Below are positions 1 through 64,000 of a stretch of DNA of 64,000 nt, in pieces (within the stretch, counting starts at the first letter, position 1; each line of letters begins with the position of its first letter). Source of the DNA: Phytopythium helicoides (Eukaryota > Oomycota > Peronosporomycetes > Pythiales > Pythiaceae); the NCBI GenBank assembly GCA_024867545.1, contig JANFNE010000060.1, forward strand, positions 186,001 through 250,000. The letters run 5' to 3'. The translations under genes were made by a program, and so were the position numbers. The notes below the pieces were generated by a model that saw only the letters and a program-made list of their open reading frames with translations, made no database searches and was not told the origin of the DNA.

Positions 1-160
1 GAATCCAATGTGTATCGTTTGAGAATTCTCTGGCGATGTCTGTGCTCACCAGGTAGCCGGCCAGTCGTTCGATCACCACCCAACCCTCAACACTTTGCAA
101 GGATTGATGCTCAGATGCAACAGCAAATAAGCACGCTTGAGTAAATGCAAACATATTCGT

Positions 161-196
161 TAGTGTTGCTCATCAACTACACTCACTAGTGTTGCC
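161..196. repeat. Left copy of a ~35 bp imperfect direct repeat
   Basis: TAGTGTTGCTCATCAAC followed by a second TAGTGTTGC. It matches 1040-1073 in the same orientation with a few substitutions. The last codons and stop of the 201-residue gene at 186-791 lie inside it. The pair may mark the ends of a small element or be a dispersed motif. Confidence 0.55.
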
Positions 197-791
197 GTTC
201 TGCTACACTAGTCGATGGCATCATTCCAAATAAAGTATCAGCTGAAATAGCAATACGAGCTCCAGGGATATTTAGCATAACACTCTCTGCACAGGTGTTG
301 AAGTCCTCATCGGGATATAGCTCAACACTGTCAGCTAGCAGCATCTTGGCGGTGGTATAAGCTTCGGTGAGTTCGATCTTGATTTCAATCTGGCGCTGTC
401 GTAGGTCTCGAACTACAGCCATGAGATCGCTGTGTTGCTTCTGTACACAAGCACTGGCGCGCTCGAGCTCTTGGATCCGCATGGCAATCATCTTGCGCAC
501 CAGCTTCGCTATGGAAGCGCGATGATCACTCGGCACCGCCTCGCCTGCGTCTGTGCTATTTACCGTAGATGACTTGGTCCCATTGACAGACTCCAGAGCA
601 GGTGGGCAATCTGGATCGTTCGTGCATCCGTCACGCAAATAACGCCGCCTTGGGAGCTCACGGCTTGCTGTGAAGGAGAACGTGCTTGGGCTGGTATTAT
701 CCGTTCCGAGCGCTGGCAGTGGCCGAGCTCGCTTTAGCTCTGTTGCTGGTAGAGCCTCTTTAGCAGGTCTCTTGCGTCGATTTGGGTCCAT
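186..791 (-). CDS. Hypothetical 201-residue coiled-coil protein
   Basis: An uninterrupted frame starts with ATG at 791 and ends at TAG 186-188. The N-terminal ~90 residues are basic and Ser/Pro-rich, with a lysine/arginine cluster (RRKRPAK) at residues 5-11 that could be a nuclear signal. Residues ~93-155 are strongly helical with heptad-like spacing, predicting a coiled coil. No catalytic motif or known family was recognised. The gene lies alone, with its 3' end inside one of two direct repeats (161-196 and 1040-1073), so it could be cargo of a small mobile element. Codon use and composition look coding, but no homologue in the window supports it. Confidence 0.5.
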   Translation of the reverse strand: MDPNRRKRPAKEALPATELKRARPLPALGTDNTSPSTFSFTASRELPRRRYLRDGCTNDPDCPPALESVNGTKSSTVNSTDAGEAVPSDHRASIAKLVRKMIAMRIQELERASACVQKQHSDLMAVVRDLRQRQIEIKIELTEAYTTAKMLLADSVELYPDEDFNTCAESVMLNIPGARIAISADTLFGMMPSTSVAERQH

Positions 792-1039
792 TGCCTGCAG
801 CTTGATCGAAGGAAGAATGAACAGCCTCGTTGCGAGGCGGCTCTGTGGGGAGAAGCCAGAGCGGAATAAAACAATGTACGTTTAAAACATTTGAAATAAT
901 CACGAAATATTTCGGCTCGAATAGAATTATACAGTTTCTATATTTAATTGTACAGGTTTTCGATACGTAAACTACGAATCCAATCTGGTAAGTTACATGT
1001 CGACGGTACTTAGTGTCGCCGATCAACGACACTACTTTT

Positions 1040-1073
1040 TAGTGTCGCTGATGAGCCCACACTCTAGTGTTGC
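1040..1073. repeat. Right copy of the ~35 bp direct repeat
   Basis: TAGTGTCGCTGATGAGC followed by CTAGTGTTGC, aligned with 161-196. A partial third copy in inverted arrangement lies just upstream (about 1011-1034). Confidence 0.5.
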
Positions 1074-1272
1074 TTTAATCAGTGCCCGGGCAGGAGCGTA
1101 AATGATTATCGTCAGATGGGAGTCACCGCCAATGGTGGTGGCACCATCATGAGCGTCAACTTCGGGCGTGGTGCCGCGTCGAGTAATTCGCGAGTGGCCC
1201 TACAGGATGCGGGACAGCAGCAGGGCTCGTTCCACGTGCATCCAAAATGAGATCGTATCGATAGTTGTCGGT

Positions 1273-1344
1273 GGTGCTAGCTGTCCATCACTCGGATTTG
1301 AACTCGGCGGTGCTAGCTGTCCATCACTCGGATTTGAACTCGCT
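1273..1344. repeat. Two perfect-length 36 bp tandem copies
   Basis: GGTGCTAGCTGTCC..GAACTCG is repeated back-to-back (1273-1308, 1309-1344), differing only at the last two bases. It is a multiple of three but no supported gene covers it. Confidence 0.85.
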
Positions 1345-1435
1345 GCCTGCACTCCGAGTCGATCATCGATCGCTACGTCAAAAAACTGCAAGTGAACAAT
1401 TTGAAAAGAAGCTCCCTATGTATTCGTGTCCTGCC

Positions 1436-2346
1436 CTAGCATGTGATCTCCTGGTGGTTGCACACGGGGCAGCGCATCGTGTCGTTGAGCACTGGGACAA
1501 TGCACTCGTCGTGGAACTGGTGGCCGCAGCCGAGCGCGGTCGAGTAGAACGACCTCCGGCGCGCGCTCGAGTCTTCCTCCGAATCGTCCTGGGGCCCATT
1601 GGGGCCATAGCACAGCTCGTTCGAGCACACTCCGCAGCATTCGGGCGGCGTCGCTCATATCATCGTCGGACAGCGAGGCGATCGACGGCGGCCTCTGGCC
1701 TCCCAAGAAGCTGTTGTTACCCTGCCAGCGCTCGCTCGAGTTGAACGTTGCGCGCAGGTCCATGATGTACGCGGGCAGCGCGCTCTCGTCGCCGTAGGCA
1801 AACTCTGCGAATACCTTGGCGACGGCCGTGGTGGCGATGGCGCAGCTGTGGTTGTTGCGGTCCATGAGGAAGGTGAGCAGCGAGTGCAGGCACTTGTCAA
1901 GCGCGTCCCTGCGGCTGGCGATGGTGCGTGCGCTCGAGTTGCGCTGGAAGACGGACTTCTTGGGGAAGTAGCTCTTGACGAACGAGTAGATGAACGGGCA
2001 CTCGGCGTTGCAAAAGTGACCGTGCTGCATGGCGTCCGTCAGCCGCCGGTAGAAGGCCGTGTAGTCGTCGAGCGTCAGCTCGCGGCGCCAGTGGGCTCGG
2101 CAGCGCGGCCTTGGACGGCGAGCCGGGCGACGACGGCTGGCAGCTGCAGTCCAACGACTCGCAGGAGCAGCTCGACTTGAGCTGGCGGACCTCGAGTGCG
2201 TACACGGGCTTGTTGCCGTGGTGGTGCTCGGGCTCGACGGCGATCGAGAGGTTGTGCAGCAGCGCCACGTACGTGGGCAGCGGGGGCAGCGCGGACGCCG
2301 ACGTGTGGGCACGCTTGCGGCCGCGACGAGAGCCGTGCTGGGTCAT
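1436..2346 (-). pseudogene. PX-like/RING-H2 protein, frameshifted (array member 1)
   Basis: ATG at 2346 opens a frame with a basic start (MTQHGSRRGRK) and the beginning of a PX-like domain. That frame fails near 2100. The domain continues one frame over (RRELTLDDYTAF, GHFCNAECP, SYFPKKS) until about 1650, where a second one-base shift is needed to reach a complete RING-H2 finger (CCGVC..GCGHQFHDEC..CPVC) ending at 1436. No GT..AG intron explains either shift, so two indels (real decay or sequence error) are the simplest reading. Known PX domains bind phosphoinositides and RING-H2 fingers recruit ubiquitin-conjugating enzymes, so an intact version would be a membrane-associated E3 ligase candidate. 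This member has the second CxxC of the family replaced (FQRNS). Confidence 0.65.
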
Positions 2347-3532
2347 TTCGGATCGGAGCGAGGGCTGAGTAGGGGGGCAGGGGGCTCGGGGGCCTGCTGG
2401 GCGAGTCGCGGAATGAGCTGAGACCGCACTGTGCCATCAGTCAGCAGAGTTGTCGCGCACATCCGGAGGGATCCATTGCGCGTCATCGAGTCGGTCGCGC
2501 GACTTGCTGTTTGTATGGCGCGCGCTGCGTGCGACTCGATTGGCCGCAAAAATCCACTCGCCCACGTCAAATGGATACGCCGCCATCATTCTAGTTTATG
2601 GATTGGAAGAGGTATCATCCACGTGGGGGACGTATGGGGATGGACTCCTGTGTCCGTATTATATGGAACAAATATAGAATGACAGAGGTAGAGAGGATTA
2701 CCGCCGCGCTGCTGGAACAATCACCAGCGAGTCCGCGATTGCGGCCGGGCATCCAGTCACTTCACTTCGCTATGGGGCCACGCAGAACGTTCCCTCCCGA
2801 TGGAAAGCGTAAGCGGCTGTGGGTCCACCTTCTGCTGGCGTAATCGGTCGGGAGATTGCTTGGCGTCATCCGCTCAATGTAGACGCTCTCGGAGAGACAC
2901 GACAAGATACCACTCGAGGCGAGCCCATTGACAGGCCATTGTCTCGACTGGATGGCGTTGCCTCAGCTGTAGCGTCATGCAGCGGAGCGTCATGGCCGTA
3001 TCACGCCTTACGCAGCGCACTGGCGAGATACCGGCGTGATCTGCCGCGTCGTGGCGTCAAGAATGGTGGCATCGTTTGTTGACAGCGAGTGGATGTCGTT
3101 GGACGGCGATGGCGTCATGCAGCCGATCGCGACGGCCGTATCACGCCGCTGAGGTCGGACTTGCGAGATGGAAGCGTCATCTGCTGCGTCTCCGCGTCGG
3201 GGCGTCATTGGACGATCGTGGAGTTGTGAGATCTTTGGCAAGCCATGGGTGGTTGGCAGGCGTTAAACGGAGTAGAGCGTCATCCAGTGAGCGTATCACG
3301 CTGTTCGAGTCGGCCGAGCGAGATAGCAGTGCGATCTGCTGCTGTGTCTCCGCGTCGTGGCGTCATGAGACCATGGGGTTGTGAGATCTTGACGCCCTGG
3401 CAGCAGATGACGCCAGCCACGAACGCATCACGTCAAGTCGAGGATGTCGAGAGATGTCGAGGAGGGATAATTATTGAAAGGGATTAATTGACACGGCTAG
3501 CTTCTACATCTACACTACTTGCTCTGGCGGCT
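2347..3532. other. Intergenic region with degenerate tandem repeats
   Basis: No gene supported. The right half (2965-3395) is three diverged copies of a roughly 120-160 bp unit, listed separately. The left half shows no feature I can name. Confidence 0.6.
2965..3395. repeat. Degenerate ~120-160 bp tandem repeat, three copies
   Basis: Each unit begins with GCGTCATSCAG, then GTATCACGC, GCGAGATA/GATGG, ATCTGCYGC and TCGKGGCGTCA. Approximate starts are 2971, 3111 and 3276. The copies are well diverged. Confidence 0.55.
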
Positions 3533-4222
3533 CTAGTCGTGTGCATCGGAGCCGCCGGCGTGCACCTGCTTGCACACGTCGCAGAACTGCGCGGGCTCCT
3601 CGTCGTCGGAGCTGTCGTCGTCGTCCAGGTCGTCGTCGAGCGGGGCCTCGCTGCTGAGATCGGACGAGGACGAGTCGGTCGTGGACAGCTCGGCGTCCTT
3701 GAGCGACGCGTGCAAGAAGCGGTTGAGCTCGTCGGCCACGTCGCCCATGAGCACGGCGCAGCCGTGGTTGCCGCGGTTGAGCAGCGAGGCCTGCACGGTG
3801 GTGAGGCACTTGAGCATGGTCTGTCGACGCGTCTCGACGACCTTGGGGCAGTTGTTGCACAGCAAGGACGCCTTGGGGAAGTAGTGCTTGACGACCTTGA
3901 AGAGCCACGCGCACTCGGCGCCGCACACGTGTCCGCGGCGCATCTTCTTGAGCAGCCGCTTCTGGAAGGCCTGCATGTCCTCGAACGTGCGCATGAGCGT
4001 CCACTGGGCGGCCTCGAGCTGCTTGTCGGGCCGGAACGCCACCGTGAGCTCGTAGCGAGCCAGGCGGCCGAAGTTGGCGCCCAGGTCCGCCGACTGCGCC
4101 GTCATGGACAGCTGCGCGTGCTCCAGCCACGCCACGGACGCCGGCAGCGGCGCCAGTCCGCGCGCCGAGCGCTGCTGGTTGGTCGCGGACGCGCGGCACA
4201 CGGTCGCGGACGCGGTCGACAT
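3533..4222 (-). CDS. PX-like domain protein with truncated RING (array member 2)
   Basis: 229 residues from ATG 4222. A low-complexity N-terminus is followed by a PX-like domain (about residues 27-170: ASVAWLEH, WTLMRTFEDMQAFQKRLL, HYFPKASLL, RNGN-like loop RGNHGCAV). An acidic/Ser linker follows, then the first RING cysteine pair (CDVC), after which the protein stops ten residues later, so the zinc finger cannot form. It keeps an additional Cys/His set, GHVCGAEC and 17 residues later CNNC, which could bind zinc inside the PX fold. The likely role is phosphoinositide-linked membrane targeting (family inference). It lies head-to-tail with the other array members on the same strand. Confidence 0.8.
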   Translation of the reverse strand: MSTASATVCRASATNQQRSARGLAPLPASVAWLEHAQLSMTAQSADLGANFGRLARYELTVAFRPDKQLEAAQWTLMRTFEDMQAFQKRLLKKMRRGHVCGAECAWLFKVVKHYFPKASLLCNNCPKVVETRRQTMLKCLTTVQASLLNRGNHGCAVLMGDVADELNRFLHASLKDAELSTTDSSSSDLSSEAPLDDDLDDDDSSDDEEPAQFCDVCKQVHAGGSDAHD

Positions 4223-4233
4223 GGTTGCGGACG

Positions 4234-4290
4234 GTTGGTTGCGGACGCGGCTAGTTGGTTGCGGACGCGGCCAGTTGGTTGCGGACGCTG
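4234..4290. repeat. 20 bp tandem repeat, about three copies
   Basis: GTTGGTTGCGGACGCGGCYA at 4234, 4254 and a partial copy at 4274, just upstream of array member 2. Related degenerate GGTCGCGGACGCG units extend left into the start of that gene. Confidence 0.75.
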
Positions 4291-5451
4291 CGGATCTGTG
4301 GACGTGAGCCCGACGGAGCGGATTGAAGAGTGACGAGTCGACTTGAGGACGAGAGGCGCAAAGAAGCGTCGCCCGGCCGGTAGTTTACAGGACGAAGCGG
4401 TAAACTACCGGACGTAATCCCCGTCGCGCGTCGCACTTCAGTTGACGCCGGAGCTTGAAGCTTCGACCCCGCGGGTTCGGTACACTCGGGCCGGTAGTTT
4501 ACCAGTCACAGAAACCGGCCGATTCTCGAGGCGACAACAGGAGTGGACCAATCAGAGCGCGACACCACGCTTGATTTCTGTAAAACCAGCTCTATCCGCT
4601 TCAACACGTACCGTAACGGCACCAGGCAGGAGATCGGGTGCATGCTCGACGACGGCCAGGCGACAGTCGCTCGTGACGTCATGCGGCTGGTGCTGCGGAT
4701 CTTGAGGCTGCCACGAGCTCCGCGGCGTGGTCGGTCGTGGTGGTGCCGATCGTGGTGGCTGCGTGGTGGCTCCGGATCGATCGATCGGCCGTGGTGGCGT
4801 CGTCGGATTTTTTTCCTCTCCATGCATCATCACAGACCGTCTGGGGCCGTGCACCCTTCGTTATTGCGCTCCATCACCAGCGTTCGTGGTCGAGTCGTGT
4901 CGCATGGAGACCTAAGGCGTGGCTGTTTGACTCGGTGCGACTGAGTCGCACCTAGAGTTGCGTGACCTCCGCTCTCTACTAGCAAAACATGGACGCTCAA
5001 CGTTGCGGCGGGCAGCACCGTGGGATCGCTTGGTGGGTAAACCACGAAGTGATGGCTGCACGACGTCAGTTTGGGCGGCGATGCAGCCATCCGCTCTTGC
5101 TGACGCTGATGGTGTCTCGGACGTCCCTTGGCTGGCAAAGATGACGATGACCGACGGGCATCATGTTGAAGTTCGAGGCTCAGTCGGGGCAGGGCGGACG
5201 TCGTCGGTCGGACGAGTCACGCGTTCTCTTGCTTGCATCCTGTTGACAGCTCACGAGCTTCGTGGCTATCCGCGTGGAAGGCAGCAATCTTTGCGTGTGC
5301 TTGCTGCGAGTGAATCATGGCTGCGTGGCTCCTGTGCCGCCAGGAAACTAATGCAGTGCATGGCGATGTTGTAGCGTCAAGGCGGTGAATTGGCTGCCCG
5401 TTATGAAGTAATTCTAGCTAGCAATGCTGCGATCGCGGCAAATAAATATAC
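4291..5451. other. Intergenic region with a perfect palindrome
   Basis: No gene supported. It contains the hairpin at 4377-4411, a third copy of its arm at 4491-4502, and several CGTGGTGGC-like simple repeats (4735-4800). Confidence 0.55.
4377..4411. promoter_or_regulatory. Perfect 12 bp inverted repeat (palindromic site)
   Basis: Left arm CCGGTAGTTTAC at 4377-4388, 11-base spacer, right arm GTAAACTACCGG at 4400-4411. The same 12-mer occurs again at 4491-4502. It could be an operator-like binding site or a remnant of element ends. It lies ~160 bp upstream of the start of array member 2. Confidence 0.5.
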
Positions 5452-6387
5452 CTACAGGCGCTCGTGGTGACCGCAGGTCGGACACCGCACACCTTCGTGC
5501 AGCACGGCGAGCATGCACGCGTCGTGGAACTGGTGACCGCAGCCAAAGGCGGTCGTGATGCACGTTGTGGCCTCGTCTTCTTCCACGTCGAGGCTCATGT
5601 GGCACACGCCGCAGGTCTCGGCGAAGGTCGCGAGACGCATGACAGCGTTGCGGCGCGGTGCGGCGGCGCCTTCGCTGTCGCTGACGTCGCTGTCAAAGTC
5701 GTCGTCGTCCTCTTCCTCTTCTTCCTCGGCCGACGTCTCGGAGAAGAACGAGCCGCGCGTGCTGCGCTCGGACGAAGACGATTCGAGCGCGTCCGAGCAG
5801 TTGGAGCTGCCGACGATGAAGGCCGAGAACGCGCGCGCGACGTCCTTGAGCAGCACATTGCAGCCGTGGTTGCCGCGGTTGAGCAGCGAGGACTGCAACG
5901 TCGTGAAGACGCGCACGAGCGCCTGACGGCGCGCCTCGACCTTGCTCGCCGAGCGAATGGAGAAGAACGACGGCTTGGGGAAGTGGTTCTTGACCACCGA
6001 GTACAGCCATGCGCACTCGGCGTGGCACGAGTGGCCGATCTGCAGCTTCTTGAGCAGCAGCTTCTGGAACGCGACGTACTGGTCCAGCGACCGCGTGACG
6101 CTCCAGGAGCTCGCGTGGCCCTCGCTTGTGGCCGCGTAGTGCACCGTGATCTCATACTCGACCGCAGCTCGGCGTCTTGAGGTGCGGCTCTGCGTCGCGC
6201 GCAGCTCTAGCGTCACGCGCTCCAGCCATGCGACCGCCTCCGGCAGCGGCGGTGGAGCCGTCGGGAGCGCTCGCTTCTTGCCGGAAGTCGGCGTCGGAGT
6301 CATCGCGGAGCTCATCGGGGTCGTCATAGCAGGTTTCGAGGCTGTCGAGCTCATGGCAGAGCCCAAACGCTCGCCCTTGGCGGCCAT
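5452..6387 (-). CDS. PX-like/RING-H2 protein, intact (array member 3)
   Basis: 311 residues from ATG 6387 (a second ATG lies 11 codons in). The PX-like domain spans about residues 50-193, with WSVTRSLDQYVAFQKLLL, GHSCHAEC and NHFPKPSFF. It is followed by a Ser/acidic linker with a run of Glu/Asp (221-235). The C-terminal RING-H2 has all eight ligands visible: C259, C262, C283, H285, H288, C291, C302, C305. The domain order suggests an E3 ubiquitin ligase recruited to phosphoinositide-containing membranes; lipid specificity cannot be read from sequence. The CxxC found in members 2, 4 and 6 is absent here (SIRSA). This is the best-preserved upstream member of the array. Confidence 0.85.
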   Translation of the reverse strand: MAAKGERLGSAMSSTASKPAMTTPMSSAMTPTPTSGKKRALPTAPPPLPEAVAWLERVTLELRATQSRTSRRRAAVEYEITVHYAATSEGHASSWSVTRSLDQYVAFQKLLLKKLQIGHSCHAECAWLYSVVKNHFPKPSFFSIRSASKVEARRQALVRVFTTLQSSLLNRGNHGCNVLLKDVARAFSAFIVGSSNCSDALESSSSERSTRGSFFSETSAEEEEEEDDDDFDSDVSDSEGAAAPRRNAVMRLATFAETCGVCHMSLDVEEDEATTCITTAFGCGHQFHDACMLAVLHEGVRCPTCGHHERL

Positions 6388-7197
6388 CGGTCGGCAGGAG
6401 GGCGGAACTGTTGCGGTTTAGCTTTGACGAGTCGCGCGTAGCTGCTCGCAGTCTCCGGTCGAAACGTACTGAGGTTCTGTTATGGCTACGGGCAGACAGG
6501 ACGGGCTCTCTGCCACTTGGGTCGGAATATTTGGTGGATTGGCCAATGAGATGCGTTTGTGGAACGATTTGAGCCAATCAGAGCGAGTTCTGCGCGCTAC
6601 ATGGCTGCTTTGCCAATTTTTTAGCGATAAAAACTTTTTGAAAATCAGTCCGTGCGGTACGAGACTTGGCATTTGTATGGAGGATGCGTCGTCGAGTTGC
6701 ACCAAAATATTCTGGGCAAGTCATCTCCGGCGACGGTCTCGTGCAGAGAATACGCAGTGAACGATCGTGTGGCGATTACCATGGCCACCAGCCGAGGCGT
6801 TCGGCTCTCTCTGCACGGCTGGGAGGCTTTGCTCTGCGTCGGAGCGTTCGATCCGGACCCGCGTCGACCAACTGGTGGACATGGGGGCTTCATGACTTCA
6901 TGCAGTCGCAACGCGACGCTCCGGCGCGTGGATTTCAGGCTTGTTGATGCCGCGAGAATTCAGTGGCCCAGCGGCGCCGATGATGCACTCGCAGCGACCG
7001 TCAAGTCGAGAAGGGCCTGAATGGATTCAGGGTTGTTGGTGGGTCCAAATTGGCTAGTGTACCCACCAGATGAAGAGCGGCGCTCGTCGAGCCAACGACA
7101 CTGCATCACGATGACTTTACGTGAAGAGCGGACGGGTGTTGGGGCAGAACGTGTGCTCACGCCGTCGAGAACTTCGAGCCGATCCGACTCGACAACG
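6388..7197. other. Intergenic region, no gene seen
   Basis: Contains short AT-rich patches (6610-6645). I see nothing that can be supported as a gene or RNA. Confidence 0.5.
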
Positions 7198-7757
7198 CTA
7201 CAGCTCGGCTTTGTATTCGGAGACCACCACATACAGTTTTCCATATGAAGAGGATCTCCTCATGGCGTGGAGCTCCGTCGGGCAGCGCGTGATCTCTTCC
7301 TCGATCGCCTTCTCGAGCGATGCCGAAAATCCCGCATGATCGGCTGCGTGCCGGTACGACAGCACACGGAGGAATTGCCCAAACGCATCGAGTTGCGTGC
7401 TCTTTTTCCGTCGTGGGTGCGGGTGGCAGGAGCGCGAGAAAACACGTCCAGTTGCTACCACTGAAGCCATGGAGCTTCCTGCACGCCCCAATGGCGACGG
7501 AAAGACGCACCCTTGAAGGTTCATTCGTGAGTTGCTCTGCGTTGTCAGTGTGCGACTCGAGAATCCAGTCTCGTGTGGTGTCGTTTCGAGCGCAGCGGAA
7601 TGAGGCTCAACTTCAACTCCGAATGATTGTGCAGTGCCTGCTTGACACGTGCGGCTGGAGGATCCGCTTGATCTCACGTAGGACATCGAGACGCAGGCGA
7701 TTTCCGCTCTCGAAGGAGGTGGTGACAGTGTCTCCGGGTTGTTCGCCATCCGCCATG
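7198..7757 (-). pseudogene. Possible decayed gene of unknown family
   Basis: ATG at 7757 opens a protein-like segment (MADGEQPGDTVTTSF, then LDVLREIKRILQPH). About 300 bases downstream another protein-like segment ends the frame at 7198 (LDAFGQFLRVLSYRH, EEEITRCPTELHAM, LYVVVSEYKAEL). The stretch between needs several frame changes and includes in-frame stops, so it reads as a pseudogene or a gene with unrecognised introns. No family was identified. Confidence 0.3.
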
Positions 7758-8142
7758 ACGGGCGGGCGGTAGAGACATGGACGGATGAAGGAGGAGCTGA
7801 GAAGCAAGATTCTCAGCTTCTTAGGCATCGGCGTCAATCCAGCGTAAACGAACCACTCTTGCTACGCCCGCCCGATGCGGTTGCTGACGCTTTGTTCTTG
7901 AAGCTTCCAGAAGGATGGAGCAAGACAACTGCTGGTTGACGGCATGAGACGGATCGAGACGGTCACCAGCAAAGCCGGAGTCAACGGCCGGGTTTTGCAG
8001 GATGGCCAAGCAGTGAGCTCGATTGGTTTGGTCAAGAGCTCTCGAAGGCTGAAGAACGTGCAGAAAGAGAGCAACGTAGAGAAAGAGAGAGAGAAAGAGT
8101 CGAGTGCAGAAACTATCGTGCTCAGCTAGGTTAACTATGCAT
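7758..8142. other. Intergenic region, no gene seen
   Basis: Purine-rich GAAAGAGAGAG tract at 8075-8100 just downstream of array member 4. Nothing else supported. Confidence 0.5.
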
Positions 8143-8880
8143 CTAGAAATGGTTGTGGAGAGTCTGTCCGTCGCGTCCGCAGCCGCAAAAGGAGCACTGC
8201 TTCGGGGAGTCGGGCGACTTGGGCGACTCCTCGTCGTCCGAGGAGTCCGAGTCGAAGGCGAGCGAGCCGGAGCGAGACGAGTGCGGTGAGGCCGTGCGCT
8301 CCGAGGACGATGGTGTGACGGTAACAAGCTGCGCGGCCATGGTCTCGCCGAGCACAAAGTCTGCGAACTCGCGGCTGACCTCGTTGACGAAAACGCTGCA
8401 GCGGTGGTTGCCGCGGTTGAGCAGCGAGGTCTGTACGGTCGTGAGCACACGCAGCATGGCCTTGCGGCGCGCCTCGACGCGGTCCGGGCAGCGCGTGCAG
8501 AAGAGCGAGGCCTTGGGGAAGTGGTTCTTGACGACGCCATAGAGCCACTTGCACTCGGCGCCGCACGCGTGGCCCTTGCGCATGGTGTGCATGAGGCGCT
8601 TCTGGAACTTGACGTACGCCTCAAAGTCGCGGCTGACCGTCCACGACGTCGTGGGCATCTTGGTCGGAGCCGAGCTGTCGTAGCTCGCGTGCAGCTTGTA
8701 CTCAATGGTTGCACACGAGCGCAGAGCCTCCGAGATGGAAGTCGGGGCCGCAGCCGTCATGTCGAGTGAGAGGCCCTCGAGCCACGCGACCGAGGCCGGC
8801 AGCTCCGTCTTGACCAGCGGCAGTCGCCGCTTGCGGCCGAAGCTCGACACGCTGCTAGCGCTGGAGACTGATGCTGTCAT
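8143..8880 (-). CDS. PX-like domain protein with truncated RING (array member 4)
   Basis: 245 residues if started at ATG 8880 (MTASVSSASSV). An in-frame ATG 30 codons further upstream lies beyond the promoter motif at 8934-8949, so the shorter start is preferred. The PX-like domain has ASVAWLEG, WTVSRDFEAYVKFQKRLM, GHACGAEC and, 17 residues on, CTRC. A Ser-rich acidic linker leads to a C-terminus CSFCGCGRDGQTLHNHF, where only the first half of a RING survives. The extra Cys set and missing RING match members 2 and 6. Membrane/lipid association is inferred from the PX family. Confidence 0.8.
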   Translation of the reverse strand: MTASVSSASSVSSFGRKRRLPLVKTELPASVAWLEGLSLDMTAAAPTSISEALRSCATIEYKLHASYDSSAPTKMPTTSWTVSRDFEAYVKFQKRLMHTMRKGHACGAECKWLYGVVKNHFPKASLFCTRCPDRVEARRKAMLRVLTTVQTSLLNRGNHRCSVFVNEVSREFADFVLGETMAAQLVTVTPSSSERTASPHSSRSGSLAFDSDSSDDEESPKSPDSPKQCSFCGCGRDGQTLHNHF

Positions 8881-8933
8881 TTGCAATTGTCCGAGGTGGA
8901 TGGATGGAGTGGTTGGCTTGAGAGCAACACGTC

Positions 8934-8949
8934 CAATCGAGAAGTGAGC
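8934..8949 (-). promoter_or_regulatory. Oomycete Inr+FPR core promoter, array member 4
   Basis: On the minus strand GCTCACTTCTCGATTG, close to GCTCATTYYNCAWTTT, about 54 bases before the ATG at 8880. Confidence 0.6.
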
Positions 8950-10613
8950 GACTCGGTGGGCCACGTGCATGTGTCAATGGCAGAGACCGTCCCGGTCGAC
9001 GCCGGCCGTTGATTCAACTGCCTGTACTCCCGTAATCACCTGCAAGTGACGGCGGCGACGCGACGTCGGATTACGGTGGAGGTTGCTTCACTTGGTTTCA
9101 GTATGCATAAAATCTACGGTACGCCTCTGCTCGCAAGTGTTGGTCCGCTACTGACTAGCCGTTCCACCCTGCATGAAATGGCGTATAAAGGTTTCTTTTG
9201 TATGTTTTTGCCTTGACTCTTGCATTTGAAACAGTATCAACTAGCCGAAACCATCTATTTATGAAGGGTACGTGTCACTGCTGGAAAAGCGTCAACGTGC
9301 GGTGCCGGGTAATCACTGGAGGTTGAATGATGGATGGGGCGCTTCTCGTAGCGGCCGACTCGCGTCATCCAGTGGCTGGGAGCCCATGAGGCTAATGGTG
9401 TTGACGCACCTGCAGCGTTCACGCCCGTCGACCAGGCGATGATAACCTGCCGGCTTTGCAGGTTGGACACCTTTAACAACCGACGACGTCCCATCCTGTC
9501 GGCGTGCGAATCACGTGTGGCTGGAGGTTATCCACGTTCGTTGCTTGCTTGGGGGCCGGCGATCGGCGGCGATTTGCAGTGTCCTAATGATGGCGTCCGC
9601 CAGGTGGACGCAAGCAGAGCGATACCACATACCACAGGTAGGTATGTAGGTCCTTTGGCGGGGCGTGCGCAATGTTGAAGCTCTGGCGTTTTTGGAATCC
9701 TGCGCGGGCCGCCATCATCCGTGGTGATCACGCGGGTCAGGCTCGCTCGCACCTGGTTCAAGGCGAGCCAAGCGGGAAAGCTGCTGCTGCATGTAGGGGC
9801 CTTGGAAAATCCCACGGGATCGGCGTGATTGAGGTGAAACACGCTGCTGCGGTTGACGCGAATTGGGAAAGCCGGAGTCGAACGCTGGACGCGCTCACCA
9901 ACACGCGGAATTCGAACGGGGAACGACGCGCGTGTGCGCCAGAGATCATCAGGCTGGGCGAGCATGGTGGAAGGAGTGCAAATTTCCGATGGGAACGACG
10001 CGCGTGTACGTCGGAGGTGATCACGCTCGGAGAGCATATACGAACGGAAAGTCGCCGACATGCATGTTGGAGAGGCAACGGTTGTCTCCGATGGGAACGA
10101 CGCGCGTGTGCATCGGAAGTGATCACGTTCGGAGAGCATGCAGTACTAGACTTTTCAATGGCTCTCACATGCGAACGGAAAGCCGCCTCCATGAATGAAG
10201 GAAAGCTAGCGATGGATCTGATGGGATCGACGCGCGTGTGCATTGGAGGTGATCACGCTTGGAGAGTATGCAGCTCAGGACGTGTCAATAGTTCACGTAG
10301 ATGCGAACGGAGGGCACCGACTTGCATGTAGGAGAGCTAGCGATGGATCGGATGGAATCGTGCGCCAGAGGGATCCTGCTTGAAGTGCAGGACGACTCAA
10401 TTGCTGCATGGGGATACCGCCTGCCGACGTGCATGTAGGGGATAGCAAAATCGGATGGGGAATGCCCACGCTGGCCGCAAATGCAGGATACTAGTGCTAG
10501 ATTCACCGAGTAGCGGAATTCCAAGTGGGAAGGACGCGCGTTTGCGCTGATTATTCAAGTCCTCGGCTTTCGAGGCGTTAAATACTGTGATCTGATAAAT
10601 AGAAGCTTGGTGG
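8950..10613. other. Long gene-free region with an interspersed repeat
   Basis: No supported gene. 9904-10270 carries four spaced copies of a ~45 bp unit (listed separately). The rest shows no recognisable element. Confidence 0.55.
9904..10270. repeat. Four copies of a ~45 bp repeat
   Basis: The core is GGGAACGACGCGCGTGTG, followed by GGARGTGATCACG and CGGAGAGCAT, near 9919, 9991, 10093 and 10222. Spacings are irregular (70, 101, 129), so this is not a simple minisatellite. A weaker fifth copy lies near 10338. Confidence 0.7.
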
Positions 10614-11315
10614 CTACAGCTGCTGCTGCCCGCAGGACGGGCAGGACCCCGCCGCTACGGCGACGGCCGGCGCGGCTTGCACGCGTGTGACGCAGCAGAC
10701 GCGGCAGGCGGTGGCAGCCGAGTCGACGCTGTCGAGGCTTTCTCGGTAGAACGTCTGCACGTCCATCTCGGAGCTGTCGTCGTCGCTCGACGTGAGTGAC
10801 GAGAGCGAGTCGCGGCGGTCGCTGACGAACGACGCGTCGCCCTTGCGGTCGCCGACGAGGAAGGCCGAGAACTCGCGCGCCAGGCCGTCCAGCAGCACGC
10901 TGCAGCCGTGGTTTCCGCGGTTCAGCAGCGAGGCCTGCAGCGTCGTGAGGATGCGCAGCAGCGCGCGGCAGCGCTCCTGGCTCTTGGCGGTGGAGCTGAT
11001 GGGCAGCAGCGACTTCTTGGGGTAGTGCTTCTTGACGATGGCGTACAACCACGCGCACTCGGCGTGGCAGGCGTGGCCGACCTGCAGCGCGCTCAGCAGG
11101 CGCTTCTGCAGGTGCGCAAAGTCGCTCAGCGAGCGCTGCAGCGTCCACTGGGTCTGGTTGTCGTCGCTCTTGTCGTGGAATTGGACCGTCAGGTCGAAGC
11201 TGCGCTTGGACGCGGCGCTGGGCTCCAGCTCGATGCTCACGTGTTCGAGCCACGCGACCTGTTCAGGCAGCGCCATGGGCAGCGACCGCTTGTGGCCGAA
11301 CGGGCTCAGCGGCAT
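10614..11315 (-). CDS. PX-like protein with degenerate RING (array member 5)
   Basis: 233 residues from ATG 11315 (MPLSPFGHKRSLPMALPEQ). Longer upstream starts pass through sequence unlike the family. The PX-like domain includes EQVAWLEHV, WTLQRSLSDFAHLQKRLL, GHACHAEC, KHYPKKSLL and RGNHGCSV. The C-terminus keeps the first pair (CRVC) and the last pair (CPSC) of a RING but has lost the central Cys-x-His/His-x2-Cys ligands. It also lacks the second CxxC of members 2, 4 and 6. It may retain lipid binding only. Confidence 0.8.
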   Translation of the reverse strand: MPLSPFGHKRSLPMALPEQVAWLEHVSIELEPSAASKRSFDLTVQFHDKSDDNQTQWTLQRSLSDFAHLQKRLLSALQVGHACHAECAWLYAIVKKHYPKKSLLPISSTAKSQERCRALLRILTTLQASLLNRGNHGCSVLLDGLAREFSAFLVGDRKGDASFVSDRRDSLSSLTSSDDDSSEMDVQTFYRESLDSVDSAATACRVCCVTRVQAAPAVAVAAGSCPSCGQQQL

Positions 11316-12769
11316 TTCGAGTTGGCGAATTGGTAGGTGAAGTAGTTGGATGGCTGGCCGTGAGCGGATCGGCAGCGAGTCCGACGTAGCAATTTGAAGA
11401 ATGAGACCGTCGGAGCTGCTCGCGCATCGGTGATGGGTACGGTCGGCTGGCCGTTGGACTGGAGACAGGATTGTGGAAAAACAGCATTTCGAGGTGGATT
11501 CCATCAAAATTTCGGCCACTCCAACCGTGGGATGCGCCATTTTGGCCAATGGAGTCACGTTCTTCACAAATCACCGGCGAATGAGATCCCACAGCGCCAA
11601 AATAGCGATTTTCACGCGCGAAATCGCGCTTTTCGAGCCTCCTAATCGCGATTTTGGAGCTGTTAAACCAGTCTGAGCGCGACACCGGCGAAACATCACA
11701 TCAGCGAACTGGGCTTCAAGGACACACATCATCCGATGAGCTCTATGCTCTGGCTCGGAGTCCGCGATGCCCGACGAGATGGCATTCCAATGCACTGGCA
11801 AGTGGTGCGAAGCTCATCGCGTCGCCGCCGTCGACGACTCGCCGATAGGCTTGAAGCTGAGCGCAACCGGCCAAAGACATGCAGCGTCGCTGCCTCTCCA
11901 ACGTGGACACCACGATGATGTCGAGAGAGCGTTTGGAGCGTGAGCAGCTCGCGTCGACCGTCTCCAAGCCACTCGTGCACCTGCGTCGGCAAAAGAAACG
12001 CAGCGTAACGTTGATGCTCGCTCGTCGTCCGAGCAGAGCCGGCGGACGTGAACATCGGAGGACGCGTCAACGTCAACGAACTGTGCGTTCGATCGTGACA
12101 TGTTGCGGTGGATCCGATAGCAGGCAGACACAACACGCCACAGGGCGGACAGCATAGACACGAAGCACGGCCGACTGGTGCACTCGAGGCACGTGGACGA
12201 GAGGCAGATTCCTCCGGAGGGCTCAAGGCAGCCCCGAGCAAGCTGGAGGTGGTGAATTTCGCTCCACGACGACGACAGTGGGACGCATGCGACCCAGCAG
12301 CAAAGCCACGCGGGTCGTCGATGCGAATCGAGCGAATCATCAGGCGCCGACGCGTCAACCGAGACTGAACCGAGTGTTGTTCGTGGCGGGCCACGCGTGG
12401 CTTTACCGAATTCTCGACACCAAGCAAACTCACAAAGACGAGCTTGAAGCTGCTCCAGCAGCCAGTGGTTTGCCGGGGCGTGATCTCGGGCTCCGGGAAG
12501 ATAGCGCCGGGAATAATCAGGAAATCAGCATTGGGATCTTGGATCATGACTCATGACTCATGACTTGAACGGTGTCCGAAAGTTCCCTCCTCGTGATTTT
12601 CGTCTGTATGAGATCTCATCGCCTACAACTCGTTCAAGGAGGGATCTGGGATGAACCAGCACCACCATCGAGGTGCAACTTGCTGCGGTAGCAACATGGG
12701 AGAAGAAGCGCATGTAGAATAAACTTAAGCTGCATTGAACATGGTCCTTTCGAGTTGTACATGGAGGCA
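11316..12769. other. Intergenic region, no gene seen
   Basis: Several open frames overlap here on both strands but have biased, shadow-like composition and no conserved motif. A (TCATGAC)x3 repeat lies at 12544-12564. Confidence 0.5.
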
Positions 12770-13699
12770 CTACTTGCCGGATGGCGCACAGCCGCAGCTT
12801 TCGCCGCTGTGGTGTGTAGGCGTCGCGAGCGCGTAGTCGTCGCGGAACTGCTCGCGGTGGTGCCGTCTGCAGCAGCTCGAGACCGGGGCCTTGCTGGAGC
12901 TCGCGGAGGACGATCCGCGGCGGAAGTAGCGGTGCATGACGCCACCCTCGCACGTCGAGGACGAAGACGACGAGCACGAGGACGATGAGCGGTCGCGCGC
13001 CTTGATCGCTTGCTCGTCGTCCGTGAAGTGCCGGTAGCGATCAAGGTCCTCGGACTCTAGCGATACGAGCGACGTAGAGGAGAAGTTGGAGCTGCTCTTG
13101 GTCAGGAACGACTTGCTGGCCTCCGAGTCGAGCGTGGCCGAGCTGGATCCGAGCACGGACGCGTCGTCGCAGTCGCCGAGCAGGAAGGAGACGAACTCCT
13201 GGCACACGCGGTCGCGCAGGACGCCGCAGACGAGGTTGCCGCGGTTGACGAGGCTGGCACGCACGGTGGTGAGCACGCGCGCGAGCGCCTTGCGTCGGCT
13301 CTCGACCTTGCACGAGGAGCAGAAGAGCGACTTGCGCGGGAAGTGGTGCTTGAGCACGTTGTACAGCCACGCGCACTCTGCGTTGCACGCGTGGCCGGGC
13401 TTGAGGCTGGCGAGCAGGCGCTGCTGCAGCGCCACGTAGTCGCTGAATGTCCGCGAGACGACCCACGCCATGGCATCGGCGTCCTTGGGCGTGCAGCGCA
13501 CCGTGAGGTCGTAGCGCACTCTCCGCTTGCTGCTGCTGCTGTGCAGGTGCAGGTGCAGTCGGTGCTTGTCGACGACGTCGGCCTCGTGCACGGCGAGGCT
13601 GAGCGTCGTGTGGTCGAGCCACGCCGCGTTGGCTGGCAGCGTGGCCGGCGCCGCTCGCTTGCGAGACTTGAAGCTGCCTCGGTCGATGATGTCCACCAT
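12770..13699 (-). CDS. PX-like protein without RING (array member 6)
   Basis: 309 residues from ATG 13699 (MVDIIDRGSFKSRKR). The open frame extends far upstream but crosses the core promoter motif at 13783-13797, so this ATG is chosen. The PX-like domain includes NAAWLDHTTL, WVVSRTFSDYVALQQRLL, GHACNAEC, HHFPRKSLF, then CSSC 17 residues after the first Cys set. A long Ser-rich tail (about 130 residues) contains scattered Cys/His (SSCCRRHHREQF, SCGC) but no RING pattern. Of the array members with a complete sequence, this has the most thoroughly lost RING. Confidence 0.8.
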   Translation of the reverse strand: MVDIIDRGSFKSRKRAAPATLPANAAWLDHTTLSLAVHEADVVDKHRLHLHLHSSSSKRRVRYDLTVRCTPKDADAMAWVVSRTFSDYVALQQRLLASLKPGHACNAECAWLYNVLKHHFPRKSLFCSSCKVESRRKALARVLTTVRASLVNRGNLVCGVLRDRVCQEFVSFLLGDCDDASVLGSSSATLDSEASKSFLTKSSSNFSSTSLVSLESEDLDRYRHFTDDEQAIKARDRSSSSCSSSSSSTCEGGVMHRYFRRGSSSASSSKAPVSSCCRRHHREQFRDDYALATPTHHSGESCGCAPSGK

Positions 13700-13782
13700 G
13701 CTGCTGACTGTGGAGAACTCGGATGGCGATGCTGCAATCGGCAGATGACCGACTCCGCACCCGTCGTGAGCTCGAGTCTGCC

Positions 13783-13797
13783 GAATTGAAAGTGAGC
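13783..13797 (-). promoter_or_regulatory. Oomycete core promoter motif, array member 6
   Basis: Minus strand GCTCACTTTCAATTC, one base shorter than the consensus between the two halves, 84 bases before the ATG at 13699. Confidence 0.55.
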
Positions 13798-15389
13798 GAG
13801 CGGGCGAGAGCGTCTGAACGTGGGTGGCGATGCGAGCGCATTCCGAGCGAGCAAGCAGCGTGAGTGAGATGGAGATTGCGATGCGCGCGCGGCCAATCAG
13901 CGTCGGCAGCGCGCGATTTGCTCGGTCTCTGCAACGAGGACGCGTCGCTCTCTTGGCGAAAGTATGCGCTGCGGAATTTTGCAAAGCCGAGTTTTGCTGG
14001 CCACGGTGTTGCCAGTCGCACCTCGCCGCCGCCGCCCGACTGGATTGACTGGTGCGCGCGAATGTGACGGACGTGACGAGCGCACGCGCCTTAGAGAGCC
14101 GATGCCAGCAGAGAAAAGCGGCGATTGGATTCATGGCTCGCTTGTCAAAAGCGGGAGCTCGAGCTCGAGGCTCGATCAGAGGCATTCGTGCCCAGCGAGC
14201 GAGCCTCCGTGAATCTACTACATGTCTGGCTAGCCAGCGTCGCACTCATCCACCAGCCAGCTCCGGAGCAAACGGATGCAGTCACTCAACAAGGATGCCG
14301 GAACGTATACACGTCGATGATGAACGAGCTACGCCGGACGCGATCAAACGGTGTCCGTGAGAAAAACTACGCAGATACGGACTTGGGCAGGTGTACCGCA
14401 CGTTGCAGGTGTGGAGAGGCATCCACTCTCCTCGGCCTATCGGCGTCGTTGACGCGGTGCGGTCGGCGTCGTCGAGCAGCCAACGCGTCGTCAAGCGGCC
14501 AACACGACGCCAAGTAACGCGTTCAAGATGTGCTGGTCGTGATCATGACCTCTACACTGGTGCGATTGCGATGCAGTGCATGGCTCATTTCAGGCGCAGC
14601 GCAACGCGCTAAACTCGCATCCTGGCCGATTTGCTCGACTTGTGAGAGCACTTCAACGAGTTGCCGAGCGCACACCGCCAACGGATTCCCAACGCCGAGA
14701 TCCACAAGGCAGCGAGACACGCAGCCGGCAGTCCCACACGCGGATTCCTGGTCGAGATGGTGGTGGCGGCCAGGCGCTCGCCGCTCGGGGGTGGACTTGA
14801 AGTGGCAATTTTGATGCGTTTTCTACAGTAGAGGGCTCTGGCTGGAGCTCGGAGCTCATCATTTCGAGCCAAAGCACGGCCGAACGCAATGTTGAGGAGG
14901 CAAATCCTGGCCGCACGTGGGCAGCGTGAGTTGAAATGCGATGACGCTCGGACGTCAACGGGGTCAAGGGGAGCTTGGTGTTTCGGGCCGTCAAAACTGA
15001 TGCTTCAAATTCACGTACAGTACTGCAGCGGATTGTTAAACTAATATGTGATGAGAAAAATCACGACCAGTGACATGTGGCGTCATCTGCTCCGGCGCGT
15101 AAACACCTCAAGACCTTCTTATTTTCGCTATCATTTCAAAACAAATATATCATACCCATCATTCATATACTATAATACCCTCAATAATAGATAAGTATCA
15201 CTTATATTATGACAGCACCTATGGCGGACCATGGCTGCTTCAGGAACCGCCCGACGCTCGACTGTCAAGAGCTCACATGCCCATCGCCTCGCTCGCCCAC
15301 TCCTTGCTGGCTCTGCTCAGTGAGTGCTCACAGCTCATTGCGCGTCTGCGTGCTGCATCGAGCGGGCAGTCCAACTCTCGACCTCCAAC
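13798..15389. other. Intergenic region between divergent PX genes
   Basis: No gene supported. An AT-rich island at 15115-15215 (many TATA/ATAT runs) contrasts with the GC-rich surroundings and precedes array member 7 on the plus strand. Confidence 0.5.
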
Positions 15390-16202
15390 ATGTCGACTGG
15401 CGCCACGAACGGAGCGGCGGCTCGTGTGCCGTTCCCATTGACAGTTGCGTGGCTGGACGCTGTGGTCATCGAGGTCGCGAGTCGAAAGCGAGCAAGAGAC
15501 GTCCGCTATGTGCTGCAAGCGCATCACCGACCTTCAGGGACCAAGTGGAGCGTCTCGCACACCTTTGACGACTGCAGGCGATTCCAGGCACGGCTCAAGG
15601 ATGCGCTGCACTGCGGCCACTGCTGCCAGGCGCAATGTCCGTGGCTCTTCACCTTCGTGACCAGCTACTTCCCGCGGCCGACCATCTTCCGCTCTTCGTC
15701 AAGCGACAAAGTGGTGAACGCGAGGCGAGAAGCGCTCACCACATACGTCGAGACGCTGCGCGCAGCCTTGCTGAAGCGAGAAAACCATACCTGCATCGTG
15801 CTCACGAACGCGGTGGCCGAGGAGTTTACGAAGTTTGTGTGTGGTGATTCGAAGGTCTCACTTCCGCTCAAGCAGTGGGCTTTCGCGGTGCAGAACCAGC
15901 GCGCAGGAAGCGCATCCATCGAACTCTCGATGGTCGAAAACGAAGTCACACTTAGTGCACGATCGAGGAAGCCGTTGTCAAAGGAGCGCGTCCGCATTGA
16001 GACCATCAATGCGGACGAAGAAGTTGAAGAGGATGGCGGCGAACTGCCAGTCGTGGTCTGTGGAGTTTGCGAAGAAGATATGAGCGACAATTTTTATACC
16101 ATGAAGCTCAGTTGCGGTCATGAATTCCACGATGAGTGCGTTGTGCAGCAGCTGAACGCAAGAATGAGTTGCCCAACTTGTGGGCAACCTGTCCATCGGT
16201 AA
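15390..16202 (+). CDS. PX-like/RING-H2 protein, intact (array member 7)
   Basis: 270 residues from ATG 15390; the frame is open further upstream but without another ATG. The PX-like domain covers about residues 14-152: LTVAWLDAVVIEV, WSVSHTFDDCRRFQARL, GHCCQAQCPW, SYFPRPTIF. The linker is shorter and less serine-rich than in members 2-6. A complete RING-H2 closes the protein: C224, C227, C242, H244, H247, C250, C261, C264. It resembles member 1 and the partial gene at the right edge more than members 2-6, and it is the only array member here on the plus strand. Candidate membrane-linked E3 ligase. Confidence 0.85.
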   Translation: MSTGATNGAAARVPFPLTVAWLDAVVIEVASRKRARDVRYVLQAHHRPSGTKWSVSHTFDDCRRFQARLKDALHCGHCCQAQCPWLFTFVTSYFPRPTIFRSSSSDKVVNARREALTTYVETLRAALLKRENHTCIVLTNAVAEEFTKFVCGDSKVSLPLKQWAFAVQNQRAGSASIELSMVENEVTLSARSRKPLSKERVRIETINADEEVEEDGGELPVVVCGVCEEDMSDNFYTMKLSCGHEFHDECVVQQLNARMSCPTCGQPVHR

Positions 16203-16436
16203 ACAGGGCTATTGCAGCTCAAACTTGCTGCGTGAATGAGCACTATTTATTTGACTGTAGTTTTGAGATCTGAATGAACGACTGCGTTTGAAGTCGTCAG
16301 TGATGTGCGTTTGCACCATATCGAGCTCAAGACAGACAGATTACAGCTCCTGAAAACCAAAAGGGAAAGGTAAAAGCCCGTGCATTCCACCAAAAGACGA
16401 CACCAGCTTTCGCGAATGACGCGCTATGCGGTGAAT

Positions 16437-17372
16437 TCACAAGCTTGCCCGCGAGTGTGGGGCCTCGTAGTCAACAAATGGTCCCTGAGCATCCGGCAAG
16501 GCAGGATTATAGTTTTGGAAGACAACCTTAAGGTGCTCCCAGACAACAGTCGACTTCAGCGCCGGCGTCTGGTACAAGTCGCGAAGATATCCCACAATAT
16601 TGGCTCGCTTGGTCAGAATCTCGTGATTCTCCTTGGTGAGATTCGCATCTAAACGGATAAGCGTGTGGAAGGCTCGCACATCAGCCTCAGTGATGCTGTC
16701 GCCCAGGGCGTAGCGCTTGGTGGCCAGTAGACCATCGAACTTCTCGAGAGCCAAATCGACCCGTTGTTCAGCCGCCGCCTTTGACGCTACGTCCTTCGCA
16801 AAAATGAGATCAAACAGTCCACCGTTTATCTCATCCGCATCTCGATTTGCTTCGATCAACTCCTGTTCACGGTCAGCCGGAACCAGGTCCACGTTCGAAG
16901 GCACCAACTCACGGAAACCCGTGTTCAGCGTACGAAGAATGTCCGCAGACTCGTTCGACACGATCGTCTGCTTCTTCTTGTCCCACAACAGAGGAACCGT
17001 GTACCGACGCGGCTCCTTGTCCACCAACTCGTACAAGTCACGCACGTAACGCACGTGGTTCACCGTGTCGGGGACACATCCGTCCGATGGGTACGTCTTG
17101 CCATTGACAGCCGTGAGCGTGGGCTCCGTCGCAGGGTCCACGAAGGTCCATCCGAGGTGCGAGTCGTCTGGGTCGTTCGGCTTGGTCTTATTGTGCACTG
17201 GATGCGCAACCGAGATTCCAATGACGTCCTGGAGTCCCTTAAGGTTGCGAGCAGCGAGCGCGCGGCAGGCAAACGGACACGAGTAGGTAACATAGAGGTG
17301 GTATCGACCAGCCTCGGCAGGGAACTCTGCATCTGCTTCTGGCTGGATGTACGAGCGGTAGGGAGCGGCCAT
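16437..17372 (-). CDS. Glutathionyl-hydroquinone reductase-like GST (GHR 1)
   Basis: 311 residues from ATG 17372 (MAAPYRSYIQPE). Xi-class transferases of the ECM4/YqjG type use a thioredoxin-fold cysteine to reduce glutathionyl-hydroquinones with glutathione. Here the cysteine is C32 in YSCPFACRA (CPWA in the classical family). The segment VPLLWDKKKQTIVSNES supplies the cis-Pro and the Glu-Ser glutathione contact. The C-terminus (GPFVDYEAPH) is the family ending. The start is chosen by the conserved MAAPYRSY and a promoter motif at 17386-17404, which rules out the longer N-terminus. The gene is intronless. It is head-to-head with the first Fanzor gene, about 300 bases ATG to ATG. A cytosolic product is expected, as there is no targeting sequence after the chosen start. 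Confidence 0.9.
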   Translation of the reverse strand: MAAPYRSYIQPEADAEFPAEAGRYHLYVTYSCPFACRALAARNLKGLQDVIGISVAHPVHNKTKPNDPDDSHLGWTFVDPATEPTLTAVNGKTYPSDGCVPDTVNHVRYVRDLYELVDKEPRRYTVPLLWDKKKQTIVSNESADILRTLNTGFRELVPSNVDLVPADREQELIEANRDADEINGGLFDLIFAKDVASKAAAEQRVDLALEKFDGLLATKRYALGDSITEADVRAFHTLIRLDANLTKENHEILTKRANIVGYLRDLYQTPALKSTVVWEHLKVVFQNYNPALPDAQGPFVDYEAPHSRASL

Positions 17373-17385
17373 TTGTCGATTGATA

Positions 17386-17404
17386 TCAAATTGACAAGTG
17401 ACTC
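17386..17404 (-). promoter_or_regulatory. Inr/FPR-like promoter of GHR 1
   Basis: Minus strand GAGTCACTTGTCAATTTGA, matching the TCAN..CAWTTT core, 14-32 bases upstream of the ATG. The same block precedes GHR 4, 6 and 10. Confidence 0.6.
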
Positions 17405-17672
17405 GCTTTGCCCTGTCGTCCTCGAGGTGTGGTCGTTGGAATGCACACGTCATTCGTAATCTACCAATTCTCGGTCAGCAGCTGCGTCACAATCTCGGCA
17501 TAGCACCAATGAGTCATTACGGTGCTGCTGTGTGACAGTATTCACCTTCGCTCCAACGGCTTCTTCGCGACGACCTCGTTCTCTGCCTCTCATTCGCGAA
17601 GTCGCTTTTGCCGCCTCCAGCACCTCAGCAAGCTCACTGACCACCGACCTTGGTGGTTGGAGATCGCTGGTC

Positions 17673-19802
17673 ATGCCCAAGCGCAAGAAGACAGACGAGG
17701 AAAAGGACTGGGACAAACACCACTCGTTCACGAGCGTCACGTGCAGGCTTCAGCAGTTGTGTGAAGACCCCGACCTCATAGACGAGATTCAGCGATCCTG
17801 CGTCGTGTTCAAGCAGATCACGTCCGAGGCGTGGCACCTCGCGAATATGCACGTGCTCCGTTGCCTGCAAGCTCAAGGTGAACTGCCGCGTCTTGATCAG
17901 ACGTTCTTCTCCTGGTGTTGCCACGCCGTTCGAGCTCAAGGTCTCGGTGCAACCAGCTCAGCGACCACTGATTTTCGACAGACGGCCAGTCTGTACCGTG
18001 CCGAGCGGGCACGTATTGAGGGCTACACGCCGCCGGCTACAGCTTCTCACGACCACGATCAGCTGTTGTGGCTCGCGGAGCAGATGCGGATCAACACCAG
18101 GAACATGGTCGTGTTGAACTTCGAGAAACGACTTACAATGTACGCGCGACTGTTGCTCGAAGAGCGCCAAGAAGAATTGCGTTTGATGGAGATGGAAGAC
18201 AGACCAGCTCTGGAGACTGCTTCAATGGCGATGGAAGATGCGCCACAGCATAGAGAGCGTTCGACCACGACAACTCGTACCCACCAGAACATTGAGCAGC
18301 CAGCAGTCACCCGAGCTCAGATCAATCGTCTCGTGACAGCGTGCTACCGACCGAGCGATGGAGAGTTCACAGTGGATGAGCAGCAGCTCCGTGGATGGCT
18401 CGAGCTTGAACCCCACCAATCTGTCATTGAGAGAAATCTTGAGCACTTCGTCAAGAAGCTGTACGTCATCCTCCAAAAGGTCGAAGCATCGCAGCGCCGG
18501 GATCCAAACAAAAAAGGCATTCGATCGTTCTCTCTGCTCCCATGTTCGGCGAGTTATGTCCCGAGCCACATTATCATCAACCGAACAACGCTACACGGAT
18601 TCTGCTCCAGGGTTTTCGAGTCGACTGGCGGTCGAAACACACTACTGATACCTCAAGGTGTGAGAGCTGGAACGCTCAGCACTGCCGTTACCATCCAGCA
18701 GAAAGGTGCCATACTCCGACAGCTATTCTCTGTGAGCAAGTTTGAGACGATGAAGGTCGACGCAGGCATTTCAAAGGCGGACTTTAACGACATGGACCAC
18801 GACAGTAAGGCGCCGATTGCAAGCCGACTATTTGCTCACCAGATAACGTCGGACGGTTACTCTGCCTCTGTGTTACTGACTCGTCCAAAGTCAGCTCACG
18901 ACGTGAAGATCGAGGAGCTCAAAAAGGAGCGCAGAAAAGGCAAGAAGCGACGGAAGCTGGCGGCGGAAGCCGAGGTCGACTACGAGTGGGAATCGCTGCC
19001 AAGCAACTACGCGCCGGACATGCTGATCGGAGTCGATCCTGGGCTGCGCAATTTGTGCACTGCTGCACGAGAGGGTGAGGTCTTACCAACTATCAAGGGT
19101 GCAGTTCAACCACGAAGCAATATCACGCAGATTCATACGCGAGAGTATCGCCATCTTGCAGGCATGAAGAAGCAGCGGTTCTGGTTTGAGAATCTAAAAA
19201 AGCGCGATCATCGATACAGCGATGTGCTGACTAGGCTCCCGTCGTTCAAGTGCTCCGACTTTGACGTCTACGTGGAGCACCTTCGCATCTACTGGGCGAG
19301 TGTCGCGTACCTGGTCGAGTTCTGCGCCAGCAATGCTTTCCGAAAGCAGCGGTTCATGGTCAAGCGGATGAAGGCCAAGACCCTGGACGCAATGGCCAAG
19401 CGTGTCGTTCCTGTAGCAAGCCCTCAGGTTATCATCGGGTATGGCGACTGGAGTGTTCGTGATGGGATCCGTGGCCACGGCCCCACACCAGTGAAAGGGT
19501 TTCGGCATGCGCTGCAGAAGCGAGCGAGAGTGGTAACAATCGACGAGTTTTGCTCGAGCAAACTGTGCTCCAGTTGCCACCAGCCACTTCGCAATGCAGT
19601 GCTGCCGCAGTTTCGCGACGGCGAGACGGAGCTGATCACCACCAAGAATGTCCTGCGCTGTCACTCCAGCGATTGCAGGGCGCTCTTTTGGGATCGTGAT
19701 GTCAATGCGGCGCTCAACATGCTGACTCTGCTCAGGGCCAAGCTGCGTGGAGATCCACGACCAGCAGCTTTCTGTCGAGGACCAGCAGTGATGCATGCGT
19801 GA
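17673..19802 (+). CDS. Fanzor RNA-guided nuclease (copy 1)
   Basis: 709 residues from ATG 17673. It is the eukaryotic relative of IS200/605-IS607 TnpB, a RuvC nuclease guided by an RNA from its own 3' end. The N-terminal half is a helical, family-specific region. PKRKK (2-6) and KKERRKGKKRRK (417-428) are nuclear-localisation candidates. RuvC-I is LIGVDPGLRN with D455. The strand that carries the TnpB catalytic Glu reads VIIGYGDWS (586-594) with no Glu; the likely replacement is E625 in TIDEFCSSK. The zinc finger is C632, C635, C663, C668, and RuvC-III is D676 in WDRDVNAALNML. The open frame extends 47 codons upstream without ATG; copy 3 has a stop there, so the MPKRKK start is preferred. Copy 1 is the most diverged of the five (for example EGVLPT-like and CRGPAVMHA variants). 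Confidence 0.93.
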   Translation: MPKRKKTDEEKDWDKHHSFTSVTCRLQQLCEDPDLIDEIQRSCVVFKQITSEAWHLANMHVLRCLQAQGELPRLDQTFFSWCCHAVRAQGLGATSSATTDFRQTASLYRAERARIEGYTPPATASHDHDQLLWLAEQMRINTRNMVVLNFEKRLTMYARLLLEERQEELRLMEMEDRPALETASMAMEDAPQHRERSTTTTRTHQNIEQPAVTRAQINRLVTACYRPSDGEFTVDEQQLRGWLELEPHQSVIERNLEHFVKKLYVILQKVEASQRRDPNKKGIRSFSLLPCSASYVPSHIIINRTTLHGFCSRVFESTGGRNTLLIPQGVRAGTLSTAVTIQQKGAILRQLFSVSKFETMKVDAGISKADFNDMDHDSKAPIASRLFAHQITSDGYSASVLLTRPKSAHDVKIEELKKERRKGKKRRKLAAEAEVDYEWESLPSNYAPDMLIGVDPGLRNLCTAAREGEVLPTIKGAVQPRSNITQIHTREYRHLAGMKKQRFWFENLKKRDHRYSDVLTRLPSFKCSDFDVYVEHLRIYWASVAYLVEFCASNAFRKQRFMVKRMKAKTLDAMAKRVVPVASPQVIIGYGDWSVRDGIRGHGPTPVKGFRHALQKRARVVTIDEFCSSKLCSSCHQPLRNAVLPQFRDGETELITTKNVLRCHSSDCRALFWDRDVNAALNMLTLLRAKLRGDPRPAAFCRGPAVMHA

Positions 19803-19872
19803 GCAGCAGCGGCGACACCGCGACGTGCGCGAGGGAGTTAAGCGTACACAGTAGTTTGAGTCTGTATGTAGT
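19803..19872 (+). ncRNA. Candidate Fanzor omega RNA (copy 1)
   Basis: Non-coding tail directly after the stop, nearly invariant in all five copies. Hairpins visible: GCGG-CGACA-CCGC; GTGCGC pairing with GCGTAC across GAGGGAGTTAA; ACAG pairing with CTGT. In TnpB/Fanzor systems the guide RNA scaffold comes from this position and the guide is the sequence just beyond the element end. Copy 1 has GAGTCTGT where the others have GAACCTGT. Expression is not shown. Confidence 0.6.
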
Positions 19873-20519
19873 GCAATCTATCATATAAAAACGGATGTGC
19901 AGTGCTTCAACGCCATGAATATTGGCAGGGTTACTGCATCAAGTTGATGTGATTACTTGAGTGCATCTTGTCGCCACGAGATGTGGACTTTGTTTGCTTG
20001 AATCTACAGTGCAGAGCTTGTAAGGTGGGTGTCCTGCTCGGTTTGCGGCTGGTGTAACAACTTACTTGAGTATGAGGTGGAATCTCACTCAACGATGATT
20101 GAAGTCCTGCCAATGGCTTCCGAAATACAGACACCATAACCCTCTACTGTACCGCCACGAGTTCATGAAATACCGCTGGATTCTCACAGCATGCTCCTTG
20201 TTCATGGAGTTGCAGCAGTGGCAACCGTTTTTCGCACCGCAATGACCAAGCACATCAGCAAGGATCACAGGCTGAAGCTGAAGTGGATACGTCAGCGAGT
20301 CGTTGTTTATGGCGTTGAAGGCGTACAGCAACCATATTCCGCCAGACGATCACCAAATCGATCCCTCGCATCGAGTAGATGACACCTGTCAAATGACTTT
20401 AGAGTAATCGACAGATCCTGAGGTCAAGTGCAGCGATGCTTCAGCCTTCTGCATTTTGATTGTGTGTGTTGTCGAACGTGCGACTCTCGCGCCGCTACTT
20501 CAGTCGACAACTTTCCATC
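19873..20519. other. Region between Fanzor E1 and GHR 2
   Basis: No complete gene. Contains the R1 repeat (20088-20268), and otherwise unremarkable sequence up to the GHR 2 start. Confidence 0.5.
20088..20268 (+). repeat. R1: ~180 bp host fragment also found beside Fanzor E2 and E4
   Basis: Matches the minus strand of 34962-35140 (R2) and 48203-48375 (R3). One frame reads YRHEFMKYRWILTACSLFM then ELQQWQPFFAPQ and a stop, so it may be the 3' end of an old gene. R1 is not followed by a Fanzor element; the similarity stops at AAGGATCAC, exactly where R2 and R3 enter the element flank. Confidence 0.7.
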
Positions 20520-21458
20520 ATGACCGCACCTTACCGATCTTACATCCAACCAGAAGCAGACGCTGAGTTTCCTGCTGAAGCTGGTCGCTATCACCTCTAC
20601 GTGGCTCTCGCATGTCCGTTCGCGTGCCGAGCTCTCGCAGCTCGCAACCTCAAGGGACTCGAGAACATCATCGGACTTTCGGTTGCTCATCCAGTGCACA
20701 ACAAGACCAAGCCGAACGACCCTGATGACACGCACTATGGATGGACGCTCGTGGACCCTGCGACGGAGCCCACGCTCACGTCAATCAATGGAAGAACCTA
20801 TTCGACCGCCGGCTGCATCCCTGACACGGTCAACCACGTGCGCTTTGTCCGCGACTTGTATGAGCTGGTGGACAAGGAGCCACGACGATACACGGTGCCG
20901 ATCCTGTGGGACAAGAAGAAGCAAATGATCGTATCGAATGAGTCAGCCGACATTCTTCGCACGCTCAACACAGGTTTCCGCGCGTTGATCCCGTCGACTG
21001 TGGATTTGGTGCCTGCCGATCGCGAGCAGGAGCTGAACGAGGTTAACGAAGGCATTGTCTCGGAGATTAACGTCGGGTTGTTTGGGGTGCTCTTGGCGAA
21101 GGACGAGCAGAGCAAGAAGGAGGCTAACAAGCGTGGAAAGGAAGCACTTGAAAAGCTCGACCACATCCTCGCAACGAAGCGCTACCTTCTTGGTGACACC
21201 ATCACGGAGGCCGACGTGCGCGCGTTCCATATCCTGGTCCGTCTTGATGTGAACCTGACGAATGATAACTACGAGGAGTTCACCAAGCACGAGAACATTG
21301 TCGGGTATCTGCGAGATCTGTACCAGATTCCGGGGATGAAGTCATCGCTCGACTGGGAGCACATGAAGGTGGGCTTTCGAAACTACGAGCCAGACTCTGC
21401 GGACGCACAAGGTCCGTTTGTCGACTACGAGGCCCCGCACACGCGCGCGAGTCTGTAA
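20520..21458 (+). CDS. Glutathionyl-hydroquinone reductase-like GST (GHR 2)
   Basis: 312 residues from ATG 20520 (MTAPYRSYIQPE); the open frame upstream has no ATG. The active-site motif is LACPFACRA, glutathione-site segment VPILWDKKKQMIVSNES, and C-terminal GPFVDYEAPHTRASL. Intronless. It is the only plus-strand member of the array and belongs with GHR 1 and 6 by the LAARNLKGL signature. It lies downstream of Fanzor E1 on the same strand, separated by the R1 fragment. Everything expected for a working enzyme is present. Confidence 0.9.
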   Translation: MTAPYRSYIQPEADAEFPAEAGRYHLYVALACPFACRALAARNLKGLENIIGLSVAHPVHNKTKPNDPDDTHYGWTLVDPATEPTLTSINGRTYSTAGCIPDTVNHVRFVRDLYELVDKEPRRYTVPILWDKKKQMIVSNESADILRTLNTGFRALIPSTVDLVPADREQELNEVNEGIVSEINVGLFGVLLAKDEQSKKEANKRGKEALEKLDHILATKRYLLGDTITEADVRAFHILVRLDVNLTNDNYEEFTKHENIVGYLRDLYQIPGMKSSLDWEHMKVGFRNYEPDSADAQGPFVDYEAPHTRASL

Positions 21459-21507
21459 TCACTCGAATGGTGCTCTAGAGCCTATTGCAACGAAGTCACT
21501 TGAGAGG

Positions 21508-23040
21508 GAAGCTGTATTGCGTTGTCTGGCATAGGCTTTAGTCGATCTATCTTCTCCTGGTATGGTCAATGTTTCTAACATTTTTCGATCTTATTGCGTT
21601 TTTGAATGTCGGGGTTTGCCTGCACCGATGAGGAATGTGAAAATCTCTCTTGCAGGGTAAACCGGAGGGAGCAAGAATAGTATTCTAAATGCACCACTGC
21701 AGATGCTTCGATTCCTTGGCTTGAGGCCTCACTGAGAAGAAAAAATTCGTGATACGCGTCTAGATGATTGTGTTGAAGCGATTCGTGTTTGAATGTGATT
21801 TGCAAGTACACCGTTTAGGTCCTTAGTTGGAAGACCATCACACTATAGCGTTGGTTGTGGACTCTGTGAGAGTTTCTCAACGAGTCATATGCGACTCATG
21901 CTGGCAAGTGATCGAGATTCCTGCGCATGAGAAGAATTGCGCAGTGATACACAGAAACACCTGATCAGGTAGTCGTATGGATACGACACAAGAGAACTTC
22001 AGTTTTCAGTATGAAAGGAGTTGTCCCGTTCAATTGATGCAGTCAGGATACAACTGGACGATTGCATCCCTACTCCACATCTTACAGACTGGCGCGCGTG
22101 TGCGGCGCGTCGTAGTCGACGAACGGACCCTCAACACTTGGGTTACGGCTGATCGCGCTGATCTTGAGGTGTTCCCAGTTGACGGTTGCCTTGAGAGCCG
22201 GCGTCTGGTACAGATCACGCAGGTACCCCACAATGTGCTCGTGCTTGGTGAGCTTCTCGTGGTTCTCCTTCGTCAGGTATACGTCAAGGCGGATCAGCGT
22301 GCGGAAGATGCGGATGTCGGCTTCGGTGATGCTGTGACCAACCAGGTAACGCTTGGTCGCGAGGATATCGTTGAGCTTCGCGAGAGCCACAATGGTACGC
22401 TCATCGGAAGCCTTCTTGCTCTCCTCATCCTTGGGGGACACAGATCCAAAGTAACTACTAGCGACCTCTGCCACGATGCCATCGTTGGCCTCATTGAGCT
22501 CCTTCTCAAGGTCAGCTGGAACCAGATCGTAGCTGGTAGCCACGAGCTCGCGGAATCCCCAGTTGAGCGTGCGCAGGATGTCAGCCGACTCGTTCGACAC
22601 GATCGTCTTCTTCTTCTTGTCCCACAGAATCGGCACCGAGAACGCACGCGGCGTCTTGTCCACGATCTCGTACAGGTCGCGAGCGAACTTGGCGTTGTTG
22701 ACCGTATCGGGGATGGAGCCGATCGTGGGGTAGATCCTGCCATCGGCGGCCGTGACGGTGGGCGTCGTCGCAGGGTCCACGAATGTCCAGCCAGAGTGCG
22801 AGTCGCTGTCGTCACCGGGGCGAGTCTTCTGGAAGATCGGGTGGGCGACCGAGAGTCCGACGATGTCCTGGAGGTTGCTCAAGTTGCGCGATGCCAACGC
22901 ACGCGATGCAAATGGACACGCGTATGCCACGTAGAGGTGGTAGCGACCAGCTTCGGCCGGGAACTCTGCATCGGCGTGAGGCTGGATGTAGGAGCGGTAG
23001 GGAGCAGGAGCAGCCATTGCGGAGGTGAGGTGGAGATCGA
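21508..23040. repeat. Segmental duplication, copy A (with GHR 3)
   Basis: From TGTATTGCGTTGTCTGGCAT at about 21511 to just upstream of the GHR 3 start, this ~1.5 kb is closely similar to 25418-26950, including ~500 bp of non-coding sequence 3' of the gene. Confidence 0.8.
22082..23017 (-). CDS. Glutathionyl-hydroquinone reductase-like GST (GHR 3)
   Basis: 311 residues from ATG 23017 (MAAPAPYRSYIQPH). Active-site YACPFASRA, then LASRNLSNLQDIV, a subgroup signature shared with GHR 5 and 10. VPILWDKKKKTIVSNES and GPFVDYDAPHTRASL complete the family pattern. Intronless. Upstream on the minus strand CTCACTCCCCGATTC is a weak core-promoter match that supports this start over a longer frame. It is the duplicate of GHR 5, and the encoded proteins are most different around residues 195-215 (SSYFGSVSPKDEESKKASD here). 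Confidence 0.9.
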   Translation of the reverse strand: MAAPAPYRSYIQPHADAEFPAEAGRYHLYVAYACPFASRALASRNLSNLQDIVGLSVAHPIFQKTRPGDDSDSHSGWTFVDPATTPTVTAADGRIYPTIGSIPDTVNNAKFARDLYEIVDKTPRAFSVPILWDKKKKTIVSNESADILRTLNWGFRELVATSYDLVPADLEKELNEANDGIVAEVASSYFGSVSPKDEESKKASDERTIVALAKLNDILATKRYLVGHSITEADIRIFRTLIRLDVYLTKENHEKLTKHEHIVGYLRDLYQTPALKATVNWEHLKISAISRNPSVEGPFVDYDAPHTRASL

Positions 23041-23682
23041 GTGGCTTGGGATTGCAACTGGCTGGGAGCTGGTGAATCGGGGAGTGAGGACTCACTGAGG
23101 AGCTGGGGATGCAGCGGCAGTGCTGGTGAGTGCTCCTCTTCAACATGCTGTGATAATTGTTGGAGTACGAATTGACTTGTGCCGTTCGTTAGATTTGCGA
23201 ATCATATGGAGAAAAGCATGCTTTTGCGACCGGAATGCATTGCATGCGCTCCTACTTTCATGAAAGCTCCCTTCGAGGAATCCTTATGGCAGATGGTGGA
23301 CGTGGTCACGAGTTAGGGACTTCGAAATGCGAATTGGAACCTTGATTCACAAACTCGGACGAAGCCGCAAAAGTTTGATCTGCCGAATAGCACGCGCAAC
23401 TTTGACGGCATTTAAACTACTTCGATAGAAGCGAAGAAAGAATTCATCGGAGGCAATAAAGCACACAGCCAAACCCCTCAGAGGTCTTAATGAATACCGC
23501 CGGAATTACCAGAGATATTCACAGATTGCTGAAGACAAATCCGGACGGCGATTGAGGAATGCAACTGCGTGATTCTGTGTTTCTCCTTTGAATCAAATTA
23601 GAACACCAACGATTGCTCCGTGAATTGATACGGATATGTTCCTGCAAGTATGAGGCATTCAGCCCAGCCATTGTGACGGCAC
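23018..23682. other. Intergenic region, no gene seen
   Basis: AT-richer than the flanking genes. No open frame or repeat worth reporting. Confidence 0.5.
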
Positions 23683-24621
23683 TCAGAGGCTGACGCGGTT
23701 GTGCGGGGCGTCATAGTCAATGAACGGACCCTGCAAGTCCGGCGAGTCCGGGTTATGGTTGCGCATGATAAACTTGAGGTGCTCCCAGTTGACGGTCGAC
23801 TTGATCGCAGGTGTCTGGTAGAGGTCGCGCAGGTAGTTCACGATGTTCTCGTGCTTCGTCAGCGTCGTGTGGTTCTCCTTCGTCAAGCTCACGTCCAGAC
23901 GGATGAGCGTGTTGAACACACGGATATCAGCTTCCGTGATGTTGTCGCCGACTAGGTAGCGCTTCGAGGCAACAGCCTCGTTAAACTTCTCGAGTGCCAC
24001 ACGGCAGCGCTCCGCAGCCGCCTTTGTGGCCTCCTCGTCCTTGGCGAAGATACCACCGTAGAAACCGGCGCTGACCTCAGCAACGATGCCGTTGTTGACC
24101 TCATTGAGTTCCTTCTCAAGCTCAGCAGGCACCAGGTCCACGTTCGAAGGCACCAACTCACGGAAACCTGTGTTCAGTGTGCGAAGAATGTCCGCAGACT
24201 CGTTCGACACGATCGTCTGCTTCTTCTTGTCCCACAACAGAGGAACCGTGTACCGACGCGGCTCTTTGTCCACCATCTCGTACAAGTCACGCACGTAGCG
24301 CGCATGGTTGATCGTATTGGGAATGCAGCCTTCCGTCGAGTACGTCCTACCAGTGACGCCGGTGAGCGTGGGCTCGACCGTAGGATCCACGAAGGTCCAT
24401 CCGAGGTGCGAGTCCTCTGGGTCGTTCGGCTTGGTCTTGTTGAAGATTGGGTGCGCGATCGAAATGCTAATGACGTCTTCGAGTCCGAGAAGGTTGCGAG
24501 CAGCAAGAGTTCCGCAGGCGAACGGACACGAGTAGGCGATGTAAAGGTGGTAGCGACCAGCTTCGGCAGGGAACTCTGCGTCGGCGTTGGGCTGGATGTA
24601 CGAGCGGTAGGGGGCGGCCAT
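23683..24621 (-). CDS. Glutathionyl-hydroquinone reductase-like GST (GHR 4)
   Basis: 312 residues from ATG 24621. Active-site YSCPFACGT, where the Arg/Ala usual after CPFAC is replaced by Gly-Thr. VPLLWDKKKQTIVSNES and GPFIDYDAPHNRVSL are normal. A longer frame begins at 24723 and would add a mitochondrial-looking N-terminus. However, that stretch is the translation of the promoter block at 24669-24685, so the shorter start is preferred. Intronless, same strand as GHR 3 and 5. Confidence 0.88.
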   Translation of the reverse strand: MAAPYRSYIQPNADAEFPAEAGRYHLYIAYSCPFACGTLAARNLLGLEDVISISIAHPIFNKTKPNDPEDSHLGWTFVDPTVEPTLTGVTGRTYSTEGCIPNTINHARYVRDLYEMVDKEPRRYTVPLLWDKKKQTIVSNESADILRTLNTGFRELVPSNVDLVPAELEKELNEVNNGIVAEVSAGFYGGIFAKDEEATKAAAERCRVALEKFNEAVASKRYLVGDNITEADIRVFNTLIRLDVSLTKENHTTLTKHENIVNYLRDLYQTPAIKSTVNWEHLKFIMRNHNPDSPDLQGPFIDYDAPHNRVSL

Positions 24622-24668
24622 GGTGGAGAGTAGGCGAGTTGGCTGGAGCTTGAGTTGGTGGAGAGCAG

Positions 24669-24685
24669 TCAAATTGACGAGTGAG
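24669..24685 (-). promoter_or_regulatory. Inr/FPR-like promoter of GHR 4
   Basis: Minus strand CTCACTCGTCAATTTGA, 48-64 bases upstream of the ATG. It decides the start of GHR 4. Confidence 0.6.
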
Positions 24686-25417
24686 TACTTGAGCAGGGGA
24701 CGCAAGGTCAAACAGAACCGCAAGAGCCAAGGCTCGTCTACTGTGAGCGGGCAAAGAGCTCGTCATCTTGGCAACCCCATAATCACAATTGAAGTCATAC
24801 CTGTTGGAATCAATGTGATTTAAAAAACGCTTTCCGTGGTATTGCGAATACTCATATTCAGTGAATCATAGGCATTTGTGGATTCTATAATCTCATCATT
24901 GTATAAGTTTAGATTACGGAGGACAGACTTTAAAATTGATAGTGAAGCGCCATGAATGAGATCATTCTTGCTATCAATTGTGAACGGGTCGTACGTGTCT
25001 TCCATTCCGAATTTGTCTTATAAATGTCAAGCTATCATTATAATAAAAAGGTAATGGAGGATTATGCTTCAGAAGTAATCTGACGACGTCAAATGAGGTG
25101 ATACCTAACCATGCGTTACGCAAGCAAAACGACGCAGAGAATACGAAATGCGATTCTCGCGTCTTCGATGAGGCAACCAAAAAAGATTTGCAAGCGGCCC
25201 GACGTCATCGAGAGGTTCTTGATGAGAACGTCTTGGAGACCACTTCTTCGAGTAATCTGTTGCGTGGAGATGCAGAGGGTGAGATTACCAATCTGCCACA
25301 AACCACCATGAGAGCACTGCCACTCTTGCTTGGCAAACCAGCACACCGATATCGCGAATTCCCAGTGTATGATGACGAGTTTATCTCCAGACACGGCAAT
25401 GATCTCGCCGCTAAGCT
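24686..25417. other. Intergenic region, AT-rich
   Basis: 24820-25100 is AT-rich with no conserved frame. 25100-25417 has two overlapping short frames without family resemblance. Nothing supported. Confidence 0.5.
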
Positions 25418-26950
25418 GTATTGCGTTGTGTATTGCGTTGTCTGGCATAGGCTTTAGCCGATCTGTCTTCTCCTGGTATGGTCAATATGATTTTTTTTTT
25501 TTGCGTTTTTGAATGTCGGGGTTTGCCTGCACCGATGAGGAAAGTGAAAATCTCTCTTGCAGGGTAAACTGGAGGGAGCAAGAATAATATTCTAAATGCA
25601 CCACTGCAGATGCTTCGATTCCTTGGCTAGGGGCCTCACTGAGAAGAAAAAATTCGTGATACGCGTCTAGATGATTGTGTTGAAGCGATTCGTGCTTGAA
25701 TGTGATTTGCAAGCACACCGTTTAGGTCCTTAGTTGGAAGACCACCAAACTATAGCGTTAGCTGTGGACTCTGTGAGAGACTCTCAACGAGTCATATGTG
25801 ACTCATGCTGGCAAACGATCGAGATTCCTGCGCATGAGAAGAATTGCGCAGCGATACACAGAAAGTCCTGATCAGGTAGTCGTATGGATACGACACAAGA
25901 GAACTTCAGTTTTCAGTATGAAAGGAGTTGTCCCGTTCAATTGATGCAGTCAGGATACAACTGGACGATTGCATCCCTACTCCACATCTTACAGACTGGC
26001 GCGCGTGTGCGGCGCGTCGTAGTCGACGAACGGACCCTCAACACTTGGGTTACGGCTGATCGCGCTGATCTTGAGGTGTTCCCAGTTGACGGTCGCCTTG
26101 AGAGCCGGCGTCTGGTACAGATCACGCAGGTACCCCACAATGTGCTCGTGCTTGGTGAGCTTCTCGTGGTTCTCCTTCGTCAGGTTCACATCAAGGCGAA
26201 TCAGCGTGTGGAAGTTGCGGATGTCAGCTTCGGTGATGCTGTTGCCAACCAGATAACGCTTGGTCGCGAGGATGTCGTTGAGCTTCGCGAGAGCCACAAT
26301 GGTGCGTTCGTTGGCAGCCTTCTTTCCCTCCTCGTCCCTGGCGAATGAGGCTCCAAAGAAACCGCCGGCGAGCTCTGCCACGATGCCGTCGTTGGCCTCA
26401 TTGAGCTCCTTCTCGAGCTCAGTCGGTACTAGGTCGTAGCTGGTAGGCACGAGCTCGCGGAATCCCCAGTTGAGCGTGCGCAGGATGTCAGCCGACTCGT
26501 TCGACACGATCGTCTTCTTCTTCTTGTCCCACAGAATCGGCACCGAGAACGCACGAGGGGTCTTGTCCACGATCTCATACAGGTCGCGAGCGAACTTGGC
26601 GTTGTTGACGGTGTCGGGGATACATCCATCCGTGGGATAGGTCTTTCCATCGGCGGCCGTGACGGTGGGCGTCGTCGCAGGGTCCACGAATGCCCAGCCA
26701 GAGTGCGAGTCGCTGTCGTCACCGGGGCGAGTCTTCTGGAAGACCGGGTGGGCGACCGAAAGTCCGACGATGTCCTGGAGGTTGCTGAAGTTGCGAGATG
26801 CCAATGCACGCGACGCAAACGGGCATGCGTAGGCCACGTAGAGGTGGTATCGTCCAGCCTCGGCCGGGAACTCTGCGTCGGCTTGTGGCTGGATGTAGGA
26901 GCGGTAGGGAGCAGGAGCGGCCATTGCGAAGGCGAAGTGGAGAACGAGTA
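25418..26950. repeat. Segmental duplication, copy B (with GHR 5)
   Basis: Second copy of 21508-23040. A poly-T run at about 25489-25501 replaces a mixed sequence in copy A. The remaining non-coding part differs at scattered bases only. Confidence 0.8.
25989..26924 (-). CDS. Glutathionyl-hydroquinone reductase-like GST (GHR 5)
   Basis: 311 residues from ATG 26924 (MAAPAPYRSYIQPQ). Near-identical paralogue of GHR 3, created by the segmental duplication. It keeps YACPFASRA, VPILWDKKKKTIVSNES and GPFVDYDAPHTRASL. The best core-promoter match in the GHR array (26981-26996) sits 57 bases upstream and fixes the start; an upstream frame is open but starts before the promoter. Intronless and apparently functional. 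Confidence 0.9.
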   Translation of the reverse strand: MAAPAPYRSYIQPQADAEFPAEAGRYHLYVAYACPFASRALASRNFSNLQDIVGLSVAHPVFQKTRPGDDSDSHSGWAFVDPATTPTVTAADGKTYPTDGCIPDTVNNAKFARDLYEIVDKTPRAFSVPILWDKKKKTIVSNESADILRTLNWGFRELVPTSYDLVPTELEKELNEANDGIVAELAGGFFGASFARDEEGKKAANERTIVALAKLNDILATKRYLVGNSITEADIRNFHTLIRLDVNLTKENHEKLTKHEHIVGYLRDLYQTPALKATVNWEHLKISAISRNPSVEGPFVDYDAPHTRASL

Positions 26951-26980
26951 GCTTGTGTTTGCAACTGGTTAGGAGGTGGC

Positions 26981-26996
26981 GAATTGGAGAATGAGC
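26981..26996 (-). promoter_or_regulatory. Oomycete Inr+FPR core promoter of GHR 5
   Basis: Minus strand GCTCATTCTCCAATTC, matching GCTCATTYYNCAWTTT at all but the last base. Confidence 0.75.
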
Positions 26997-27668
26997 GATT
27001 CGAAGGACCAGGAATGCGCTGTGACCATGCTTGTGGTCGACTTCAACATGGTCAATCCGCAATCACTGGTTGATGACGTCACCGAAGCCGGCTCTTGCCT
27101 GCTTAAATTAATATTTATCGTTGACTATTTTCCTTTGATAAATAAAATGATGTGGAAAAATACTCAACTATATTCATATATTTACAACATTGATATCGAT
27201 TCATAGATTACGAATCGGGAGGAAGTGGGCAATCTCCCAATCATATTGGAATTGCGTCGTGACGGCTGGGAAGCAAGTCCCCCTGTTGGCTCCTTTTCCC
27301 GCGAGGAAGATGCTGGTGATGGCTCTCTAGTATCTCTGTGGCTATTGATTTCCATGGAGTTGGAGATCGGCGGGTTGGAATTGCAGCTTTAGATTCCGAA
27401 ATGGAATTTCCGCAAGGACGTTCGAGCGAAATTCTCAGCACTCCTGGGTTCGAAATGTGCGAGTGGTATCAGTTGGATGAAGATGCGGGTCTGGGGGCCG
27501 CCTGTCGACAGAATGGAGCGCTTCCGTGCCGCCAGATTTCCTTCTTGAAGGTGTTCAGAGAAATGCTGTCACGTCCAGCGTTTCTTGCCAGAGAAGAGAA
27601 ACTCTCGTGGTGGTGAACCCAGCTCACACACTACTGGATTCGCCTCGGAAGTGTGATAGCGCTTGGAG
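26997..27668. other. Divergent intergenic region
   Basis: Lies between GHR 5 (minus) and the kinase gene (plus). An AT-rich stretch at 27100-27210. No gene supported. Confidence 0.5.
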
Positions 27669-30600
27669 ATGTCGCTCACATGGGTCGTGGTCGGGGTGAC
27701 TGTTGGTGTCGTGCTGGTTGTTGCAGCGCTTTGGTGCTATTGTTTGCTGTCCCGAGTACGAGGTCTAGCTTCAGAGGAGGTCGTGTTTCGCAGCGTGTTC
27801 GTCGACGACAACTCTTCCGGCTACGAAGGCGACTATCATGCGTGCATGTCGGCTCGCGCGCGAATTCGAGGAGATGGCGACGTCGCATCGTCCTCGTTCA
27901 TCGGAGAGAGGACAATTGTGCGCTGCCACTCTACGGCTTTGGTGCCTGATCGCCCCCAAGACCAAACCTATCAAGCTAGCGGACGCGTTGCCGTTGAGGA
28001 AAAGACTGGCATTGGGTTGATAGTGAACCAGGAAGCTATCAAGCGCGCGCAAGCACTCTATCTTCTCTCAAAGGTTGCCTTTACTCGCACTGCGCCTTAC
28101 TTCTCTCGATCCTTCGACGACATGTGGCAGCGCGCGTTTGTTCCGCTTGTCAGGCTTCAGGCTGTGGTTGCAACAGCCATCAGTATCAACAACATGCTGG
28201 ATGTCTTATCAACATCGGAACGATGGCAAGATGCTCTTGAAGCCGAAGTAAATGGAGAGATGGCGCGTATCGCCCGAGCTCTCGACCAAGAGGAAGCCAA
28301 GTGCTCGGCATTTGGGGCTAGTGTTTTCACCAGCGAAGACCACACACGACTTCAGCTAGTGTTGCTGCTTCAGCACGAGCTTCAAAACGAAGAATACAGT
28401 GTTAGGGATATGTTCCCTGCTGTACTTACCCTTCAGCGTCGAGGACTAGACTTTCTGACTTCAGTAGGGCAAGTCATTGTTCCTGTTTCCATCCCCATCT
28501 GGACAGATCCATGCCTCCTACTTCACAAGTCCAACAACAACTGGCAGATCGGTCTGACTAATGTTGGCGCGTCTTTTGTCGCCAACGATTCAGAGTTTAG
28601 CGAAGAAGCCTGCATTCGACAAGTCAACTTGTGGCAATCGCTGAGCCACCCCAACATCATCAAGCTCCAGGCAGCGTGCCATGCAGGCACACCATTCTTT
28701 ATTCACGAGTACGGACGCAGCCTTGTCGAGTATCTTCAGACTCCACAAGGAGCAAGATTCAAATGGACTCGACTTTATGAGGCGGCGCTCGGACTCCAGT
28801 TTCTTTACAATCGTGGTGTTGAGTACACGACGGCACTAACCAGTAGCGACCTGTTCGTTGTGGACGTGGAGAAACACGACCATGCACAGATTGCAGCAGG
28901 AAAGGTTGTCACCAAGCTCCGATGTGATCGAGTCAGACTAATATCTGGGCCGTTTCCCGAGCTAGATGCGCACGAAGCAAAAGTGTCCGATGGGGAATGG
29001 CGGTGGATGGCGCCTGAGCTACTCAACGGAGGTCAAATCACGCGAGCATCTGATGTGTTTGCGCTCGGTATGTGCATTCTTCACGCTTTGACTGGTAGGC
29101 AACCATGGGAGGAAGAGCTCTCTCAGCTTCGAATAGAGCGACGCGGATTTTCAAATTGCTGGCGAGCGTGCATCCGAGATGACAGCAGAAAGGAAGAAAG
29201 CATCTCTAATACGATTATGGAGCGAATATGCGAAGGAGCTTTGCCTGGCTGTGTTGCGCTTCTGCCACAGAGAGAACGAGACTTTGTGAGCCAAATGTGC
29301 AGCTTGAATCCGTTAGATCGGGTCGATTTCGGACTCGTTGTGAGTCGTCTCCGTCAATTGTCCGAAGAAGAGATCGAGTCTCAAGAGCCTTTCCCTCATA
29401 ATCAATCCGACACTGCGCTAGTGCCTCTCACTGCATTGAATATTCGTGGTCAGAGTGTACACACTGTGCTGTACGAGACTCGATATCAATTGTTATCGCT
29501 AGAAGGTCCGAAAACTCTTCCAAGTCAATCCACAAGCGCATTGATCAGTATCTTGAATCGCCTCGATGCTCTGATCACAAAAGCTACAACCCATTCAGAC
29601 GGTGTTTGGCCCGTAAAAGCTGCAAATGCTCTTGTCAGCATTATTTCTAGGCTGGAGCAGGCGTCTCAACGCTCCAATAGCATGAATTCTGGATCCACTG
29701 CATCCCTCTCATGGGCTTCAGTTGAAGCATCAGTCTCTCGCGTGTCTGATCGCAAGACTTTAGAGATCTGTCGCTCGATTCAATTCCAGATCGACAGCCT
29801 CGTTTCTTCCCTTGGAGCAGACTATGCTAGTGACAACGAATTGAAAACATCCGATCTCCACTTAGATACTTCCATCCCAGTCTTGTCTGACTTGTTCCGG
29901 AATGCTACTCCCGAGTATCTGATGCAATGGATTACTCAATTCTATGCCAGCTCTCAAGACGACGCGAAAGAAGAACTGCTCATACTTCTTCAATTCGAGC
30001 TCAAGCACCATAGCTCTAGTTATACTAGCTCTACAATCTCCCAGATGAAAATGATTGTGAACACCTTGGAGCAAGATATCGGACCGACACCATTACCAAG
30101 CTGGTTCCTCCCGGCATATGAAGTTGAGTTCGACTCGTTCAATGCATTTGCAGAGGGATCATTTGGTTCTATCCATCGAGGCAAGTGGCTCAACACCGAT
30201 GTCGTCATCAAGAAAGTTTTTGGATCTGGAACCAAAATCAGCGATGCAACAGACCGTCAAGTCTTCGAGCGCGAGGCTGTCATTTGGAGTTTGCTCAAGC
30301 ACGAGAATGTCATTCAGCTCTACGGAGCATGCCACCTCTACAATCAGCGATTCTTCGTGTGCGAATACGCGTCGCTGGGGACACTTGACTCGTACATCAA
30401 AGCACAACGGCGTCTGAGGGAAAATACGGCTGGCGGCGCTGTAAACGATGTCAATGTGTGGCACCTGCTGTATGGAGTGGGATGTGGACTCGCTTTTCTC
30501 CATGAAAACAACGTCGCACACGGTGATCTGAAGTCGAACCAAGTCCTTATCGGAGGCGACAAGACGCCGAAGATCACCGATTTTGGACTCAGTGAGCTTT

Positions 30601-31022
30601 GGACAGGAAGCAGGAATGACCCGATGTCGGATAAGCCGATCGGAGCTCTTGGCGCGTACCGCTGGAAAGCACCAGAAGTGCTACGTGGCGAAGTAAACGC
30701 GTCGTTCCAAGCTGATGTGTTTTCATTCGGCATGGTGATTGTGGAGGCTGTGACGGGTGAGGTACCGTGGGGTCGAGATCTCCCAGATGTAGCTGTCAAG
30801 GCGCACATCAAGGCCGGACGACTCCCCATTGCGACAAGGCGCACATATGGACTGAAAACGGCACTCTCTGTCCTCAGCGACGGCAATGCGGAGTACGGTG
30901 ACGAGCTGACAGAAGCTCCATGGGAGCTTGTGAAGGAAATGTGTCGATTTGACCCCGCTGATCGAATGCCGTTGACCAAAGCCAACTCGGCTATCTTGCG
31001 GTTCTCAATTCGACAGCTCTAG
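27669..31022 (+). CDS. Membrane-anchored TKL pseudokinase-kinase
   Basis: 1,117 residues from ATG 27669 (MSLTWVVVG). A hydrophobic segment at residues ~4-27 is a probable signal-anchor. Residues ~290-560 fold like a kinase (HPNIIKLQAACH, LYEAALGLQFLYNRG, WMAPELL, SDVFALGMCI) but lack the HRD and DFG motifs, so it is a pseudokinase. After a helical linker, residues ~815-1110 form a second kinase with GSFGSI, VVIKK (K848), HGDLKSNQ (D953), ITDFG (D971), WKAPEVL and DVFSFGM. The HGDLKSNQ loop has Gln where kinases normally have the Mg-binding Asn, so activity may be altered. The tandem layout recalls JAK-type and oomycete TKL proteins. It is the only intact kinase here; relatives at 41.6 and 42.3-45.7 kb are decayed. 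Confidence 0.88.
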   Translation: MSLTWVVVGVTVGVVLVVAALWCYCLLSRVRGLASEEVVFRSVFVDDNSSGYEGDYHACMSARARIRGDGDVASSSFIGERTIVRCHSTALVPDRPQDQTYQASGRVAVEEKTGIGLIVNQEAIKRAQALYLLSKVAFTRTAPYFSRSFDDMWQRAFVPLVRLQAVVATAISINNMLDVLSTSERWQDALEAEVNGEMARIARALDQEEAKCSAFGASVFTSEDHTRLQLVLLLQHELQNEEYSVRDMFPAVLTLQRRGLDFLTSVGQVIVPVSIPIWTDPCLLLHKSNNNWQIGLTNVGASFVANDSEFSEEACIRQVNLWQSLSHPNIIKLQAACHAGTPFFIHEYGRSLVEYLQTPQGARFKWTRLYEAALGLQFLYNRGVEYTTALTSSDLFVVDVEKHDHAQIAAGKVVTKLRCDRVRLISGPFPELDAHEAKVSDGEWRWMAPELLNGGQITRASDVFALGMCILHALTGRQPWEEELSQLRIERRGFSNCWRACIRDDSRKEESISNTIMERICEGALPGCVALLPQRERDFVSQMCSLNPLDRVDFGLVVSRLRQLSEEEIESQEPFPHNQSDTALVPLTALNIRGQSVHTVLYETRYQLLSLEGPKTLPSQSTSALISILNRLDALITKATTHSDGVWPVKAANALVSIISRLEQASQRSNSMNSGSTASLSWASVEASVSRVSDRKTLEICRSIQFQIDSLVSSLGADYASDNELKTSDLHLDTSIPVLSDLFRNATPEYLMQWITQFYASSQDDAKEELLILLQFELKHHSSSYTSSTISQMKMIVNTLEQDIGPTPLPSWFLPAYEVEFDSFNAFAEGSFGSIHRGKWLNTDVVIKKVFGSGTKISDATDRQVFEREAVIWSLLKHENVIQLYGACHLYNQRFFVCEYASLGTLDSYIKAQRRLRENTAGGAVNDVNVWHLLYGVGCGLAFLHENNVAHGDLKSNQVLIGGDKTPKITDFGLSELWTGSRNDPMSDKPIGALGAYRWKAPEVLRGEVNASFQADVFSFGMVIVEAVTGEVPWGRDLPDVAVKAHIKAGRLPIATRRTYGLKTALSVLSDGNAEYGDELTEAPWELVKEMCRFDPADRMPLTKANSAILRFSIRQL

Positions 31023-31144
31023 TGAAACAAAACGATCACACAACAAAGTTGCTAGCGTTGCTAGGGAAACAATTCGCGTGAATTCAAAAGGGTTATGTGC
31101 GCACCTAGAGGTATTCGGCCCAACGACAACATGTACGACGGCAC

Positions 31145-32083
31145 TTAGAGGTTGGCACGGTTATGTGGAGCCTCGTAGTCGACAAACGGACCCTGGGCAA
31201 TCGGCGAATCAGGGCGGTGGTTGCGCGGTCCCACCTTGAGATGGTCCCAGTACACAGTCGCCTTGAGCGCCGGGTTCTGGTAGAGGTCGCGCAGGTAGTT
31301 CACGATGTTCTCGTGCTGGGTCAGCTTGGTGTGGTTCTCCTTCGTCAAACCAATGTCCACACGGATGAGCGTGTGGAAGGCACGCACATCAGCCTCAGTG
31401 ATACTGTCACCCAGAGCGTAGCGCTTGGTGGCCAGCAGCGCGTCGAACTTCTCGAGTGCAACGCGACCACGCTCCTCCGCAGCCTTCTTGGCCTCCTCAT
31501 CCTTGGCGAAAAGAACACCGAAGTAGCCAGCGCCGAGCTCCGCAATGAGACCATCGTTGAGCTCGTTGAGCTCCTGCTCACGGTCAGCCGGAACCAGGTC
31601 CACGTTCGAAGGCACCAGCTCACGGAAACCCGTGTTCAGCGTGCGAAGAATGTCCGCAGACTCGTTCGACACGATCGTCTGCTTCTTCTTGTCCCACAAC
31701 AGAGGAACCGTGTACCGACGCGGCTCCTTGTCCACCAACTCGTACAAGTCACGCACGTAACGCACGTGGTTCACCGTGTCGGGGACGCAGCCGTCCGTCG
31801 GGTACGTCTTGCCGTTGACAGCCGTGAGCGTGGGCTCCGTCGCAGGGTCCACGAAGGTCCATCCGAGGTGCGAGTCCTCTGGGTCGTTCGGCTTGGTCTT
31901 GTTGAAGATCGGGTGAGCCACCGAAAGGCCAATGACGTCCTGGAGTCCCTTGAGGTTGCGAGCAGCGAGCGCGCGGCAGGCGAACGGACACGAGTAGGTG
32001 ACGTAGAGGTGGTATCGACCAGCCTCAGCAGGGAACTCTGCATCTGCCTCTGGCTGGATGTACGAGCGGTAGGGAGCGGCCAT
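31145..32083 (-). CDS. Glutathionyl-hydroquinone reductase-like GST (GHR 6)
   Basis: 312 residues from ATG 32083 (MAAPYRSYIQPE). It has YSCPFACRA, VPLLWDKKKQTIVSNES and GPFVDYEAPHNRANL. It is closest to GHR 1 over the N-terminal domain, differing mainly in the C-terminal helices. The frame is open back to 32185 and would encode a mitochondrial-like leader, but that region contains the promoter block at 32131-32148, so a cytosolic product is preferred. Intronless. It is convergent with the kinase gene, 120 bases away. Confidence 0.9.
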   Translation of the reverse strand: MAAPYRSYIQPEADAEFPAEAGRYHLYVTYSCPFACRALAARNLKGLQDVIGLSVAHPIFNKTKPNDPEDSHLGWTFVDPATEPTLTAVNGKTYPTDGCVPDTVNHVRYVRDLYELVDKEPRRYTVPLLWDKKKQTIVSNESADILRTLNTGFRELVPSNVDLVPADREQELNELNDGLIAELGAGYFGVLFAKDEEAKKAAEERGRVALEKFDALLATKRYALGDSITEADVRAFHTLIRVDIGLTKENHTKLTQHENIVNYLRDLYQNPALKATVYWDHLKVGPRNHRPDSPIAQGPFVDYEAPHNRANL

Positions 32084-32130
32084 GGTGGAGAGAAGGCGAG
32101 TAGGATGGAGCTTGAGCTGGCGGGAAGCTG

Positions 32131-32148
32131 TCAAATTGGCGAGTGAGC
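32131..32148 (-). promoter_or_regulatory. Inr/FPR-like promoter of GHR 6
   Basis: Minus strand GCTCACTCGCCAATTTGA, 48-65 bases before the ATG. Confidence 0.65.
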
Positions 32149-32221
32149 GAGTGAGGAAGGAGCTCATGGCCAAGCAGAACTGCAATGTATGCAGTGTTGG
32201 AAATTGTATGACGTCATCAAG

Positions 32222-32248
32222 GTTTTAGGGCTTAGGGTTTAACCCTAG
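32222..32248. repeat. Telomere-like inverted patch
   Basis: TTTTAGGG CTTAGGG TTTAACCCTAG: two TTTAGGG-type units meeting one CCCTAAA-type unit head-to-head. TTTAGGG is the plant/oomycete-type telomere repeat. Confidence 0.5.
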
Positions 32249-32489
32249 ACGGTACCGCGCGTTTGACGCGGCTCGTTTTCCCGGTGCGCAACCCGGTGGA
32301 AATGGCGGAGGTATGGCACCTTATGGAATGGCTGGGAACATGCCAGCAAACCAATTGGCGAATCCGATGGGCGGAGGATTTCCGGCGGTCGGGAATCCGG
32401 CCATGATGGGGAACAGCTTTCAGTACGGCATGATGAATGGCGCGGGCAACTTGGGAAACCAGCGGTCTCACTTGCAGTTCTGTATGTAG
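32229..32489 (+). pseudogene. 3' fragment of a Gly/Met/Asn-rich gene
   Basis: An open frame without its own start reads AFDAARFPGAQPGGNGGG, then MAPYGMAGNMPAN, PMGGGFPAVGNPAMMGN and NLGNQRSHLQF before TGT ATG TAG. The stop lies in the palindromic sequence where the right end of Fanzor E2 begins, so the coding region appears to be cut by the element. The parent gene is unknown (low-complexity RNA-binding-like composition). Confidence 0.5.
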
Positions 32490-32557
32490 TACATACAGGT
32501 TCAAACAACTGTGTACGCTTAACTCCCTCGCGCACGTCGCGGTGTCGCCGCTGCTGC
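32490..32557 (-). ncRNA. Candidate Fanzor omega RNA (copy 2)
   Basis: Same tail as copy 1 with ACAGTTGTTTGAACCTGT. The terminal sequence is a 9-10 bp palindrome instead of the TAGT..ACTA hairpin of copies 3 and 4. Confidence 0.55.
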
Positions 32558-34687
32558 TCACGCATACATCACTGTTGCTCCTCGGCGGAAAGCTGCTGGT
32601 CGTGGGTCTCCACGCAGCTTGGCCCTGAGCAGAGTCAGCATGTTGAGCGCCGCATTGACATCACGATCCCAAAAGAGCGCCCTGCAATCGCTGGAGTGAC
32701 AGCGCAGGACATTCTTGGTGGTGATCAGCTCCGTCTCGCCGTCGCGAAACTGCGGCAGCACTGCATTGAGAAGTGGCTGGTGGCAACTGGAGCACAGTTT
32801 GCTCGAGCAAAACTCGTCGATTGTTACCACTCTCGCTCGCTTCTGCAGCGCATGCCGAAACCCTTTCACTGGTGTGGGGCCGTGGCCACGAACTCCATCA
32901 CGAACACTCCAGTCGCCATACCCGATGATAACCTGTTGGTTTGCAACAGGAACGACACGCTTGGCCATCGCGTCCAAGGTCTTGGCTTTCATCCGCTTGA
33001 CCATGAACCGCTGCTTTCGGAAAGCATGGCTGGCGCAGAACTCGATCAGGTACGCGACACTCGCCCAGTAGATGCGAAGATGCTCCAAGTAGACGTCAAA
33101 GTCGGAGCACTTGAACGACGGGAGCCTAGTCAGCACATCGCTGTATCGATGATCGCGCTTTTTTAGATTCTCAAACCAGAACCGCTGCTTCTTCATGCCT
33201 GCAAGGTGGCGATATTCTCGCGTATGAATCTGCGTGATGTTACTGCGTGGTTGAACCGCACCCTTGATAGTTGGTAAGATCTCACCCTCTCGTGCAGCAG
33301 TGCACAAGTTACGCAGCCCAGGATCAACTCCGATCAGCATATCCGGCGTGTAGTTGCTTGGCAGCGATTCCCACTCGTAGTCGACCTCGGCTTCCGCCGC
33401 CAGCTTCCGTCGTTTCTTGCCTTTTCTGCGCTCCTTCTTCAGCTCTTCGATCTTCAGGTCGTGAGCCGACTTTGGACGAGTCAGTAACACAGAGGCAGAG
33501 TAACCGTCCGACGTTATCTGGTGAGCAAATAGTCGGCTAGCAAACGGCGCCTTACTGTCGTGGTCCATGTCGTTAAAGTCCGCCTTTGAAATGCCTGCGT
33601 CGACTTTCATCGTCTCAAACTTGCTCACAGAGAATAGCTGTCGGAGTATGGCACCTTTCTGCTGGATGGTAACGGAACTGCTAAGCCTTCCAGCGCTCGC
33701 GCCTTGAGGCATCAGTAGTGCGTTTCGACCGCCAGTCGACTCGAACACCCTGGCGCACAATCCGTGTAGCGTTGTACGGTTGATGATAATGTGGCTCGGA
33801 ACATAACTCGTCGAACATGGGAGCAGAGAGAATGATCGAATGCCTTTTTTGTTTGGATCCTGGCGCTGTGATGCTTCGACCTTTTGGAGGATGACGTACA
33901 ACCTCTTGACGAAATGCTCAAGATTTCTCTCAATGACAGACTGGTGCGGTTCGAGCCCGAGCCATCCACGAAGCTCCTGCTCATCCGCAGTGAACTCGCT
34001 GTCGCTCGGTCGGTAGCACGCCATCACAAGACGGTTGATCTCAGCTCGGGCGACCGTTGGCTGCTCAACGTTCTGGTGGGGAAGAGATGTCGTGGTTGGA
34101 TGCTCTCTATGCTGTGGCGCATCTTCCATCGCCATTGAAGCAGTCTCAAGAGCCGGCCTGTCCTCCATCGCCATCAAACGCAACTCTTCTTGGCGCTCTT
34201 CGAGTAACAGTCGCGCGTACATTGTAAGTCGCTTCTCGAAGTTCAACACGACCATGTTCCTGGTGTTAATCCGCATCTGCTCCGCAAGCCATACTAGCTG
34301 TGAGTGGTCGTGTGAATCGATAGCTGGCGGCGTGTAGCCCTCAATACGTGCCCGCTCGGCACGGTACAGTCTGGCCGTCTCTCGAAAATCATTGGTCGCT
34401 GAGCTGGTTGCACCGAGACCTTGAGCTCGAACGGCGTGACAACACCAGGAGAAAAACGTCTGATCAAGACGCGGCAGTTCACCATGAGCTTGCAGGCAAC
34501 GGAGCACGTGCATATTCGCGAGGTGCCACGCCTCCGACGTGATCTGCTTGAACACGACGCAGGATCGCTGAATCTCGTCTATGAGGTCGGGGTCTTCACA
34601 CAACTGCTGGAGCCTGCACGTGACGCTCGTGAACGAGTGGTGTTTGTCCCAGTCCTTTTCCTCGTCTGTCTTCTTGCGCTTGGGCAT
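32558..34687 (-). CDS. Fanzor RNA-guided nuclease (copy 2)
   Basis: 709 residues from ATG 34687, frame intact. All catalytic and zinc-finger residues listed for copy 1 are present. Distinctive variants: PPAIDSHDHSQLVW at ~121-134, VANQQVIIGYGDW before the rearranged RuvC-II strand, CHQPLLNAV in the finger, and FRRGATVMYA at the C-terminus. The frame is open a further 89 codons upstream from a GTG, but that portion belongs to the element's left end and is not open in copy 3. No intron. It is downstream of GHR 6, with a broken Gly/Met/Asn-rich gene at its 3' side. Confidence 0.92.
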   Translation of the reverse strand: MPKRKKTDEEKDWDKHHSFTSVTCRLQQLCEDPDLIDEIQRSCVVFKQITSEAWHLANMHVLRCLQAHGELPRLDQTFFSWCCHAVRAQGLGATSSATNDFRETARLYRAERARIEGYTPPAIDSHDHSQLVWLAEQMRINTRNMVVLNFEKRLTMYARLLLEERQEELRLMAMEDRPALETASMAMEDAPQHREHPTTTSLPHQNVEQPTVARAEINRLVMACYRPSDSEFTADEQELRGWLGLEPHQSVIERNLEHFVKRLYVILQKVEASQRQDPNKKGIRSFSLLPCSTSYVPSHIIINRTTLHGLCARVFESTGGRNALLMPQGASAGRLSSSVTIQQKGAILRQLFSVSKFETMKVDAGISKADFNDMDHDSKAPFASRLFAHQITSDGYSASVLLTRPKSAHDLKIEELKKERRKGKKRRKLAAEAEVDYEWESLPSNYTPDMLIGVDPGLRNLCTAAREGEILPTIKGAVQPRSNITQIHTREYRHLAGMKKQRFWFENLKKRDHRYSDVLTRLPSFKCSDFDVYLEHLRIYWASVAYLIEFCASHAFRKQRFMVKRMKAKTLDAMAKRVVPVANQQVIIGYGDWSVRDGVRGHGPTPVKGFRHALQKRARVVTIDEFCSSKLCSSCHQPLLNAVLPQFRDGETELITTKNVLRCHSSDCRALFWDRDVNAALNMLTLLRAKLRGDPRPAAFRRGATVMYA

Positions 34688-34961
34688 GACCAGCGATCTC
34701 CAACCACCAAGGTCGGTGGTCAGTGAGCTTGTTGAGGTTCTAGAGGCGGTAAAAGCGACTTCGCGAATGAGAGGCAGAGAACGAGGTCGTCGCGAAGAAG
34801 CCGTTGGAGCGAAGGTGAATACTGTCACACAGCAGCACCGTAATGACTCATTGGTGCTATGCCGAGATTGTGACGCAGCTGCTGACATGTGCCTTTGCTG
34901 GCATGGTGAAGGTTGCATCGTCTCGTCAAAGTCAAACCGCAATGACGTTTGCACTTGAGTA

Positions 34962-35140
34962 GTGATCCTTGTTGATGTGCTTGGTCATTGCGGTGCAAAA
35001 AACGGTTGCCACTACTGCAACTCCATGAAGAAGGAGTATGCAGTGCGAATCCAGCGGCATTCCATGAACTCGTGGCGATAGAGGGTTATGGTATTTGCAT
35101 TTCGGATGCCATTGACAGGACTTCAATCATCGCTAATCGT
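34962..35140 (-). repeat. R2: host fragment flanking Fanzor E2
   Basis: Closely similar to R3 (48203-48375) and related to R1 (20088-20268, plus strand). The former reading frame now has a TAG between ELQ and WQP. Confidence 0.7.
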
Positions 35141-35614
35141 CATGCGCGTTTAAGGAGCCTGCTCAATTTGATATGATGGTCAGTTGTTATTTCATTTGTT
35201 CAGTGTTTTGGATATTCTGTTGTAATACATTCATTCGTGATATCTACAAAATGATATTTTCGGATCTGATTACTAATCTTGTAGGTTGAAGAGGATGCGG
35301 GATGTCAAACTTGATAATCAAAGTCAAATTATACAAACTCATCCAATATATATAGGTTCGTAATGATGAAATGTGACGTTGGAGACAAAAAATATACATT
35401 AGTTCGGGGATCCATTGTGGAAAAAGGGGTAACTGTTGGATCCGACCAGGATCCGTCACGAGGCGCTGACCAATTGCAGATCAACATGCAAGTGACGTGG
35501 TTTCGGATGGAGGTGACGCGCGTCAAGCTGCACCACGTGGGAAGATCGAGAAATCGATGCGGGGGAATGGGGAGGTCGATTTGCTAGATGGTGGTCCTGC
35601 TGCGACTCCTTAGC
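35141..35614. other. Intergenic region, AT-rich
   Basis: 35170-35400 is AT-rich. No gene or repeat supported. Confidence 0.5.
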
Positions 35615-36773
35615 TCAATCGCGGCCGTGCGGAGCTTTGTAGTCGACCGAGGGGCCCGAGAGAATGGGGCCGAGCAGGTTGTGGTTGATGAGCCCGAGCC
35701 GCAGGTGGTCCCAGTTGACCGTCTTCTCGAACGCCGGCCGCTGGTACAGGTCGCGCAGGTACTGGTAGTTGCATCACGAGCACAAGCCACAAAAACATTA
35801 GGTCCATCGTCAATCCGCAGCAGTCGACAGCAATGAGACGCACCCCGACGACGTTGGGGAAGTCGTTGAGCGTAGGCTGGTTGGCGACGGGTTGCTGGGC
35901 CACATCAACGCGCACGAGCAGGTGGAAGAGGCGAATGTCGGCCTCGGTGACGTCCACAGAGCCCTCGACAACGAACCGGTTGGTCGCGAGCGTCTGGTCC
36001 AGCTGCGCGATGGCCGGGAACACCTCGTTGAGCCCGTCCTGCGTCTCCTCCGCCGAGTGCGCAAACGCAGCCTTGAAGTACGGCCGGCTGACCTGCATCA
36101 CGATGCCGTTGTTGGCGGCCTCGACCTGGTCGGCGATGGCCTCCGGCAGCAGGTCGACCGCGTTCGACTCCGGGATGAGCTCGCGGAAGCCCGTGTTGAA
36201 CGTGCGCACAATGTCGGCCGACTCGTTCGACACGATGGTCTGCTGCTTCTTGTCCCACAGGATCGGCACCGAGTATTTGCGCGGCGTCTTGTCGACCAAC
36301 TCGTAGAGGTCGCGCGCGAACTGGACGCCGTTCACGTGGTCGACCGTGGCGCCCTCTGTCGCGTACACCTTGCCGCTGACGGCCGTGATGGTCGGCTGGG
36401 TCGCGGGGTCCACGAACGCCCAGCCCAGGTGCTTGTCCTCGGGGTCGTTGGGCTTGGTCTTCTGGAAGATCGGGTGTGCCACCGACACGCTCACCACGTC
36501 CTCTAGTCCCTTGATGTTGCGTGCCACGAGCGTGCGGCTCGCGAACGGGCACGAGTACGCCACATACAGGTGGTAGCGGCCTCGCTCGGCCGGGAACTTG
36601 GCGCTGGCATCCGGCTGGATGTACTCGCGGTACGGCTCTGGCGCTGGCGCTGGCGTTTGAACGCTGGACGTCCCAGCAGCCGTCGTCGTCGTCTTGAAGC
36701 GAGCGGAGAGCGGTGCAACAGCCTTGCAGGGCCTCGAGAGCCTGGAAACCGAGGTGAACGAGCTCGAGAGCAT
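35615..36773 (-). CDS. Mitochondrial-type GHR-like GST with intron (GHR 7)
   Basis: 358 residues encoded by two exons, 36773-35844 and 35761-35615. The 82 bp intron (35762-35843) begins GTGCGT and ends CAG after the codon for NVVG. Splicing joins NVVG to YLRDLYQRP, restoring the family sequence; unspliced translation gives a spurious tail. The N-terminus MLSSSFTSVSRLSRP..SARFKTTTT is basic, Ser/Thr-rich and lacks acids, typical of mitochondrial import. The catalytic cysteine is C75 in YSCPFASRT; VPILWDKKQQTIVSNES and the C-terminal DYKAPHGRD follow. Unlike GHR 1-6 it keeps the ancestral-looking intron, so it may be the parent-type gene. Confidence 0.88.
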
Positions 36774-37295
36774 TGCTGAGGCGACGGGCTGGAGGGCTGC
36801 GGAGACCTTGGGGCTGCGGCGCCGATCTGCAAGTGACGTCGCAGGAGTCCAAGTCGGCCGCGATGGCTACCAAGTTGATAGCTTGACCATCTGTCTCGTT
36901 ATACTTGTTTATATAGGCTCAAAGATGTTTTGTTTGTATGAAACATACATCAATTTAACGATATTTATATGATTATAGAGTCTAACGGAAGGTTTAGGAC
37001 AGTGAGGTGTCGCGGTTTCTATTTCTACCCCAACGTCATGCTCTCTGCATTCTTCATGACAACATGGCGGAAGTGATGGCAGCGAGGAGAAGACGCTAGA
37101 TGGCGTTGCATCTCCAGCAGCGACGGCTGGTAGATACTACAAGCATCTCATTGACATGAGCACTCTATTTTCACGCTCTCGTTCTACGAGTTCATGAAAA
37201 ACGACGACAGGAAAGCTGGCCGTACGTGGCGTGAGCATCGTGTTGGGTTCCCAGGATTGTCTCGTTCGTGGCTCTTGGTAGGCAAGCCGCCTTGC
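36774..37295. other. Intergenic region, no gene seen
   Basis: AT-rich segment at 36890-36990 upstream of GHR 7. Nothing further supported. Confidence 0.5.
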
Positions 37296-37745
37296 TTACA
37301 CGCCGATGTCCTCGTTCCAGAGCTGCGGCTTGTCGCGGATGAAGTCCTCCATGAGCTTGACGCACTGCGCGTCGTCCACGACGGTCACGTCGACGCCACG
37401 CGAACGCACGTACGCCTCGGGGCCTTGGAAGGTTTTGTTCTCGCCCACGATGACCTTCTTGATCTTGTAGAGCAGCACGGCGCCGCTGCACATATCGCAG
37501 GGCGACAGCGTCGAGTAGAGCGTCGCCCGCGCGTAGTCGGCGGCCGAGAGACGCCCCGCGTTCTCCAAGCAGTCCATCTCGGCGTGCAGCACGGCGCTGC
37601 CCTTCTGCACGCGGCGGTTGTGGCCGCGAGCCACGATCTGCCCGTCGATCACGAGCACCGAGCCGATGGGGACGCCTCCTTCGCTCAGCCCCAGCTCGGC
37701 CTCGCGGATCGCCTCCTGCAGGAACGGGTCGTTCGTCGTGGCCAT
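37296..37745 (-). CDS. Cytosine deaminase (Fcy1 type)
   Basis: 149 residues from ATG 37745 (MATTNDPFLQEAIREAELG), close to the yeast enzyme's 158. The zinc site is complete: H54-A-E56 (proton shuttle Glu) and P82-C83-x2-C86 (SPCDMCSGA). The substrate-pocket region GHNRRVQKGS and the C-terminal QLWNEDIGV resemble yeast Fcy1 rather than tRNA or CMP deaminases. It converts cytosine to uracil in pyrimidine salvage in the cytosol. The frame is open to 37904 upstream, but that part is not family-like. Single gene between GHR 7 and the broken GHR 8, with no sign of decay. Confidence 0.9.
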   Translation of the reverse strand: MATTNDPFLQEAIREAELGLSEGGVPIGSVLVIDGQIVARGHNRRVQKGSAVLHAEMDCLENAGRLSAADYARATLYSTLSPCDMCSGAVLLYKIKKVIVGENKTFQGPEAYVRSRGVDVTVVDDAQCVKLMEDFIRDKPQLWNEDIGV

Positions 37746-38123
37746 GGTGGTGGTGGTCGGGAGGAAGGAAGGCAGGGAGGAAGGTCTCAGCTGCAGCGCG
37801 ACTTCAGAAATGCACCACTCATCGCGATTTGCATGGTTAGTCTCCTCTACTCTTACATTGCATAATTGGCTATATTGATAACAGTATACAGATGTTTGTA
37901 TCATGAATAACCTTTAATAGTAAATGTTATGATGTATATTTGTGCTAGTTGGCTGTGCGTATTTTGACTGGATGACCTCACCGTTGACACGCGAGAACTG
38001 TGAGTTTTGCGGATTTGCCCAGACGAGTCCGCCGTTGCAGATCGATCGATCACCGAGTGCAACTGGTTGAAGCGGTGCACAGTCGAGCTTCTAGCAGTGC
38101 ATCAATCCTCATAGCTTTGCTGG
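37746..38123. other. Intergenic region, start of duplicated block
   Basis: From about 38010 rightward the sequence is duplicated at 48426-48800. No gene in the left part. Confidence 0.5.
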
Positions 38124-38370
38124 TCACAGACCCTCGCGGCCGTGGGGAGCGTCGTAGTCAACGTATGGACCCGTGAGGACGGCGTCGTCGGCCTCGTCCT
38201 TGTGGTTCATGACGCCGATGCGCAGGTGGTCCCAGTTGACCGTCTTGCGGAATGCTGGCATCTGGTACAGCTCGCGCATGTACTGTTCTCATTCATCAAG
38301 ATGAGCACACAAATCGGTGGGCAAGCATCTACATACAAATAGCGGCAACGTACCCCGACGACGTTGGTGA
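38010..38370. repeat. Duplicated block, copy A (GHR 8 3' end)
   Basis: About 360 bp, including the last exon, intron and the NVVG-coding end of exon 1 of GHR 8, repeated almost exactly at 48426-48797. Confidence 0.8.
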
Positions 38371-39135
38371 ACTGCATGAGCGTAGGCGACGATCCGTCCT
38401 CTACTGCACGCTGGAGGCAATCGATGCGGATAAGCAGATAGAAAAGACGGACGTCCGCCTCCGTGATGCCTGCACCAGCCACGACGTATCGGCCCTTCGC
38501 GAGCAGGTCGTCCAGCCGCGCGAGTGCCGGGAAGACGTTCTTCAACTCGCTCTCCGTCTCCTCCGCAGTGTGTGCGAAAGCTGCTTTCGTGTACGCCGCT
38601 CCGATTTCGGCGACGATGCCGTTGTTGGCTTCTTCGATCTGAGCTTCGATGGCAGGAGGAAACAAATCGATTGCGTTCGACTCTGGCACGAGCTCGCGGA
38701 AGCCCGTGTTGAACGTTCGAAGGATGTCGGCCGACTCATTCGACACGATCGTCTGCCTTCACCTTGTCCCACAGGATCGGTACCGGAGAACTTGCGCGGA
38801 GTCATGTCGACCATCTCGTACAAGTCGCGAGCAAACTTGGCATTATTGACTGTGTCAGGGATGCAACCTTCCGTCGAGTAGACTCGACCGTGCAGCCCTG
38901 TGACCATTGGCTCGTTCGCAGGGTCGACGAATGTCCAGCCGCGATGCGTGTCGGCTGCATCGTTGGGCTTGGTCTTCTGGAAAATCGGGTGCACGACCGA
39001 CAAGCCGATCACATTCTCGAGCCCCTTGAGGTTGCGTGCTGCCAGAGCTCGACTCGCAAATGGGCATGCGTACGACACGTACAGATGGTACCGGTCTTTG
39101 GCGGCAGGGAACTCGGCGTCGGGATGTAGGAACGG
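38124..39135 (-). pseudogene. GHR 8, broken and cut by Fanzor E3
   Basis: Two exons, with a 71 bp intron at 38283-38353 (GTACGT..CAG) at the same NVVG position as GHR 7. Damage seen: the ATG and first codons are missing, the reading starts at YRSYI directly against the right end of E3; a small deletion then shifts the frame before DAEFPAAKDRYHLYV; two extra bases near 38770-38790 break VPILWDKKKQTIV. The active-site YACPFASRA and C-terminal DYDAPHGREGL are still readable. It is a pseudogene unless the indels are sequence errors. Confidence 0.8.
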
Positions 39136-39219
39136 TATAGTATCCCTACACTATATACAGGTTCAAACTACTGTGTACGCTTAACTCCCTCGCGCACGTC
39201 GCGGTGTCGCCGCTGCTGC
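39136..39219 (-). ncRNA. Candidate Fanzor omega RNA (copy 3)
   Basis: Conserved tail ending TATAGTGTAGGGATACTATA, a 6 bp hairpin (TATAGT/ACTATA, 8-base loop) at the element terminus. The next bases, where a guide would begin, are GHR 8 coding sequence. Confidence 0.6.
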
Positions 39220-41349
39220 TCACGCATGCATCACTGCTGCTCCTCGACAGAAAGCTGCTGGTCGTGGATCTCCACGCAGCTTGGCCCTGAGCAGAGTCAG
39301 CATGTTGAGCGCCGCATTGACATCACGATCCCAAAAGAGTGCCCTGCAATCGCTGGAGTGACAGCGCAGGACATTCTTGGTGGTGATCAGCTCCGTCTCG
39401 CCGTCGCGAAACTGTGGCAGCACTGCATTGCGAAGTGGCTGGTGGCAACTGGAGCACAGTTTGCTCGAGCAAAATTCGTCGATTGTCACCACCCTCGCTC
39501 GCTTCTGCAGCGCATGCCGAAACCCTTTCACTGGTGTGGGGCCGTGGCCGCGAACTCCATCGCGAACACTCCAGTCGCCATACCCGATGATAACCTGTTG
39601 GTTTGCAACAGGAACGACACGCTTGGCCATCGCGTCCAAGGTCTTGGCTTTCATCCGCTTGACCATGAACCGCTGCTTTCGGAAAGCATGGCTGGCGCAG
39701 AACTCAACCAGGTACGCGACGCTCGCCCAGTAGATGCGAAGGTGCTCCAAGTAGACATCAAAGTCGGAGCACTTGAACGACGGGAGCCTAGTCAGCACAT
39801 CGCTGTATCGATGATCGCGCTTTTTTAGATTCTCAAACCAGAACCGCTGCTTCTTCATGCCTGCAAGGTGACGATATTCTCGCGTATGAATCTGCGTGAT
39901 GTTACTGTGTGGTTGAACCGCACCCTTGATAGTTGGTAAGATCTCGCCCTCTCGTGCAGCAGTACACAAGTTGCGCAATCCAGGATCGACTCCGATTAGC
40001 ATTTCCGGCGTATAGTTGGTTGGCAGCGATTCCCACTCGTAGTCGACCTCGGCTTCCGCCGCCAGCTTCCGTCGCTTCTTGCCTTTTCTGCGCTCCTTTT
40101 TGAGCTCCTCGATCTTCAGGTCGTGAGCCGACTTTGGACGAGTCAGCAACACAGAGGCAGAGTAACCGTTCGACGTTATCTGGTGAGCAAATAGTCGGCT
40201 TGCAAACGACGCCTTACTGTCGTGGTCCATGTCGTTAAAGTCCGCCTTTGAAATGCCTGCGTCGACTTTCATCGTCTCAAACTTGCTCACAGAGAATAGC
40301 TCTCGGAGTATGGCACCTTTCTGCTGGATGGTAACGGAACTGCTAAGCCTTCCAGCTCTCGCGCCTTGAGGCATCAGTAGTGCGTTTCGACCGCCAGTCG
40401 ACTCGAACACCCTGGCGCACAATCCGTGTAGCGTTGTACGGTTGATGATAATGTGGCTCGGAACATAACTCGTCGAACATGGCAGCAGAGAGAATGATCG
40501 AATGCCTTTTTTGTTTGGATCCTGGCGCTGTGATGCTTCGACCTTCTGGAGGATGACGTACAACCTCTTGACGAAATGCTCAAGATTTCTTTCGATGACA
40601 GACTGGTGCGGTTCGAGCCCGAGCCATCCACGAAGCTCCTGCTCATCCGCAGTGAACTCGCTGTCGCTCGATCGGTAGCACGCCATCACAAGACGGTTGA
40701 TCTCAGCTCGGGCAACAGCTGGCTGCTCAACGTTCTGGTGGGGACGAGATGTCGTGGTTGGATGCTCTCTGTGTTGTGGCGCATCTTCCATCGCCATTGA
40801 AGCAGTCTCAAGAGCCGGCCTGTCCTCCATCGCCATCAAACGCAACTCTTCTTGGCGCTCTTCGAGTAACAGTCGCGCGTACATTGTAAGTCGCTTCTCG
40901 AAGTTCAACACGACCATGTTCCTGGTGTTAATCCGCATCTGCTCCGCGAGCCACAACAGCTGATCGTGATCGTGAGAAGCTGTAGCTGGTGGCATGTAGC
41001 CCTCAATACGTGCCCGCTCGGCACGGTACAGTCTGGCCGTCTCTCGAAAATCAGTGGTCGCTGAGCTGGTTGCACCGAGACCCTGAGCTCGAACGGCGTG
41101 GCAACACCAGGAGAAGAACGTCTGATCAAGACGCGGCAGTTCACCATGAGCTTGCAGGCAACGGAGCACGTGCATATTCGCGAGGTGCCACGCCTCGGAC
41201 GTGATCTGCTTGAACACGACGCAGGATCGCTGAATCTCGTCTATGAGGTCGGGATTTTCACACAACTGCTGGAGCCTGCACGTGACGCTCGTGAACGAGT
41301 GGTGTTTGTCCCAGTCCTTTTCCTCGTCGGTCTTCTTGCGCTTGGGCAT
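39220..41349 (-). CDS. Fanzor RNA-guided nuclease (copy 3)
   Basis: 709 residues from ATG 41349, frame intact. A TGA replaces a Trp codon a few codons upstream of MPKRKK, evidence that translation starts at that Met in the whole family. Variants: CENPDLIDE at 30-38, PPATASHDHDQLLW as in copy 1, YRSSDSEFTADE, SFASRLFAHQITSNGYS and QPHSNITQ. Catalytic Asp/Glu and finger Cys are unchanged. The mixture of copy 1-like and copy 2-like blocks suggests exchange between copies. Confidence 0.92.
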   Translation of the reverse strand: MPKRKKTDEEKDWDKHHSFTSVTCRLQQLCENPDLIDEIQRSCVVFKQITSEAWHLANMHVLRCLQAHGELPRLDQTFFSWCCHAVRAQGLGATSSATTDFRETARLYRAERARIEGYMPPATASHDHDQLLWLAEQMRINTRNMVVLNFEKRLTMYARLLLEERQEELRLMAMEDRPALETASMAMEDAPQHREHPTTTSRPHQNVEQPAVARAEINRLVMACYRSSDSEFTADEQELRGWLGLEPHQSVIERNLEHFVKRLYVILQKVEASQRQDPNKKGIRSFSLLPCSTSYVPSHIIINRTTLHGLCARVFESTGGRNALLMPQGARAGRLSSSVTIQQKGAILRELFSVSKFETMKVDAGISKADFNDMDHDSKASFASRLFAHQITSNGYSASVLLTRPKSAHDLKIEELKKERRKGKKRRKLAAEAEVDYEWESLPTNYTPEMLIGVDPGLRNLCTAAREGEILPTIKGAVQPHSNITQIHTREYRHLAGMKKQRFWFENLKKRDHRYSDVLTRLPSFKCSDFDVYLEHLRIYWASVAYLVEFCASHAFRKQRFMVKRMKAKTLDAMAKRVVPVANQQVIIGYGDWSVRDGVRGHGPTPVKGFRHALQKRARVVTIDEFCSSKLCSSCHQPLRNAVLPQFRDGETELITTKNVLRCHSSDCRALFWDRDVNAALNMLTLLRAKLRGDPRPAAFCRGAAVMHA

Positions 41350-41639
41350 GACCAGCGATCTTCAACCACCAAGGTCGGTGGTCAGTGAGCTTGCTGATGT
41401 TCTAGAGGCGGTAAAAGCGACTTCGCGAATGAGAGGCAGAGAACGCGGTCGTCGCGAAGAAGCCGTTGGAGCGAAGGTGTGCAATGAGAACGTAACTGTC
41501 AGACAGCAGAGCCATAATGACTCATTGGTGCTATGCCGAGATTGTGACGCAGTTGCTGACATGTGCCTTTGCTGGCATGGTGAAGGTTGCATCATCTCGT
41601 TATAGTCAAACCGCAACAGTTCCACACCCCAGCAGAGAA

Positions 41640-42042
41640 ACGGTGAGGTGCTGTGGGGTCGAGATCTCCCAGATCAGATGTTGCAGTCAAGACGCGCATC
41701 AAGGCTGGACGCTCCCCATTGCGACAAGGCGCGCATTTGGGCTGAAAACGGCACTATTCGTCCTCGGCGACGGAAATGCAGAGTGTGGTGACGAGCTGAC
41801 TCTCACTTTCTGATACTTTGAGTTGTCCTTGAATAGCATTTCACTCTTGAGCAATCTCACACTCGAGCAATCACGAGCTCCTTCTTGAGTTGGATGATGC
41901 TGGCGTCGTTACCGCAGAATCGCAAACTCCCCCCAATGAAGAAATTCCCCATATTGGCGGAGATCTTTCTCCGAAGCTCTCGCAAACTGCAGTGATATCA
42001 CAATCCACAATCACCGCAGCCCCAATTCAGTTCTCTAATTGA
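41640..42042 (+). pseudogene. Fragment of a TKL kinase gene
   Basis: 41640-41800 matches the C-terminal lobe of the kinase gene at 27669-31022 (GEV.WGRDLPD onward) with frame-breaking indels. About 60 bases later an open segment to TGA 42042 reads protein-like (SSNHELLLELDDAGVV, TPPNEEIPHIGGDLSPKL, QSTITAAPIQFSN), perhaps from another part of a related gene. No start or complete domain. Confidence 0.6.
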
Positions 42043-42296
42043 TGCTATGGTCAGAGCACACCTTTGTGCCATGATTCTCTGCTCCAGGTGCCAACAACGA
42101 TTTCGTATTGATATCAAACCAACTGGAGGATGCCACAAACAGACATGAATTGGTTCAAAGATACCCTCACTCCCATCTCCTCGCACTTGTGACTAAGATT
42201 CCACCGGAGAGCGAGCCTGCGCTCCACGAATGATAGCTGTATCGCAGCAGTACTCTCACATCTTACTATCCGCTTGGGGCGAGACCGGAGGCTCGT

Positions 42297-45200
42297 CTAA
42301 GGGCAGTTCGGGACAGCCTCTTCCTCCAGCCCAATTAACAGGCGCTTGCATCTCTCCCGATAGGCGTCGCTGGCGTTGCCACGCTCCAGTTGATTCAAGA
42401 AATTAGCATCAAGAAACTTGTCAAGATGGCGATGGAGTGCAAGAGCGCTTAAAACTGCTGTTGTGTATCCAGATATTGTGTCAATTTTGATCTCGATCAA
42501 ACGTGTTGACTCAACCCTCACATCTTGAACCAGCGCAGAGAGTTGATTGAGCACATCGGGAAGTCCGTTGAGCTTGACGTGAGTGACTTCAAGGCGCCTC
42601 CAGACCAACTCGAGAATGCCGTACACAGCGGTATAGCTGATCAGAGCTATGTGAGCTACTGCGCTTTGATGCCTGTTTGTCTTCAAGTCTTGTCAACCAT
42701 TCTTTGATAACGTTGGGAATCTCAAATGAAGCTTGCTGCAATTCAGTTTGGCTTTCAAGGCTGGAGTCCAATTTTACCGCCAGTTTGCTCAACTCTAAAA
42801 CAACGGTCGAGATCACTAGTCGTTTGTTTGGGTCAAGACAGCACATGCGCTTCACTAGCTCCCATTGAGTATCGGTACACATTTTTGGTCGAGGAGGTAG
42901 CATACCACGTTTTGCCATCACCTTAACCTCCACCGTTCTCGTTGTCATGCCATGGATATGGAACATCCTTATCGTCGTCAATTGAGTCAACTACTCTCAT
43001 TGCTTCCACAATGCACATCCCCAACGCGTATACATCGGACTTTGAACGTTGGAGACACAGTACCACCAAGGTTTCCTTCCTTCTCTGGCATGCATTCCGG
43101 TGCAAGCCAGTGCCAAGCTCCCGTGATCTTTCTTGGCGCTCCATTCGAGGGCGTAAAGCTTAAGCCAAAGTCGGTCACCTTGGCTTTCCCATCTTTTCCA
43201 ACCAAAATGTTGTTGCCCTTGATATCTCCATGTACAACTCCCCGAGCGTGCAGATACTGAATACCGAGCGCAGCTTCGTACAATTTGTTCCATATCTGCT
43301 TGGGATGTTTCTTCAGATAGTTGCACAAAGTATCGTTGGTGGCGTATTCGCAAACGAAAAAAGGTAGGCCGATATGACAAGCCCCAAAAAGCTCAATGAC
43401 GTGAGGGTGGCGCAGGTTGAACCAGACACTGACTTCATCCTGAAACATCTTGAACACTTCTGAGCGCATTTCTCGAACGTCGTCAGCTGCTTCCTTCTGT
43501 CGCTCACTTGTCATTGACTCAATCGAACTACGAGAAGTAGAGAATGGATGCGACCCCCTCACATTTGCTTCTGCACAAATAAGCTCTTTCACAACGACAT
43601 CAGAGCCAAGCCACTCGGTTTTGTAAGCACAACCAAAGCCACCCTTTCCGACTGATAGTTTTTCACCCATCCGAAGCTCAAACCAACGGATAAACCACTC
43701 TGGTGCGATCGCACTACTCCCCATTTCAGGCCCACCGTTCGTTTGAGCAATATCTTGGTAAGCCTTGTTCAAAATTGCGAGCTGATCAAGCGAGTAATCT
43801 TGACCGTTATTGTTTTCAATTTCAGCTTTCAAGAATTCGAGAGCCGCTACTTGCTCTTCGTGTGACTGCAGATCGTTCAGCAAAAACCACGTCTTAGACT
43901 TGTCAGACATATAAAAATCGACCCAGCGATGGCGTTGTCGTCTCTTTCGCTCTTCTACCACGCTTCTTGGTTCTCCTATCAATCTCCATAGATGAGATAT
44001 CTGTCGTTCAATTGCGAAAATGCTTGTTTCAGTTGCAGAGGAGACCGAAAGCTGCAAAATTCGCTGTTGCAATGGAGAAGTTGTGAGCAAACTTCTGAAT
44101 CCCTGTAAAGCTTCTTGGAAGCGTTGAAATACCAGCGGGGAAGTGTGGACTGAACTCGTCAAGCGAATGTGTATCAGCGATAGCTCCTGAGCTATTAGTT
44201 CGTGCGACGGACATGAGTTACTGATTCCCGCTATTGGGTCTTGTAGAGATTCCCATAGTTTGCGCAACTCACCACCTTCGAAGCTGTCGAAAGTGAACAT
44301 CAGGGCCAGATGGATGCAAAGCATTCGAAGGAATCATATTCTTCAGTTCGTCGATAATGAATGCAAGGCTGATTCGCTTAGCAGGGTCGTTGCTGCACAT
44401 ACGTCTCACCAAGTCATGAGTGGAACCATTCAGACCTTTCGGTTCATGTTCGTCGGAATTTTCTGGAAACCAGCCTGGCTTGATATGTCTCGCATCTTCA
44501 TCTCGAACAGCGTCTCCCCACGGTTGCTCTTTAGTCACAGCCTCGAGAATGCACATACCAAGAGAATACACATCTGACTCAAACGTTGGTGCCTTTCTTG
44601 ACACATCCAACAGCTCTGGAGCTCTCCAGCGCATCGAACCAACGAATCCAGTTGGCTTTCGCGCGACCTTCTCTATCTCGCTCATGGAAAAACTTGTGAG
44701 CTTTGCCACTCCATCGCTACCGATTAGAATGTTCTTGCACTGGAGATTGCCGTGGACAATATTGCGCTCGTGGAGGTATTGAAGACCAAGAGCAGCTTCA
44801 TAGAGAAAGTTCCACATCTTACCAGGGTCAGCATGATTGCTCTTCACATAATCTATCAGTGATCCTCCGCTTGCAAACTCATGTACGAAGAGTTGCAGAT
44901 CCCCCACGTCGCATGCTTCGTAGAGCTTGATAATGTTCGGATGGCGAAGGCGCTTCCACAGTTGGACTTCATCGCCAAAACAGGATTGAGATGTCTGGGG
45001 ATTGAACCATTTAATGACGACGTCTGCATCAAGCCACTTTGCACGACACTCTCCACGATCAGAAAATGATGCCTCCAACAAATCGATCTCAAACAAACTC
45101 AGGTATTGTGGAGACGAGTCATCAGGAGTCCGACGAACTTGCTTGGTTCTTTGTAAAGCTGACATTCTTGGAGTAAGAATTGCTTCCACAGCTTGGTATC

Positions 45201-45700
45201 CGCGAGCCTGCCGCCATCCGAATTGCAGTTTCACCTTTAAAGTTTATCGCATCAACGTCGGCACCGTTCTCAACAAGATACTTGACTGCTTCCACGTTAT
45301 TTTTCTTCGCTGCCTTCATCAGCGCAGTTTCTTGAGTTGAATCTCTTATATTGATGTCAGCTCCACACTCAATGAGGCACCGGAGTCCTTCGTAATAGCC
45401 ATTGTTAGCAACGATGACGAGCAAAGGAATCATAGTGATTTTCTTCAAGTAGGTGCCTTCAGCAGTTGCAACTCTGCGGTATAACGTCTCGTTTCGATCG
45501 ATCACATCAACTAGTGCGCCTTGTAACGCCAAATACTTCACCACATCGAAATGTCCTCGATAAAGCGCAACCATGAGCGGTGTTTGCCCGTACTCTGACT
45601 CAGCGTTGGGATTCGCGCCACGACGAATCAAGGTTTCAACATGCGGGAGGTTACCTTTTCGCGCTGATTCAAACAGCTGAAAGTCGATAGATCTTATCAT
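42297..45700 (-). pseudogene. Decayed ankyrin-pseudokinase-kinase gene
   Basis: Reading from ATG 45700: four to five ankyrin repeats (FQLFESARKGNLPHVETLI, GQTPLMVALYRGHFDVVKYL, ETALMKAAKKNNVEAVKYL). After a one-base shift near 45210 comes a kinase-like domain whose catalytic loop is HGNLQCKN and whose DFG is TSF, a pseudokinase. After a shift near 44300 come a linker and a second kinase with GKGGFGCAY, VVVKE, HGDIKGNN and TDFGLSF. Two more shifts (near 43045 and 42930) interrupt its C-lobe, and a probable fifth comes before a helical tail ending at 42297. Domain order parallels the intact 27669 kinase. Several frameshifts in one locus favour a true pseudogene. Its ATG directly abuts the right end of Fanzor E4. 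Confidence 0.75.
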
Positions 45701-45784
45701 TATAGTATCCCTGGACTACATACAGGTTCAAACTACTGTGTACGCTTAACTCCCTCGCGCACGTCGCGGTGTTGCCGCTGCAGC
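45701..45784 (-). ncRNA. Candidate Fanzor omega RNA (copy 4)
   Basis: Conserved tail, with GCGGCAACACCGC preserving the first hairpin stem despite a loop change. It ends TGTAGTCCAGGGATACTATA, immediately followed by the ATG of the ankyrin-kinase pseudogene. Confidence 0.6.
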
Positions 45785-47914
45785 TCACGCATGCATCACT
45801 GCTGCTCCTCGACAGAAAGCTGCTGGTCGTGGGTCTCCACGCAGCTTGGCCCTGAGCAGAGTCAGCATGTTGAGCGCCGCATTGACATCACGATCCCAAA
45901 AGAGTGCCCTGCAATCGCTGGAGTGACAGCGCAGGACATTCTTGGTGGTGATCAGCTCCGTCTCGCCGTCGCGAAACTGTGGCAGCACTGCATTGCGAAG
46001 TGGCTGGTGGCAACTGGAGCACAGTTTGCTCGAGCAAAATTCGTCGATTGTCACCACCCTCGCTCGCTTCTGCAGCGCATGCCGAAACCCTTTCACTGGT
46101 GTGGGGCCGTGGCCGCGAACTCCATCGCGAACACTCCAGTCGCCATACCCGATGATAACCTGTTGGTTTGCAACAGGAACGACACGCTTGGCCATCGCGT
46201 CCAAGGTCTTGGCCTTCATCCGCTTGACCATGAACCGCTGTTTTCGAAAAGCATGGCTGGCGCAGAACTCGATCAGGTACGCGACACTCGCCCAGTAGAT
46301 GCGAAGGTGCTCCACGTAGACGTCAAAGTCGGAGCACTTGAACGACGGGAGCCTAGTCAGCACATCGCTGTATCGATGATCGCGCTTTTTTAGATTCTCA
46401 AACCAGAACCGCTGCTTCTTCATGCCTGCAAGGTGGCGATACTCTCGCGTATGAATCTGCGTGATATTGCTTCGTGGTTGAACTGCACCCTTGATAGTTG
46501 GTAAGATCTCGCCCTCTCGTGCAGCAGTGCACAAGTTGCGCAGCCCAGGATCGACTCCGATTAGCATGTCCGGCGCGTAGTTGCTTGGCAGCGATTCCCA
46601 CTCGTAGTCGACCTCGGCTTCCGCCGCCAGCTTCCGTCGCTTCTTGCCTTTTCTGCGCTCCTTCTTCAGCTCCTCGATCTTCAGGTCGTGAGCCGACTTC
46701 GAACGAGTCAGTAACACAGAGGCAGAATATCCGTCCGACGTTATCTGGTGAGCAAATAGTCGGCTAGCAAACGGCGCCTTACTGTCGTAGTCCATGTCGT
46801 TAAAGTCCGCCTTTGAAATGCCTGCGTCGACTTTCATCGTTTCAAACTTGCTCACAGAGAATAGCTGTCGGAGTATGGCGCCTTTCTGCTGAATGGTAAC
46901 GGAATTGCTGAGCATTCCAGCTCTCGCGCCTCGAGGCATTAGTAGTGTGTTTCGACCGCCAGTCGACTCGAAAACCCTGGAGCAGAATCCGTGTAGCGTA
47001 GTTCGGTTGATGATAATGTGGCTCGGAACATAACTCGCCGGACATGGTAGGAGAGAGAACGATCGAATGCCTTTTTTGTTTGGATCCCGGCGCTGTGATG
47101 CTTCGACCTTTTGGAGGATGACGTATAACCTCTTGACGAAGTGCTCAAGATTTCTCTCGATAACAGACTGGTGCGGTTCGAGCCCGAGCCATCCACGAAG
47201 CTCCTGCTCATCCGCAGTGAACTCGCTGTCGCTCGGTCGGTAGCACGCCATCACAAGACGGTTGATCTCAGCTCGGGCGACCGTTGGCTGCTCAACGTTC
47301 TGGTGGGGACGAGATGTCGTGGTTGGATGCTCTCTGTGTTGTGGCGCATCTTCCATCGCCATCAAAGCAGTCTCCAGAGCTGGCCTGTCCTCCATCGCCA
47401 TCATACGCAACTCTTCTTGGCGCTGTTCGAGCAACAGTCGAGCGTACATCGTGAGTCGTTTCTCGAAGTTCAACACGATCATGTTTCTGGTGTTGATCCG
47501 CATCTGCTCCGCAAGCCATACTAGCTGTGAGTGGTCGTGTGAATCGATAGCTGCCGGCGTGTAGCCCTCAATACGTGCCCGCTCGGCACGGTACAGACTG
47601 GCCGTCTCTCGAAAATCAGTGGTCGCTGAGCTGGTTGCACCGAGACCCTGAGCTCGAACGGCGTGGCAACACCAGGAGAAAAACGTCTGATCAAGACGCG
47701 GCAGTTCACCTTGAGCTTGCAGGCAACGGAGCACGTGCATATTCGCGAGGTGCCACGCCTCCGACGTGATCTGCTTGAACACGACGCAGGATCGCTGAAT
47801 CTCGTCTATGAGGTCGGGGTCTTCACACAACTGCTGAAGCCTGCATGTGACGCTCGTGAACGAGTGGTGTTTGTCCCAGTCCTTTTCCTCGTCGGTCTTC
47901 TTGCGCTTGGGCAT
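45785..47914 (-). CDS. Fanzor RNA-guided nuclease (copy 4)
   Basis: 709 residues from ATG 47914, frame intact with all active-site and zinc-finger residues. Variants include TPAAIDSHDHSQLVW, RNMIVLNF, LLLEQRQEELRMM, LTRSKSAHDLK and DMDYDSK. The block LIPCPASYVP/ESTGGRNTLLM resembles copy 1, while the rest follows copies 2 and 5. Located between the ankyrin-kinase pseudogene (3' side) and a fragment of GHR 8 (5' side). Confidence 0.92.
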   Translation of the reverse strand: MPKRKKTDEEKDWDKHHSFTSVTCRLQQLCEDPDLIDEIQRSCVVFKQITSEAWHLANMHVLRCLQAQGELPRLDQTFFSWCCHAVRAQGLGATSSATTDFRETASLYRAERARIEGYTPAAIDSHDHSQLVWLAEQMRINTRNMIVLNFEKRLTMYARLLLEQRQEELRMMAMEDRPALETALMAMEDAPQHREHPTTTSRPHQNVEQPTVARAEINRLVMACYRPSDSEFTADEQELRGWLGLEPHQSVIERNLEHFVKRLYVILQKVEASQRRDPNKKGIRSFSLLPCPASYVPSHIIINRTTLHGFCSRVFESTGGRNTLLMPRGARAGMLSNSVTIQQKGAILRQLFSVSKFETMKVDAGISKADFNDMDYDSKAPFASRLFAHQITSDGYSASVLLTRSKSAHDLKIEELKKERRKGKKRRKLAAEAEVDYEWESLPSNYAPDMLIGVDPGLRNLCTAAREGEILPTIKGAVQPRSNITQIHTREYRHLAGMKKQRFWFENLKKRDHRYSDVLTRLPSFKCSDFDVYVEHLRIYWASVAYLIEFCASHAFRKQRFMVKRMKAKTLDAMAKRVVPVANQQVIIGYGDWSVRDGVRGHGPTPVKGFRHALQKRARVVTIDEFCSSKLCSSCHQPLRNAVLPQFRDGETELITTKNVLRCHSSDCRALFWDRDVNAALNMLTLLRAKLRGDPRPAAFCRGAAVMHA

Positions 47915-48202
47915 GACCAGCGATCTCCAACCACCAAGGTCGGTGGTCAGTGAGCTTGTTGAGGTGCTGGAGGTGGCAAAAGCGACTTCGCGAATGAGAG
48001 GCAGAGAACGAGGTCGTCGCGAAGAAGCCGTTGGAGCGAAGGTGTGCTGTGAGAGCGTAACTGTCAGACAGCAGAGCCATAATGACTCATTGGTGCTATG
48101 CCGAGATTGTGACGCAGTTGCTCACATGTGCCTTTGCTGGCATGGTGAAGGTTGCATCGTCTCGTCAAAGTCAAACCGCAATGACGTTTGCACTTGAGTA
48201 GT

Positions 48203-48375
48203 AATCCTTGTTGATGTGCTTGGTCATTGCGGTGCGAAAAACGGTTGCCACTACTGCAACTCCATGAAGAAGGAGTATGCAGTGCGAATCCAGCGGTATT
48301 CCATGAACTCGTGGCGATAGAGGGTTATGGTATTTGTATTTCGGATGCCATTGACACAACTTCAATCATCGCTAA
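48203..48375 (-). repeat. R3: host fragment flanking Fanzor E4
   Basis: Nearly the same as R2 (34962-35140) up to the CGCTAA end, then different sequence. Relates to R1 at 20088-20268. Confidence 0.7.
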
Positions 48376-48425
48376 GTGAGATGCAAATGCAGTTCCTGCA
48401 CTGCCCAATTGCAGATCAACATGAG

Positions 48426-48797
48426 TTTTGCAGATTTGACCAGACGAGTCCGCCGTTGCAGATCGATCGATCACCAAGTGCAACTGGTTGAAGCGGTGCA
48501 CAGTCGAGCTTCTAGCAGTGCATCAATCCTCATAGCTTTGCTGGTCACAGAGCCTCGCGGCCGTGGGGAGCGTCGTAGTCAACGTATGGACCCGTGAGGA
48601 CGGCGTCGTCGGCCTCGTCCTTGTGGTTCATGACGCCGATGCGCAGGTGGTCCCAGTTGACCGTCTTGCGGAATGCTGGCATCTGGTACAGCTCGCGCAT
48701 GTACTGTTCTCATTCATCAAGATGAGCGCACAAATCGGTGGGCAAGCATCTACATACAAATAGCGGCAACGTACCCCGACGACGTTGGTGAACTGCG
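48426..48797. repeat. Duplicated block, copy B (GHR 9 fragment)
   Basis: Copy of 38010-38370. Similarity stops just inside exon 1 after FTNVVG. Confidence 0.8.
48545..48797 (-). pseudogene. GHR 9: 3' fragment of GHR 8
   Basis: Contains the complete last exon (48545-48703, YMRELYQMPAFRK..DYDAPHGREAL), the intron beginning GTACGT, and only the FTNVVG end of exon 1. The rest of the gene is missing, so it cannot encode an enzyme. Confidence 0.85.
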
Positions 48798-49135
48798 TGA
48801 GCTTATCATTGCTGACTCTTGCCAACGTCTTCACTTCTTCACTTGCCAGCGAAACGAGGAATGCTTTGACGAGGGGAGGAAGGCTGCATTCCATCCTCAT
48901 GGCGTGGTAGCTCGCTCCAATTCCCTCTAGGTGCTACTCTTCCAGGGAAGAATCCTGGATGCTGGCCGGTCTGACAAAATCCACTGTAAAGCACATTAAC
49001 CTCAGACACACCTGCCAGTCAGGTGCGGTGAGGTGCACATGCATAGGCTGACGCTACCGAATAAAGTCCACCGTGATTGTACATGAAAATCAAATGAAGT
49101 GCTTTGAAGATCGTTGATCATTGTCATTACGGTAT
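48798..49135. other. Intergenic region, no gene seen
   Basis: No open frame with family resemblance. Ends at the 3' end of GHR 10. Confidence 0.5.
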
Positions 49136-50138
49136 CTACAGCCTGCTCCTGTTGTGCGGGGCCTCGTAGTCGAGGTGTGGACCGGGTAGTTCTGGGCTCC
49201 CAGGCTTGCGATTTTTGAGGCTCAGTCGCAGGTGATCCCAGTTCACTGTTTTCTTCAGCCCAGGGATCTGGTACAGCTCTCGCAGATACTGGTGGGAGGC
49301 AGGCATCACACCAGTTAGTGATAGATCATAATATACGATAGCAGGAAACCACTCACCCCCACGACGTTCGGGAAGGCCTCGAGACTCGGGTCTGCGTCCG
49401 TCACGTCCACACGAATAAGCGTGAAGAAGAGTCGTACGTCTGCCTCCGTCAAGCCCAAGTCGAGGCACTACGTATCTCGACTCATTCAGTAGTGTCTCGA
49501 GCTTCGAGATACCACTGAACACGTTCTTCCACTCAGCGCTCGACACCTCCTGATCAGTAGCGAATGCCGACTTGAAGTATGCGCTCGTAATCTCCGCCAC
49601 GATACCGTTGTTGGCTTCTTCGACCTCCTTCTCGTGTCCCGCAGGATACAGGTCAAAGTTGGTGGGCACGAGCTCGCGGAAGCCCGAGTTGAGCGTCCGC
49701 AAGATGTCGGCCGACTCGTTTGACACGATCGTCTGCTTCTTCTTGTCCCACAGGATCGGCACGGAGAACGCGCGCGGCGTCTTGTCGACCATCTCGTACA
49801 AGTCGCGAGCGAACTTGACGTTGTTGACCGTGTCGGGAATGCAACCAAAGGTCGAGTAGGCCGAGCCGTCAGCAGGCTGTGACCGTCGATGTTGTTGAAG
49901 GGTCTACGAATGTCCAGCCAGAGTGCGAGTCGCTCTCATCTCCAGGTCGAGTCTTCTGGAAGATCGGGTGCACGACCGAGAGGCTTACGACATCTTCAAG
50001 ATTGCTTAGGTTGCGGGACGCCAGCGCGCGGGACGCAAAGGGACACGAGTAGGCGACGTAGAGGTGGTAGCGACCAATCTCTGCCGGGAACTCGGCGTCG
50101 GCCTCTGGCTGGATGTACGAGCGGTAGGGAGCAGCCAT
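49136..50138 (-). pseudogene. GHR 10, two frameshifts
   Basis: ATG 50138 (MAAPYRSYIQPE) opens a normal GHR start with YSCPFASRA. An extra base near 49878 (GCC TGC TGA) gives an early stop; the next frame continues through VPILWDKKKQTIVSNES. A second shift near 49460 precedes the segment LTEADVRLFFTLIRVDV. A 68 bp intron (49289-49356, GTGAGT..CAG, with CTAAC upstream of the acceptor) sits at the conserved NVVG position. The end is DYEAPHNRSRL. Either a young pseudogene or two sequencing errors. It is head-to-head with Fanzor copy 5 and shares its upstream block with GHR 1. Confidence 0.75.
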
Positions 50139-50150
50139 TGTTGAATGATG

Positions 50151-50169
50151 TCAAATTGACAAGTGACTC
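50151..50169 (-). promoter_or_regulatory. Inr/FPR-like promoter of GHR 10
   Basis: Minus strand GAGTCACTTGTCAATTTGA, the same as at GHR 1; 13-31 bases before the ATG. Confidence 0.55.
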
Positions 50170-50449
50170 GCTCAGCTCTGTCGTCCTCGAGGTGTGGTCG
50201 TTGGAATGCACACGTCATTCGTAATCTACCAATTCTCGGTCAGCAACTGCGTCACAATCTCGGCATAGCACCAATGAGTCATTATGGCTCTGCAGTCTGA
50301 CAGTTACGCTCTCATTGCACATCTTCGCTCCAACGGCTTCTTCGCGACGACCTCGTTCTCTGCCTCTCATTCGCGAAGTCGCTTTTACCGCCTCTAGAAC
50401 CTCAACAAGCTCACTGACCACCGACCTTGGTGGTTGGAGATCGCTGGTC

Positions 50450-52579
50450 ATGCCCAAGCGCAAGAAGACAGACGAGGAAAAGGACTGGGACAAACACCAC
50501 TCGTTCACGAGCGTCACGTGCAGGCTCCAGCAGCTGTGTGAAGACCCCGACCTCATAGACGAGATTCAGCGATCCTGCGTCGTGTTCAAGCAGATCACGT
50601 CCGAGGCGTGGCACCTCGCGAATATGCACGTGCTCCGTTGCCTGCAAGCTCAAGGTGAACTGCCGCGTCTTGATCAGACGTTCTTCTCCTGGTGTTGTCA
50701 CGCCGTTCGAGCTCAGGGTCTCGGTGCAACCAGCTCAGCGACCACTGATTTTCGAGAGACGGCCAGACTGTACCGTGCCGAGCGGGCACGTATTGAGGGA
50801 TACATGCCGCCAGCTATCGATTCACACGACCACTCACAGCTGGTATGGCTTGCGGAGCAGATGCGGATCAACACCAGGAACATGGTCGTGTTGAACTTCG
50901 AGAGGCGACTCAAGATGTACGCTCGACTGTTACTCGAAGAGCGCCAAGAAGAGTTGCGTTTGATGGCGATGGAGGACAGGCCGGCTCTTGAGACTGCTTT
51001 GATGGCGATGGAAGATGCGCCACTACACAGAGAGCATCCAACCACGACATCTCGTCCCCACCAGAACGTTGAGCAGCCAGCTGTTGCCCGAGCTGAGATC
51101 AACCGTCTTGTGATGGCGTGCTACCGACCGAGCGACAGCGAGTTCACTGCGGATGAGCAGGAGCTTCGTGGATGGCTCGGGCTCGAACCGCACCAATCTG
51201 TCATCGAAAGAAATCTTGAGCATTTCGTCAAGAAGCTGTACGTCATCCTCCAGAAGGTCGAAGCCTCGCAGCGCCAGGATCCAAACAAAAAAGGCATTCG
51301 ATCATTCTCTCTGCTCCCATGTTCGACGAGTTATGTTCCGAGCCACATTATCATCAACCGTACAACGCTACACGGATTGTGCGCCAGGGTGTTCGAGTCG
51401 ACTGGCGGTCGAAACGCACTACTGATGCCTCAAGGCGCGAGCGCTGGAAGGCTTAGCAGTTCCGTTACCATTCAGCAGAAAGGTGCCATACTCCGAGAGC
51501 TATTCTCTGTGAGCAAGTTTGAGACGATGAAAGCCGACGCAGGCATTTCAAAGGCGGACTTTAACGACATGGACCACGACAGTAAGGCGCCGTTTGCTAG
51601 CCGACTATTTGCTCACCAGATAACGTCGGACGGATATTCTGCCTCTGTGTTACTGACTCGTTCGAAGTCGGCTCACGACCTGAAGATCGAGGAGCTGAAG
51701 AAGGAGCGCAGAAAAGGCAAGAAGCGACGGAAGCTGGCGGCGGAAGCCGAGGTCGACTACGAGTGGGAATCGTTGCCAAGCAACTACGCGCCGGATATGC
51801 TGATCGGAGTCGATCCTGGGCTGCGCAACTTGTGCACTGCTGCACGAGAGGGTGAGGTCTTACCAACTATCAAGGGTGCGGTTCAACCACGAAGCAATAT
51901 CACGCAGATTCATACGCGAGAATATCGCCACCTTGCAGGCATGAAGAAGCAGCGGTTCTGGTTTGAGAATCTAAAAAAGCGCGATCATCGATACAGCGAT
52001 GTGCTGACTAGGCTCCCGTCGTTCAAGTGCTCCGACTTTGACGTCTACGTGGAGCACCTTCGCATCTACTGGGCGAGCGTCGCGTACCTGGTCGAGTTCT
52101 GCGCCAGCCATGCTTTTCGAAAGCAGCGGTTCATGGTCAAGCGGATGAAGGCCAAGACCTTGGACGCGATGGCCAAGCGCGTCGTCCCAGTTGCAAGCTC
52201 ACAGGTTATCGTCGGGTATGGCGACTGGAGTGTTCGCGATGGAGTTCGCGGCCACGGCCCCACACCAGTGAAAGGGTTTCGGCATGCGCTGCAGAAGCGA
52301 GCGAGGGTGGTAACAATCGACGAGTTTTGCTCGAGCAAACTGTGCTCCAGTTGCCACCACCCACTTCACAATGCAGTGCTGCCGCAGTTTCGCGACGGCG
52401 AGACGGAGCTGATCACCACCAAGAATGTCCTGCGCTGTCACTCCAGCGATTGCAGGGCGCTCTTTTGGGATCGTGACGTTAATGCGGCGCTCAACATGCT
52501 GACTCTGCTCAGGGCCAAGCTGCGTGGAGACCCACGACCAGCAGCTTTCTGTCGAGGAGCAGCAGTGGTGCATGCGTGA
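50450..52579 (+). CDS. Fanzor RNA-guided nuclease (copy 5)
   Basis: 709 residues from ATG 50450, frame intact. Catalytic and finger ligands are conserved; the finger loop is CHHPLHNAV and the RuvC-II strand VASSQVIVGYGDW. Other variants: NFERRLKMYARL, KADAGISKADF, CRGAAVVHA. Residues ~121-134 match copies 2 and 4, and the region before RuvC-II matches copy 1 (VAS.QV), another mosaic pattern. The frame is open 45 codons upstream from a TTG, which is not used as a start here. Divergent from GHR 10. Confidence 0.92.
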   Translation: MPKRKKTDEEKDWDKHHSFTSVTCRLQQLCEDPDLIDEIQRSCVVFKQITSEAWHLANMHVLRCLQAQGELPRLDQTFFSWCCHAVRAQGLGATSSATTDFRETARLYRAERARIEGYMPPAIDSHDHSQLVWLAEQMRINTRNMVVLNFERRLKMYARLLLEERQEELRLMAMEDRPALETALMAMEDAPLHREHPTTTSRPHQNVEQPAVARAEINRLVMACYRPSDSEFTADEQELRGWLGLEPHQSVIERNLEHFVKKLYVILQKVEASQRQDPNKKGIRSFSLLPCSTSYVPSHIIINRTTLHGLCARVFESTGGRNALLMPQGASAGRLSSSVTIQQKGAILRELFSVSKFETMKADAGISKADFNDMDHDSKAPFASRLFAHQITSDGYSASVLLTRSKSAHDLKIEELKKERRKGKKRRKLAAEAEVDYEWESLPSNYAPDMLIGVDPGLRNLCTAAREGEVLPTIKGAVQPRSNITQIHTREYRHLAGMKKQRFWFENLKKRDHRYSDVLTRLPSFKCSDFDVYVEHLRIYWASVAYLVEFCASHAFRKQRFMVKRMKAKTLDAMAKRVVPVASSQVIVGYGDWSVRDGVRGHGPTPVKGFRHALQKRARVVTIDEFCSSKLCSSCHHPLHNAVLPQFRDGETELITTKNVLRCHSSDCRALFWDRDVNAALNMLTLLRAKLRGDPRPAAFCRGAAVVHA

Positions 52580-52645
52580 GCTGCAGCGGCGACACCGCGA
52601 CGTGCGCGAGGGAGTTAAGCGTACACAGTAGTTTGAACCTGTATG
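52580..52645 (+). ncRNA. Candidate Fanzor omega RNA (copy 5)
   Basis: Conserved tail through GTTTGAACCTGTATG; thereafter CATGTAGG differs from the other copies. The three short stems described for copy 1 are preserved. Confidence 0.55.
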
Positions 52646-53144
52646 CATGTAGGAAATGTATCAATGTGTCTGGTCGGTGGCAGCAGCAAATCAAAAGCTC
52701 AAGAACCTTCCTCATTAGATATATTGATTCATTTGTATTCTAAAATTTGGATTAAATATCCAAATTGATCTCTATAAACAAATGAAGAGCGACTAGTGAG
52801 CACACGTGTTGACGCACTGTTTACGATGCCGCTGTACCATTCGGTGGCAGCAACTACAGTACACAGGAAAGCTGTCGTGAGGTCGGCCTGGAATACCGAT
52901 GGGATTTGAGGCTGCACCACACGGTGTGCACCACCGCTGGATCTGCAAGAGGTCCTCATCCACACAGATTGCTGATTATGCTCGGTAGTTTGCTTGAAGC
53001 TGATATCAACTGTAGGACTTTTCTCTACTGCCGGCTATTTTTTCTGGTGGCGATGTTTGTCTGCCTTTCTTTATTGAGACCTTGGACAATAATACGCTGT
53101 TGTCTGGTTTAGCTTGATGGGAAACTTGGCGTTGACGATGGAAT
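52646..53144. other. Intergenic region, no gene seen
   Basis: AT-rich at 52690-52800. No supported frame. Confidence 0.5.
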
Positions 53145-54192
53145 CTACGTTCGGAACCGCCACCGGTCGTGTGGAGCCATGAAATCCACGTTTGGGCCAG
53201 CTGGAATGATGCCGAACGGGTTCAAGTGGATCTGCGAGCCAAAGTACGCCATCTTGATATGCTCCATGTCGACCGTCGCGCGGATCTCCGGGATCTGGTA
53301 CAGCTCCTTGGTGTACTGCGCAGACCATAAATCGATTAGCAACTTTTCTCCGAGCAGCACCGCACCCGGTCTCGCAGCAACTTACATTGAACAAGTTGTG
53401 ATATTGTCGGAGCAGCTTCGGTTGAGCTTGAAAAGAATGGCAAAGACCTCGTCAAAGCGGATGAGCACGCCAAAGAGACGTAGGTCGACGTCTGTGATCT
53501 GGTCGCTGCACGCAAGGTACCGTCGACGGCTGAGGATCTTCTCGTCGAGCGCATCGAGCGCATCAAACAGCATGTTGCTCGCGGCTTCGTACGCTTCCTG
53601 GGTCGGTTTGCAACCGCATTTGAAAACGACGCTCACGATCCTTTCGTCGATCCAGCGCGTGATGTCGTCAATCTCGCCAGCCAGATGCGGCGGGTACAGG
53701 TCGTACTTGCTCGGCACGAGGTCTCGAAACGCGCAGTTGAACATGCGGGCCAAGTCGGTCACATCGTTCGATACAATCGACTGTGTCTTGGCGTCCCAGA
53801 GAAGCGGCACCGTGAAGTAGCCGCGGTAGCGAGCAGCCCCGCTCATACAGCTCTCTGACGCTCCCAGCGTTGTAGAGCGGATCGGGCGTGCATCCCCTGG
53901 TGGTGTACCGCCCAAGCCCCGTAGGGCCAGTCACGAACGGCGTGTTGCGTGGATCGACGAACGTCCATCCGTTGTGCAGGTCGTTCGGGTCCCCAGGTCT
54001 CGTTCGGCGAAGCACGGGGTGAGCCACGACGACCGTGACGAACTCTTGCAGGTTCTTGAGGTTGATGACCGCGAGCACGCTGCAGGCGATCGGACAGCCC
54101 ATCGACACGTACAGGAAGTACCTGTCCCGCTCTGCTCGCAGTGGCAACGAGTTAGTCAGGCTGCGAGCGTTGGCGATTGGCGCAGCAAGCAT
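53145..54192 (-). pseudogene. GHR 11: divergent family member, frameshifted
   Basis: Probable ATG 54192 (MLAAPIANARSLTNSLPLR). It is the most divergent member: active-site GCPIACSV and the classical C-terminus LNPFGIIPAGP..DFMAPHDR, closer to typical ECM4/YqjG proteins than GHR 1-10. A one-base shift near 53840 separates RELYE from GAARYRGYFTVPLLWD, and another near 53415 precedes LRQYHNLFN. The intron 53316-53385 (70 bp, GTAAGT..CAG) lies at the family position. Two indels suggest recent inactivation or sequence errors. Confidence 0.7.
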
Positions 54193-55184
54193 AGCAACGC
54201 ACCAGGCTGGAACTTGGCACCAGGGTGGTCGCGGATGCAGCCCCGAGGCACCGACATGGCCGTTTCGATGGTCGTAGAGCCGCAGCAAGAGCCTCCAACG
54301 CTGCGAATGGCCGCTGGAGGCCTGTGCAACCGCTCAGGAGGCTGTGGACCGCAGCCGAAGAGCGACAACCAGAGGAATGAGCGCGGATGATGCTGCCTGG
54401 AGCTGCTCGCTGACTCGACATCTCGTCGCGTCAGCAGCTCCGCATGATTGGATAATCATGTGGGCGATAGACCACGTCACACGACATTGTTGTAAATATG
54501 CAAAACATAGATACGTGATCAAGTACCGTAAATAGTTCAGTAGAGGGCCACCGACCACTTCAACTTGCTTTGAACATGGTGCACGAGGACTGGACACAGG
54601 CGAACCACCTCGTCCCTAAGTTTTCCTTGCATTTCAGTCAACCTGAGGTGTCTTCTTGATTTTTTTCACCGATGAGGGAGGCCGACACTCGACGAGCACT
54701 CGCCCACGTGTTGGGGCAATGTGCTGGTTCACGCCAATCGCAAACAACAGTAAAGTAGTTCATTTCGTGTGCGAGGCTTACAACTGGGATATCCGCTGAC
54801 GACGAAACCAATCCTCGCTTTATAGTATATATGCACATATGTTCATGGAAAGCATGATTGCACGTGTGTGTTCAATGATTGCAGTCACAGAGTTGATTGT
54901 CAGAAATAGCTCGATGCGAAGTGATTTGCTGTTCGAACTTGGATTCCATTGCCACACGGATCCACCGTCCCATGCCTGGCTTCACCACAGTCGCAACTTG
55001 CCTGAGATCGATCGCCATGCGATGCCAGTCAGACGAATGGGACAGTGAGAAAGCTGCAAGTTGCTACCCGGCTCGTGGTCACGGTCTTGATTCTCGACAC
55101 CACTTTCTAATCTACCGAGCCATCGGCACTTGCAACAGCTAGCTATTTCCTCCTTCCCAACACCACTCCATTCATCGCCAAGTC
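54193..55184. other. Intergenic region; right part duplicated upstream of both secreted genes
   Basis: From about 54978 (CTTCACCACAGTCGCAACTT) the sequence is shared with 61055-61278 upstream of the second secreted gene. No gene in the remainder. Confidence 0.6.
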
Positions 55185-56432
55185 ATGTTCAAGAGCTTAT
55201 CGGCAGCACTGGCCGCTGCCTCCCTCATCAACAGCCTCATGTCGGTCCAAGCATATGCACCATGTAACTCCGCGCTTGGAGAGCTCGAGATGAGCGTCGA
55301 GGGCCAAGTTGGAATCTTTTGCGTCTCGGGCTCCATATGCATGGCCAACAACGGTCACGGCTCATGCCCCGGGGTGCAACCTGGTCTTCCCGACGGATCT
55401 TACTGCGGACTCGTGCGAACTGGGGTGTACGGCTGCAAGGCTGGACTGGCTCCGACAGCTTCTACTCCATCCCCGACGCCGACACCGACCGCAACCCCAT
55501 CACCAACTCCAACTCCGACAACTACACGAGCTCCAACGCCGACACCGACTCCAACAACTTCTTCGACATCCACACCAGTAGCAACAACCGCGAACGGATG
55601 CCCAGTGGGAAGCACCCCAGTCAGTGTCGAAGGTGTCCCAGGCATCTTCTGTGCGGAGGAACCCATTTGCATGGGAACCAAGACGAACTCGGGGTTCTGT
55701 CCCGTGCCTCAGACTGGATTGCCAAACGGCTCGTACTGTGAAACAGTTGCCTCTGGTGTCTTTGGCTGTAAGGCTGGTCGCAATCCGGCATCTGACGCTA
55801 CACCAACTCCAACACCAACACCAACACCAACACCAACACCCACTCCTACACCGACGCCGACGTCAACTCGGACCCCAACGCCAACACCAACTTCGACATC
55901 CGCCCCTGGAGCTACCACTGCGAATGGATGCCCGGTTGGGAGTTCGCCCATTAGTGTCGAAGGTGTCCCTGGGATCTTTTGCGCTCCTGAGCCAGTCTGT
56001 GTAGGAACGAAAACGAACTCTGGATCATGTCCTGTGGCCCAGCCTGGACTCCTCGATGGATCGTACTGCGGTACGGTTGCATCTGGCGTGTTTGGCTGCA
56101 AGGTTGGCCGTAACCCAGTCAGCACTGCGACACCAACACCGACGTCTACTCCAATGTCCACAACCACGCCAACCTCGAGCTCGACCTCAACCACTCCTAC
56201 ACCAACTCCAACCCCAACATCGACTCCGGTTCCGACTACAGCTAGCGGATGCCTCGTCGGTAGCTCGCCCATCAGCGTAGAGGGTGTTCCTGGCATTTTT
56301 TGTGCAGTCGAGCCGATCTGCAAGGGAACAACGTCGAATGCTGGTTCATGCCCTGTGAAGCAGCCTGGTCTTCCGAACGGCGCCTACTGCGGCACCGTGG
56401 CGTCGGGTGTGTTTGGATGCAAGGCTGCCTAG
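55185..56432 (+). CDS. Secreted cysteine-rich repeat protein A
   Basis: 415 residues from ATG 55185. Signal peptide at residues 1-25 (MFKSLSAALAAASLINSLM, cut after VQAYA or nearby). Four modules of about 60 residues follow, each with six cysteines: C27/46/52/61/74/84, C139/156/162/172/185/195, C249/266/272/282/295/305, C356/373/379/389/402/412, with consensus SVEGVPGIFC..PIC..GSCP..QPGLPDGSYC..ASGVFGC. Thr/Pro repeat linkers (TPTPTP) separate them, as in secreted cell-wall proteins with O-glycosylated spacers. Even spacing suggests three disulfides per module. The module is not one I can name, and function is unknown; cell-wall or apoplastic location is inferred. Paralogue B lies 6 kb downstream. 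Confidence 0.85.
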   Translation: MFKSLSAALAAASLINSLMSVQAYAPCNSALGELEMSVEGQVGIFCVSGSICMANNGHGSCPGVQPGLPDGSYCGLVRTGVYGCKAGLAPTASTPSPTPTPTATPSPTPTPTTTRAPTPTPTPTTSSTSTPVATTANGCPVGSTPVSVEGVPGIFCAEEPICMGTKTNSGFCPVPQTGLPNGSYCETVASGVFGCKAGRNPASDATPTPTPTPTPTPTPTPTPTPTSTRTPTPTPTSTSAPGATTANGCPVGSSPISVEGVPGIFCAPEPVCVGTKTNSGSCPVAQPGLLDGSYCGTVASGVFGCKVGRNPVSTATPTPTSTPMSTTTPTSSSTSTTPTPTPTPTSTPVPTTASGCLVGSSPISVEGVPGIFCAVEPICKGTTSNAGSCPVKQPGLPNGAYCGTVASGVFGCKAA

Positions 56433-57030
56433 AGCGCGACGACACCCACGCTAACTCCGTCCTCGGCTAGAACCTAGCTGGTTTCTTGATTCGTAGGATC
56501 ATAGTAGCATCAAATTGGGATCATTGCACCCAGTGAACGTGTCAAGTCAGACGAGCAGGGTTCACGGCTATGAATTGTGGAGTTCTTTCGAGTGTACATC
56601 GTGTTCCAACTCACTCATAACATTATGGAAACCGATGGTGTCCGCATGGCAATCCATAAACAACTCACTCGCCCCGAAGAGGCTCATCGCCGAGCTCAGC
56701 CAAGTTTTCGCTCGCACGGCTTCGCTGCTTCAGCGTCGAGCTCCTTGGCAATGTGTCGGTCGGACTGTGGCAAGGTTTCACGTGGTTTGATACAGTAACC
56801 ACGGGTATGAAGCGTAAGGTGCGCCCCACTAGATTAGGTTCGTACTCGAACCTAGTGCACTTCGGCTAAGTACGACTCGTGAGCTTGCATACTTTAGGCA
56901 AGTAGTTTCTCCCAACATGTTTAGGAGCTTCCGGATCCTGGAAATATCACGAAATGTGTCTTTTCATTGTAGCTTGATGGTGGTTTCGCCAGCAATTGTG
57001 CGAATTAAACTGGAACGATGAAGTAGCATT
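56433..57030. other. Intergenic region to the Harbinger element
   Basis: No gene supported. The ATT at 57028-57030 is the left target duplication of the transposon. Confidence 0.6.
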
Positions 57031-57224
57031 AGAGGTCTTTAGCTGACCGTTACTGTTTCTCTTCACATCCGAAAATACGATTTTTAGAAATACGGTTCAA
57101 ATACAGATTTAGCACATTTCATTTTTACTGTTTGCCGTAGCTGAAGTATGTAACTAAAAATAAAGGTTCAAATTACGAGCAGGTGTTGGCATTTCCTCAG
57201 TGCTGAAGTGCTTGAGAACTCGCC

Positions 57225-58031
57225 ATGGTCTTCCGTTTCAATGAAGATCAGGACAAAGAGCTCATGAGGGAGCTGATTCGCCTCAAGCCATTTGCAGCAG
57301 AGCACGGGTCTACTCTTCACGTTTGGAATGAGGTTGCTACAAGCCTGTCTAAGGCAATTAACGTAACACTCAACGCCAAGCAGGTTCGAGATCGCCTAAA
57401 AGTGCTTATGAAAATTTACGCTGTGGAGGAGAGAATTGGTACCTATGGCAGCGGTGTAGTCCAATCGTTAGACGCTGTCAACGAGCAGAGCCATTATGAT
57501 GACCGAGAAGGCCTCGTTCGTGAATACATTCAGCTTTCTGCAGGACATAAAGCCGCGAAGCAGGCTAAGCAGGACAAGAAAAAGAAGAAAGAAGAAGATC
57601 TAGCTCGGTACGCCGATGAAATTGTACTCGAAAGCACAAAACGGCGCTCAGCACGCCTTTCGATTGATCTTAGCGATGAAAAAACAGAGGACAGTGATGC
57701 AGAAAGTTCTATCTCTACGGTATCGTCTCAAATGTCGCGCTCAACGCACGAGTCTATTGGCAAATCCGATCCACCAGTTACCTCGAAGCGGACTAATGCT
57801 TTTTTAACAGAGGTTAGTAGACAGCAAAAGAGACAGCGAGAGCAGTTTGATCTGAAAGTACGCGAGCTTGAGCAATCACAACAGCAATTTGTTGTGCGTC
57901 TAGAATTTGAGCGCGAACTAGCTCAACAACGACTTCAATTTGAAGAGCGGCTTCAAGCCAGCAACCGCGATTTGCTATTAGAATGTGCAAAGCTATTTAG
58001 CTCGGCAATCGCAAACAAGAACAAAGACTAG
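57225..58031 (+). CDS. Harbinger Myb/SANT-like protein
   Basis: 268 residues from ATG 57225. N-terminal Myb/SANT-like trihelix at residues ~5-75 (FNEDQDKELMRELIRLKPF, WNEVATSLSKAINVTL, KQVRDRLKVLMKIY). A Lys-rich basic tract (KQDKKKKKEEDLARYADE) follows, then an acidic Ser segment and a C-terminal coiled coil at ~198-262. In Harbinger elements the Myb-like partner binds element ends and helps the transposase enter the nucleus. Pairing with the neighbouring transposase supports the call; sequence similarity alone is moderate. Confidence 0.8.
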   Translation: MVFRFNEDQDKELMRELIRLKPFAAEHGSTLHVWNEVATSLSKAINVTLNAKQVRDRLKVLMKIYAVEERIGTYGSGVVQSLDAVNEQSHYDDREGLVREYIQLSAGHKAAKQAKQDKKKKKEEDLARYADEIVLESTKRRSARLSIDLSDEKTEDSDAESSISTVSSQMSRSTHESIGKSDPPVTSKRTNAFLTEVSRQQKRQREQFDLKVRELEQSQQQFVVRLEFERELAQQRLQFEERLQASNRDLLLECAKLFSSAIANKNKD

Positions 58032-58055
58032 AGACGCTCCGTGGCAGTCTAACAA

Positions 58056-59471
58056 CTAATGCACCCCACGTAGATATTCGCTAATTGAAGGAGGCTTAAT
58101 ACCGAAGTAATCACTTGCGGTGTTACCACCTCTCATGCATGTGATGCAGTTTGTCATTAAAGCACCAACACGATACATTTGCCCGACAGGTTGCGACCCC
58201 GTCCGTAGGCTCGTTTTTAAATCCAATGCTTTGAAGTAGGTGATGATCTGGCCGTATGACCACTCCACAGATACACGAATCTTGCTCATGCGCTTGTTGA
58301 TAAATCTTTGCGAAGAAATCAGGTTCCCTACGGCTCCCTCGAACGGACTCGCAATCACATCGTCTCGTCCATATGCACAGTCCCCAAAGATGCGGTAGTC
58401 GCGGAATTGTGAGCGTGCACGGATCATGTCAGCTAATCCTGACTCGGTGTACATTTTTACATCATGATTTCGTCCTGGAAATGGCCCGAACAAATGTGAT
58501 ATCATGCCGTCAGGAGTAAGGAGAGTCTGGAACTTGAGGGCGTGCTTTCGCTTGTGCCCATTGTAAACAGACTGTTGGGTCAGATACTTACGCTTCCTGC
58601 TGGCAGTGCGAGGCTGAGGACGACAGATACCTCGAACTGTGCCGTCAATAAAGCACCACACGTTCGTATAAGGCGAACCCGCGTCAAAGATCGCCTGTGC
58701 GTACTCGCCAAGCCTTCTACAAATGATGTGCTCATTGAAATCGAGCAGTGGTTTGAACCTTGAGTCGATGAGCTCAAGAGTATGAGAGAAAATGTTGGAG
58801 AGGCCACTGGGAGAGCGTCCAAAGAAATCTTGCAAGTCAAGCCAACGTATTGGCACCGAAAGCTTGTATAGAACGACGCAAAGCCCTTCAATCACTGTTG
58901 CTGCCGTTCGCTCTCGGGTAACAATACTTCCCAGATCCAAGAGTTCAACGAGTTGAATCAGCTCGGCTTTGTGGAACCGGAATCGCGCCACACAATCCGC
59001 ATCGGAGAGAGCGTTGAAATTGAAAGGAGTTCGAACCACAGGCTCACGAATTGGCACAGACGAAAGAATCGCGTACAGCGAAGCTGCTTGGACGACGTCA
59101 CCGCGCTCTACAGCACGTGACCATAGGTGCATCAAATAGGCAGCCTTGTAGTGACGCCCAACACCGCGAGCAAGTACACGCGCATACCATCGAAGCTCGC
59201 TATCCAACACAAGATCATCATTGCCATCATGTTGACCTTCGCACACGGCGACATGCTGCTCCCTCGTGGCCGGCGCGGCGACATGCTGCTCCCTCATGGC
59301 CGGCGCGGTGGCGTGCTGCTCCCTCATGGCCGGTGCGGTGGCGTTCTGCTCCCTCGTGGCCGGCGCGGCGACATGCTGCTCCCTCATGGCCGGCGCGGTG
59401 GCGTGCTGCTCCCTCATGGCCGGCGCGGCGACATGCTGCTCCCTCATGGCCGGCGCGGTGGATGGCAGCAT
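58056..59471 (-). CDS. PIF/Harbinger DDE transposase
   Basis: 471 residues from ATG 59471. Residues 6-75 are seven copies of a ten-residue repeat (APAMREQHVA and variants), an unusual N-terminal extension. The catalytic triad of the DDE_4 family is visible: D276 in CFIDGTVRGI, D364 in IFGDCAYGRD and E403 in VSVEWSYGQI, with the family segment LFGPFPGRNHDVKMY between. A helix-turn-helix-like region (LSVPIRWLDLQDFFGRSPS) precedes the core. The frame is fully open with no missing catalytic residue, so the enzyme could be active. Confidence 0.88.
   Translation of the reverse strand: MLPSTAPAMREQHVAAPAMREQHATAPAMREQHVAAPATREQNATAPAMREQHATAPAMREQHVAAPATREQHVAVCEGQHDGNDDLVLDSELRWYARVLARGVGRHYKAAYLMHLWSRAVERGDVVQAASLYAILSSVPIREPVVRTPFNFNALSDADCVARFRFHKAELIQLVELLDLGSIVTRERTAATVIEGLCVVLYKLSVPIRWLDLQDFFGRSPSGLSNIFSHTLELIDSRFKPLLDFNEHIICRRLGEYAQAIFDAGSPYTNVWCFIDGTVRGICRPQPRTASRKRKYLTQQSVYNGHKRKHALKFQTLLTPDGMISHLFGPFPGRNHDVKMYTESGLADMIRARSQFRDYRIFGDCAYGRDDVIASPFEGAVGNLISSQRFINKRMSKIRVSVEWSYGQIITYFKALDLKTSLRTGSQPVGQMYRVGALMTNCITCMRGGNTASDYFGIKPPSISEYLRGVH
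59247..59456. repeat. 30 bp minisatellite inside the transposase gene
   Basis: Seven tandem copies of a 30 bp unit (core CATGGCCGGCGCGG on the plus strand) encoding the ten-residue repeat. In frame and without spacers, so not a CRISPR array. Confidence 0.9.
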
Positions 59472-59728
59472 CCTTGTTGCGTCTAGCCGTTGGTTCTGGC
59501 CCCCGAGTACAGTAGTAGGCTCAGACCAGACAGCTACGATTTAAAGGCCACAAGCAGAAAATTAGCGAATCGTAAATCTGCACTGTTTTCAGGATTTTTT
59601 AGCTTGTTTTGGACGGTTGAGTGGAATCGTTGTGAACGGTTGGCACATATTTTCGGAAACAAATTACGGTATTGTCATATGTTTTGACCGTAAATTCTAA
59701 AGTTACGGTCGTGCTAAAGACCTCTATT

Positions 59729-61278
59729 CTCTGCTTTGAAGATAAGCGGTTTCCTCCGTCTCGACTGTAAATTTTATGCGGAATTTCGTCACGGTCGGCG
59801 AAAAACACATCCACTTCTTCGTCGATCACTATATCGGGTGGGGGTAGAACAGGAAATGTTCTTGACATCCGGCACTGCATATACGTTTTAATAGACAAAT
59901 TAAGAGAGGAAAGCTCCACTCGAAGCGGTGTATCACCGAGGAAGGCTACCGCGTCTATACACACACGTAGATAGTAGTCGAATTGCGCGCCGTTTCGCCG
60001 CCGCAACTGCATTGAGGAGAGCCCCGCTCGGAGCGGTGTACCACTGAGGTGGATCACCTTGGCCGAAGACCCGCCGGATCTCGAGCAACGGCTCGTACTG
60101 AAGAGTCGGGGCGTGTTATACCCGAACGCAGGTACAACATCTCCGAATGGCGGGGCGTCGAATCCTGGAGGGGGAGTGAGCGGTTGCCTGACTGAGAGTC
60201 CACGTCTACTACAGCGATCGACACGTGATCGTGGATAATGGCATCGTCAGTGATATTGATCACCACGTCATGAGCACGCTGGATGTCGGCAATTCCTCCA
60301 TGCCGATCAACATCAGCGTCAACTACTTGTGTCCCGTACAGCTAACCTGCATTGCTGCCGTAACTCCAACTCGATCCGTACGTCTCGTCTGCGGAGTCGC
60401 CTCCCTCGTTCTCTCCTCGTCAGCCGACTGCGTTCGCTGCAGGCTTCGATATAGCTCGACTTCTCTTCTTGTCTACAAATCTGGAACTGCTGGCTAGGTG
60501 CCTGCCGGCAGCCACCGCCTGCCTGCTTCCTGCGCTCCTTTTGCTCATGCATAGTCGCTCCAGTCTGATCGGCACTCGTTCTACGCTGGTATCCTCCAGG
60601 ATCTCGTGGCACAGCTGCCCATGGATTCGAAGCCGTCCGGTCTGCTAGTCGCTTTTCTCCTCCATCATCGTCACTCGAGACAATCAGCACCTCACGTCCA
60701 CTGTCGTCCACCACGGTCCTCAGCACTTCCTGGTCGTGGGACCCATTACTTGGTGGTGGTGCTATTTTGTAGTGCGGTTCGGTACAGGCACAAGCCTTTC
60801 AATGGGTTGAATGAACAGATTTCGAGGACTTATCTTAATTCAGTACCGCCAAAACTACTGAATATAGGACTACCTCAGAAAGTCATATAATAATAAAGAT
60901 GCTATTCAAACTATCAGTTTTGACTCTTTGATCGGGACAGGATATGGTACACTGAACCAGTTTGGGCATCTTCAACTGTACCATTTTTTCTTCAACGTAA
61001 AAACCTACGATGGGGGCCGGTACAGTAAATTACGGTGATGTGGTCAGGAGACTGTCTTCACCACAGTCGCAACTTGCCTAAGATCGATCGCCATGCGATC
61101 CTAGTCAGACGAATGGGGTCAGACGAATGGGACAATGAGAAAGCTGCAAGTTGCTGCCAGACTCGTGGTCACGGCCTTGATTCTCGACACCACTTTCTAA
61201 TCTACCGAGCCATCGGCACTATCTAGCAACAGCTAGCTATTTCCTCCTTCCCAACACCACTTCATTCATCGCCAAGTC
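59729..61278. other. Region of degraded coding-like sequence
   Basis: Minus-strand segments at 59599-60057, 60054-60266 and 60319-60726 look partly protein-like but end in different frames. A 108 bp unit (GAGGARAGCYCCRCTCGRAG) is repeated at 59906 and 60014, encoding GDTPLRVELSS / SGTPLRAGLSS. Possibly an old retroelement or gene relic; no family recognised. 60890-61030 is AT-rich. Confidence 0.4.
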
Positions 61279-62514
61279 ATGTTCAAGAGCTTATCGGCAG
61301 CACTGGCCGCTGCCTCCCTCATCAACAGCCTCATGTCGGTCCAAGCATATGCACCATGTAACTCCGCGCTTGGAGAGCTCGAGATGAGCGTCGAGGGCCA
61401 AGTTGGAATCTTCTGCGTCTCGGGCTCCATATGCATGGCCAACAACGGTCACGGCTCATGCCCCGGGGTGCAACCTGGTCTTCCCGACGGATCGTACTGC
61501 GGACTCGTGCGAACTGGGGTGTACGGCTGCAAGGCTGGGCTGGCTCCGACAGCTTCCACTCCATCCCCAACCCCGGCGCCGACGCCGACCGCAACCCCAT
61601 CACCAACTCCAACTCCGACAACTACGCGAGCTCCAACGCCAACACCGACTCCAACAACTTCTTCGACATCCACACCGGTAGCAACAACCGCGAACGGGTG
61701 CCCAGTGGGAAGCACCCCAGTCAGTGTCGAAGGTGTCCCAGGCATCTTCTGTGCGGAGGAACCCATTTGCATGGGAACCAAGACCAACTCGGGGTTCTGT
61801 CCCGTGACTCAGACTGGATTGCCAAACGGCTCGTACTGTGGAACAGTTGCCTCCGGTGTCTTTGGCTGTAAGGCTGGTCGCAATCCGGCATCTGACGCTA
61901 CACCAACACCAACACCCTCTCCTACTCCTACTCCTTCACCGACGCCGACGCCAACGCCAACGTCAGCTCGGACCCCAACACCAACACCAACTTCGACATC
62001 CACCCCTGGAGCTACCACTGCGAATGGATGCCCGGTTGGGAGTTCGCCCATTAGTGTCGAAGGTGTCCCTGGAGTCTTTTGCGCTCCTGAGCCAATCTGT
62101 GTAGGAACGAAAACGAACTCTGGATCATGTCCAGTGGCCCAGCATGGACTCCCCGATGGATCGTACTGCGGTACGGTTGCATCAGGCGTGTTTGGCTGCA
62201 AGGCTGGCCGCAACCCAACACCGACGTCTACTCCGACGTCCTCAACCACGCCGACCTCGAGCTCGACCTCAATCACTCCTACACCAACTCCAACGCCAGC
62301 ATCGACTCCGGTTCCGACTACAGCTAGCGGATGCCCGGTCGGTAGCTCGCCCATCAGCGTGGAGGGTGTTCCCGGCATTTTTTGTGCAGTCGAGCCGATC
62401 TGCAAGGGAACAACGTCCAACGCTGGTTCATGCCCTGTGAAGCAGCCTGGGCTCTCGAATGGCGCCTACTGCGGCACCGTGGCGTCGGGTGTGTTTGGAT
62501 GTAAGGCTGCCTAG
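61279..62514 (+). CDS. Secreted cysteine-rich repeat protein B
   Basis: 411 residues from ATG 61279. The signal peptide and first module are the same as in protein A at almost every position; all four six-cysteine modules are kept. Differences are concentrated in the Thr/Pro linkers (extra PAPTPT, PSPTPTPSPT) and a few substitutions (CGTVAS for CETVAS, CPVGSS for CLVGSS in module 4). The shared promoter-side sequence (from 61055) shows the duplication included the control region. The 3' flanks diverge soon after the stop. Confidence 0.85.
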   Translation: MFKSLSAALAAASLINSLMSVQAYAPCNSALGELEMSVEGQVGIFCVSGSICMANNGHGSCPGVQPGLPDGSYCGLVRTGVYGCKAGLAPTASTPSPTPAPTPTATPSPTPTPTTTRAPTPTPTPTTSSTSTPVATTANGCPVGSTPVSVEGVPGIFCAEEPICMGTKTNSGFCPVTQTGLPNGSYCGTVASGVFGCKAGRNPASDATPTPTPSPTPTPSPTPTPTPTSARTPTPTPTSTSTPGATTANGCPVGSSPISVEGVPGVFCAPEPICVGTKTNSGSCPVAQHGLPDGSYCGTVASGVFGCKAGRNPTPTSTPTSSTTPTSSSTSITPTPTPTPASTPVPTTASGCPVGSSPISVEGVPGIFCAVEPICKGTTSNAGSCPVKQPGLSNGAYCGTVASGVFGCKAA

Positions 62515-63449
62515 AGCGCGTCAGGTCAGGCACCGACATACGAACAGCATTCACGCCTTTGAAGCGAAGAATTCTTTCGAGCTTCAACGCAGCCATGAAA
62601 GCCGATTACGCTCCCCGCCATCTCCCCTGCCATCTCCTTGAACTGCAAGTGTTCGTCCATGGCGCGATCTTGTTATGACGCTCGATGCAGAAAGGATATG
62701 TCGTGTGGGAAACGCTGAGTGCGATGACGCCCGGCTGCGATCTCGCCTCGAGCCATCAACTCTCGGCGCCATCGACCCATTGTGGTGGTGGATATCCGCG
62801 TGGCCACGCTCGCGGTGTATGACGCTCCCCACCTTTCTCGCGTTGAGCCATAATCGCGGCCCATAAGTCGCTCGCCATCGACCCATCGGAACGCGCGGTG
62901 CCTGCCCCAGCGTGTCATATTCACTTGGCGTCAGCCGATTGCGCCACCGACTGCGACGCCTCGCTCGTCACGCTCCCCGGTACCACTGGACTCGATGTCT
63001 ATCGACCAGAGACAGTCATGCCGAAGCTCAGGGCCACCGGTCCGCCTCATCCATCACTTTGGCCTGGAGCAATCACGGCTCCGGCTAGGCTCGGTGTCAT
63101 GTCAGCACCCCGTCGAGCAGCTCCACTGGGTTCTGATTGGTCCGTTTGATTCCAATTCAGCCAATCCACGCACGATATGCGGTAGGTCGCAGGGTTGTTA
63201 GGTAATAAGTCAGTGGCCTGTACCTAGATTTTGTGTTTACGCTCTTCGTCCCACTGTGTCGGCGACATACTGAGCCCGAGTCGCGCGTGGCGTTTACGCG
63301 TTTCTCTTGCGAAATGTATGCGATCACCTCGTCTTCCGTAAACCGTTCCGGCGTAAACAGCTTCAGACTATTACGGCATACTCAGTTCCAGTCACTCGTA
63401 GCCGCTCGTTGTGTCCCCACCGAACAGAGCCGCGAGCTGCGAGCACTGC
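62515..63449. other. Intergenic region, no gene seen
   Basis: Contains GCGAT/TCGCC-rich sequence but no conserved frame. Confidence 0.5.
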
Positions 63450-63465
63450 GCTCATTTTCCAATCG
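63450..63465 (+). promoter_or_regulatory. Oomycete Inr+FPR core promoter
   Basis: GCTCATTTTCCAATCG, a close match to GCTCATTYYNCAWTTT, 48 bases before the ATG at 63513. Confidence 0.75.
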
Positions 63466-63512
63466 CCTGGGCACCGCACAGCCCCGCCAATTGCCTTTGC
63501 AGCTCCGTTGCA

Positions 63513-64000
63513 ATGCCGATCCGCCACTCGGTTTCGTCGTCTTCGTCTCGCAAGCGCGTGCCGCTGGCGCCGCTGCCAGCGCGACTGCAGCTGCTCGAGC
63601 AGCTCTCGCTGTCGCTCTCGGTCTCCAAGACGCACAAGCGCGACGTCCGCTACGAGCTCGAGGTGACTCACGCGCCCAGCGGCATCTCGTGGACCCACCG
63701 CCGGTCCTTCGAGGAGTACCACGACTTCCAGCAGCACCTGCTGCGCGCCATGAAGCACGGACACTTTTGCCAGGCAGAGTGCCCCTACCTGTACACGTTC
63801 ATCAAGAGCTACTTCCCGCGCCCCGCGCTCTTCGGCGCCGCCAGCTCCTGCGTCATGGAGAAGCGCCGCGACGCGCTCGAGCAGTGCCTCACCACACTGC
63901 AAAAGTTCCTCGTCAGTCGCGCCAACATGTCGTGCGCCGTGCTCAGCGAGGACGTCGCGCGCGAGGTTGTCGCCTTCGTCGTCGGCGATGTCGCGAACCC
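63513..64000 (+). CDS. PX-like protein, partial (array member 8)
   Basis: ATG 63513 opens MPIRHSVSSSSSRKRVPLAP and then a PX-like domain (RLQLLEQLSLSLSVS, WTHRRSFEEYHDFQQHLL, GHFCQAECPYLYTF, SYFPRPALFG, ANMSCAVL) that runs off the window after 162 codons. It is closest to members 1 and 7 (SYFPRP/SYFPKK, no second CxxC), which predicts a C-terminal RING beyond the edge. It is 47 kb from the rest of the array. Confidence 0.8.
   Translation, partial: MPIRHSVSSSSSRKRVPLAPLPARLQLLEQLSLSLSVSKTHKRDVRYELEVTHAPSGISWTHRRSFEEYHDFQQHLLRAMKHGHFCQAECPYLYTFIKSYFPRPALFGAASSCVMEKRRDALEQCLTTLQKFLVSRANMSCAVLSEDVAREVVAFVVGDVAN

Follow-up and report, generated by a model that had tools for sequence, protein, structure and literature searches.

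The window, which is the whole stretch of 64,000 nucleotides analysed here (C58:186001-250000 in an assembly of 49.06 Mb and 100 contigs), holds a cluster of Fanzor1 genes, named Fz1 to Fz5, that lie among a tandem array of GST-like genes (Table 1). An earlier note on this DNA had described five unbroken frames of 709 residues on both strands, and these were re-found at the same places: five frames, of which the forward strand has two and the reverse strand three, each run from ATG to stop over exactly 709 codons without internal stops, and all of them contain D455-P-G, E625, D676, C632, C635, C663 and C668. The outer limits of the repeated DNA, 17474 and 52645, are also the same. Candidates for nuclear-localisation signals are MPKRKK at the basic N-terminus and a stretch of KKERRKGKKRRK. 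To call the copies nearly identical, as was done before, is an overstatement, for the four others share 94–97% protein identity with Fz3 and dS among the five is 0.10–0.18. With this divergence and a different 3' flank for each, the five are too distinct to be assembly duplicates of one locus, a possibility that is contradicted by these two features and not by read depth. The cluster is real: among the eight close copies found in the genome, 10 of 28 pairs lie within 40 kb, against about 0.05 expected under uniform placement with contig ends ignored. Rfam and tRNA scans of the window gave no matches.

Table 1. Coordinates of the Fanzor genes, their element ends and the neighbouring host-type sequences in the window
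Feature	Position	Strand	Remark
Six full-length GST-like genes	16440..32083	mixed	16440-17372 (-), 20520-21455 (+), 22085-23005 (-), 23686-24621 (-), 25992-26906 (-), 31148-32083 (-)
Fz1	17673..19802	+	intact 709-aa Fanzor frame
Fz1 conserved 3' segment	19821..19868	+	candidate omega-RNA scaffold; ends CTGTATG
Segment Y without Fanzor behind it	20093..20268	+	ACGTCA/GCGAGTC, against ACGTCA/TTGCGG when occupied; runs straight through the left-end position
Fz2 conserved 3' segment	32492..32539	-	candidate omega-RNA scaffold
Fz2	32558..34687	-	intact 709-aa Fanzor frame
Segment Y upstream of Fz2	34943..35136	-	
Four GST-like copies matched only in pieces	35621..54135	-	35621-36635, 38127-39120 (GST8), 49139-50138 (GST9), 53163-54135
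Source-type sequence of captured fragment	38001..38380	-	3' end of GST8
Fz3 conserved 3' segment	39154..39201	-	element runs about 16 nt on to GGGATACTA
Fz3	39220..41349	-	intact 709-aa Fanzor frame; 3' end abuts GST8 near GST8 start (junction by eye)
Protein-kinase-gene fragment 5' of Fz3	41639..41801	+	also 5' of the C47 copy
Fz4 3' target-site duplication	45693..45701	-	AATGATAAG
Fz4 whole inserted unit	45702..48801	-	captured GST8-type fragment, segment Y, Fanzor and 3' end; 9-bp duplication AATGATAAG on both sides
Fz4 conserved 3' segment	45719..45766	-	element runs 17 nt on to GGGATACTAT at 45702
Fz4	45785..47914	-	intact 709-aa Fanzor frame
Segment Y upstream of Fz4	48182..48375	-	
Captured GST8-type fragment	48422..48801	-	matches 38001-38380 at 374 of 380 sites; by eye it spans the end of an exon, an intron and the last exon
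Fz4 5' target-site duplication	48802..48810	-	AATGATAAG; sits where GST8 homology stops
Fz5	50450..52579	+	intact 709-aa Fanzor frame
Fz5 conserved 3' segment	52598..52645	+	

For the Pfam, PDB, genome, relatives and identity comparisons, the query was Fz3 (39220-41346; 708 aa, first Met absent, stop included). In Pfam, where Fz3 was the one copy scanned, it matched PF07282 (TnpB/Cas12f zinc-ribbon nuclease domain) at E=1.2e-6, above the curated cut-off. Searching PDB sequences gave three matches at E<=6.7e-6, all of them Fanzor1 (Guillardia, Parasitella and Spizellomyces), and with a profile built from 11 sequences the match to the solved SpuFz1 had E=1.4e-18; every distinct solved chain found by this profile at E<=1, three in all, is a Fanzor1. 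Two published Fanzor fingerprints, DPG at RuvC-I and, six residues ahead of CxxC, a Glu (E-alt; PMC10711439), are present as D455-P456-G457 and E625-x6-C632xxC635, and all five frames contain the RuvC D-E-D triad with a C4 zinc finger between RuvC-II and RuvC-III. The gap from DPG to Glu is 167 residues, which is beyond the window of the search pattern as printed in PMC10711439 ("x(120160)"), and the second Cys pair is C-x4-C, not CxxC. The Fanzor identity that had been proposed from the letters alone is thus upheld by PF07282, by the SpuFz1 match and by DPG with E-alt.

By these profile matches the proteins are best placed in Fanzor1 rather than Fanzor2, and the Fanzor is the only long frame in the units (frames of at least 250 aa considered), so that no serine recombinase of an IS607-type element accompanies it. 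They are predicted RNA-guided DNA nucleases, for which both the nuclease activity and the guide RNA are putative. Those relatives that carry a name come from oomycetes (Phytophthora, Nothophytophthora and Globisporangium), which is indirect support for an oomycete host. Oomycete Fanzors are already in print, since the table in PMC3627910 gives 6 for Pythium ultimum (apparently in the Fanzor1 column) and includes several Phytophthora species. None of 51 pattern matches in viral contigs was confirmed as a relative. An AlphaFold model from an 11-sequence alignment (mean pLDDT 44.9) was too poor for use.

The host genes around the Fanzors had been described as decaying. This holds for at most four of the ten GST-like copies, those matched only in pieces, and in one of them (35621-36635) the split may be only an intron; the other six are full-length.

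Genome copy counts given here are lower bounds; in the search for close copies, 63 of 349 candidates were scored. At least eight close copies (90–100% identity to Fz3) exist, five in the window and one each on contigs C6, C90 and C47, by which names we call them; seven are complete, and C47 is 3' truncated after about residue 684. Three relatives at 63% identity (the C22 family, on contig C22; one is partial with a stop) are also clustered, with 3 of 3 pairs within 40 kb against 0.005 expected, and five further copies are found at 51–55% identity. A larger Fanzor family of 659 aa, about 35% identical to Fz3 over the C-terminal part, has at least 67 scored matches, of which 35 are stop-free and 32 have in-frame stops. 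It resembles the 709-aa family in being Fanzor, in its fixed 3' end and in the alternative 5' end of one member (L021), but its at least 67 matches are dispersed and many are broken. Of its pairs, 11 of 2211 lie within 40 kb, against 3.6 expected. Its omega is 0.58 in 11 of 12 loci (L018 was omitted, the frame being one codon longer), a value biased to intact copies because all 12 loci taken were stop-free.

The right end of the 709-aa family is fixed. In all seven complete copies (C47 was omitted from right-end comparisons) the common sequence extends 64–66 nt past the stop to CTGTATG (CTGTATA in Fz3). About 16 nt more are common to Fz3, Fz4, C6 and C90, ending GGGATACTA (GGGAAACTG in C90), and are absent from Fz1, Fz2 and Fz5. 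The left side is variable and partly shared. A left end, TTGCGGTTTGAC, is common to five copies and has one change in C47, while the 5' flanks fall into the groups Fz2, Fz4 and C6 (segment Y in common, with a GST fragment additionally in Fz4 and C6), Fz3 and C47, and Fz1 and Fz5 (about 100 bp of GST upstream region in common); the flank of C90 is its own. One rival is that a GST-Fanzor block was duplicated, in tandem or as a segment, and that the Fanzor itself did not transpose. This would agree with these shared 5' flanks, with the tandem arrangement of the surrounding GST genes and with the single orientation of three of the five Fanzors, but beyond the common 3' end the flank is different in each of the seven complete copies, starting from about the same element position, two copies have target duplications, and three other contigs carry copies, in two cases together with array pieces. 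We therefore consider such duplication improbable.

No terminal inverted repeats of at least 10 nt joining both ends were found in the Fz3, Fz4 and C90 units, so these three lack the ends of a cut-and-paste DNA transposon with terminal inverted repeats. Genome searches with the ends turned up members of the family, the empty Y segment and a single 58-bp match on C59, but nothing else; no 3' end without a Fanzor gene was found in the genome. The genome has 33 Helitron_like_N matches, and a Helitron partner with these ends would be hypothetical.

Two copies, Fz4 and C6, have both 7–9 bp target duplications and a captured fragment of a GST gene. C6 is flanked by AATCCGT, or by ACAATCCGT counting two ambiguous bases, where the Fz4 homology stops, and by eye its unit starts at or next to the apparent 5' splice site of the GST intron. 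In 3 kb, a match of at least 9 bases has a chance of 0.37 and one of at least 8 bases 0.77, and 8–9-base matches away from boundaries indeed occur in Fz1, Fz3, Fz4, Fz5 and C6, as chance predicts; thus only matches at a homology boundary carry weight. By our own arithmetic, the chance that a duplication coincides with the boundary is about 1e-4 in the case of Fz4 and between 1e-3 and 1e-4 in that of C6. No target duplication was found at Fz1, Fz2, Fz3, Fz5 or C90 (1,497 upstream bases were examined for C6 and C90), and C90 has the consensus TTGCGG left end. The 690-aa and C22 families, of which five copies were examined, have none of at least 8 bases. Among the 12 loci of the 659-aa family (L017-L028), in one of which (L025) the right end was not found, a candidate whose boundary is plausible exists in L021 alone: AATAGAAT, where the non-canonical 5' end begins. 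This one is weak, because L019 and L022 have matches of 8 bases at the same offset that lie within the element.

Target-primed reverse transcription from RNA, by LINE-type machinery acting in trans, could also produce copies that are fixed at the 3' end, variable at the 5' end and flanked by duplications of 7–9 bp, and the start of the C6 unit at or next to an apparent splice site would suit it. Inspected by eye, however, the 3' ends have neither poly(A) nor a simple repeat as a tail; Fz4 and C6 both keep the putative GST intron, and no other genomic sequence with the same 3' end was found, so we hold this route to be unlikely.

The explanation that we favour, with somewhat better than even confidence for the whole of it, is one-ended transposition of a low-copy Fanzor1 family within the GST array, followed by selection and gene conversion. 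The family, of about 2.4 kb and with no transposase of its own, would have spread within and around the array by copying that has its anchor in the fixed 3' end, a short way behind the gene, and proceeds upstream to variable points, at times taking host DNA from the 5' side with it. Such copying would depend on helper enzymes supplied in trans, perhaps of the Helitron type. The copies other than Fz4 and C6 probably had the same origin. The same 3' end would encode the omega-RNA scaffold, and the DNA past it would be the guide of each copy, giving each copy its own target. After insertion, the copies remain under protein-level selection, and gene conversion passes tracts between them.

Part of this explanation concerns the 3' segment. 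At positions 18–48 after the stop, the seven copies have 0 of 31 sites variable, whereas 83 of 277 fourfold sites vary (p=5.5e-5), and the subfamilies at 51–63% identity retain a recognisable version of it. Position and conservation suggest that this segment may be the omega-RNA scaffold, while a hairpin in it has no statistical support. A stem with G-U and one two-sided change can be drawn (12 of 13 used in the pair count; C4 omitted), but its pair covariation was matched by 52 of 500 shuffles. Single-sequence folding against shuffles gave z of +0.62 for Fz4, -0.89 for C2 and +0.29 for C4 (C22b and C72 were not used), and a second terminal hairpin in 16 right ends gave p=0.054 against shuffles.

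For Fz1, Fz2 and Fz5, the putative 18-nt guide matches only itself in the genome at 0–1 mismatch. This would be expected either way, as it fits empty sites that are absent from the assembly and equally fits sequences that are not guides. At two mismatches Fz2 has two matches and Fz5 has one, overall no more than reversed controls. RNA-guided homing was also considered as the source of the approximately 16 nt after CTGTATG in Fz3, Fz4, C6 and C90 and was rejected, since this sequence occurs only at Fz3, Fz4 and C6 when up to two mismatches are allowed, and since the pre-insertion targets of Fz4 and C6, their left flanks, are by eye unlike it. As a side observation that bears on a fast-changing guide encoded inside the element, the corresponding segments of Fz1, Fz2 and Fz5 are marginally similar to that of Fz4 (gapped p of 0.004, 0.07 and 0.02, respectively); Fz5 against C90 gave a gapped p of 0.002, and ungapped p values for Fz1, Fz2 and Fz5 are 0.08–0.19.

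The coding sequences are constrained. dN/dS is 0.13–0.23 among the five window copies and 0.13–0.24 in all 28 pairs of the eight copies. Changes private to single copies, which should be mostly post-insertion, number 22 nonsynonymous to 30 synonymous in the five window copies, without stops, where the neutral N/S ratio is 2.36 (first 682 codons). The same test per copy is below 0.05 for three of five (Fz1, Fz2 and Fz4), with 0.056 for Fz3 and 0.44 for Fz5. In TE families low dN/dS arises from selection on active lineages, and the Fanzors could be ordinary TE remnants, with constraint inherited from active ancestors and intactness by luck; the 659-aa family does decay in this genome, with 32 of 67 matches interrupted by in-frame stops. 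Yet the private changes are also short of replacements (81 nonsynonymous to 97 synonymous in all eight copies, no stop; p=9e-6 for C90), and Fz2 and Fz4, whose flanks have diverged by 4% and whose coding dS is 0.13, are undamaged. We regard the remnant explanation as doubtful, at about one chance in four.

Gene conversion is seen among the same copies. In the five copies, near sites are more compatible than far ones (phi-like p=3e-4), and over CDS 1710-2067 Fz3 and Fz4 agree at 40 polymorphic sites in a row; of 21 pairs, this is the one whose tract survives correction (corrected p=0.004). From one 213-nt window to another, Fz4 is nearest to Fz1, Fz2, Fz3 or Fz5 in turn. The non-coding flanks that Fz2 shares with Fz4 have 7 differences in 195 sites (~4%), and 6 of 380 sites separate the Fz4 GST fragment from its source, so that with a coding dS of 0.13 the coding parts of Fz2 and Fz4 look older than the insertion. 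This is the effect expected of conversion from other copies, although constraint on the flanks might also produce it. Between Fz3 and C47, with a flank distance of 0.15 and dS of 0.18, there is no such gap. The earlier note had offered two reasons for so many intact copies, recent spread, or selection and gene conversion keeping the frames open. Both selection and conversion are supported by dN/dS, the private changes and the conversion tests. Recent spread stands in part: dS of 0.10–0.18 is not very recent, while the Fz4 gene fragment, 6 of 380 sites from its source, speaks for it.

What the copies are selected for may be sought in the element or in the host. A Fanzor battery retained by the host, that is, intact and homogenised nuclease genes with one invariant RNA scaffold and different guides, is a long shot; if true, it would be a small multi-guide RNA-guided system in a eukaryote and not mere transposon cargo. 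A cluster whose copies look constrained and converting makes the role of Fanzors for host or carrier testable, and the partly decayed large Fanzor family of the same genome is a built-in contrast for asking whether selection acts for the element or for the host. The insertion events of Fz4 and C6 are datable, and the two duplications with captured GST-type DNA are likely an independent case of 3'-anchored one-ended transposition in a second eukaryotic lineage. We found no earlier description of such a Fanzor cluster in a literature search that mostly did not cover subscription papers, which is weak evidence of novelty.

The family is a known kind of mobile element, and what is unusual is the local, constrained, converting cluster. 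Spu-1/SpuFz1 of Spizellomyces punctatus is likewise a Fanzor1 with a single frame, a locus of about 2.1 kb and a conserved non-coding end (PMC10432273, PMC3627910), and 19 of its 42 loci are full-length (PMC10432273). However, Spu-1 is described with terminal inverted repeats and 134 ghost loci (PMC10432273, PMC3627910), whereas the present family has no inverted repeats in the three units tested and no gene-less 3' end that we could find. MCi-2 of Mucor circinelloides shares near-identical 3' regions with different 5' regions, but it has a 3' region of 6 kb, duplications of 11–12 bp and, in one subfamily, a partial Crypton transposase (PMC3627910). A parallel in insertion pattern comes from CRe-1, CRe-2 and CRe-3 of Chlamydomonas reinhardtii, which carry Fanzor1 as cargo, are described as non-autonomous and capture host sequence upstream (PMC3627910). 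In the account of Bao and Jurka (2013; PMC3627910), their 3' ends are kept while 5' ends are truncated or extended, mostly with duplications of 7–19 bp except in copies ending at the consensus 5' terminus, a pattern that the authors likened to one-ended IS91 transposition. These elements differ from ours in having tens to hundreds of loci, introns and ends like verified Helitrons (PMC3627910); our family has at least eight copies, five of them in 35 kb, single-exon frames and, at most, a putative Helitron partner. Fz1, Fz2, Fz3 and Fz5, at which no duplications were found, neither clearly fit nor contradict the pattern. Fz4 and C6, which extend beyond the left end and are duplicated, and C90, with the consensus left end and no duplication, do fit, and by this analogy the insertions of Fz4 and C6 resemble the one-ended pattern of Bao and Jurka.

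The unit of Fz4, one of the intact 709-aa Fanzor frames, contains a perfect inverted repeat with two 11-nt arms, which pairs segment Y (a stretch upstream of the frame) with the left-end junction of the Fanzor. The spacing between the arms is 37 nt, and they could possibly fold into a 5' hairpin.

Features in the window and their positions
Feature	Position (window)	Sequence
Inverted repeat, Fz4 unit	48175-48233	
Arm in segment Y	48175-48185 region	ACCGCAATGAC
Arm at Fanzor left-end junction, Fz4 unit		GTCATTGCGGT
GST-like array	16440-54135	
Series of paralogous-looking frames	1416-16202	
1.49-kb duplication, first copy	54976-56438	
1.49-kb duplication, second copy	61052-62520	
DDE_Tnp_4 transposase frame	58056-59471	

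In the 690-aa Fanzor family of the same genome, a 5-bp hairpin is located just past the conserved 3' segment, at equal offset in C72 (L012) and C16 (L014). The arms differ between the two copies but pair within each (GTACT/AGTAC in C72 and GCGCT/AGCGC in C16), and GATAACA follows in both. The hairpins are suggestive of a structured right end, but across all 16 right ends this did not reach significance.

A second, high-copy Fanzor family of 659 aa was found at loci L017-L028, with an element length of 2.63 kb, a palindromic left end (AATGGCCGGGGTACCCGGC) and the right end GAGTGCTAGC. Target duplications were searched for at these loci, and mostly none was seen. Among 67 scored matches, 24 are stop-free over the full 659 residues, with 95-100% identity to the query copy. 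As for the C47 copy (L008), a close relative of the 709-aa frames, conserved sequence ends after about residue 684, and the frame stays open to 800 codons through fusion with unrelated DNA past about codon 684.

Ten GST-like copies lie within 38 kb of the window, six full-length and four matched in pieces only, all of the latter in the array half containing Fz2-Fz5. In the series of paralogous-looking frames, RING-finger matches were detected in two of five frames scanned with Pfam, one of which also matches the PX domain weakly, with a score under the cut-off for that domain. The 1.49-kb duplication (93%) encodes a product with Cys-containing repeats and Thr/Pro-rich linkers, which looks secreted by eye and has no Pfam match reaching its cut-off. 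The DDE_Tnp_4 (Harbinger-type) transposase frame (471 aa) carries MREQH repeats at its N-terminus.
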